The position numbers and the translations under genes were made by a program. Below the pieces are notes generated by a model. The model was given only the letters and a program-made list of their open reading frames with translations. It was not told the origin of the DNA and made no database searches. Of a DNA stretch of 31,604 bases, positions 1 through 31,604 are shown in pieces. This DNA is from a virus. How positions within the stretch are numbered: the stretch's first letter is position 1; each line of letters opens with the position of its first letter. Where the stretch lies: positions 1-31,604 of IMG/VR virus record IMGVR_UViG_3300010883_000239, one strand, 5' to 3'.

Positions 1-60
1 GTTACATCTCCTGTTACATCTCCAGTTAAATCTCCTGTTACATCCCCAGTTAAATCTCCA
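1..60 (-). repeat. 12-bp tandem repeat inside the fibre gene
   Basis: Five imperfect copies of a 12-base unit (minus-strand form GGAGATGTAACW or GGAGATTTAACW) encode alternating G-D-V-T and G-D-L-T tetrapeptides. The array reaches the window edge, so its full copy number is unknown. Because the unit is a multiple of three, copy-number change would keep the frame. Confidence 0.85.
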
Positions 61-3000
61 GTAAATACTGAATTTCCAGTGGTTGTAAATGTACCTACAA
101 ATGAACCGGTAGCACTTGATGCAGTAATATGTGATGTATTTATTGTTGTAATTGTACTATTAGAAGCAGTAAAGTAGTTTCCAATTATATTAGTACTCGA
201 ACTTATTACTGAAGATGTAAATGCTGTAGTAAAAATATTCGATGAAGTTATGTTTGTTATTCCAATCGTATCTACTTGACCTAATATAACATCAGTACCT
301 GTTTGATATAAATCACCAGAAGAATCTACTGTAACTAAATTTATCGGATTAGTATTAGGGTAAGTTGGTAGAGTTTCAAATCTTACTATAGGTGTTGCGG
401 CGCTCTCGTTTATAGATTTAGAAACGTGAAACCTTCTAGCAGGATTATGAGTACCTATACCTACTTCACCACCATGCTTAATAGTCATTCGTTGCGTTTC
501 AACATCTTTACCACCTGAGTTTCTTGCATCATCATTACCTGTAAAGAATCTAATTTGTTGACCTGCATCACCTCTAGCGTGGATATTAATACTACCTTGA
601 GGATTACCACCAGTTGAAATATGTAAAGTTTCTTGAAGCAGTCTTATGCCTTCTGAATCGGTATCACCTCCGTCCCCAAAATCATCTCCGTTAGTATTGC
701 CTTCAAACGTATCAGGTAGATATGACATACTCCCACCAGCTTGTCCTCGTGTACCACCGTATCCGTAACTACCTCGTGAGTTCCTTGCATTAACAGATAT
801 TAATGCCCTAGGCCCTCTCGCTGCTAATTCATTACCTCCGATAGTACCTCCACCTGCTGTAAACGCTGATGCAGTCTCCCAATTTATAATTTGTAAACCA
901 ACTGCATCTGTATCACCATTATATATTTGTACTCTATGAGCAGAAGTGTTACTAAAAGTAACATTCTCTGCTGGATTCGCGATTCCTATTCCGAAACGAC
1001 CGCTACCAGATAATATACTTAAGTTTGTATGATGCATGTGTAATGAACCAGTTATGTTATGCTCGTTAGATATATTATTACCTATTTTAGCTGTACCATC
1101 AATTGTGAGTTGGTGGAATAAATCATTAGAAGAGTAATTTCCTATACCTACTTTACCGTTATGGTAAATTTTATCAACTATAGTTGGACCATTACCAATA
1201 CCTGAACTACCTTGAGTGTACCAATCATTATCTCTACCGTAACTAGCTGTACCAAGTAGTGAGCCAGTTAAATTAGCCTGACCTGTAAATGATCCTATAA
1301 AGCTACCAGTTGCAGTTCCTACGTTAAGGAACGATGCAGTTATATGTGAACTATTAAAAGTCGATGCAGTTAGATTAGTAAATAATCCATTGGAAGCTGT
1401 AAGGTGATTAGTCGTAATACTTAGACTTGCACTGAATCTTGATGCTGTTACTATACCGTTTACAGAAAGATTATCATTTATGTGTATAACAGTATTCCCA
1501 TGCGATTCGAAAGTGTTCGCGAATATAGTACCACTTGCGCTTATATTACCGGAAGCAGTTATATGATTTTCTACGAATAGGTTTGGTCCTATATTAACGT
1601 GAGATGAAGTTGCTTGAATATTATTTACGTGGAATATGTTTCGTATATACCCATCACTTGCAGTTAAATAACCATCAGCTTGAATATTACCTGATGCAGT
1701 AATATTATTTTCTACGAATATATTTGGTCCTATATTAATGTAAGAAGAAGTTGATTGAATATTATTTGCGTAGAGGGTATTATTTATATAAGCATTATAA
1801 AAATTTAAAGTACCACTTGAGCTCATATCACCACTCATCGTAATATGACCGTTAGTAATATAGAAGTATCTATCCCCTTCTGGTCTTTCTATAAAAAAGT
1901 TGTTTGTTATATATTCAGTTAAAGAAGAGGTTACGAATATACTACCTGTAGATATATGAATATCATCAATACTGTTACCAAATATGGTATCCCCTTCATC
2001 AAATAAAATTGAACTTGAAACTATATTAGTGTGGTATTCTTGAGAGTATACATTACCTTCAACATAAACATTACCTGTAATATAAGCGTTTTGTTGAACT
2101 GTTAAACTATTAGAAATATAAGTTGAACCAGTTACATAAAAATCCTTTGATGTTGTTACCGCGTTGATAGCATTATATATAGCTTCATTCGCTCCAGGCT
2201 GTGAATCTATAAAATCGTTAGCATCATTACCAGAAAACTGTTTTCTTTCAAAAATAGTTTTTCTATCAGACGCTTGGACTATATTTTTATAATTAAATTC
2301 AAAATAGTATTCATCATTGAATTTAGTAACTGCTGGCATTGGAACAAGAGCTCGTATATGATTAGGAGTGGTACCAGTTACTGCAGGTCTGTCAGTACAG
2401 TTTAGTAGTTGTACGTTACTTACAAACCACTGGCCAGATACTACTTTAAATCTAACTATACAAGATCCACCATGCTGGGTTATAAATTCAAAACTATTAT
2501 TTAAAAAAGGTGTTCCAGATGATGTACCTGATGCATCGTTTTCAATACAACCAACATAATACCCTAACGCAGTTTTACTGGGTTCAGAAATATTACTAGG
2601 GTCAACACAATCACCTGATACATATACTTCAATCTTAGGAGGTTTAGTATCAGCTGAAGTGGGTACTGAAGCAGCATTAAATTCAATAAAATAACTTGTG
2701 TTGTTATGGAGTGTAGGAGCATATAATGGTTTGTTACTAAATTCACCTACTACTACTGCACCATCCATAAGTATATTAGATTGTACGGATGAGTTTATCT
2801 CTTCACCAGTAGCATCTAAACTAGTCCAGTATTTACTAGCAATATGAGTGTTATTAAATACACCTATAGGTTCAAAAGCTTTAGTATTTTTAGCTTCAGT
2901 TTCTAAAGTATCATCTATTAAAAAATTCCATGGAGTGATTTCGAACTCTGTAAGTTTAGTAAGTTCACCCTCTAATCTATTACTTTTTAAGTATACATCT

Positions 3001-4151
3001 ACGTGAGTTGCAACTCCACAATCAGGTTTAGTTTCAAAAAGCTCTGTATCCATGTAGGATGAAGCTTTTTCTTTTGTTCGCTCAACTCTAGTCATTGATG
3101 AAGAAGGAGCAGTAGGGTCTGTATAAGATACTGAAGATGAATTTTCATTCCAGCTTACCTGAAATCCGTTTTTAGTATGAAAAATTCTTGCAGGGTACGT
3201 TGCTATATCACCGCCATCCCCTTGGACCATATATGCTGGTTGTACTTGAGCTGTAAGTTCGTTTAGTACTGCACTAATAGTTGCGTAGTAAGGGGGAACT
3301 GTGTGGTAGTTTAAATTAGGGTAAGGATCTAGTCCATGCACATGCTCTATACCACCTGCTACATAAAATGTACCACCAACCATACTCGATGAAAATCGCA
3401 TATCACCGTGAAATACTTGTAGGGTTCCTTGACCACCATGCGGGGAAACTGCATTGACTGGTACACTAGTATCCCGTGAGTAATTAACCATACCAGTATT
3501 GCTACCAGTTGCTTGAGAGTTGTATACAGATTGATATGATCCACTAACTGTGTATGCTGACCCAGGAGCTCCTGGATTTGTATTATATATATCCTCGAAA
3601 GTCTGAAACTGCCAAGGTATTTTTATCTCATCTAAAGTACCGTATGGATCCTCATCGTACTGGATAACGGGTGATGTGGCGCCTTTATCTGTACCAACGG
3701 ACTCAGACCACCTAACGTTAGGTTTATCTTTCCATTCATCTGGTACTGGACATCCACAATCATCAACCACTACAGTTCCTACTATGGTTATTTGAGCTGG
3801 ACCCTCTGGAACATCTTCGGTAATAAAAATACAAATTCTTATAGATTGAGAGTTTTGTGGAAGTATTTCGTACGCTATAGGTTTATTATTAACGTCGACA
3901 GGTTCAAATAATATTTTAGTATCGCGTTTAAATCTAGCTTGTGGTGGTGAAAATTCAAATATGTTACCACCTAAACGTAGTTTATCCGGCTTCCGAATAA
4001 CATTGAAATAGTAAGGACTAAATGCAGAAGTATCTTCAATTAGTACCTGTAATTTTAATAAATTCTTTAGCGTTCCGCGTTTTTTAACACGGATCTGCCG
4101 ACCACCACCTTGGGCTGGTGTTTTATTTGTTTTTATAGTTGAATATGCCAT
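1..4151 (-). CDS. Very long tail-fibre-like protein (C-terminus beyond window)
   Basis: One open frame runs from an ATG at 4151 to the left edge (1383 complete codons, no stop), so the gene is truncated by the window. Residues 1 to about 660 are non-repetitive and begin MAYSTIKTNK. From about 665 onward the protein becomes fibre-like, with many short TASG/TGS/SSS units, a 47-residue repeat and, at the edge, a GDVT/GDLT tandem. Three GIG motifs (KVGIG near residue 1003, RFGIG near 1053, EVGIGTHNP near 1228) resemble those preceding the S74 intramolecular chaperone domain of phage fibres. I infer such a domain lies off-window, but do not see it. It follows the gp47/46 gene after a 45-nt gap. 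Role inferred: long tail fibre or other receptor-binding appendage. The family is clear, the exact fibre is not. Confidence 0.85.
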   Translation of the reverse strand, partial: MAYSTIKTNKTPAQGGGRQIRVKKRGTLKNLLKLQVLIEDTSAFSPYYFNVIRKPDKLRLGGNIFEFSPPQARFKRDTKILFEPVDVNNKPIAYEILPQNSQSIRICIFITEDVPEGPAQITIVGTVVVDDCGCPVPDEWKDKPNVRWSESVGTDKGATSPVIQYDEDPYGTLDEIKIPWQFQTFEDIYNTNPGAPGSAYTVSGSYQSVYNSQATGSNTGMVNYSRDTSVPVNAVSPHGGQGTLQVFHGDMRFSSSMVGGTFYVAGGIEHVHGLDPYPNLNYHTVPPYYATISAVLNELTAQVQPAYMVQGDGGDIATYPARIFHTKNGFQVSWNENSSSVSYTDPTAPSSSMTRVERTKEKASSYMDTELFETKPDCGVATHVDVYLKSNRLEGELTKLTEFEITPWNFLIDDTLETEAKNTKAFEPIGVFNNTHIASKYWTSLDATGEEINSSVQSNILMDGAVVVGEFSNKPLYAPTLHNNTSYFIEFNAASVPTSADTKPPKIEVYVSGDCVDPSNISEPSKTALGYYVGCIENDASGTSSGTPFLNNSFEFITQHGGSCIVRFKVVSGQWFVSNVQLLNCTDRPAVTGTTPNHIRALVPMPAVTKFNDEYYFEFNYKNIVQASDRKTIFERKQFSGNDANDFIDSQPGANEAIYNAINAVTTSKDFYVTGSTYISNSLTVQQNAYITGNVYVEGNVYSQEYHTNIVSSSILFDEGDTIFGNSIDDIHISTGSIFVTSSLTEYITNNFFIERPEGDRYFYITNGHITMSGDMSSSGTLNFYNAYINNTLYANNIQSTSSYINIGPNIFVENNITASGNIQADGYLTASDGYIRNIFHVNNIQATSSHVNIGPNLFVENHITASGNISASGTIFANTFESHGNTVIHINDNLSVNGIVTASRFSASLSITTNHLTASNGLFTNLTASTFNSSHITASFLNVGTATGSFIGSFTGQANLTGSLLGTASYGRDNDWYTQGSSGIGNGPTIVDKIYHNGKVGIGNYSSNDLFHQLTIDGTAKIGNNISNEHNITGSLHMHHTNLSILSGSGRFGIGIANPAENVTFSNTSAHRVQIYNGDTDAVGLQIINWETASAFTAGGGTIGGNELAARGPRALISVNARNSRGSYGYGGTRGQAGGSMSYLPDTFEGNTNGDDFGDGGDTDSEGIRLLQETLHISTGGNPQGSINIHARGDAGQQIRFFTGNDDARNSGGKDVETQRMTIKHGGEVGIGTHNPARRFHVSKSINESAATPIVRFETLPTYPNTNPINLVTVDSSGDLYQTGTDVILGQVDTIGITNITSSNIFTTAFTSSVISSSTNIIGNYFTASNSTITTINTSHITASSATGSFVGTFTTTGNSVFTGDLTGDVTGDLTGDVTGDV
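1542..1776 (-). repeat. 141-bp imperfect direct repeat in the fibre gene
   Basis: Two copies (about 1542-1635 and 1683-1776) are offset by exactly 141 bases, or 47 codons. Each encodes a segment of the form NIQ-TSS-NIGPN-FVEN-ITASGNI. Several copy differences fall at third codon positions, which suggests duplication followed by divergence under protein constraint. Confidence 0.8.
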
Positions 4152-4169
4152 ACTAAATTCTATAGTTTT

Positions 4170-4182
4170 CCTTATATAAATA
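4170..4182 (-). promoter_or_regulatory. TATTTAT-type element before the fibre gene
   Basis: Minus-strand TATTTATATAAGG lies 18 nt upstream of the fibre ATG, in the 45-nt gap after the gp47/46 stop. Related TATTTAT-W-rich sites precede four other genes in this window. On the opposite strand it reads TATAAATA, like the T4 late promoter but facing away from the gene. Its function is therefore uncertain. Confidence 0.35.
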
Positions 4183-4196
4183 AGTATGAAAGAAAC

Positions 4197-5642
4197 TTAT
4201 TCGTGGGTAATTTTCGAGAATCCTGCAACCTTTTTTATATCTATTAAATTATCTACTACATCTCTTACTGAATCAAGATGGCTTACTATCATAAGTAAGT
4301 CGAACTGTGACTTTAAGAACGTAAATAGCATGAATAATGAGTTAAGATTTTCAGAATCAAGATTACCTAACCCTTCATCTATTGCTAAAAAGTTAGGTCT
4401 TGGCAGATTAGATATATTAACTAAGGCAGTCCTAATTGCTAAAGAAGAAATAAATTTTTCCATACCAGATGTTAGTTCCAACGGCCATGTCTTCTCTTCA
4501 CTGTATACAATAAACGTGTTAATATTTTTACCATCTAATTGAAACATTATTTTAAAGTCAACTATTTGAGCTAATATATCGTTAACCTCTTCTTCAATAA
4601 TAGGTACCACTTTAGTGATAAGCTCGTAGGGTACACCATCTCTCTGGATAGCATCTATATAATATTCGTAAGCTTTAAACTTCTGCTCTAATGCTTCAGC
4701 TTTTTTAATGGACTGAGTTATATTATCTCTAGTAGATAAAGCTACTTGAATTGCTCCGTGAAGAGTCATAAACTCATCATCTATTCCAACTTTATTATCA
4801 ACAAGCTCATCATTCTTAACACTTAATTCACTAATCTGTTCGTTAGTTTTATTATTATGAATAATAGCTTTTTTATTTTCATGATATTGTTTCATCTCAA
4901 GTTCTACTTGAGACTGCAGTTGTTGTATTTTATCGCGTTTTTCTTTAGCTCTATAGTAAGCTATCCTACCAACATTTCGCTCACGCTCTATATTAGATAG
5001 TAAATTATTTATTTTAATAATTTTATTGTATTCAACTTCTGAATCTGCATGCGTTAGTAATACTAATTCACAGTCTTTAATTTTCTGTATAACTTCACTA
5101 GCTTTTATTTTATCTTGCTCTAAACTTGATCTAGTATCTTCTTGTATCTTTATAGATGCACTCTCACGCTCCTTACAAAAATTACAGTTAGGGTCAAATG
5201 TATTATCATTAGCTTCAAGCTTTTCTAATTTATATTTTACATCAACTTTAATTCGGTCACGTTCTGCCATTAACTCCTTTACTAAAATACGCTTTTCAGT
5301 AAGGGTATTAAAATTATCAGTTACCGCCTCAGCATCATATTCACTAAGAATAGTATTTGCTTTACGTATTTTTTCTTTATTCTCTATCGCAACAGCTTCG
5401 TCAGAATGTAGCCTAGTAGTTATTTCATCTACTTGAGTAATGTAATCTGTATGCTGTATCTTCATAGAATCTAGATCTTCATTAACTGACTCTATTTTTA
5501 TAATTTTAGATTGCAGAGTTGTAATGCGTTTATTTAATGTAGCTATCTTACCCTCTAATGATAGTGATGATTTCTTTACCTCATGTTTACGCTCACGTTT
5601 AGTTTCTAATTCTGTTTCTAATCTGCTAGTAATTGTGTAAAA
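4197..5642 (-). CDS. gp46: gp46 (Rad50/SbcC-like) C-terminal part, downstream of a frameshift
   Basis: This is the distal part of the SMC-like ATPase subunit of the recombination nuclease. The frame is open from 5642; the first ATG inside it is at 5465, but the coiled coil continues upstream of that, so 5465 is not the true start. Numbering from that ATG, a zinc-hook-like CNFC (Cys94, Cys97) sits within coiled coil. Near the end come an ABC signature (LTSGMEKF, about 331-338), a Walker B with Asp363-Glu364 (FLAIDEG), a D-loop (GNLD) and an H-loop His396. It lacks the Walker A, which is in the preceding frame (5618-7372). A one-base insertion near 5639-5642 would join them. The ATPase half-site motifs are intact, so decay is recent if it is real. 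Confident of family; the broken state needs confirmation. Confidence 0.85.
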   Translation of the reverse strand, partial: FYTITSRLETELETKRERKHEVKKSSLSLEGKIATLNKRITTLQSKIIKIESVNEDLDSMKIQHTDYITQVDEITTRLHSDEAVAIENKEKIRKANTILSEYDAEAVTDNFNTLTEKRILVKELMAERDRIKVDVKYKLEKLEANDNTFDPNCNFCKERESASIKIQEDTRSSLEQDKIKASEVIQKIKDCELVLLTHADSEVEYNKIIKINNLLSNIERERNVGRIAYYRAKEKRDKIQQLQSQVELEMKQYHENKKAIIHNNKTNEQISELSVKNDELVDNKVGIDDEFMTLHGAIQVALSTRDNITQSIKKAEALEQKFKAYEYYIDAIQRDGVPYELITKVVPIIEEEVNDILAQIVDFKIMFQLDGKNINTFIVYSEEKTWPLELTSGMEKFISSLAIRTALVNISNLPRPNFLAIDEGLGNLDSENLNSLFMLFTFLKSQFDLLMIVSHLDSVRDVVDNLIDIKKVAGFSKITHE

Positions 5643-7372
5643 TCATTCTTTTTAAAATCTTTTAGTAACGCAGATACATCTTTTATTTCATCTAAAGCTG
5701 CTCTATATAATTCATCAAATACTTTAATATCTAAAAATTGAGCAAGTAGATCCTTTCTCTCAAATTGAGACATATCAATAAACCCAGTATTATTATTTTG
5801 CACTGATAGAGCAGTTAAAATAAAATCTTCGAAGTGCCCGACATATGAGCTGATAATTTTATTAGTATCGTATCTTGCTTCTCCATTTAATGAAACTTCG
5901 TTACCCTGTTCATCTAGTGTCCAGAAGTTTACCTTAACTGAGTATTTACCTTCTTTCCATCCCTTAAGGCCCTTACTACCATTACGTTCAATAAAAAAGT
6001 CTTGACCATCTATCTTAAAGTGTAATTTGCAATGGAAAGTAGTTTTTTCACTATTCATAACATCTCTAGCTTGAGATGATCTACTGCATTTATCAAACAG
6101 GCAATATGTAATTGCATCTAATAAAGCACTCTTACCTGAAGCATTTGGAGCAAATAACCCATAAGCTCCTTTCATATTTGAAAAATCTACTGAATTACCA
6201 CCACCGTAACTAAACATATTACTAAACTCGAAGTTCATAGGTTTCCAGGTTAGATTTCTAAATACATCTACCTGAGCTATACTGCCGTTTAGATCTTTAT
6301 TTATCTTTTTTATAGTTTTAACAACATCATCCTCTAAAACAAAATTACGTTCGAGGTAATCAACTATTAGTTTATTTTGATAATTTGGATCTCTCACGTC
6401 ACCAATTCCTGCATCATTTGCATTTCTATCACCACTGCGCTGATCTGATAGTCTATCCGTTCTAATAATCGCTACATCTTTTAACTTTGATGTCTTACGA
6501 ATTTCAGTTAAGATCTTTTTTAATTGAGATTCTTCAGTTTTACAAACTTTAATACGTAACCTTGGATATTTAGGCATTGGTATATCATTTTTAATTTTAC
6601 CGTTTTCTATCTCTAAAGTTACATATGCATAATCGTTTTCAATAATCCTATACTCTGGTTTACGTTTAGGAGCATCCCATTTAATATATCCATGATTGGT
6701 GGGATGCTCACCCCAGTTCTGACATACTAGAGAACCTGCGTATGCAATAGTTTTACTTTTGTTAAGGTATTGTTGCTTATGTATATCACCTAACAGCACC
6801 ATGTCGTATCCGGTAAATATATCTGTGGTTACTTCACCAGGTAATTTAAACCCTACATCTGTAGTCGCACTCTCTACTGAACCATGATATAATGCTATTT
6901 TAGTTTTATTTGTGTTTATATTTTTAGATAGTATATATTCTTCAGGATCATTAAAAACTGACATAACATTAAATACACAATCAGCTATTTCATATAAACC
7001 ATTATCCTTTAGGTAATGGAAATTATCTAACCGTAAAGAATCAACTATAGGTGATAGTGCATCCAATCTATTTTTATTATTAAGATTACAATCATGATTA
7101 CCAGCGATAAGTATAGTCGGTGCTATCTTACTTAATTTAGTAAATAGCTCTGAGGTCATCTCTATCAGTTCAGGACTCATTTCAGTTTTAGCGTGAGCAA
7201 TATCACCGGCTAGATAGATTAGAGAATTTTCTGGTAGGTTATCTTTAAGATCTTTGTAGAGCTTTCTAAATACCTGTTTATATTCTTTATGACGTCTTAA
7301 ATTTCGTATATGCACATCTGCTATATGAGCAATACACTTAATATTTTTAAATCCAATATCTACCTTATTCAA
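5618..7372 (-). CDS. gp47-gp46: gp47 nuclease fused in frame to the N-terminus of gp46 (Mre11-Rad50 type)
   Basis: Residues 1 to about 340 are an SbcD/Mre11 metallophosphatase with all five motifs: Asp19/His21 (ADVH), Asp57 (AGD), GNHD 91-94, His163, and GDIHKQQ 195-201 (Asp196, His198). With no stop or restart the same frame continues from about 378 into a Rad50/SbcC head, with a Walker A variant at 407-415 (APNASGKS) and the start of a coiled coil. T4 encodes these subunits as separate genes 47 and 46. The start is TTG at 7372, overlapping the primase stop as TTGA; no in-frame ATG lies before the first metal-binding motif. The frame ends prematurely at 5618, and the rest of gp46 is in the -1 frame below. 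Role: DNA end resection for recombination-dependent replication. Confidence 0.88.
   Translation of the reverse strand: MNKVDIGFKNIKCIAHIADVHIRNLRRHKEYKQVFRKLYKDLKDNLPENSLIYLAGDIAHAKTEMSPELIEMTSELFTKLSKIAPTILIAGNHDCNLNNKNRLDALSPIVDSLRLDNFHYLKDNGLYEIADCVFNVMSVFNDPEEYILSKNINTNKTKIALYHGSVESATTDVGFKLPGEVTTDIFTGYDMVLLGDIHKQQYLNKSKTIAYAGSLVCQNWGEHPTNHGYIKWDAPKRKPEYRIIENDYAYVTLEIENGKIKNDIPMPKYPRLRIKVCKTEESQLKKILTEIRKTSKLKDVAIIRTDRLSDQRSGDRNANDAGIGDVRDPNYQNKLIVDYLERNFVLEDDVVKTIKKINKDLNGSIAQVDVFRNLTWKPMNFEFSNMFSYGGGNSVDFSNMKGAYGLFAPNASGKSALLDAITYCLFDKCSRSSQARDVMNSEKTTFHCKLHFKIDGQDFFIERNGSKGLKGWKEGKYSVKVNFWTLDEQGNEVSLNGEARYDTNKIISSYVGHFEDFILTALSVQNNNTGFIDMSQFERKDLLAQFLDIKVFDELYRAALDEIKDVSALLKDFKKNDFTQLLAD
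5639..5642 (-). other. Frameshift site in the gp47-gp46 fusion
   Basis: The upstream frame reads GAT TTT ACA and stops at TAG (5618-5620). The continuing coiled coil is in the -1 frame, which is open only downstream of a TGA at 5643-5645. The shift must therefore fall between 5642 and 5619. The run of four T is the simplest place for one lost base: a fifth T restores a 1058-aa protein. No canonical X XXY YYZ slippery heptamer is present. Confidence 0.8.
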
Positions 7373-7686
7373 ACCATCTTCTCTTTAATTTTCATTTCCA
7401 TTAATTTATATGATGTTAAATCTTCACTACCCTGTATTAATGTATTAACTTTAGAAAACCCTAAATCACTAGGATCATCTTCATCTAAATTAATTAGTGT
7501 AACTGATACACCATTGTTTATAAAATATTCACAACTCTGCAATGCTTTAGAACGAGCATCTCTATCTAAAGCTATATTAATATTTTTAACATTATTCTCT
7601 ACTACTGCTTTTTTAAGTTTTTCTAACACTATTTTACCAAATAAAGGTATAGCGTTACGTTTTACAGCTAATGCATCAAATACACC
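7369..7686 (-). CDS. gp61: DNA primase, TOPRIM C-terminal part after a frameshift
   Basis: This is the distal third of the primase. The frame opens at 7686 with GVFDALAVKR, the continuation of a TOPRIM VVEG motif. It then shows NINIALDRDA, the TOPRIM Asp-x-Asp metal-binding strand, and ends at 7369. A start at the internal ATG (7629) would omit the beginning of the domain, so independent translation as a functional protein is unlikely. It overlaps the TTG start of gp47-gp46 (TTGA), suggesting translational coupling. Read together with 7668-8288 plus one base, it gives a 306-aa enzyme, of the same order as T4 gp61. Confidence 0.82.
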   Translation of the reverse strand, partial: GVFDALAVKRNAIPLFGKIVLEKLKKAVVENNVKNINIALDRDARSKALQSCEYFINNGVSVTLINLDEDDPSDLGFSKVNTLIQGSEDLTSYKLMEMKIKEKMV

Positions 7687-8288
7687 TTAACTACAGTAAT
7701 CGGTTGATTCCAATTAATGTATAATTCAAAACCAATAATATCTTTTGATACTTTAGGATTTTTATGCTTAAATGTAGCATCATTATAATATGACCTACCT
7801 GTAAAGAAATTTAGTATACCGTCTTTATCATAACTTGGGATTATTACCATCTTACTATATGGACCAGTTTCACAGTAACCGATATTATATCTTAAAATAT
7901 CTTCACGTGAAATACCGCGCTTTTTTAAATAACTTAATGCGTTCCAAAACTCTGGATTGCTGCTATCTACTTGAAGAAAGGACCTAAACTCTTCAGGTAA
8001 AGATAGATCATCATATGACTTCTTTACTGATGAAGGTGCCACGTAGCCTGTAAATTGTTGGAGCTTTTCGAAATGCATCTTTGATGCTTTGAGCTTCTTA
8101 AATAAATGATATAAACTTCTACCCTTAATACCACATACCCAGCATTGCCACATTTGTGTTCGTAAATTTACTTGAAGTTTCTTTTTTGAATGATGACAGA
8201 ATGCACAATGAAATGCTACTTCATCATTTTGCAAAGCTCTACCTCTATTAAGCAAAGACTCTATTAGTGTTTGGAGTTTTTTAAGCAT
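7668..8288 (-). CDS. gp61: DNA primase, zinc-binding N-terminal part (frameshifted)
   Basis: DnaG-type primase that would make RNA primers for lagging-strand synthesis. From the ATG at 8288 the protein has a four-cysteine zinc ribbon (Cys28, Cys31 in CAFC; Cys49, Cys52 in CWVC), then a primase core up to the TOPRIM strand PITVV. The frame then goes wrong and terminates at 7668. An ATG at 8321 is also in frame, but the extra residues are translated from the TTTTCGTATATT element that stands just before the ATG of two other genes, so 8288 is preferred. The base needed to restore the frame would recreate the invariant TOPRIM glutamate. The zinc-ribbon spacing resembles that of marine T4-like phage primases. 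Upstream neighbour is the endonuclease I gene. Confidence 0.85.
   Translation of the reverse strand: MLKKLQTLIESLLNRGRALQNDEVAFHCAFCHHSKKKLQVNLRTQMWQCWVCGIKGRSLYHLFKKLKASKMHFEKLQQFTGYVAPSSVKKSYDDLSLPEEFRSFLQVDSSNPEFWNALSYLKKRGISREDILRYNIGYCETGPYSKMVIIPSYDKDGILNFFTGRSYYNDATFKHKNPKVSKDIIGFELYINWNQPITVVKVYLMH
7685..7694 (-). other. Frameshift site at the TOPRIM glutamate of the primase
   Basis: The minus strand reads GTAGTTAAGGTG where GTA GTT GAA GGT G (V-V-E-G) is expected. One G is missing, equivalent to a C between plus positions 7688 and 7689. The -1 frame has a TAA at 7687-7689 and no slippery sequence is present, so programmed frameshifting is very unlikely. This is an indel or a sequencing error. 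Confidence 0.85.
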
Positions 8289-8293
8289 ATAAT

Positions 8294-8305
8294 AATATAC
8301 GAAAA
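8294..8305 (-). promoter_or_regulatory. TTTTCGTATATT element before the primase
   Basis: Exact 12-base element ending 5 nt before the primase ATG, identical to sites at 28918-28929 and 29462-29473. No Shine-Dalgarno sequence is present. TATATT could act as a -10 box, which would place the transcript start at or next to the ATG. Confidence 0.5.
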
Positions 8306-8324
8306 TTATTATTAAAAACAAACG

Positions 8325-8741
8325 TTATTTTAATATTTTTTCGTTATACCAAGCTTTAGGAATTGACTTATCTGCCCAAATTATATAATTTTTATTACAA
8401 AAATCTGCATATGTAGTTTTACTACCTTTACGTATTTTACCCTTGGAGTTTTGAAAAACTAGCCTGATATCTAATTTAGGGTGTTGTATTTTTATGAGTA
8501 AATGTTTTTTTCGATCCTCTAAAACCCAACGACCTTTAGTTTCAACTAATATACCATTTGGTAAAGTAAAATCTATTGTATATGTATGATTGGTTTCTGG
8601 TTTTATATATGGAATTACAGTTGTTTCGTATTCGAATTTAACTTTAGCTTCAGTCAGCTCTTTAGAGACGGTGTGTTCAAATCCACTTCTATAACCATGC
8701 TTGATAGCATTTGATCTTGCTTTTGATATTTTTCTTGCCAT
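8325..8741 (-). CDS. T7-type endonuclease I (Holliday junction resolvase)
   Basis: A 138-aa protein matching the phage T7 endonuclease I (gp3) family over nearly its whole length. Recognisable blocks are FEYET, NHTYTIDF, LPNGILVETKGRW, DRKKHLLI, QHPKLDIRLVF, YADFC and IWADK-IP. By alignment to the T7 active-site set, the catalytic residues are Glu22, Asp57, Glu67 and Lys69, all present. It would resolve branched DNA before packaging and during recombination. T4 and many relatives use endonuclease VII (gp49) instead, so this is a non-homologous replacement or an addition. It sits between the last tail structural gene and the primase. The leader carries a TATTTATTATAG element, and the upstream gene ends in a hairpin. 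Confidence 0.93.
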   Translation of the reverse strand: MARKISKARSNAIKHGYRSGFEHTVSKELTEAKVKFEYETTVIPYIKPETNHTYTIDFTLPNGILVETKGRWVLEDRKKHLLIKIQHPKLDIRLVFQNSKGKIRKGSKTTYADFCNKNYIIWADKSIPKAWYNEKILK

Positions 8742-8749
8742 AACGTTTA

Positions 8750-8761
8750 CTATAATAAATA
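8750..8761 (-). promoter_or_regulatory. TATTTAT-type element before endonuclease I
   Basis: Minus-strand TATTTATTATAG lies 8 nt before the endonuclease I ATG and overlaps the 3' arm of the hairpin at 8759-8775. It shares its core with the elements at 4170, 11922, 13935 and 23646. Confidence 0.3.
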
Positions 8762-8775
8762 GGTTATTTACCTAT
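8759..8775 (-). terminator. Hairpin at the end of the 1041-aa structural gene
   Basis: Minus-strand ATAGGT-AAATA-ACCTAT forms a perfect 6-bp stem with a 5-nt loop, followed by TTATTATAG. The TAA stop of the structural gene lies in the loop. It is a plausible weak intrinsic terminator or RNA 3'-end stabiliser separating the structural operon from the nucleic-acid genes. The following T-run is short. Confidence 0.5.
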
Positions 8776-11700
8776 CAAACCGCACTACAAACGTCATATC
8801 AACGTTTTGTAGTTTTTGAATTGGTTTAGCTAATTTAGCAACTGCTAGCATTCTACCAAACTCATCGTATAAACCAACTGTAGTTAGGTAAGGATTAAAA
8901 TCAGCTTTTGTAGCAAAATCCCTTAACTCTTCTGAATTTGTAACGTTACCACATTCATCTATTATAGGCTTTAGTAGAGTTGGGTTTAGCGACAGATTAA
9001 AATCAGAAGCTTTAGTATGACATTTAATTTTATGTTCGTATATACGTCTTGTATTTTTTAGCGATAATTTAAAGTTTTCACTAAATACAGCTGCTGATGA
9101 ATTACCAACAGTAGCAGTACCTTCATGTAAAGACCCGGAGAAGTATCTTGGATAATTTGTATTAGTTAATGATAATAATCCTTGTTCATAAAAAGTATTA
9201 CCTACTATATCTTCCTGATAAGCGGTTGATTCTTTCCAGCTATTATCGTATAATGATAACACTTGACCCTCAGTAAGAGAAGTATTATAAAATCGTATTT
9301 CGTCTAAAGAACCACTAAACGGTTTTACCGGGTAAGGAAAAGTATGAGTTATATTAGATCCAGTTACCCAACCTGAACCGTCATCTCCTAAGAATATATC
9401 TGATTTATTATCAGTGCACCCTAATGAGTCAACTACAGTTTTATCTAATTTACCATTAATCCAGAGATTAAGTACATCACCTGCTTTTTCTAATACTATA
9501 TGATTATCTACTAGCGGTGCTAATGGTAATGAAGATTCTAAAACTGTTAGCTTTTTACCATCTGAACGTCTTACAACTAAAGTGTTAATTTTATTACTTT
9601 CACAGTATTCTATATCTTCACCATCTTGTTGAAAGTGTGTATTTTTTAATTCAATATTATACGGGTATACATCGTTTACACCTTTATGTGAAAACTCTTC
9701 AAAATATTGCCCAGTAGCATTATTTAATTTTGATTCATTACTTAAACCAGTCTTAGTAAGTAAAGTTACATAGTCTCTACCTGCGGTTGAGCCTGATATC
9801 ATATTAAAGCATGGTATTCGTGTACCACCAGCGTTACCACCTGCTCCTGTAGTCTCATACCTTTCAGTTCTAAGAATTGTATTTATTCCTGGAATTTGAT
9901 TCTCAGGTATTTTTACCCAAAAACTTATTGCAAACCCTCTAGGGTGTCCTAAATTTAATTTAGTGTGGTGTGGTATTTTTATACTACCGCTATTATTAAA
10001 TTGAGCACGTATTCCTGATTTAACTGATGATTGATAGTAATTAATAGAATCAGCTGAGCGTATTGAACCGCTTTGTGCAAATACTGCTATACCTGGTGTA
10101 AATTTTACTTTATCAGATATACCATGATTTTTGTAAGTTGATAAATCTTTAACTTTGGTTGGACCTAAACCTTTATGTAATAGTATATCAGTAGATCCAC
10201 TTGTCTGATTTAAAATTGTAAATAATTCATTGAATCCATAATACCCTACTAAATTACTTTTACTAACAAAATTATTAGAATCTATACCTTTATCAATAAA
10301 ATTACCATACCCGTCATCTAATAAATCAAACGAAGCTGTCATTGGTGCTATCTGATCTAAACGTAAATATGGGTGATGGTATAAAGTAGTTAATTGTGTA
10401 TCCGTTAAAGAAGATTCGTAAAATCTAATATCATCCATAGAACCTGTAAATGCGTTCATTTTAGTATCAACTCCTGGATTAGTGGATAGTGCGGCTCCCA
10501 TAGAATAGGAACCAGATGCACCTACATATAAACTTCTGTCATACTGTATAGATGATGTTACTGCTCGATATATTTCGTTTGACCAAGAATGTGAAGGTAG
10601 ATTAGATGTACCGGGCTCTATTGATTGGGTAGCATAACCTACTCTTTTTATTACTGTATAACCTCGCTTGTTATTTGGATCAGGTCTAAATATACGTAAA
10701 GTAGTTCTAGCTGGGGAGTGACCCCATGGTGGTAGTTCTTGATATTGCGATCCAGATGTACCTAGATAAGCATCACCTGGCCAAAATTCTTGCTGTACAC
10801 TAACTAAGTTCCATGAACCGGTAGCTAAACCAAAACCTTTATCTATTGCACCTTGTATAGTACTATCTGTACTGTTTGACCCAGTTGCTCCCCAGAACAT
10901 TTGAAGGGGTAACAACCCTTTTGGATTATTAGTATAATCGTTAAAAGAACTTGTTAACATATTTAATTCAAAATATGAATTCTTATCTCGAGTAATAATT
11001 GTACTTTGACCAGGAGCTCCAGTTACTTTATTAGGCATTTCATTCCAATCTGGAGGTTTTACCCACATAGTAATATTATATACTGGCATACCATGTGAAG
11101 CGTTATTACCTAATGCTTGACCTCCTTCATAAGTCCACCAGTTAGTTACATTTGATCCTGTAAAATCGGTAGCTGGTTTTAATTGCAGCCCATTACCAGC
11201 ATTATAGGAGTGAGTAAGGTTACTGCCAGGTCTACCATTTATAGTATCATAAGCATGTACTTTAAACATAATACTACCAGTACCTACTAACGCTTGTGAG
11301 CCAGTTTGTATAGTAAACCCTGCACCTTCCGAAGGTATAGAGCTCGTTGCTTGTTGCAGTCGGGTAGTACCATATAAATCCACTAGACCACTTTGAGAGC
11401 TTTCAAATTCCCAATGATTAGCAATCAACGGTGGTGTATTGTATATTGTAGATGAAGCAGTAATAAATTTTTCACGATCTAATGGTAGAGTTTCTATAAA
11501 ATGATCTTTAAAAGAAATAGAACCAGATAGTATTCTGAGGTCGTATATTGTGGATGGTACAGAGATGATATGAGCTTTCTCTCCTAAAAACCGAGTTTCT
11601 TTTTCTGGTAAGTTACCACCAAAGTTTTTGTTTGGGTTATCAGGATTTTTATAATATAAATGATTTACACTATCATAAATAATACTTTTATATGTACCGT

Positions 11701-11893
11701 TTGTATTTAGAGATTCGTCTTCTAGTTTCTTACCACGTATAGGGTCACCAAAACTATAAGAGTGATAATTAGCACCTAATATTTGTACGCCATATGAACT
11801 ACTGTAAGTTGTTGCATCAAGAACATAATCCTTGTTTACATCAAACGGTGTAATTGTAATATCGTTGCTATCTATTTTTTTAAATACTGACAT
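8768..11893 (-). CDS. Large virion protein with two LamG/concanavalin-like domains
   Basis: A 1041-aa structural protein. Two jelly-roll (LamG/ConA-like) regions are recognisable, at about residues 200-500 and 610-880. Each contains a W-V-K-P/I strand (ITMWVKP; ISFWVKI) and ends in the hallmark FTGSMDDIRFYESSLTDTQL or FSGSLDEIRFYNTSLTEGQV. The last roughly 95 residues (DFNLSLNPT ... YLTTVGLY ... LAVAKLAKP ... VRFD) match the C-terminus of the upstream neighbour (11978-13225), indicating a shared virion-docking or oligomerisation module. LamG folds in phage tails commonly bind glycans, so a receptor-facing tail or baseplate role is inferred. It is preceded by a hairpin and followed by another, so it may form its own transcript. 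Confidence 0.85.
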   Translation of the reverse strand: MSVFKKIDSNDITITPFDVNKDYVLDATTYSSSYGVQILGANYHSYSFGDPIRGKKLEDESLNTNGTYKSIIYDSVNHLYYKNPDNPNKNFGGNLPEKETRFLGEKAHIISVPSTIYDLRILSGSISFKDHFIETLPLDREKFITASSTIYNTPPLIANHWEFESSQSGLVDLYGTTRLQQATSSIPSEGAGFTIQTGSQALVGTGSIMFKVHAYDTINGRPGSNLTHSYNAGNGLQLKPATDFTGSNVTNWWTYEGGQALGNNASHGMPVYNITMWVKPPDWNEMPNKVTGAPGQSTIITRDKNSYFELNMLTSSFNDYTNNPKGLLPLQMFWGATGSNSTDSTIQGAIDKGFGLATGSWNLVSVQQEFWPGDAYLGTSGSQYQELPPWGHSPARTTLRIFRPDPNNKRGYTVIKRVGYATQSIEPGTSNLPSHSWSNEIYRAVTSSIQYDRSLYVGASGSYSMGAALSTNPGVDTKMNAFTGSMDDIRFYESSLTDTQLTTLYHHPYLRLDQIAPMTASFDLLDDGYGNFIDKGIDSNNFVSKSNLVGYYGFNELFTILNQTSGSTDILLHKGLGPTKVKDLSTYKNHGISDKVKFTPGIAVFAQSGSIRSADSINYYQSSVKSGIRAQFNNSGSIKIPHHTKLNLGHPRGFAISFWVKIPENQIPGINTILRTERYETTGAGGNAGGTRIPCFNMISGSTAGRDYVTLLTKTGLSNESKLNNATGQYFEEFSHKGVNDVYPYNIELKNTHFQQDGEDIEYCESNKINTLVVRRSDGKKLTVLESSLPLAPLVDNHIVLEKAGDVLNLWINGKLDKTVVDSLGCTDNKSDIFLGDDGSGWVTGSNITHTFPYPVKPFSGSLDEIRFYNTSLTEGQVLSLYDNSWKESTAYQEDIVGNTFYEQGLLSLTNTNYPRYFSGSLHEGTATVGNSSAAVFSENFKLSLKNTRRIYEHKIKCHTKASDFNLSLNPTLLKPIIDECGNVTNSEELRDFATKADFNPYLTTVGLYDEFGRMLAVAKLAKPIQKLQNVDMTFVVRFDR

Positions 11894-11914
11894 ATAATTC
11901 TATTATATAATAAT

Positions 11915-11943
11915 AAACCCTCTATAATAAATATAAAGGGTTT
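11915..11943 (-). terminator. 12-bp hairpin between two structural genes
   Basis: The arms 11915-11926 and 11932-11943 form a 12-bp stem with a 5-nt loop, with AAACCC/GGGTTT at the base. On the minus strand the only imperfection is a G-U wobble. On the plus strand the same position is a C-A mismatch, so the fold suits RNA made in the gene direction. It is followed by ATTATTATATAAT. It lies between the stop at 11978 and the start at 11893. Likely an intrinsic terminator, or a processing site. Confidence 0.65.
11922..11933 (-). promoter_or_regulatory. TATTTAT-type element inside the hairpin
   Basis: Minus-strand TATTTATTATAG, identical over 12 bases to the site before endonuclease I, is embedded in the loop and 3' arm of the hairpin. 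It lies 28 nt upstream of the 1041-aa gene. A TATAAT sequence also lies closer to the ATG. Confidence 0.3.
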
Positions 11944-11977
11944 ATATATTTAGGCTATTATTCTAGTCAAGTAAATA

Positions 11978-13225
11978 TTAAAAATCAAGTTTAACCTTAA
12001 TAAGTGATTCACGGTCAAAAGATTTAATTAATGGTTTACTTAATTTAGCAGTTGCCAATAATTCCTGTCTATCATTATATAGTCCAACTGTTGTAATATA
12101 TGTTTTAGGATCTTTAATCATAGTTGGGTGACGTAATGCACCAAGAGATCCAGTTGAGAATGTAGGGTTATTACTAAAATTGTAATCTGCATTCTTAACA
12201 CGCACATAATAAAAAGTTGATGTAACTTCCTCTTCATTTCTAGCTGCGAAACCGTAACTTGAATTGTAGCTAGCTGCACCTGAGATAGCATTAAATAGCA
12301 TAGAGTTATACTGGTTATTAGTATTAGAAGCAGTAACAGTTCCTGTTGGTACTATACCACGCTCCTTAAGTCTACCTGGATTTAAAACGATTATACCTAG
12401 ATCAGGGTAAACTAATCCATAACCTCCAGTCACACCATCATCATCTGTAGTTACTTCACCTCCAGCGATTGTTCCACTGACTACACTATAAACACGTTGA
12501 CCGTCTTGTATAGTTGCGTCTTTACCACCACTGTTATCAATTAACTTAGTTATATTATGACCTAATGAAGTTGATCCTCCATTTGCACTACCACTTAAAA
12601 CTAACTCCCAGTTACCTGGATCAAGTTTTTCTTTAAGTCTAGCTCGTTGAAAGTTTATAGCTAGTATGTGTTCTTCATCTACTTTATTATCAAAAGTAAA
12701 TTTATTATCACCTGGAGCAAGAAGTAAATTTTTATATTGAGTGTATATTGCTTTAGTTGGATAATCTTCGTTAGTAATTACACTACCACTACCTTGCTTA
12801 TGACCATATGCAATTGCAAACTGTACTGAAGACCCTACTGCTACTGAAGAGCTATTGTAAACATCCCAGTAATATCTACCTGCATTAGAAGAGGTTTGAG
12901 CTGAAGCAGTATGGAAGGTTCCTATTTCACCTGTACCGTTGGACCAAATTCCTGCTGTTACCTTTTCCTTTCTATTTGATATGACATCGTTACCAACATC
13001 AAATCTTGAGTATATTTTACCTGTAGTAGTTTTTTGCTCTAATGCATCTCTTTCACGAACTATCTGAGTAGCTAGTTTTTGTGCTTCTCTTATGATAGCT
13101 CCTTGAGCTGAATCTTGAGTAGAAGGTAATCCGTCAGCTTGTCGCTTTTCTTCCTGAAGCTGATTTTTAATCGCTTCTACTTCTGCAAGTTCTTTTTCTA
13201 TTTGAGCTTTAGTTTTTTTAGCCAT
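11978..13225 (-). CDS. Virion protein with N-terminal coiled coil and shared C-terminal domain
   Basis: A 415-aa protein. Residues 1 to about 65 are charged and helical (MAKKTKAQIEKELAEVEA...), predicted coiled coil. The middle is Gly/Ser/Thr-rich beta-type sequence. The final roughly 80 residues (YNFSNNPTF ... YITTVGLY ... LLATAKLSKP ... VKLDF) are the same domain that ends the next gene (8768-11893). The start is preceded by an AGGGAATAAAA-type ribosome site. Being between other structural genes and sharing a domain with a LamG protein, it is inferred to be a tail or baseplate-attached appendage component. No enzyme motif is seen, and I do not recognise a T4 counterpart. Confidence 0.78.
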   Translation of the reverse strand: MAKKTKAQIEKELAEVEAIKNQLQEEKRQADGLPSTQDSAQGAIIREAQKLATQIVRERDALEQKTTTGKIYSRFDVGNDVISNRKEKVTAGIWSNGTGEIGTFHTASAQTSSNAGRYYWDVYNSSSVAVGSSVQFAIAYGHKQGSGSVITNEDYPTKAIYTQYKNLLLAPGDNKFTFDNKVDEEHILAINFQRARLKEKLDPGNWELVLSGSANGGSTSLGHNITKLIDNSGGKDATIQDGQRVYSVVSGTIAGGEVTTDDDGVTGGYGLVYPDLGIIVLNPGRLKERGIVPTGTVTASNTNNQYNSMLFNAISGAASYNSSYGFAARNEEEVTSTFYYVRVKNADYNFSNNPTFSTGSLGALRHPTMIKDPKTYITTVGLYNDRQELLATAKLSKPLIKSFDRESLIKVKLDF

Positions 13226-13240
13226 TTTTATTCCCTATTT

Positions 13241-13909
13241 TTAAAGATCACCACCTGATGTTGCGACTTGTTGTTTATTAACAGTTACTGTTACAGTTGC
13301 TCTACCACCAGTCTCGTTACCTATAATTGTTAAGGTAGCTGTTTTTGATTGTATTGGTTGATTCTTCGCTACTACTCTAAAGCTAAATCCAACTGCAGAA
13401 ACTGATTGAGCTGACTCATCATCTCCTACAAAAGTAGGAACCGTTGCTCCTTGCATTAATACACTTTTAACTGCAGTACCAACTTCTAGAAACGCTACAT
13501 CACTATTTGATAAAATAGCTGTATAACCTAGAGTTGAATTACCACCTTCAAAGTTAGAAGTATTTGGTGATACATCTACTGCATCTCCACCTGCTACTAA
13601 AGTAATTGTAGAGTTAGGTACTGTTATAACTGGTATACGTGTAGTACTTTTTCTTAAAGTTACTAACTTATACTTCATTGTTTGTGTTTCATCTGGAATA
13701 GCTTCTATTAATGGCATATTATCTATTGCAATACCGTAATAGTTGCTGCCAAGAGAGTGTGCTGGGTTCCATAATGAATAATCAATTTCGTCATCAGCTA
13801 GTGCAAATTGAGTGATTTTAAATTCATCAGCTCCTTTAGCTAAAATTTCACGTCCTTTCTTTGTAAGAATTGCGTCCACCGTAATTGATGTATTGTCTAA
13901 ATATCCCAT
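13241..13909 (-). CDS. Virion structural protein with C-terminal Ig-like region
   Basis: A 222-aa protein. The N-terminal half (MGYLDNTSITVDAILTKKGR ... ITQFALADDEIDYSLWNP ... YYGIAIDNMPLIEAIPD) looks like a compact conserved domain found in tail proteins of uncultured marine T4-like phages; this is from memory of the pattern and was not searched. Residues from about 99 to 212 are rich in V/T/S beta strands (SKTATLTIIGNETGGRATVTVTV) and read as an Ig-like fold. A ribosome site (AAAGGGAAAC) precedes the ATG. It follows the 1501-aa gene after a 65-nt gap carrying a TATTTAT-type element, and is separated by 15 nt from the next gene. Exact role unknown. Confidence 0.75.
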   Translation of the reverse strand: MGYLDNTSITVDAILTKKGREILAKGADEFKITQFALADDEIDYSLWNPAHSLGSNYYGIAIDNMPLIEAIPDETQTMKYKLVTLRKSTTRIPVITVPNSTITLVAGGDAVDVSPNTSNFEGGNSTLGYTAILSNSDVAFLEVGTAVKSVLMQGATVPTFVGDDESAQSVSAVGFSFRVVAKNQPIQSKTATLTIIGNETGGRATVTVTVNKQQVATSGGDL

Positions 13910-13934
13910 AATTGTTTCCCTTTATATTCTTTGT

Positions 13935-13946
13935 CTTTAATAAATA
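13935..13946 (-). promoter_or_regulatory. TATTTAT-type element before the 222-aa gene
   Basis: Minus-strand TATTTATTAAAG, 25 nt upstream of the ATG at 13909, in the 65-nt gap after the 1501-aa gene. Same core as the four other sites. Confidence 0.3.
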
Positions 13947-13974
13947 TGATTAAACATTAAAAACTGTTGTTTTT

Positions 13975-16900
13975 TTATTCAATAGTTAAGTTTCCTCTAA
14001 AAGAAGGATCAGAAGTTATAATTTGATTTGGATCCCCTATAGTAAATGAAACTACTGGACCTCTATCTGGAGTCTCAGTACTATCAATATTAAAATCTGG
14101 AGCTGTTATTTGAGTTCCAGCATGTCTTGTTCTATCTGTACCTGTTGTGCCACCTAAATTATAATCAGACACTCCGGCATAAACTAATGAATGACTGTAT
14201 GCATATTTGTTAAACGATCTTCCGTCTTCAAATGCTTTACCTAGTGAAGCACTCTTCATTGTGTCTAAAACTGAACCATTGCCTTTATAAAAATATTTAG
14301 TAGTTTTTCTAAATTCAGATTTACGGTAGTCACATATATGTAGGAAGCTTGCAGAAGAAATGTACCCAGGAGTTTTAACTTTAATATATGTTCCTGTGGC
14401 TGTATTGTATCCAGTAGATGATAAGCTTGAACTCTTTCGTAAACTTGTAAAGCTATACTGAGAGCCTGAAACTTGATTGGTTACCCTTAAGCTACCATTT
14501 ATAGGTTCTGCAGAAGATCCATTAGTGGGTGATACATATGACGAGTGACTAAAGAGAATATGTGAAGGTACTGTACTAGTAGTTCTTTGATTTTCACGCT
14601 CTTTAGCTGCTTGATATTCTAGTGAATTTTTTCCAAGGCTTTTTGCACTCTTATTAGATAGAGTTATAATCGGCGAATTACTTGATCCTATAACTCCATC
14701 AATTGTAGTTGTATTTTGAGTAAACTCTTGTTTAGCTAATTGTGTACTTTGCTGCGTAACTGCACTAAATGACTTCATTACTGAGTTGAGTGGAGATACT
14801 TGTTTAATATTAATCTTGAACGGCTTCTTTTGAGGTTTACCTATTTTAGCTACTAAAACTTGAGGAGGTAGTTGATACCCTAACTGAGTAACGCGTGGCT
14901 TATTAACAAGCGGTGAAGTTAGTTGCTGTACTTGTGCAACCTGTGCAGTTGTTCGAGCTATAGGAGCTGGACTACCATCTCCTGATATAGATATACGACC
15001 AGGTGGTGATATCTTAGAACGCTCTATAAAGTGTGGTTCTATAACTACACCTAAGTCTGCGTTAGCTCTAGCAGGTATAAGACGTTTAAGCATAGTAAAT
15101 AGCGACATATCATATAACTTTAATTCATTAAGATACGTCATCTGATTAATAGTTCTATTATACTTTTTCCAATATGTATTATTAAAATTAAATAAATCAA
15201 TATATTCTGATTCATATGCTTGTTTTGGGTCACCTATAAAATTGTCTAGCGGTGCTCTCCCGATATGGTCAAATATATCTTTATTAATTTGATCAGTAGG
15301 TGAGAAGTATATACCAAGATTGTTACTATCTAATGCATACTTATCACTACTTGGCTTTTCAGCACGACCTTCTGCAGATAGATGTCTAAGAAGTTTATTT
15401 TCTTCAGTTCTAACTTTATTACTAGTATAACTATTTGGACCTAATTCAGGTGTATTAATGAGGTAATATTCTTCTGTAAAATCATAAGGTAATGAATCAG
15501 GGTAATTTATAGTTGAACCTGATACAGAATATTCTTGAGAGCTATCCCAATATGTATATTTAGTACGTTGATCTGGTTGAACACTCATTATAGTTTTTGA
15601 AGATGTTTCTTTAGCTGCGCTACCTGAGTAATGATTTCCTTTATCACTTAATCTTAATCTTAATAATAAATTATTATATGAGTCTGTTGGTCCATTTGAA
15701 GAATAAACTTCAGTTGCTAATGTATGATCAATTAGAGCTGATTGTGATAGTGGGGTAGCATAATACCTCAATTCTTGCATAGAGCCACTAAATGGTATAC
15801 CAAACGCACCATGCTGTTGATGGTGTACATACGCTGAAGTTATGCTTGAAGTTACAAAGCCGCCTAAATATGCTCGTTTACCTGGTTCTAAACTACCTGA
15901 CCATGATTTATTTATAGAGCTTGAATAATAAGCATCACTCCCGGTTACAGTTAGACTACAAGATACTGATTGATCTATTACTTCATAATCTCCTCGTAAC
16001 GCTGTAAGCTCGTATTTAAAATTACTGCCTGTATGGTATGAACCTAGAGGGTGAGAATTTTTATTTGCATGACGATTTAATAATACAGTCCACCATCCAT
16101 GTCCAATTTGTTTATTATTAGTAGATTCAAATATCCTAGCTTTACCTGTTGAAGCAGATACATACCCTTCAGAGCTAGATAATATCATGCTGAAATGTCC
16201 AAAGTTGGTGAACCCTTCTAATCGACCTTCATGTATAGCATTAGAATGACTTCTATGTAATGTAATACCTAATTCATTGTTTACCTGCCAGATTGACTGA
16301 GTATGTGTACCAACAGTTGGTTCGGGCCAAACTCTAACTTCTACTGCATTAGGAGTAACATTACTAGACGTTACCCATCCAGCAGTTTTATGGTGAGGTC
16401 CCCAAAAAGTATCTACTGCTTGTTGTTGGTTAAAGTTTAAGCAATATTTAAAATTAGGTTCTTTATATAAAGTAGTTTGTTCACTTTTTTTACTCGAACC
16501 ATATTCATGTATAGGTAAAATATCTTCTGGTATACCGTAGCAGTTTATTAAACTACGTACACCTGTTATTGTGCCTTTGCTTTTTAATAATAAAGGTAAA
16601 TTATTTACTATACGTTTCCATGTTTCAGCTGTTCTCTGTTGAGCAGTCATAGTTCGTATCGATGCAGTAGGAGAGCTTTGTATAGAGAACCCATTTTCAG
16701 TTTTACCTAATTTATACTCCCAAAGTTCTTGATTTGGATCTCCTGTGATTAAATCTATACCATAAGATTTTCCAACATGGTAAACTAAATCATCAGATAT
16801 ACCTTGCTTGTTTTCGAAATTAGTATTATGTAAACGGTTATTAATCTCAGTAAAGTATTTAGTATAAGTCCATGATACATCATGAGATTGAGCAACTAAA

Positions 16901-18480
16901 TCTAAGAATCTTAAATATGTTTCATTGTCGTGTTTACCACGATCACTTAAATATTGTGGAACTGTTTTTCTTAATAAGTTATTATTTTGACTGTCAAATG
17001 CACTTGCTGAAGCTATTGCTGATTTTCTCCAGTTAAGTGCTTTAGTATTTCTTACATCTAATAGTTCGTAAGAAGCTCCTGGTAAAAATATACTATGAAC
17101 TGCCCAGTCAAATAACTCATCTGAATCCCATTCTAGGTAATCTTCCTTCCATCTAGCATTCTTATACGAACCAGATAATTTAGGGAAGGGAGTTATTACT
17201 GATCTAGTCCAGTCACGCTCTCCACCTCCTTTGGATCCTGATAGTGTTATGTATTTTGAATCCGAACCGCTCTCAAAATATAACCATTTTTCGAAATCAT
17301 CAAACTCATTTATTAATTTTACCTTCTTATCAACCCACTTTTTTTGATATTTTTTATTATAAGGTGTTCCACGTGAGCCAGTATATTCGTAAATATAAAC
17401 ATCTGATGTTGCGAAATCACTATACTCTATCTCTTGAGCGGATCTATCATATTGACCTATAACTTGTAGTTTATAAATAAAGTTATTAATACGCTGTTCA
17501 GCAGAGCTAAAATGTACAAAATTAGTAAGGACTGAGTAATCAATATTAAGTTGTATACCATCTGCACTTGAGCTATAACTATTTAATATAGTTGATTGAG
17601 TATCAGGGTCAGTACCTAGTACTTGATTGTAGCTCTTAAAATCAGTTTGTAATCTAGCTGTCTCGTCTAGGCATAAGTCAAAGTTAGGGCCCTGTATACT
17701 ATTACCTTCTATTATAATAGGTGCATCTAACATTACTCTGTTAATTGCAGGTTGAGCTGCTTCTGCTACCAACCAAGCTTTATCCTTTATCGCAACATTT
17801 GATGGTATAGGTTCATATAACTTAAGAAGAATAGTATTTGGTGTATCATCATCAGCTGGAAATATATCATCTATAAGCCAGGCTGATACTGCTAATATTC
17901 TGTTGAAAGCTAAATTTAATTGTAGAGATGTCCATAAAGGATTATTTGGTATCGCTGCATGCGTGTATGGACCTGTAACTGCGGATGTTACCTTTAATCG
18001 TTGCAATCTACTAAAGAATGTTTCTAGTAATGCACCTGCATTTACATCATCATCTTCTGCAACTGATGGTATTACTCTAACTTCAGTTCGATCTTTACTA
18101 ATAGAGTGTATTCTAAATTTAGGACCAACTGGAGCTCCAACTGCATCTCTATGAAAATTATATACTATATCATATACACCGGAATCAAATCCTAGTTTAG
18201 TTATATCGTTATTTACATCTAAATTTATCTCAGGCATACCTTCAAGATCAGTACCTATTGACCAGTCAGTAACTTTATGGTCTGAGAATAGAAGGTTTTT
18301 ATTTATATCATATACGTGTAGTTCAACTCGGTCAAAATCACTTTGCCCGTAAATAGGATTTTGCATATATCCATAGATTGTATCCATGGAGGTTAAATCT
18401 TCACGTTTATATACCTGAGCTCTAGTTTGTCCTTGAGTCAAGTCTATTTGTTCAATATTTTTATAGTAATCAAACGGCAT
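13975..18480 (-). CDS. Giant 1501-aa baseplate/tail protein with a LamG-like insert
   Basis: The longest complete gene here. The N-terminal half (MPFDYYKNIEQIDLTQGQTR...) is not assignable by eye. At about residues 680-920 there is a LamG/ConA-like region ending in SGSMQELRYYATPLSQSAL, the same signature as in the 1041-aa protein. The segment DLFNFNNTYWKKYNRTINQM...LTMLKRLIPARANADLGVVIEPH (about 1100-1155), then Pro/Gln-rich and low-complexity stretches, precede the C-terminus. The ATG shares its A with the stop of the preceding gene (TAATG), with GGGAAG upstream. Position shortly after gp25 and gp6 makes a wedge component possible; T4 gp7, the partner of gp6, is also very large. That equivalence is inference only. 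Confidence 0.82.
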   Translation of the reverse strand: MPFDYYKNIEQIDLTQGQTRAQVYKREDLTSMDTIYGYMQNPIYGQSDFDRVELHVYDINKNLLFSDHKVTDWSIGTDLEGMPEINLDVNNDITKLGFDSGVYDIVYNFHRDAVGAPVGPKFRIHSISKDRTEVRVIPSVAEDDDVNAGALLETFFSRLQRLKVTSAVTGPYTHAAIPNNPLWTSLQLNLAFNRILAVSAWLIDDIFPADDDTPNTILLKLYEPIPSNVAIKDKAWLVAEAAQPAINRVMLDAPIIIEGNSIQGPNFDLCLDETARLQTDFKSYNQVLGTDPDTQSTILNSYSSSADGIQLNIDYSVLTNFVHFSSAEQRINNFIYKLQVIGQYDRSAQEIEYSDFATSDVYIYEYTGSRGTPYNKKYQKKWVDKKVKLINEFDDFEKWLYFESGSDSKYITLSGSKGGGERDWTRSVITPFPKLSGSYKNARWKEDYLEWDSDELFDWAVHSIFLPGASYELLDVRNTKALNWRKSAIASASAFDSQNNNLLRKTVPQYLSDRGKHDNETYLRFLDLVAQSHDVSWTYTKYFTEINNRLHNTNFENKQGISDDLVYHVGKSYGIDLITGDPNQELWEYKLGKTENGFSIQSSPTASIRTMTAQQRTAETWKRIVNNLPLLLKSKGTITGVRSLINCYGIPEDILPIHEYGSSKKSEQTTLYKEPNFKYCLNFNQQQAVDTFWGPHHKTAGWVTSSNVTPNAVEVRVWPEPTVGTHTQSIWQVNNELGITLHRSHSNAIHEGRLEGFTNFGHFSMILSSSEGYVSASTGKARIFESTNNKQIGHGWWTVLLNRHANKNSHPLGSYHTGSNFKYELTALRGDYEVIDQSVSCSLTVTGSDAYYSSSINKSWSGSLEPGKRAYLGGFVTSSITSAYVHHQQHGAFGIPFSGSMQELRYYATPLSQSALIDHTLATEVYSSNGPTDSYNNLLLRLRLSDKGNHYSGSAAKETSSKTIMSVQPDQRTKYTYWDSSQEYSVSGSTINYPDSLPYDFTEEYYLINTPELGPNSYTSNKVRTEENKLLRHLSAEGRAEKPSSDKYALDSNNLGIYFSPTDQINKDIFDHIGRAPLDNFIGDPKQAYESEYIDLFNFNNTYWKKYNRTINQMTYLNELKLYDMSLFTMLKRLIPARANADLGVVIEPHFIERSKISPPGRISISGDGSPAPIARTTAQVAQVQQLTSPLVNKPRVTQLGYQLPPQVLVAKIGKPQKKPFKINIKQVSPLNSVMKSFSAVTQQSTQLAKQEFTQNTTTIDGVIGSSNSPIITLSNKSAKSLGKNSLEYQAAKERENQRTTSTVPSHILFSHSSYVSPTNGSSAEPINGSLRVTNQVSGSQYSFTSLRKSSSLSSTGYNTATGTYIKVKTPGYISSASFLHICDYRKSEFRKTTKYFYKGNGSVLDTMKSASLGKAFEDGRSFNKYAYSHSLVYAGVSDYNLGGTTGTDRTRHAGTQITAPDFNIDSTETPDRGPVVSFTIGDPNQIITSDPSFRGNLTIE

Positions 18481-19652
18481 TATAACTTCCCTATTAATTG
18501 TTTAAAGTCAGTATCAATTGTTCGTCTATATTGAGATAGAGTAAATGATTGACTTCGTAAACTTATTGTAAGTTTAGGAGAGTCGTTTGGTTTTAATAAT
18601 ATTAAACCATTATCGTTTCGTACTAATTTTTGTTTGATAGATTCCCGGTCACCAATAATAACAATATCCTCATCAGATGCTAATTTACTATCTCCTGCTA
18701 ATTCGCCTAGTTCAGCTCTTGCAGTTTTCTTTTTAGTAACTTCTATATCTTCTTCTGATAAAATAAGATCACTATCGGAAAGGTTTGGTCTAGCCATGTC
18801 TCCTACTAACTCGACTGTAGCTTCAAGTTTAACACCACTATCTAATACTATTTCTTCTTCATCTATTACGTCCTCGATACGAACTGTAAACACTGGTTTA
18901 CCATGACTGTCTACAAAATCAGTAATTGCAGCTATATTAGGTAACGGTTCTTCTGGTTCACCTAGTATAGGGTCTCCAGTTTCTGGGTCTGCAAAAACAC
19001 AGCTACCATCATCGATTAATGCCGCTGGGTCATAGTTTTCCGCATCTGGATCCGTACAACCTCTTCGTATTTCGTCAACTTTAATTGGGTCAGGTACGGT
19101 TGGATCAAATGTAAAGTCCTGTGTTTGGTCTTGACCGAGATCAACTACAACTTCATTGTTAATAACAATATTAGGAAATTCTACTTTATTATCACAATCT
19201 TTTTGATTTTCTAATGCAATCTCAGTAGGAGTAATTGCTGGTGGAGGTTTAACAACATCCTGAACCGTATCAACAGGTGGTCTAGCTGGGTCTACTTTAG
19301 TTATTATTTCCTTTATTACCTCGTTAGAATCCTCAATAATTTTATCAATTTCAGTGCGTATTGCTGACTCAGTTATGGGACCTTCCGGTCTAGGAGGTGG
19401 AGGTGGAGGTGGTATATTTCTTACATATTCCGGATTAGGTTTACCTCCTACTATAGGTGGAATATATGCAGATTCACCACCAGATGTACGTATAGGTGAT
19501 TCTGGTAGAGGTCTGGGTATAGGTATTGGTATAGGCTTTTCAATAGGCCTATCTGATCTCCCTACATTTGCCTGAGCTTTTTGTAGAGGGGTCTTACCTG
19601 CATCTCGTATTTTTTGAGCACGAGTGATATTAGTTTTTTTATTAACTGCCAT
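18480..19652 (-). CDS. Proline-rich structural protein with GCTDP...DDGSC motif
   Basis: A 390-aa protein. It begins basic, then is strongly proline-rich (PIPIPIPRPLP; eight consecutive prolines with the run PPPPPPPP at about 81-88), followed by acidic, extended sequence. In the middle is GCTDPDAENYDPAALIDDGS with a following Cys, a short disulfide- or calcium-type motif widespread in secreted surface proteins of marine Bacteroidetes and in marine phage proteins. It is joined to both neighbours by 1-nt TAATG overlaps, so it is co-translated with the structural genes. Likely a flexible virion linker or tail component; function unknown. The C-terminal about 100 residues look folded. Confidence 0.75.
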   Translation of the reverse strand: MAVNKKTNITRAQKIRDAGKTPLQKAQANVGRSDRPIEKPIPIPIPRPLPESPIRTSGGESAYIPPIVGGKPNPEYVRNIPPPPPPPRPEGPITESAIRTEIDKIIEDSNEVIKEIITKVDPARPPVDTVQDVVKPPPAITPTEIALENQKDCDNKVEFPNIVINNEVVVDLGQDQTQDFTFDPTVPDPIKVDEIRRGCTDPDAENYDPAALIDDGSCVFADPETGDPILGEPEEPLPNIAAITDFVDSHGKPVFTVRIEDVIDEEEIVLDSGVKLEATVELVGDMARPNLSDSDLILSEEDIEVTKKKTARAELGELAGDSKLASDEDIVIIGDRESIKQKLVRNDNGLILLKPNDSPKLTISLRSQSFTLSQYRRTIDTDFKQLIGKL

Positions 19653-20767
19653 TACCTACTAACCTTGAAGTAAAAATTTTCATCGTATATAACAACTGAA
19701 CTATCTGATTGAGTAACTTGAAAACAAAGTTTATAATAACGTTCAGGCATTAAGGAGTTCATTTCTAATTTCATGAAATTACCAGATGAGTCACAACTTA
19801 ATTTAGTTCCCTGATTACTGTAAGGTATAACAAACTCTTCTGTAATTGCGTCTTTAACTCCATAATAAGAGGATGTTGGTAGAAATTTAATATTTTTATA
19901 ATTAGATTGAGTAGAGAAAGTTTTAGTAGGGTACCTATCACGTCCTACTACTCTAATTTTAGGCTGTTCCTTTTCATTATATTCATGTTTAAGATTTTTT
20001 ACATAAACTACACTTTGATCTGAAGTTAGTTCAGATAGACCAGTTGAGTCAAAGCTTGAATCATCATATACTACCTCTAATCTGGGTTGATATACTGTAT
20101 TAGTTTGTCTTGAGAAGAATTGAACTCCACCATAATTAGTAGAATCAGTCTCTTGCGAACCAGATCGTAGTATTATTAGACCGTCATTAGATCTACTACC
20201 AGTTAGTAAATACTGTATAGCTGGAGTAACATCCATTCTCAAATCAGCTGATTCGTGCTCAAAAGATTGTGTACCATAATAGTCGTTATACCAAGTACCA
20301 CCACCTGTAACGCTGTTGTAAACCATAGCAGATCCAACTGCAAGTGAGCGTGAAGTCCATTGCGTATCTCTCGATGTTATGTACTCTATACTAGTTGCTT
20401 GCTTATCTCTATATATCCAAGAAGATGCTTGACGTTCAAATAAGTTTAATGCAGTTGGTTCTAACTTTCTACCTGAACCTTCATCCCAAGATTGAGATAC
20501 AGGGTATGATATTAACGTATAACTCCTAGGTACTTCAAAAGTACCTGCTTGGTATAGGTTTAAGTAAAAACGTGGTTGATTAATTTTACCTGATGCTACT
20601 GATGAACTTATCTCATCTAGTGGAAATTTTATTAAGATCCTCGAGGAGTGTATTCCTGCAGAAGAAGAAACTTTATTTAATTCTAGTACAGGATCTATAC
20701 CAGCATTTAAACTACCAGTTTTTTCATAGATAGTATTATCTGAATCTGCGTATATGGATTTTATCAT
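19652..20767 (-). CDS. DNRLRE/CBM96-like virion protein
   Basis: A 371-aa protein. The N-terminal about 230 residues fit the DNRLRE (CBM96-type) beta fold: SRILIKFPLDEI, a following run of strands (RFYLNLYQAGT), SYPVSQSWDEGSGR, and a late DVTPAIQYLLTG ... GLIILRSGSQE ... RLEVVYDD. In other proteins this fold binds polysaccharide or serves as a surface domain. The remainder (ELTSDQSVVYVKNLKHEYNE ... YKLCFQVTQSD) resembles a second beta domain. Located directly after gp6 (10-nt gap) and before the proline-rich protein (1-nt overlap), it is inferred to be part of the baseplate periphery. I do not recognise a T4 equivalent. Confidence 0.75.
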   Translation of the reverse strand: MIKSIYADSDNTIYEKTGSLNAGIDPVLELNKVSSSAGIHSSRILIKFPLDEISSSVASGKINQPRFYLNLYQAGTFEVPRSYTLISYPVSQSWDEGSGRKLEPTALNLFERQASSWIYRDKQATSIEYITSRDTQWTSRSLAVGSAMVYNSVTGGGTWYNDYYGTQSFEHESADLRMDVTPAIQYLLTGSRSNDGLIILRSGSQETDSTNYGGVQFFSRQTNTVYQPRLEVVYDDSSFDSTGLSELTSDQSVVYVKNLKHEYNEKEQPKIRVVGRDRYPTKTFSTQSNYKNIKFLPTSSYYGVKDAITEEFVIPYSNQGTKLSCDSSGNFMKLEMNSLMPERYYKLCFQVTQSDSSVVIYDENFYFKVSR

Positions 20768-20777
20768 TTTATAGCTC

Positions 20778-22664
20778 CTAGATTGATACTACACGACCTT
20801 TGATATCTGAATTTGGATATTTAATTTCAAATATACTAGGATCAAGTGATGGGTAAATTACTTGATTTCGTGTCGCTTGATTAATGTCGTAAATATTACC
20901 AGAGTAACCTGATTGTACGTCCTGAAGATTAAAAACTTCAATTTTTACAATACTTTGTAGTCCCATTATAGTAGAGAGCTCAGTATATAGATCTGATAAT
21001 ATTATCGGTTGATTTATTTGCCAGTCATCAATATTAAAAAATTGTTGAACTCGTTTTATAGATTTCAATAATACATCATTACTATTAAATCCTGGTAGAG
21101 TTAGTATTTCAAAATCTACTCCAACATTTATAATGTAAGCATTTTTAATAGTAACTGAATCAGTTAGCAGTCTATACGGGCTTAAGTAGTTTTTAATATT
21201 TTCTTTAGTTGCTGGGTTAGTTTTTACCAGCGATTTATTTGCATCATACGAAAGGGTGTATAGACTTACTGCAAAAGGATTCCTTAATCTATTATTAGTA
21301 TCACTTACATTTAATTTTTCATCTTGAGTTGCATATGCTTTTGCTACCGAACCGTAACTGCTTGGCATAGTCATAGTACGTATCATATAATCATCTTTAC
21401 TTACTACACGACCTTGAGCATTAAAAAATGCTAATGCGTTATCACGTACTTCATCTGCAGTTTCTGCTCCTCTACCTCCTTGAGCTGGTACTGGATTGGT
21501 AGCAGCTACTGATTTTTTAGTATTGTTAAAAAGTAATCTATCTAAACCTGCTCCTTCATTAGTAAAATTAATACTATCTATATCAGTTATTTCACCACTT
21601 GCAACATTATCCTTAATACCATTACCAATGGTATATTCAACTGTTATAACTGTACTATATGGTGCTTCACCGTATGCTTTAGTATACATAAAGTTGGAGG
21701 GGTCTATAAATTGGTTACTTGTAGGTGTTACTGTTGGTAGAGCTGAACCTGCGTTTTTAGGATTAGGTATAACTTCTTCATCAGGTTGAGTCGATGTACC
21801 TGGACCAAATTCTAGTACATATTTACCATCTTCTCGTACCCTTGAAGTAAATCGTTTTGATGTCTTTTTTAACTTAAGTAAGTATGGAGTTTCTTGATTA
21901 TAAACTGTTAAATTTGGATCAATATATTGATCGTTTTGTACTTGCTTAAACACTGTATCTTGCGCTATAAAAGGTACTTCAGTCCACTCTCTACCTGATG
22001 AGTCTGTAACTTTAATAATTTCTATAATATTAGCTCTAGCTAATGCAAGTTGTAAAAATGGTTGAACTGAACCAACTTGAAATGTTTCTATTACAGGGGT
22101 ACCTGATTGAAATCCTGCCTGCTTTCTTAAAAGATAGAATGTAGGATCACCTGTAGAATCATCTGTAGAAAATATAGATATTTCAGTAGGGTTAGTTGAT
22201 CCTGATACTGTAAAATCTACAGGTAGGTTACGTCTATAAACTGTGCCGTTAGCTGCGCGAACTTTCATACCACCTTTTATCGAGAGAGCATAACTGTAAT
22301 CAGGTCTATTGTTTATACCAGCTCCTTTTGCAGGAACTGTTTGAAATATATCTACATCTACGTTAGCAGCAATAGCTTGTTTTGGTTTATAACCAAGAGC
22401 TTGAGCTAAAGATATAACATTTTTCCGTTCAGTTGCATATGGTAATAAAGTTTCTTTAAATTGTTTATCTAGATAAAAACTTAAAACATCCCCTACATAA
22501 GCAGTTGTTTCAAGAAACATCATACCAGGAGATGCTTCGTTAAAGTCATTAAAGGTTGTTGGGTAATACGTTTTCGCAAAATTTAATAAATTTTTACGGA
22601 TAGTAGGAAAATCCTTACCAGTATATTTAATGTCTTTGCTTATTTTTTTATTTATAGATGCCAT
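20778..22664 (-). CDS. gp6: Baseplate wedge protein gp6
   Basis: A 628-aa protein, close to T4 gp6 in length. The N-terminal block YTGKDFPTIRKNLLNFAKTY ... DFNEASPGMMFLETTAYVGDVLSFYLDKQ is the conserved start of gp6/baseplate-J-like wedge proteins. The centre has the conserved region AETADEVRDNALAFF...QGRVVSKDDYMIRTMTMP, and the C-terminus the VGVDFEILTLPGFN...ITEL type segment. It builds the inner baseplate ring with gp25 and gp53/gp7 in T4. It lies 7 nt after gp25 with AGGAA before the ATG, so order and coupling match T4-like tail operons. Confidence 0.92.
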   Translation of the reverse strand: MASINKKISKDIKYTGKDFPTIRKNLLNFAKTYYPTTFNDFNEASPGMMFLETTAYVGDVLSFYLDKQFKETLLPYATERKNVISLAQALGYKPKQAIAANVDVDIFQTVPAKGAGINNRPDYSYALSIKGGMKVRAANGTVYRRNLPVDFTVSGSTNPTEISIFSTDDSTGDPTFYLLRKQAGFQSGTPVIETFQVGSVQPFLQLALARANIIEIIKVTDSSGREWTEVPFIAQDTVFKQVQNDQYIDPNLTVYNQETPYLLKLKKTSKRFTSRVREDGKYVLEFGPGTSTQPDEEVIPNPKNAGSALPTVTPTSNQFIDPSNFMYTKAYGEAPYSTVITVEYTIGNGIKDNVASGEITDIDSINFTNEGAGLDRLLFNNTKKSVAATNPVPAQGGRGAETADEVRDNALAFFNAQGRVVSKDDYMIRTMTMPSSYGSVAKAYATQDEKLNVSDTNNRLRNPFAVSLYTLSYDANKSLVKTNPATKENIKNYLSPYRLLTDSVTIKNAYIINVGVDFEILTLPGFNSNDVLLKSIKRVQQFFNIDDWQINQPIILSDLYTELSTIMGLQSIVKIEVFNLQDVQSGYSGNIYDINQATRNQVIYPSLDPSIFEIKYPNSDIKGRVVSI

Positions 22665-22671
22665 GTCTTTC

Positions 22672-23103
22672 CTACATATTCATTACGGTTACACTACCAT
22701 CAGAACCAAACTTAAATGTTACTGCTTTAAATTGTGTAATATCGTCTATTACACTAAAGTTTAATTCTATTACTATTTTATATTGATCAATATTTTCTAT
22801 AGATCGATCAACTTTGACTGTTCCAAGCTTTACATATGGTAACCAAAATTTAACTGCATCCATTATTTCAGTACGAACCATAGATGTTAAATCTCGTGTA
22901 TTAGGCTCAAAGATAAATCTCTTAAGATTAGTACCAAATTGGGGTTGCATAAATCGCTCACCTTTATCTGTTAATAAAAGGTTAACAATATTAGTTTTAG
23001 CTTGATCTAGAGTAGTATAATTTAATTTAAAATTAGATCTCCCTGAACCAAACGGTAACGCTATTCCTATACCAATATCATCTCTACCAAATAAGTTTGC
23101 CAT
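22672..23103 (-). CDS. gp25: Baseplate wedge protein gp25 (GPW/gp25 lysozyme-like fold family)
   Basis: A 143-aa protein. The family signature is clear: QAKTNIVNLLLTDKGERFMQ PQFGTNLKRFIFEP, where LLTDKGER and PxFGT are the conserved core. The stretch after it, TSMVRTEIMDAVKFWLPYVK, also fits. Homologues form the inner wedge in T4 tails, R-type pyocins and type VI secretion baseplates. The ATG overlaps the stop of the preceding 173-aa gene by one base, and gp6 follows 7 nt later. Confidence 0.95.
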   Translation of the reverse strand: MANLFGRDDIGIGIALPFGSGRSNFKLNYTTLDQAKTNIVNLLLTDKGERFMQPQFGTNLKRFIFEPNTRDLTSMVRTEIMDAVKFWLPYVKLGTVKVDRSIENIDQYKIVIELNFSVIDDITQFKAVTFKFGSDGSVTVMNM

Positions 23104-23624
23104 TATTTACTTTTAAACTTTTTTACTAACTCAGAATAATCTCTAGTTAGTGCTTTTGCTACCCCTGGATCTACTTCTGTAGTGTGACTTACACCACCAG
23201 CAACGTTAGTTCTAGGTAACATTTCTTGTATTGAAGGGGTACCCGTTGGCTGCATATCCCCGTAACCCATTTTAGCTGCTAAAGAAGCTCTATCAAATCC
23301 TTGTGCTGACTCTGCAGTGTAAGATTGATTGTTCATAGTTGGATATTCTTGATTACCAGCTGAAATCTCTCCAGCAGTTTCATTAAGTATAGCATTTAAA
23401 GTAGCATTTTTAGTGTACTGCTTTAAAGCTTTAGGTTTAGGTTTACGAGCTACTCGCTCAATACCATCTTGAAGCCCTAATGCATGCTTTAATCCTTTTT
23501 TGAATTCCTTCTTTGTAACTTGTGCTTTTGGTGCTTTACGCTCGTTTAATAGAGTACGTACTTCTTTACGAACCTCTTCACGAACAATTCTTCGTATAAC
23601 TTGTGCTAATTTGTTTGTTGACAT
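23103..23624 (-). CDS. Unknown protein upstream of gp25, basic N-terminus
   Basis: A 173-aa protein. Residues 1 to about 85 are strongly basic and helical (KLAQVIRRIVREEVRKEVRT, then many Lys). The remainder is polar, ending YSELVKKFKSK. No transmembrane segment or enzyme motif is seen. A ribosome site (AGAGGAAAAC) and a TATTTAT-type element precede it. One-base overlap with gp25 suggests a tail-assembly role, perhaps an assembly factor or small wedge part, but nothing in the sequence proves it. Confidence 0.7.
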   Translation of the reverse strand: MSTNKLAQVIRRIVREEVRKEVRTLLNERKAPKAQVTKKEFKKGLKHALGLQDGIERVARKPKPKALKQYTKNATLNAILNETAGEISAGNQEYPTMNNQSYTAESAQGFDRASLAAKMGYGDMQPTGTPSIQEMLPRTNVAGGVSHTTEVDPGVAKALTRDYSELVKKFKSK

Positions 23625-23645
23625 GTTTTCCTCTAAATATACTTT

Positions 23646-23659
23646 ATCATATATAAATA
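23646..23659 (-). promoter_or_regulatory. TATTTAT-type element before the 173-aa/gp25/gp6 group
   Basis: Minus-strand TATTTATATATGAT lies about 21 nt upstream of the ATG at 23624, in the 66-nt gap after the 198-aa gene. Resembles the site at 4170. It would mark a new transcript for the gp25-gp6 block if it is a promoter. Confidence 0.35.
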
Positions 23660-23690
23660 TAACTATTACTAAATTGTCGGTTAAAAAACC

Positions 23691-24287
23691 CTACGATACT
23701 CCCATCCATGGTATAGGAGTAGGTACCGGTCCTGCAGGTGTTGGTACAAGACCAGTATATAGTCCAGATATCATGGTTAAATGTTGTGTGAATCCTGATA
23801 CTAATATTCCTGCAATTGCTGCACAATTATTTGAGTGAAATGCATCATGTATAGATGATGCTAATGCAGGTATTGCTCCTAATCCAGGATCTAATTGTGT
23901 TACCCCAGGTGCAGGTGCTACAGTTGGTGGGTGTGGTGGGACAGGTTGATATTGAACTGCTGCCCAGGCATTAACTGTGCCAGTTGCTGCAGCTATCCAA
24001 ACTGGTACACCAATATCTATACCTTCAGGTGGAGCTCCAGCTGCTTGAAATTGTTGAGCAAATGAAGCTTCAAATCCCGATTGCATAGTTGACTTAAGCC
24101 ATCCACTTGAGACTAAATTACCTGGAACTGTTATCCCTGCTGTCTTTATAGCTAATTCGTATTCATCTGCTATCTTTTTAGCGGTTGGTCTACCAGCTGC
24201 TTGATAATCTTCATCACCGTCTCCTTTTGCGTTACCACAAAACCATGAGTTCATCTGTGCTGTAAATGCTGGCCATAATGCTGGCAT
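23691..24287 (-). CDS. Unknown Gly/Ala/Pro-rich baseplate-region protein
   Basis: A 198-aa protein starting MPALWPAFTAQMNSWFCGNA, with two mainly helical regions (about 30-95 and 140-175) separated by a proline-rich linker (QPVPPHPPTVAPAPG), and a PTPAGPVPTPIPW tail. Three Cys are visible, but no zinc pattern. It begins 13 nt after the gp5-like gene, with GGAG before the ATG, and is inferred to be part of the hub or tail tip. T4 has a small PAAR tip protein (gp5.4) near this place; I see no convincing PAAR signature here. Confidence 0.72.
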   Translation of the reverse strand: MPALWPAFTAQMNSWFCGNAKGDGDEDYQAAGRPTAKKIADEYELAIKTAGITVPGNLVSSGWLKSTMQSGFEASFAQQFQAAGAPPEGIDIGVPVWIAAATGTVNAWAAVQYQPVPPHPPTVAPAPGVTQLDPGLGAIPALASSIHDAFHSNNCAAIAGILVSGFTQHLTMISGLYTGLVPTPAGPVPTPIPWMGVS

Positions 24288-24300
24288 ATATTATCTCCTA

Positions 24301-25758
24301 TTATCCATTTCTTTGTACCCAAACTGTATCACTATAGCTAGTAGCTAGCGAAGCTTTTAATGTCGCTATATCTGTCTGTTGTGTTGCGTACTGAGGTGCT
24401 TGTATTGGTGGGCCTGATGGTCCAACAGGTGTTGGATGTATCTCTGATTGTAGAGTTGTTAACATTGCATCTATAATATCACACAGAGTACTTTTCCATA
24501 AATCATCTTCATCACCTAAAACTAACGGGTGACCTTTAGTTGCTTGAGTTGCACCTACCCCTCCATCATCTTCAGATTGCTGTGACTTACCTAAGTATAT
24601 AAGTGGTGCTTCTATTTCTAGCTTTTCAGTTGCATTTAAATATATTGATGGGGTATCAACTAATAGCTCGCTTCCTGCATCAATTGTCATATCAGTTTCT
24701 GTTGTTAAGCCTATACCACCTCCACCAAAAATGTATGTGCCTGCTTCACGACTATTAAATACTAACCTATTAGAAGTTAATAATATCTGCCCTTGACGCT
24801 CACCCTCTTCATCAATTAAATCATCTGTCGTAGGTGCTGTAAGATCTTCTCCTACTGTATTTTCGCCTGCTTCAAAAGATAATGCATCATATTTAGTAGA
24901 GCCAAAAGTTAATGGGATAGTCTGTCCTTTAGTCATCCAAATAGAACCTGCCTCTGTATCTGGGTCTTCAATTACATGCTCACCACCATCTTCAAGATCT
25001 TGATCCTGTCCGTTGCGGATTATAATTAAAGGTTCAGCTGGATCATTAGTAGATGGATCTGACCATAAATTTGGTACATCTGGATCTTGAACTGCTGAAC
25101 CAAATCGTATAGAGTGACCAAACCTACCTTCAACTGTTATATCACCTTCATATGGCTGTATTGGTCGTATGCGCGGCTGCTCTTTAAAAGTTCTACCGTA
25201 TTCAATATCGCTACCTTCATCACCCGCTATATTAGGATTGCCAAATCCTACTTCTTTATATTCAGCTATCTTATCTGCTTGAGCTGAATCTGGGTTAGGA
25301 TCAGGTATACTTAAAAATGGTAATGAATTGTGGTGAATTGAGCCCCACATATTAAGAATATCATGATAATACATTTGTGTACTATCTGCTACGTCAACTG
25401 AAGATTTATCACAATATGATGTTATTAAAACTATTTCATGTATAAGAGGGTACTGTTTAAAATTACGGGTTAAAGGTACTGCCCAACTTAAATTTTCTAC
25501 ATCCTCAACATTAGCATCACTAAATAATCTTCTAACTTGAATTGTACCAATCTGCTCTTCTGGATCTGGAATAGATGCATCATAGTTTGGATGGGAGGGG
25601 TTAAGTACTATATCTATTACCTCTGCAGGCTCAGTTTGAATATCTTCAACTTTAAGATTTTGTTGAAAATCTACATCATTCTGAGTAATAGGAGCTTGAG
25701 GTCCATAAGGACGATAAGATTTACCTTTATTATTTCTTACCCTTGAGTATGCGGCCAT
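24301..25758 (-). CDS. gp5: gp5-like baseplate hub/spike protein lacking a lysozyme domain
   Basis: A 485-aa protein. After a polar N-terminus come OB-like strands (IHEIVLITSYCDKSS), then GDITVEGRFGHSIRFGS, typical of gp5/VgrG-type hubs. After this (about 225-395) comes a chain of short strands (PLIIIRNGQ, SIWMTKGQTIPLTFGSTKY, GQILLTSNRLVFNSRE, IGLTTETDMTIDAG, IYLNATEKLEIEAPLIYLGK) characteristic of the trimeric beta-helix spike. The T4 central muramidase domain is absent, as in many marine T4-like hubs. The C-terminus is a proline-containing tail. It overlaps the preceding 131-aa gene by 29 nt. Confidence 0.85.
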   Translation of the reverse strand: MAAYSRVRNNKGKSYRPYGPQAPITQNDVDFQQNLKVEDIQTEPAEVIDIVLNPSHPNYDASIPDPEEQIGTIQVRRLFSDANVEDVENLSWAVPLTRNFKQYPLIHEIVLITSYCDKSSVDVADSTQMYYHDILNMWGSIHHNSLPFLSIPDPNPDSAQADKIAEYKEVGFGNPNIAGDEGSDIEYGRTFKEQPRIRPIQPYEGDITVEGRFGHSIRFGSAVQDPDVPNLWSDPSTNDPAEPLIIIRNGQDQDLEDGGEHVIEDPDTEAGSIWMTKGQTIPLTFGSTKYDALSFEAGENTVGEDLTAPTTDDLIDEEGERQGQILLTSNRLVFNSREAGTYIFGGGGIGLTTETDMTIDAGSELLVDTPSIYLNATEKLEIEAPLIYLGKSQQSEDDGGVGATQATKGHPLVLGDEDDLWKSTLCDIIDAMLTTLQSEIHPTPVGPSGPPIQAPQYATQQTDIATLKASLATSYSDTVWVQRNG

Positions 25759-26125
25759 TATCTACACCCTTAATTTTTTCATCTATGTTAGAGTTACCCT
25801 TCTCAATTGCATTTAATTCCTCAAGTAACTGTTTTTTTTCTTCTTCGGATATACCAAAATCACTCTCACCTGGAGCTCCACTACCTATAAGTCGTTGAAT
25901 CACTGCTAGCAATTTTGCTAGCTGATCATCGTTTTTTACACTTACTTCTAAATAATCCTTTATCAATGGTACTATAATAGTTGCATCACCAATATTTTTT
26001 ACAAACGGCTTTAGTTCTGAAATTAATAAGTTTATCTGAGATTCCTTTTTCTTAGGAGCTCCGTATAAATCTTTTGCTATATCAGCAAAACTCTTACCTT
26101 TAAATATGTCACTATCTTTATCCAT
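25730..26125 (-). CDS. Small unknown protein between gp55 and gp5
   Basis: A 131-aa, largely helical, charged protein (MDKDSDIFKGKSFADIAKDL ... LIKDYLEVSVKNDDQLAKLLA ... EEEKKQLLEELNAIEKG). No signal peptide, membrane segment or motif. It starts 9 nt after the gp55 stop and its end overlaps the start of the gp5-like gene by 29 nt, so translation of the two is linked. A tail-related chaperone or assembly role is possible but unproven. Confidence 0.7.
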   Translation of the reverse strand: MDKDSDIFKGKSFADIAKDLYGAPKKKESQINLLISELKPFVKNIGDATIIVPLIKDYLEVSVKNDDQLAKLLAVIQRLIGSGAPGESDFGISEEEKKQLLEELNAIEKGNSNIDEKIKGVDNGRILKGKK

Positions 26126-26134
26126 ATATAATAA

Positions 26135-26962
26135 TTAGAAATATTTCGAATTTTGTTTACTAGAGCTAGTAAAAGTATTATCAAGACGACCAGTAATCTG
26201 ATATTCTTCCCACATCTCACGATATATGCGTTTCATTTGATTCACTACCTTTGTTATATACTGAGTTTTAACATTAGCCATTTCACGTATCATAATATAT
26301 AAAGCTTTTTTATTATAAATTTCTATATTCTCTCTACGTCTAAATAACTCAGCTATAGCTGCTGCTACTCGTATATCCTTTTTACGTGTAAATAAAACAT
26401 TAAGATTGTTATCCCAGTATTCTACCATTAGATCAGTAAAATCTTTTCGAGCTTCTTTAATATCCTCTCGCACTATCTCATTTGTAATATTACGGTTAAT
26501 ATCAATTGAATCTACCGTAGTACGTTGCTTCATTTTTTTATAATTCTCATTATTATTATAAATCAAATAATTTTTTGCAACTATACTAAAATACGAGTAT
26601 GCTTTAGATCCTTTAGTTGGATCGAATTTATCTATTTTTTCAATAAGGTATGCAACTACTTCAGCTTGAACGTCTACATAAGGATCATCAAAGCAATAGA
26701 ATTTAAAAGTGTGTATAATATTTTCAGTAAGCTTCATAAATGGTTTATGAATATGTTGTGAATATACCCTATTGCGCAGGTTATAATCCGGCTCGATATT
26801 ATAAGCAATTATAGCGCGTTCATTCTCTTCGTGAAAATAACCACGTCGTTTTTTTGCTTTAGTTGCTTTACGTTCTTTCTCGAACTCTCCATGCCATACA
26901 TAAAACTCCTGTACTGGTGATAGGCTAGCGCTTGTCTGTGGTTGTAGTTGTGGTTGTGTCAT
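26135..26962 (-). CDS. gp55: Late-transcription sigma factor gp55
   Basis: A T4 gp55-type sigma factor, which binds host RNA polymerase and directs it to late promoters. Matching blocks: NERAIIAYNIEPDYNLRNRV, KLTENIIHTFKF, VQAEVVAYLIEKIDKFDPTK and KAYSYFSIVAKNYLIYNNN, the sigma region 2-like core. The frame also has an ATG at 26989, but only the ATG at 26962 has a strong ribosome site (GGAG at 26969-26972, 6 nt spacing), giving 275 aa beginning MTQPQLQPQT. The first 38 nt overlap the end of the 101-aa gene in another frame. Basic tract KKRRG near residue 38. The gp33/gp45 partners are not in this window. Confidence 0.93.
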   Translation of the reverse strand: MTQPQLQPQTSASLSPVQEFYVWHGEFEKERKATKAKKRRGYFHEENERAIIAYNIEPDYNLRNRVYSQHIHKPFMKLTENIIHTFKFYCFDDPYVDVQAEVVAYLIEKIDKFDPTKGSKAYSYFSIVAKNYLIYNNNENYKKMKQRTTVDSIDINRNITNEIVREDIKEARKDFTDLMVEYWDNNLNVLFTRKKDIRVAAAIAELFRRRENIEIYNKKALYIMIREMANVKTQYITKVVNQMKRIYREMWEEYQITGRLDNTFTSSSKQNSKYF

Positions 26963-27230
26963 CTTCTTCTCCAAGTGTGTTGAGCTCATTTATTATACGT
27001 TTAAATTCTTTATAAAAATAACCCACCTCGTCATCAGACTCGAAAGATCCTTTATGGTCTATCTTTTTTATTTCTTTGTTCATATTAGTTATCGTTTTAC
27101 TAAACCGATTAACCCATGACTCTAAATTCTCTATATATTCCTCACCTTGTTCGTATTTACGTAACAAGTTATAAATTACAAATAAGGACCCAATAAGAGC
27201 TAGTGATAGTAATATAATAGTTATTATCAT
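26925..27230 (-). CDS. Small membrane-anchored protein
   Basis: A 101-aa protein with one N-terminal hydrophobic helix (residues about 2-22, IITIILLSLALIGSLFVIYN), followed by charged, coiled-coil-like sequence and a seven-threonine run before TDKR at the end. Topology resembles an N-terminally anchored protein with a cytoplasmic tail. Its ATG overlaps the stop of the HD-domain gene by 4 nt (ATGA), and its tail is encoded by the same DNA as the gp55 start. Function unknown; possible membrane-associated or spanin-like role is not supported by a lipobox. Confidence 0.72.
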   Translation of the reverse strand: MIITIILLSLALIGSLFVIYNLLRKYEQGEEYIENLESWVNRFSKTITNMNKEIKKIDHKGSFESDDEVGYFYKEFKRIINELNTLGEEDDTTTTTTTDKR

Positions 27231-28039
27231 TTGAACAACTCATCAAATAATTTACTAGCATCAGTACCAGTATTAAGCTCTGATTTCACCTTCTTCTTTA
27301 AAGGTGGTTTAACTGCTACAGGCTTCTTTACTACATGTTCCATCATTTTATCTTTTGGTACATCTGTTAATGTACGATTACCTTGTAATCCATTCTCACC
27401 ATACTTCCATCGCTCCCACTCTACTCTAGAAGCCATCATATCAGCCTGATGTAAAATCAAAGGTAAATTTGAACGTAATCTAGAATAGGGATTAAAACTA
27501 ACTAAATAAGGTTTGTTTGCTTCTTCATACATACCATCGTGAATACGTATTCCTAAAAACTCATTCCAGGAGTACTTAATACCAAAATGTTGTAATAGAA
27601 ATAAGCTTCTATCTGGAACTAAACTAAATTCTGTTTTAGGGTTCACCGTATATAAAGCTCCTTGATTCTTTCTATGCCATTCAGACTCATTGGGTACGTA
27701 AGTATCATTTTCTAAATCACCTACTTTACCTAAGTCGTGATTAAGTGCAGCAAACATTAGCTCTTCAACTGAGTAGTTATCAGTATGCGCACCTTGCATC
27801 ATCCAAGAGTTATAAAGATCAAATGCGCAATCCATAACACGTAAGACATGATCTACATACCCTCCTGCGAAACAATTGTGATAATGCTCTCTCGAGCTTG
27901 CTGGAGCAAACATCATCCTGTCTGCAAAATGATTATACATCTCCAGAAGCTTCTCTTGACGTTCTCCGCTGAATTGGTGATTAATACGACCTATTAAGTC
28001 ATCCCAGTTTCCTTTAATTTGTTTTTCGTTTAATTTCAT
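27227..28039 (-). CDS. HD-domain metal-dependent phosphohydrolase
   Basis: A 270-aa protein with an HD-domain pattern: His64 (GGYVDHVLRV), His101-Asp102 (NHDLGKVGD), further His151 and His167, and Asp200 (HQADMMASR). These correspond to the metal ligands of HD phosphohydrolases, which cleave nucleotides or related phosphate esters. The exact substrate cannot be read from the sequence. A Lys/Pro-rich tail (KKPVAVKPPLKKKVK) follows from about 238. It starts 2 nt after the ClpP-like gene and overlaps the next gene by 4 nt. HD proteins of this type are common in marine T4-like phages, possibly for nucleotide-pool control. Confidence 0.85.
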   Translation of the reverse strand: MKLNEKQIKGNWDDLIGRINHQFSGERQEKLLEMYNHFADRMMFAPASSREHYHNCFAGGYVDHVLRVMDCAFDLYNSWMMQGAHTDNYSVEELMFAALNHDLGKVGDLENDTYVPNESEWHRKNQGALYTVNPKTEFSLVPDRSLFLLQHFGIKYSWNEFLGIRIHDGMYEEANKPYLVSFNPYSRLRSNLPLILHQADMMASRVEWERWKYGENGLQGNRTLTDVPKDKMMEHVVKKPVAVKPPLKKKVKSELNTGTDASKLFDELFK

Positions 28040-28041
28040 AT

Positions 28042-28698
28042 TTAATGTATTATTCCATCGATAACGCCCAGCTTTTGAGCATCTTTAGATGAAAGGTAAA
28101 GGTCAGTTTTAGTTTGTTCTGACCAGAATTTTTTATCTTTAGTTGTTTTCTCTCCTAGAATAGAATTAGCCATATCTTCTAGATGAGCATTATATTTATG
28201 TGCTGCTTTAAGGTCAGATGATTTACCTGCCTGCATAGAAGATCCTTCATGTATCATTATAGTTGATCGCTTACTAGCTAACCTTTTACCAGTACCACAA
28301 GCTAGAATCATAGCTGCAGCACTCATAGCTTTCCCTCTACATATAGTGTTAACCTTAATATTACTATTACATTCTAGACTTTCAATATAATCAATTATAC
28401 CAAACATCTCATAGACATCACCACCTACTGAATCTATAATTACATTAATAGGTGAATCATCACCATCTTCTCTGTTTTTAATTATAGCGCGACATCTTAC
28501 CATAAAATCATATAAACCAAAATCTTCTATCTCACCTACTATGTAAACAACACTATCTTCTACATCTACTGCGAATTCAATTTCTTTATAAAGATGTTTC
28601 TTTTCTAAATCATCTTCGTAATATACTTCTTCTTCAGAGGTATTCTCTTTACCTGAAACTTTATTCTCTTCATAACTACCATACATACTTTGCGACAT
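28042..28698 (-). CDS. clpP: ClpP-like serine protease
   Basis: A 218-aa protein with an acidic about 40-residue extension, then a ClpP/crotonase-like fold. DSVGGDVYEMFGIID (about 89-103) matches the conserved S-P-G-G loop. Ser126 (GKAMSAAAMILAC), His150 (STIMIHEGS) and Asp199 (TKTDLYLSSKDAQKLGVID) give the full catalytic triad. Length is close to bacterial ClpP. No ClpX-like unfoldase is seen here, so it would use a host chaperone or act alone. It starts 2 nt after the 69-aa gene (AAAGGG before the ATG). Possible roles: selective proteolysis in the host, or maturation of phage proteins. No capsid genes are nearby to support prohead processing. Confidence 0.9.
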   Translation of the reverse strand: MSQSMYGSYEENKVSGKENTSEEEVYYEDDLEKKHLYKEIEFAVDVEDSVVYIVGEIEDFGLYDFMVRCRAIIKNREDGDDSPINVIIDSVGGDVYEMFGIIDYIESLECNSNIKVNTICRGKAMSAAAMILACGTGKRLASKRSTIMIHEGSSMQAGKSSDLKAAHKYNAHLEDMANSILGEKTTKDKKFWSEQTKTDLYLSSKDAQKLGVIDGIIH

Positions 28699-28700
28699 GT

Positions 28701-28910
28701 TTACCCTTTTAATATTTGTTTTAATTTATCTAACGGTTGTGCTTTACCTTCAAACGCTTCTTCTACACTAATACTATCGTAACCTAATGCGCAAGCTAGA
28801 TGTTTGCATACCCTTTTAAAGTCATGTATACTTACATTCTCATTAACATCTAACTCAACTTTTTGTATTTCATTAGAATAGGTACCTCGTGTGTATATTA
28901 GTTTATCCAT
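28701..28910 (-). CDS. Small unknown protein (69 aa)
   Basis: A 69-aa, soluble, mixed-charge protein (MDKLIYTRGTYSNEIQKVEL ... HDFKRVCKHLACALGYDSIS) with no recognised motif. Its start is preceded at 7 nt by the TTTTCGTATATT element rather than a Shine-Dalgarno site. It is followed after 2 nt by the ClpP-like gene, so it may lead that operon (69-aa, clpP, HD, 101-aa, gp55). Confidence 0.7.
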   Translation of the reverse strand: MDKLIYTRGTYSNEIQKVELDVNENVSIHDFKRVCKHLACALGYDSISVEEAFEGKAQPLDKLKQILKG

Positions 28911-28917
28911 ATTGTAT

Positions 28918-28929
28918 AATATACGAAAA
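28918..28929 (-). promoter_or_regulatory. TTTTCGTATATT element before the 69-aa/clpP operon
   Basis: Exact copy of the 12-base element also found at 8294 and 29462. It ends 7 nt before the ATG at 28910 and lies in the only gap (31 nt) between the 170-aa gene and this operon, as expected of a promoter. Confidence 0.5.
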
Positions 28930-28941
28930 ATTAATTTAAGA

Positions 28942-29454
28942 TCAAACTAATTTAATTTTTAATTTACGACTTAATTTTTTAATTTGGGATTCGATAGACT
29001 TTATGTCTTTCTTTAGGGTAGCTTTCTTAAGCTGTTTTTTAAGATCATATAATGCAGCCATCGAAGTTCTCTTCTGAGCTTCACGCTCACGTTTAGTTGA
29101 TCGCTTTTTATCTTTCTTAGATTCAATAACAGTAGCCGGGAATTTACCTTTTAATTCTGGATGCTCTTTTCCTTTACGAAATACATTACCATCTTTATCT
29201 ACAAACTCGTTCATCCATTGCCAACCTTTTGGTCGACCAGTTGGTTTATACCTCGGAGTAAACTTAGGTGGTTCTGTGACTCTATTAACGCAACGGTGAC
29301 ATAAAACTGCGGTAGTAGTGCTCGTAACATTAACCCACTCACCACAGTATTTACCTGTCCAATACTTACCACCTTCAATACTGTTTCGACAAATCATCCA
29401 AGATTCACCATCTTCAATATAACTCTTATAAACTGTTTTAGTATCCCGTTCCAT
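28942..29454 (-). CDS. Unknown basic protein with four cysteines
   Basis: A 170-aa protein. Cys22, Cys37 and the pair Cys52/Cys55 (LCHRC) could form a zinc site. The middle (TGRPKGWQWMNEFVDKDGNV) is Trp/Gly-rich, and residues from about 112 onward are extremely Lys/Arg-rich and helical (SKKDKKRSTKREREAQKRTS). It may bind nucleic acid, which is an inference from charge and cysteines only. A TTTTCGTATATT element precedes it by 7 nt, without a Shine-Dalgarno site. Confidence 0.7.
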   Translation of the reverse strand: MERDTKTVYKSYIEDGESWMICRNSIEGGKYWTGKYCGEWVNVTSTTTAVLCHRCVNRVTEPPKFTPRYKPTGRPKGWQWMNEFVDKDGNVFRKGKEHPELKGKFPATVIESKKDKKRSTKREREAQKRTSMAALYDLKKQLKKATLKKDIKSIESQIKKLSRKLKIKLV

Positions 29455-29461
29455 ATAATTA

Positions 29462-29473
29462 AATATACGAAAA
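29462..29473 (-). promoter_or_regulatory. TTTTCGTATATT element before the 170-aa gene
   Basis: Exact third copy of the element, preceded by a long T-run on the minus strand. It ends 7 nt before the ATG at 29454, in the 37-nt gap after the membrane-protein gene. Confidence 0.5.
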
Positions 29474-29491
29474 AAAAATTAGTTAACCAAC

Positions 29492-30799
29492 TTACCCTTT
29501 ATATTTATAACCTTTAGGGGGCTTTCTTGGTGGAGCAGGTCGCTTAACTACTCGTTTTGCAACTTTAGATTTTTTAGATTGTATCATACCAATTAACTTT
29601 TCTTTGTCAGTTGTATTAACTTCACCGTGATACAACTCATGCTCTGTACTGCTATCTTTTAATGGATCTACATTAGCATCTTTAAGGTTTTCTTCTTCTT
29701 GTGCTTCTTCCTCCAGTACATCAATCAACACATCTAATCCAATCTGTTTACCTTTTCTTGCTTCTAATTCTTTCTCATCTTCGAGCTGTTTAGCTTGTTT
29801 TACATTGAATGCAATTATTTCTTCTTGAGTAGGGTATTTTATTTTTTCTTCATTAATAAAAGGTAGTTTCTCTAGATCATCAACAATTAAATCTTTCTTA
29901 TCTATAATAAGTTCTACTTCAGGTTTAGTCCAGCTTGAAGGTATTGGGTAAGATGTATTAAATTTTTTACCTTCAGGGACTGACATTTTAACCTCATTAT
30001 TTTTTAGTTGAGCAAAAGCCATATTAGCTGCTACAACAAGAGCTATAGCTAGTGGATCAAATACAAATATAATTAATAATAAGAACCAATTTACTACCGT
30101 TCCCATCTCTCTGCCAGTGGTTTCAGCAAGATATTTTAAAGGACCTAACTCACTCTTTGCTTCATTAGATATCTCTTTGTTTAGTAATGCCATATCAGTT
30201 TGATTAATAGAATCCATAACAGCCTCTATTTTAAGATTAATACCATCTCTATTAGAAGTAGCTATAGTTAATTCGCTCTGAAGTGCTCGTCTTGCTGACG
30301 ATGATGACGTTGTAATTAAGGTACCTGATTCTTTGTCAATATACTGTACTTGTGCCGGGTTAGATAAAGCTACTCTTAAATCAGATATTGATCTAGTGAG
30401 TCCTTGCTTCTCTATTTTAAGATCTTGTTTTTGTTCTTCAAATCTAACCTGCTTTTGATTTAATATCATTAGAGATCTGTCTAGTAGTTCTGATTGAGTA
30501 GCAGTCGACTGGTAAGCACCTGACAGGAATCCATATATACCACCTGATGTTATTAGTATTAGAACAAAGCACGCTATTGATAGATAAGCTCTAAGAGCTT
30601 TATTAATTGTATCCCAGTATTGATATAGTAATGATGCTACAACCAGCTTAGCGAATTCTAATGAACCCGCCATGATCATGACTTGAAAGCTTGCTCCAGC
30701 AAATAATTTACTTAAACCGTATACGGAATAAAATGCAGCACTACCAGAAACGGCAAGTGCACTTAATGCTATTAGTAGTGGAAACAATTGCTTGCGCAT
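29492..30799 (-). CDS. Membrane protein with a large coiled-coil loop
   Basis: A 435-aa protein. Three N-terminal hydrophobic helices (about 5-25, 36-59, 70-93) and a fourth at about 236-263 (NWFLLLIIFVFDPLAIALVV) enclose a roughly 140-residue coiled-coil region (about 100-230, LNQKQVRFEEQKQDLKIEKQ...). A long charged tail follows, ending in basic Pro-rich sequence (KRVVKRPAPPRKPPKGYKYKG). It has a strong ribosome site (GAGGGG) lying within the last codons of the 57-aa gene that ends 2 nt before it, implying coupling. It would sit in the host inner membrane. Possible roles include superinfection exclusion or a membrane platform, but no family was recognised. Confidence 0.8.
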   Translation of the reverse strand: MRKQLFPLLIALSALAVSGSAAFYSVYGLSKLFAGASFQVMIMAGSLEFAKLVVASLLYQYWDTINKALRAYLSIACFVLILITSGGIYGFLSGAYQSTATQSELLDRSLMILNQKQVRFEEQKQDLKIEKQGLTRSISDLRVALSNPAQVQYIDKESGTLITTSSSSARRALQSELTIATSNRDGINLKIEAVMDSINQTDMALLNKEISNEAKSELGPLKYLAETTGREMGTVVNWFLLLIIFVFDPLAIALVVAANMAFAQLKNNEVKMSVPEGKKFNTSYPIPSSWTKPEVELIIDKKDLIVDDLEKLPFINEEKIKYPTQEEIIAFNVKQAKQLEDEKELEARKGKQIGLDVLIDVLEEEAQEEENLKDANVDPLKDSSTEHELYHGEVNTTDKEKLIGMIQSKKSKVAKRVVKRPAPPRKPPKGYKYKG

Positions 30800-30801
30800 T
30801 T

Positions 30802-30975
30802 CTACCCCTCGAGTTCAATGTAGTTATCTATTTGTTTATTTATTGATTGTAACTTTTTAATAAGGCCCGCTGCCTCTAGTTTACTAATAGCGTTAGACTC
30901 TAATCCTCTTCTTAATGTTTCAAGAAGATTACTTATTGCTTCAGTTCTATTTTGTATTTGATCTTTATATTTCAT
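30802..30975 (-). CDS. Small helical protein coupled to the membrane protein
   Basis: A 57-aa protein (MKYKDQIQNRTEAISNLLET...), entirely helical with heptad-like leucines/isoleucines, so a likely short coiled coil. It stops 2 nt before the membrane-protein ATG, and its last codons carry that gene's GAGGGG ribosome site. A weak purine-rich ribosome site (AAAGATGAT) precedes its own ATG. Tight coupling and a coiled-coil character suggest it could pair with the coiled coil of the membrane protein. Confidence 0.7.
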   Translation of the reverse strand: MKYKDQIQNRTEAISNLLETLRRGLESNAISKLEAAGLIKKLQSINKQIDNYIELEG

Positions 30976-31010
30976 ATCATCTTTATCTTTATATATATAT
31001 TATAATTATC

Positions 31011-31077
31011 TATTTAATTATTATTATATATTTAATTATTATTATTATTATATATTTAATTATTATTATTATTATTA
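31011..31077. repeat. Pure A/T microsatellite
   Basis: 67 consecutive A/T bases, made of three copies of a TATTTAATTATTATTAT-like unit with expanding ATT runs, within a nearly G/C-free stretch from 30991 to 31100. It lies in the 161-nt gap upstream of the 57-aa/membrane-protein pair. It could be a promoter UP-like region, a DNA-unwinding element, or a slippage-prone spacer. Confidence 0.85.
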
Positions 31078-31136
31078 CTATTATTATTATTATAAATTAT
31101 AGAATATAATTAAAATAAATCGTTAAAGCAACTGTT

Positions 31137-31367
31137 CTACAATATTTCTGTAGATTTAATTTGTTCACAGAATAAAAAAGCACCATCCTTGTGAAAAACC
31201 TTCTCAATATTATTACAATTATCACGTAACCACTCAACCCATACTCGTACCATTTTATTGATATCATCTGAGTTGAATCCATGTGATCTAGGGGACATTT
31301 GATGTTCAGATATACTTCTATGTATTACCCAATACTCGTTATCGTACTGCCAGACTTTCTTATTCAT
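31137..31367 (-). CDS. Small unknown protein after Hsp20
   Basis: A 76-aa, Trp-rich, soluble protein (NKKVWQYDNEYWVIH ... NKMVRVWVEWLRDNCNN) with no recognised motif. Preferred over the overlapping ORF at 31097-31282 because its composition is protein-like. It has no Shine-Dalgarno site, but TATAAT stands just before the ATG (CATATAATATG). It follows the Hsp20 stop by 42 nt. Confidence 0.6.
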   Translation of the reverse strand: MNKKVWQYDNEYWVIHRSISEHQMSPRSHGFNSDDINKMVRVWVEWLRDNCNNIEKVFHKDGAFLFCEQIKSTEIL

Positions 31368-31409
31368 ATTATATGTTTTTTATTGACGTGCGGGTCAGCT
31401 TTTTATTTG

Positions 31410-31604
31410 TTACTTAATTGTAACCTGCTTTGGCTTTGCCTCATCTGCAATTGGTGCAAATAAAGTTAACAAGCCGTTTTCTAGTTTAGCTTCCAATTTT
31501 GATAAATCAAATCTTCCGCTGATTCTCCATCCAAAGTTAAATGCTCGTTTAGCAATATTTCTCTGAATATACTCTGCCCCGTTATGGCCAGCTTCTTTTT
31601 TATA
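31410..31604 (-). CDS. hsp20: Hsp20/IbpA-type small heat shock protein (N-terminus beyond window)
   Basis: The last 64 codons of an alpha-crystallin family chaperone are visible, running in frame to the right edge. YIQRNIAKRAFNFGWRISGR corresponds to the conserved I-A-x-R-x-F region. KLEAKLENGLLTLFAPI carries the family's A-x-L-x-N-G-L-L/V motif, and EAKPKQVTIK the conserved terminal I-x-I/V-type tail. Such proteins hold unfolding proteins and are common in marine T4-like phages, where they may assist virion assembly. The stop is TAA at 31410. Confidence 0.92.
   Translation of the reverse strand, partial: YKKEAGHNGAEYIQRNIAKRAFNFGWRISGRFDLSKLEAKLENGLLTLFAPIADEAKPKQVTIK

Follow-up and report, generated by a model that had tools for sequence, protein, structure and literature searches.

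A full-length Mre11-Rad50 fusion gene in a viral contig and its relatives among phages

Introduction

Phage T4, like most organisms, encodes its Mre11-like and Rad50-like parts (gp47 and gp46 in T4) as separate genes, with 46.1 and 46.2 lying between 47 and 46. By contrast, a viral contig of 31,604 nucleotides (IMG/VR record IMGVR_UViG_3300010883_000239, positions 1 to 31,604; hereafter the window) carries motifs of both parts in a single open reading frame. The initial annotation, made from the letters alone, read this as a fusion of gp47 and gp46 and treated the arrangement as surprising. This locus raises the question of whether the single chain is real, and of what joining a nuclease to its ATPase might achieve.

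The arrangement itself is not new. Mimivirus R555 was described in 2011 as an Mre11-Rad50 fusion, together with a list of twelve others (Yoshida, Claverie and Ogata, 2011; PMC3175470), and the published fusions come from Mimivirus, Bacillus phage 0305phi8-36, plasmids, bacteria and eukaryotes. Marine metagenomes and those of viral fractions were reported to be rich in R555 homologues, whose scaffolds also carry phage primases and T7 gp3-type endonucleases, and many of the marine homologues were suggested to be phage genes (PMC3175470). On the Microcystis phage Mel-JY01, discussed below, and on later phage fusions, the literature searched contained nothing beyond this paper. The fusion arrangement has thus been known since 2011, and the gene in the window is a new full-length case of it.

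Nuclease and ATPase domains in one frame

The features of the locus, all on the minus strand, are as follows. Residue numbers are those of the intact relative L006, from whose AlphaFold2 (AF2) model the domain boundaries are taken.

4197..7372 (-): Mre11-Rad50 fusion gene, from open reading frames; TTG start at 7372-7370; frame-broken at about 5621 in the window, with an intact frame of 1055-1058 aa in seven close relatives
6653..7339 (-): Mre11-like nuclease domain, about residues 12-240; motifs DxH, GDxxH, GNHD, H and GDIH, from Pfam Metallophos and conservation
6458..6652 (-): capping domain, about residues 241-305, from the AF2 model; an SbcD nuclease and capping domain match covers residues 12-305
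6284..6388 (-): helix-loop-helix (HLH), from the AF2 model; putative binding role, by analogy with MR structures
6251..6283 (-): linker between the halves, residues 364-374, 11 aa, from the AF2 model
6128..6160 (-): Walker A, GLFAPNASGKS, residues 405-415, from sequence; G405, F407, N410 and GKS invariant in the alignment
5618..5622 (-): frame break seen only in the window, within the first coiled-coil arm; one-base gap, from DNA alignment with ten relatives
5175..5186 (-): zinc hook, CNFC
4458..4469 (-): ABC signature, SGME
4374..4391 (-): Walker B, FLAIDE; F995, D999 and E1000 invariant
4278..4280 (-): H-loop histidine, residue 1032 in L006
7369..8321 (-): neighbouring DnaG-type primase, phrog_47 on both pieces; frame-broken in the window near 7668-7686, a single ORF in relatives
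8325..8741 (-): neighbouring T7 gp3-type endonuclease I (Phage_endo_I, PF05367, E 4e-55)

The first piece of the gene is a 584-aa ORF (7372-5618) which matches Pfam Metallophos at residues 14-199 (E 2e-10) and AAA_23 at residues 384-574 (E 2e-11), in the same frame and with no stop between them. A second piece, in another frame running down to 4197, contains the remainder of the Rad50 half: the CNFC hook, signature, Walker B and H-loop. PHROG 77 (SbcC-like) spans the two pieces in order, with profile positions 301-484 in the first and 504-954 in the second. The five Mre11 motifs and the Rad50 Walker A were therefore correctly placed in one frame by the initial annotation, as was the order from nuclease to H-loop. 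Chance is excluded by the domain E-values taken together with conservation in more than 100 loci, and the gene is confirmed as a real Mre11-Rad50 fusion encoding a single chain.

Two frame breaks private to the window

According to a DNA alignment with its ten closest relatives, a single base is missing from the window at about 5621, a deletion found in none of the ten (0/10). Restoring one base had been predicted to yield a chain of 1058 aa, and the intact genes of L005, L006 and L008 have exactly this length. The break falls over 600 bases beyond the junction, within the first arm of the coiled coil; as the window's junction is itself undamaged, this break has no bearing on the fusion. A second break affects the neighbouring primase, which is one ORF (about 307-333 aa) in L005, L006, L008, L009, L014, L022 and L028. 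That neighbouring conserved genes each carry a frame break not shared by relatives suggests a sequence error in the window contig, and the break in the fusion gene is most likely such an error, or else a lesion private to this contig. The window gene was left unmended in all analyses, and intact relatives were used in its place.

The idea that the break is functional, either as a programmed frameshift or by dividing the gene into one protein with nuclease and Walker A and another protein, deserves very little credence. Both pieces retain coding character as deposited; however, no relative has the break, a split within the first coiled-coil arm would part Walker A from Walker B, and the primase is broken in the window alone. 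The bases at the break form no standard slippery heptamer, and programmed frameshifting was rejected.

Relatives sharing the fusion

A scan of IMG/VR found 38 relatives, and wherever a contig end does not truncate the gene, both domains are read in a single open frame. The frame is 1058 aa in L005, L006, L008, L010 and L013, 1055-1056 aa in L009 and L014, and 1045-1053 aa in more distant relatives. These seven close relatives (85-90% identical) are uninterrupted across both the junction and the position of the window's break. A profile scan of IMG/VR yielded at least 586 relatives; among the 80 best, which were retained, one frame is present in 80/80, with lengths of 1044-1081 aa where complete (three reach a contig end), although these 80 were ranked by full-length score and are therefore no measure of how often the gene is split in remoter relatives.

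The fusion is also found in a cultured phage. Microcystis phage Mel-JY01, the sole match in a DNA-level search of phages, has a complete genome of 190 kb encoding a fused relative of 1066 aa (WWT39521.1), annotated only as 'AAA domain containing protein' and 48% identical over the 584-aa part of the window gene. Across its whole genome, AAA_23 and Metallophos each match exactly once, and both matches fall within the fused ORF, so Mel-JY01 has no version other than the fused one to rely on. A 735-kb uncultured phage genome (L004; LR756501.1) encodes a fused ORF of 1201 aa that is more distant. At record positions 280331-282130 and 672010-672690, this genome has, in addition to its fused gene, another frame, of 566 aa, that matches AAA_23 over nearly its full length and is possibly a second, gp46-like protein.

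The junction lies in one frame in all viral relatives checked except LR756508, which carries an insert. The fusion gene of this 484-kb uncultured phage (LR756508.1; L003, about 6660-7610) is split inside the nuclease domain, between GDIHKRQ and GSLIQQN. The insert, of about 1 kb, resembles an intron with a homing endonuclease; its 305-aa ORF has zinc-finger-like repeats, and the C terminus of this ORF is endonuclease-like.

Occurrence of the same junction in other phages had been proposed as the test of the fusion, and it is shared there in an uninterrupted frame, with no stop and restart in any relative. The chance that separate gp47-like and gp46-like genes merely look fused through an indel or chimera in the contig is accordingly negligible. 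The contig does have frame breaks, and the genes are separate in T4, T5-like and Herelleviridae phages, but Mel-JY01 and independent contigs from many samples all read through the junction without leaving the frame, and the junction length is fixed.

Outside viral records, a search of a plasmid collection with the nuclease half (E 1e-3) found no relative. Among genome contigs, the better matches (L123-L126) are on metagenome-assembled genome (MAG) contigs of 4 to 20 kb which may be phage contigs binned with bacteria; cellular spread is therefore not claimed. A 3.9-kb contig of a deltaproteobacterial MAG (L128; JAJFLM010000191.1) has a fused frame, 28% identical and 828 aa long, that is open at the contig end, and this contig may be viral as well.

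Conserved residues and the junction

An alignment of 69 fusions, extending down to about 41% identity to L006, contains the metal-binding nuclease motifs of Mre11-Rad50 enzymes together with their Walker A, signature, Walker B, H-loop and CxxC zinc hook. Invariant in all 69 are D19, D57, H60, N92, H93, H163, D196, H198, the Walker A GKS, SGME, the Walker B DE, H1032 and the hook cysteines C730 and C733; D196 occupies a position where T4 has His. H21, in the first metal motif DxH, is His in 53/69 and Gln in 16/69 (L055, L083 and L111 among them), with the other metal ligands retained. Because of this substitution, nuclease chemistry may vary in some homologues.

The distance from Q332 to W376, which spans the junction, is 45 residues in 54/69 fusions and 46 in the other 15. 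No Shine-Dalgarno sequence with a start codon recurs at the junction in relatives, so nothing points to Rad50 being made on its own, and internal initiation at the junction was rejected. At the other end of the gene, the closest relatives have a TTG start following an AAGGAG site and overlapping the end of the primase gene (L006 5976-6003; window near 7372), an arrangement suggesting translational coupling.

Predicted structure

AlphaFold2 was run on L006 as a monomer, with an alignment of IMG/VR-derived sequences only. The model has a mean pLDDT of 81.5 and a pTM of 0.47, leaving the relative placement of domains uncertain. From the N terminus it comprises the nuclease, the capping domain, a poorly ordered stretch at about 306-328, an HLH (helices 329-343 and 348-363), the linker, and then the first Rad50 strand (375-384). 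The best structural matches of the Rad50 half include 7yzo, 6s85 and 3av0 (E. coli SbcC and archaeal Rad50; Z 30-31), while the nuclease half matches 7dog and 4lty (SbcD/Mre11; Z 23-25).

In BFVD, the top structural matches are giant-virus proteins of about 970-1390 aa, most of them annotated as DNA repair proteins. The best is a Tupanvirus DNA repair protein, 26% identical over 1321 columns. Long phage proteins follow, for example from Tenacibaculum phages.

Neighbourhood and proposed function

In the relatives checked, a primase lies directly or closely upstream of the fusion; in Mel-JY01 it is a 327-aa primase-like CDS just upstream of the fused gene. A RecA-family protein is encoded by Mel-JY01, LR756508 and two long IMG/VR contigs; a RecA match was absent from three of the seven records searched, all three being fragments.

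The gene very probably encodes a phage single-polypeptide Mre11-Rad50 (SbcD-SbcC) enzyme of R555-like architecture, acting in end processing during recombination or replication. By analogy with the MR family, fused chains would dimerise through their nuclease domains and ATP-engaged Rad50 heads, with the HLH docking on the coiled-coil root as in the two-subunit enzyme. Whether DNA ends can reach the metal-dependent nuclease would be controlled by ATP binding and hydrolysis. Resection or cutting of these ends would leave 3' tails for RecA/UvsX-type recombination, recombination-dependent replication and repair. Such end processing might take place alongside the phage primase and, in the window clade, a T7-type junction endonuclease.

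A role as an anti-phage or inter-phage defence effector (e.g. Lamassu-related) instead of a replication or recombination enzyme appears highly improbable, and was rejected. The Rad50 half is matched by PADLOC LmuB (E 1e-22), and an NCBIfam anti-phage protein model gives a weak nuclease match (E 1e-7; cut-off 790 bits). However, LmuB is itself an SMC/Rad50-like ATPase and its match is expected, the neighbours are a primase and a junction endonuclease, and the full MR motif set is conserved across a broad range of phages.

What the fusion adds to an end-processing enzyme is a separate question. Fixed 1:1 stoichiometry and a change in how the DNA end is presented had both been put forward. In the 2011 work, the domain order and a linker of 9-12 residues were argued to fit a 28 Å gap in the T. 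maritima MR complex (PMC3175470), and the 11 residues modelled here agree with that expectation. Together with the retained HLH, this predicted linker suggests that the fusion mimics the ordinary complex. The fusion probably secures co-production and 1:1 assembly rather than a new activity; altered presentation of DNA ends is a possible effect. It is unlikely that the tether keeps the nuclease at the ATPase through the whole cycle and so alters which ends are cut, unlike in two-subunit MR. The near-invariant junction length would fit such a constraint, but the linker suits the known complex without strain (PMC3175470; AF2 model) and the HLH is retained.

The full-length contigs and the cultured 190-kb Microcystis phage provide evidence from phages for what was inferred from short marine scaffolds (PMC3175470), namely that aquatic phages commonly carry Mre11-Rad50 fusions of R555 architecture. 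Structural work should also benefit from a single-chain MR enzyme of cultured-phage origin, since its 1:1 stoichiometry is built in.

Comparison with known systems

The window family has the Mre11-like and Rad50-like parts of T4 gp47 and gp46 and the same expected role of making recombinogenic ends. A FastTree phylogeny of nuclease plus ATPase, which is indicative only, places the IMG/VR fusions with Mel-JY01 and the fusion of the 735-kb phage next to them. Across a split with support of 0.99 are the separate versions, from T4, cyanophage ACG-2014f, T5-like Stubb, Vibrio D254, two Herelleviridae and E. coli SbcCD. T4 and cyanophage gp47/46 form their own group away from the fused clade. The description as a single Mre11-Rad50 chain thus stands, but the family falls outside T4 gp46/gp47 proper, both as a single ORF and by its place in the tree, and the fusion is not simply T4 gp47 joined to T4 gp46.

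E. coli SbcCD and archaeal Mre11-Rad50 share the fold of both halves and the CxxC hook with the window family. Their subunits are separate, however, and the coiled coil of SbcC (a 1048-aa subunit) is much longer.

In architecture, the closest likeness is to the R555-type fusions. As defined in 2011, these have an N-terminal Mre11/SbcD and a C-terminal Rad50/SbcC part in one ORF, with the capping and HLH region retained and a short linker. The window family has all of these, the window copy itself being frame-broken downstream of the junction. Domain order, HLH and short linker are common to the window family and to the published fusions of Mimivirus, giant viruses and GOS scaffolds, and the GOS scaffolds also share its neighbourhood of primase and T7 gp3-type endonuclease. 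The fusion of Bacillus phage 0305phi8-36, in contrast, was reported without the capping/HLH region (PMC3175470), which the window family has. By its published description, R555 has His at the third position of motif II and Asp where P. furiosus has His206 (PMC3175470). H60 (GDxxH) and D196 match these substitutions in the window family, but they are not diagnostic of R555 because a T5-like D12 sequence has both.

Tentatively, this abundant phage fusion clade might be the source pool, or a lateral-transfer sister, of the R555-type fusions of giant viruses, a single event being shared by viruses of bacteria and of protists, with a near-invariant junction that ties nuclease and ATPase cycle together more closely than two-subunit enzymes do; this combined proposal is doubtful at present. 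R555 is longer, at 1351 aa versus the 1058-aa chain here, and unlike R555 of Mimivirus, the window relative in Mel-JY01 has a demonstrated bacterial host.

Follow-up and report, generated by a model that had tools for sequence, protein, structure and literature searches.

A probable bipartite promoter with predicted leaderless use in a large lineage of T4-like phages, very probably of Bacteroidota

What does an exact 12-nt sequence do when it stands directly upstream of three phage genes? The question arises in a 31.6-kb virus record of a T4-like phage, which we analysed over its whole length of 31,604 nt (the window). The sequence, TTTTCGTATATT, has three exact copies there, all on the minus strand, which is the coding strand; Markov models of order 1 to 3 predict 0.016-0.024 copies over both strands. 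The copies end 5, 7, and 7 nt 5' of the ATG codons at 8288, 28910, and 29454 (Table 1), and no Shine-Dalgarno (SD) motif precedes any of these codons. On both points an earlier note on this DNA was borne out. When two mismatches are allowed, the window holds 14 occurrences against 10.8 expected from shuffles, which is no excess: only the near-exact sequence is special, and looser matches occur at chance level. The mechanical call of the first open reading frame starts at TTG 8321, whereas conservation begins at the ATG at 8288.

The genes of the window include one for a gp6-like baseplate wedge protein (20778-22664), which has relatives in T4-like phages; further products are SbcC- and SbcD-like proteins, a primase-like protein, an endonuclease, and a prohead protease. 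Relatives of the wedge protein are encoded at 53 viral loci. The isolates nearest by this protein are Microcystis phage Mel-JY01 (47%) and Flavobacterium phage immuto (38%), and the same two are nearest by the primase (40% and 38%, respectively). The first of the three genes matches primase families (PHROG 47, E 1.5e-21; TIGR01391, E 1.5e-6), and the products of the other two have no match in PHROG or Pfam and are of unknown function.

Table 1. Putative promoter elements and associated genes in the window.
Feature	Position	Strand	Remark
Extended -7 element TTTTCGTATATT	8294..8305	-	5 nt before ATG of primase-like gene
-33 element GTTTG	8319..8323	-	Partner of 8294..8305
Extended -7 element TTTTCGTATATT	28918..28929	-	7 nt before ATG of 69-aa gene
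-33 element GTTTG	28943..28947	-	Overlaps stop codon of upstream gene
Extended -7 element TTTTCGTATATT	29462..29473	-	7 nt before ATG of 170-aa gene
-33 element GTTGG	29487..29491	-	Partner of 29462..29473
Candidate fourth, diverged promoter GTTGC ... TTTAATTATATT	31103..31132	-	Same spacing
DNA primase-like gene	7668..8288	-	206 aa here, 306 aa in relatives; predicted leaderless
69-aa conserved protein	28701..28910	-	Heads prohead-protease gene run; predicted leaderless
170-aa lysine-rich protein	28942..29454	-	Predicted leaderless
Possible phage sigma-like protein	26135..26989	-	Weak sigma-70 region 2 match

The 12-mer is one half of a larger bipartite element. A block GTT(T/G)G precedes TTTTCGTATATT by exactly 13 nt at all three sites of the window and in every relative that retains a site. 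When 24 distinct sites from close relatives are aligned, G-T-T at -18 to -16 from the 12-mer is invariant and is followed by T or G and then mostly by G. The same spacing appears in an independent collection of 29 viral sites, chosen without regard to the upstream block, where TTG occurs at exactly -17 in 25 sites and almost nowhere else. The site recurs before orthologous genes in close relatives, on the coding strand every time. Scanning the close contigs with a matrix revealed further sites in an 80-kb relative (G012), which with hardly an exception are intergenic and on the coding strand, and which include a subclass resembling AGTTGGTAGTCTGAGATATTTTTCTTATCTT that precedes genes with leaders. 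The most enriched intergenic 8-mer is TTTTCGTA, of which 28 of the 29 coding-strand occurrences are intergenic. The candidate fourth promoter of the window would give a long AT-rich leader to a 57-aa gene (30802-30975), and sites matching it are found at G001:4694 and G012:58501.

The element is held by at least 119 IMG/VR stretches, and 103 of the 118 analysed loci have two or more proteins in common with the T4-like set. On these grounds we rejected the idea that it is shared by unrelated phages. The earlier note had spoken of a phage-specific early/middle promoter class. This holds in the sense of a class belonging to a group of phages, not in the sense of one private to a single phage. The timing cannot be assigned, since relatives have the promoter not only before primase but also before terminase, hsp20, bS21, and UvdE genes. 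This lineage of marine T4-like phages, a large one, very probably infects Bacteroidota, because G012 carries a Por secretion (T9SS) sorting domain (E 3e-16, over the curated cut-off; no control genome passed). The element recurs, equally spaced, in the cultured phage immuto, a phage grown on Flavobacterium sp. LMO8: most intergenic sites there show TTCGTAT(A/C)TT with TTG exactly 19 nt ahead of it, the leaders are 20-32 nt long, and one copy precedes the primase gene. For a promoter of Bacteroidota layout, a scan of GTDB gives weak support: Bacteroidota account for 45 of the 63 hits, but around 19 of the 45 lie inside long open frames.

We consider it probable, at about 80%, that TTTTCGTATATT makes up the -7 half, in extended form, of a two-part promoter, GTT(T/G)G-N13-TTTTCGTATATT, which serves a large T4-like lineage infecting Bacteroidota and is in part used to make leaderless messages. 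The likeliest reader would be the host RNA polymerase with the primary sigma factor of Bacteroidota. If TATATT occupies -12 to -7, it would form the core of the -7 element, GTTKG at -36 to -32 would be the -33 element, and TTTTCG at -18 to -13 would be a phage-enriched extension of the -7 element. Transcripts would then be expected to start 4-5 nt past TATATTNN. The consensus published for Flavobacterium johnsoniae is TTTG/TAnnTTTG, with T-12, A-11, T-8, T-7, T-6, and G-5 and 4-5 nt to the start (PMC6847099). Among the phages, GTT(T/G)G or a close variant stands at -36 to -32 in 24 of 24 distinct close sites and TAnnTT is present in every site of the clade; the terminal TG is rare there and common among hits in host genomes. 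In the few host genomes tested the TTTTCG extension showed no clear enrichment, and TTTTCGTANNTTTG was likewise rejected as a general host promoter after showing no clear enrichment among 11 genomes. The earlier note had considered TATATT as a -10 box, which would give leaderless mRNA: the leaderless geometry stands, whereas the sigma-70 identity is better replaced by a Bacteroidota -7 element with GTTKG at -33.

The positions of the transcription starts were predicted from the published distances (4-5 nt, PMC6847099) and from the geometry of the sites. A gap of 5, 6, or 7 nt leaves 3, 4, or 5 nt between the 8-nt -7 element and the A of the ATG, and since this is no more than 1 nt off the published 4-5 nt, the three genes of the window are predicted to have leaderless or near-leaderless messages that start within 1-2 nt of that A. 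These messages would be translated without an SD site. When close, the ATG lies at 5-8 nt, and members of any one of the three gene families differ by no more than 1 in this spacing. Codon-position conservation begins at the promoter-proximal ATG in the primase (9 relatives), 69-aa (14), and 170-aa (12) families. Just after the ATG, variation in the primase and 69-aa families is 0.01-0.02 at second positions and 0.23-0.25 at third positions, and the contrast is weaker in the 170-aa family (0.14 vs 0.25). This pattern supports the three ATGs as the true start codons, less strongly for the 170-aa gene. The close placement is also found before the UvdE gene of G012 (Pfam E 3e-55) and before genes that are UvdE-like, by sequence resemblance only, in L129, L143, L145, L205, and L240.

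Close placement is one of two arrangements. Among 113 distinct viral sites, the next ATG lies at 5-8 nt in 18, at 9-13 nt in 2, and at 14-60 nt in 79, and 14 have none nearby; in the 29 unselected sites it lies at 6-7 nt in 9 and at 17-35 nt in 11. A placement 4-10 nt before ATG, whose enrichment the earlier note named as support for its reading, does occur, but distances of 17-60 nt are used as well. A promoter at 5-7 nt would place the start at, or 1-2 nt from, the A of the ATG, and one 17-60 nt upstream would give the gene an ordinary leader. At hsp20 the start codon is 88-89 nt away, and a conserved non-coding stretch after one site, which we had considered as a small RNA, turned out to be the 89-nt leader of this gene (no Rfam match; unremarkable folding, z -0.75). 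These distances bear on the proposal that the element replaces the SD site, acting on the mRNA as a signal for translation initiation with the promoter further upstream. The near-constant 5-7 nt to the ATG at orthologous genes would be expected of such a signal. Yet the element also stands 17-60 nt from other start codons, and 89 nt from that of hsp20, with a partner block exactly 13 nt further upstream. Since it lies 17-60 nt before other genes, the element is not a translation signal; we dropped this part of the earlier note, and regard a substitute for the SD site as very improbable.

If the element is a promoter, another enzyme might read it. An ordinary sigma-70 promoter of a host outside the Bacteroidota, such as a cyanobacterium or Pelagibacter, its -10 box being TATATT, would fit the SD sites on many structural genes, which are unusual for Bacteroidota, and the naming of Microcystis as host in one related phage record. 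It is nevertheless very improbable. There is no conserved ACA to make up TTGACA, the spacing from TTG to TATATT is around 20 nt and not 17, and sigma-70-like sites within 28000-31604 are no commoner than in shuffles. Moreover, the T9SS domain of G012 and the motif of the Flavobacterium-grown phage both speak against such a host, and the "Microcystis" phage itself carries a textbook TTGC/TATATTTG promoter for its primase, around 3 nt from the annotated ATG. A reader encoded by the phage, either a sigma factor or an activator similar to gp55 or MotA of T4, could also act on a phage-specific promoter whose likeness to the host type is coincidental. Such a factor could take part, given that the promoter is tied to one T4-like lineage and that the TTTTCG extension is no general host feature. 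The window encodes a possible sigma-like protein, with weak matches to sigma-70 region 2 at E 0.0057 and 0.0013, both below curated cut-offs; any action of this protein on the TTTTCGTATATT promoter would be conjectural. But both halves and their spacing equal the primary promoter of the host, and a second intergenic motif, ATATTTAT, found before structural genes, is a better candidate for a late promoter. T4 late promoters are not known to carry a -35/-33 partner; the phage sites have another core than TATAAATA and a fixed upstream partner, and their geometry does not fit the MotA box near -30 of T4 middle promoters. We therefore find a phage-encoded reader unlikely and retain the host polymerase as the preferred one.

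The genes that follow the promoter closely differ from the others in their use of SD sites. In the close contigs, an SD-like motif precedes 1 of 30 promoter-proximal genes and 159 of 282 others (P 4e-9), although the low rate near the promoter is partly built in because a gap of 5-7 nt has no room for the motif. Within G012 such motifs, which peak at the proper distance from the start, are found at 38 of 52 genes of two structural regions and at 8 of 39 accessory genes (P 7e-7), and the rate for its structural-region genes is around 70-75%. SD use was measured by gene-based counts with positive controls (57-64%). These replaced exact counts of AAGGAG-N6-ATG, which were dropped since they did not separate users (Lactobacillus, 43 vs 6 in the control) from non-users (Arcticimaribacter, 43 vs 12). 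By the gene-based counts, SD use does not rise above background in immuto (5%) or in any of three Flavobacteriales genomes that were sampled (3-10%). In G049, another genome sampled from that phylum, the rate was 50% on 12 genes only, so that a Bacteroidota host that uses SD sites stays conceivable.

Ribosomes of F. johnsoniae ignore SD sites because bS21, bS18, and bS6 hold the 16S tail (PMC9976891), and bS21 is carried by myoviruses of Bacteroidetes (PMC9723584). As a hypothesis only, the SD split might be linked to this protein. It is a doubtful idea that, in a host whose ribosomes as a rule disregard SD sites, the phage runs two programmes of translation start, one leaderless or SD-less through host-type promoters, and one of SD-led structural messages that would be favoured late, upon loss or exchange of ribosomal bS21. 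If this were true, the clade of the window would be a natural test of ribosome switching by phages through bS21. More broadly, the promoter provides a sequence rule to locate transcription starts in a large and mostly uncultured group of T4-like phages, it is evidence of Bacteroidota as hosts that is independent of other sources, and it singles out specific phage genes as predicted leaderless. Taken with the contrast between SD-less and SD-led genes, it opens the steering of normally SD-ignoring ribosomes to tests in cultured Flavobacterium phages.

Four known systems can be compared with this one. Like T4, with its early, middle, and late promoters, the clade has a genome-wide set of short conserved promoters, but lacks TATAAATA, the MotA-box geometry, and TTGACA. 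The bS21-encoding T4-like phages of freshwater Bacteroidetes (PMC9723584) are likewise myoviruses of aquatic Bacteroidota. The relative G011 resembles them in encoding bS21, downstream of terminase and portal-like genes and 34 nt behind the promoter, and its bS21 had no match when compared with isolated phages. The clade of the window differs from these phages in having SD sites on most structural genes; the text of that study does not mention promoters or leaderless genes.

A close likeness is to the promoter of the Bacteroidota primary sigma factor, sigmaABfr (-33 TTTG / -7 TAnnTTTG), which is also found in Flavobacterium phages. The phage element agrees with it in the TTTG-like block at -36 to -32, in TAnnTT at -12 to -7, and in the distance to the predicted transcription start. 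The match is partial, as the final TG is mostly absent from the phage sites (TATATTAT, TATATTTA). In addition, the phages have a strongly conserved TTTTC(G/T) at -18 to -13, and their -33 element is much better conserved than that of F. johnsoniae, which can barely be seen (PMC6847099). In the limited collection of literature that we searched, nothing relevant was found on promoters or leaderless genes of phages in Bacteroidota. In the bacteria themselves, leaderless messages make up 5.5% of the mapped mRNAs of F. psychrophilum (PMC9723704), and leaders of 10 nt or less are found in 13% in F. johnsoniae (PMC6847099). They have the same promoter placement, with a start at or next to the AUG. 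What sets the phages apart is that the arrangement, with starts that are here predicted, is kept at orthologous genes across the clade and recurs before the UvdE-like genes of several phages. Leaderless messages are thus already known as a flavobacterial minority, and the phage case is a variant of them.

The predicted bipartite promoter also stands before genes of other functions in related phages. It lies 34 nt before the ribosomal protein bS21 gene of one relative (G011), and this gene has no Shine-Dalgarno (SD) site. Placement 6 nt before the ATG is recurrent at UvdE-like genes, being observed in the 80-kb relative G012 and at the viral loci L129, L143, L145, L205, and L240; among these six, it is the G012 gene alone whose UvdE identity is confirmed by Pfam. 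SD-like motifs precede 38 of the 52 genes in the structural regions of G012 (0-28 kb and 59-79 kb), and 8 of the 39 genes in its accessory region (28-53 kb). Words resembling ATATTTAT, a candidate late promoter, are enriched in intergenic positions (34 of 52 occurrences).

Features of the window and of related phages
Feature	Record	Positions	Strand	Remark
86-aa frame	window	7369-7629	-	just downstream of primase-like frame
Primase-like frame	window	7668-8288	-	206 aa
ATATTTAT-like words	window	before 8741, 11893, 13909, 23624		precede structural genes
Inverted-repeat copy near hsp20	window	31389-31399	-	
Phage hsp20, C-terminal part	window	31410-31604	-	upstream end of window
UvdE gene	G012	42281-43324		Pfam
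bS21 gene	G011	46273-46686 (= L093:6673-7086)		
Permuted tmRNA gene	G012	54754-54962		Rfam RF04321

In relatives, an 11-nt inverted repeat is found on both sides of hsp20, with one arm in the leader (TGCGGGTCAGC) and the other behind the gene (GCTGACCCGCA or GCTGGCCCGC). Since a similar promoter in the related record G006 immediately precedes a 76-aa gene that elsewhere comes after hsp20, the latter appears as if it were a cassette inserted or lost at this site. The primase-like gene looks interrupted in the IMGVR_UViG_3300010883_000239 record, because its frame has 206 aa, as opposed to 306 aa in relatives, and is followed by a separate frame.

Permuted (two-piece) tmRNA genes are present in nine of the 23 related phage records searched (G012, G001, G007, G014, G015, G016, G018, G022, and G023), with all RF04321 matches scoring above the gathering threshold. 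ARAGORN gave the tag peptides GEHVEMAMAA and GEQVEMAMAA for two of these nine.

At the primase gene of the isolate Microcystis phage Mel-JY01 (PP395634.1), a promoter of textbook Bacteroidota type (TTGC ... TATATTTG, L311:2900-2960) lies about 3 nt upstream of the annotated ATG, and this casts doubt on the recorded cyanobacterial host of the phage.
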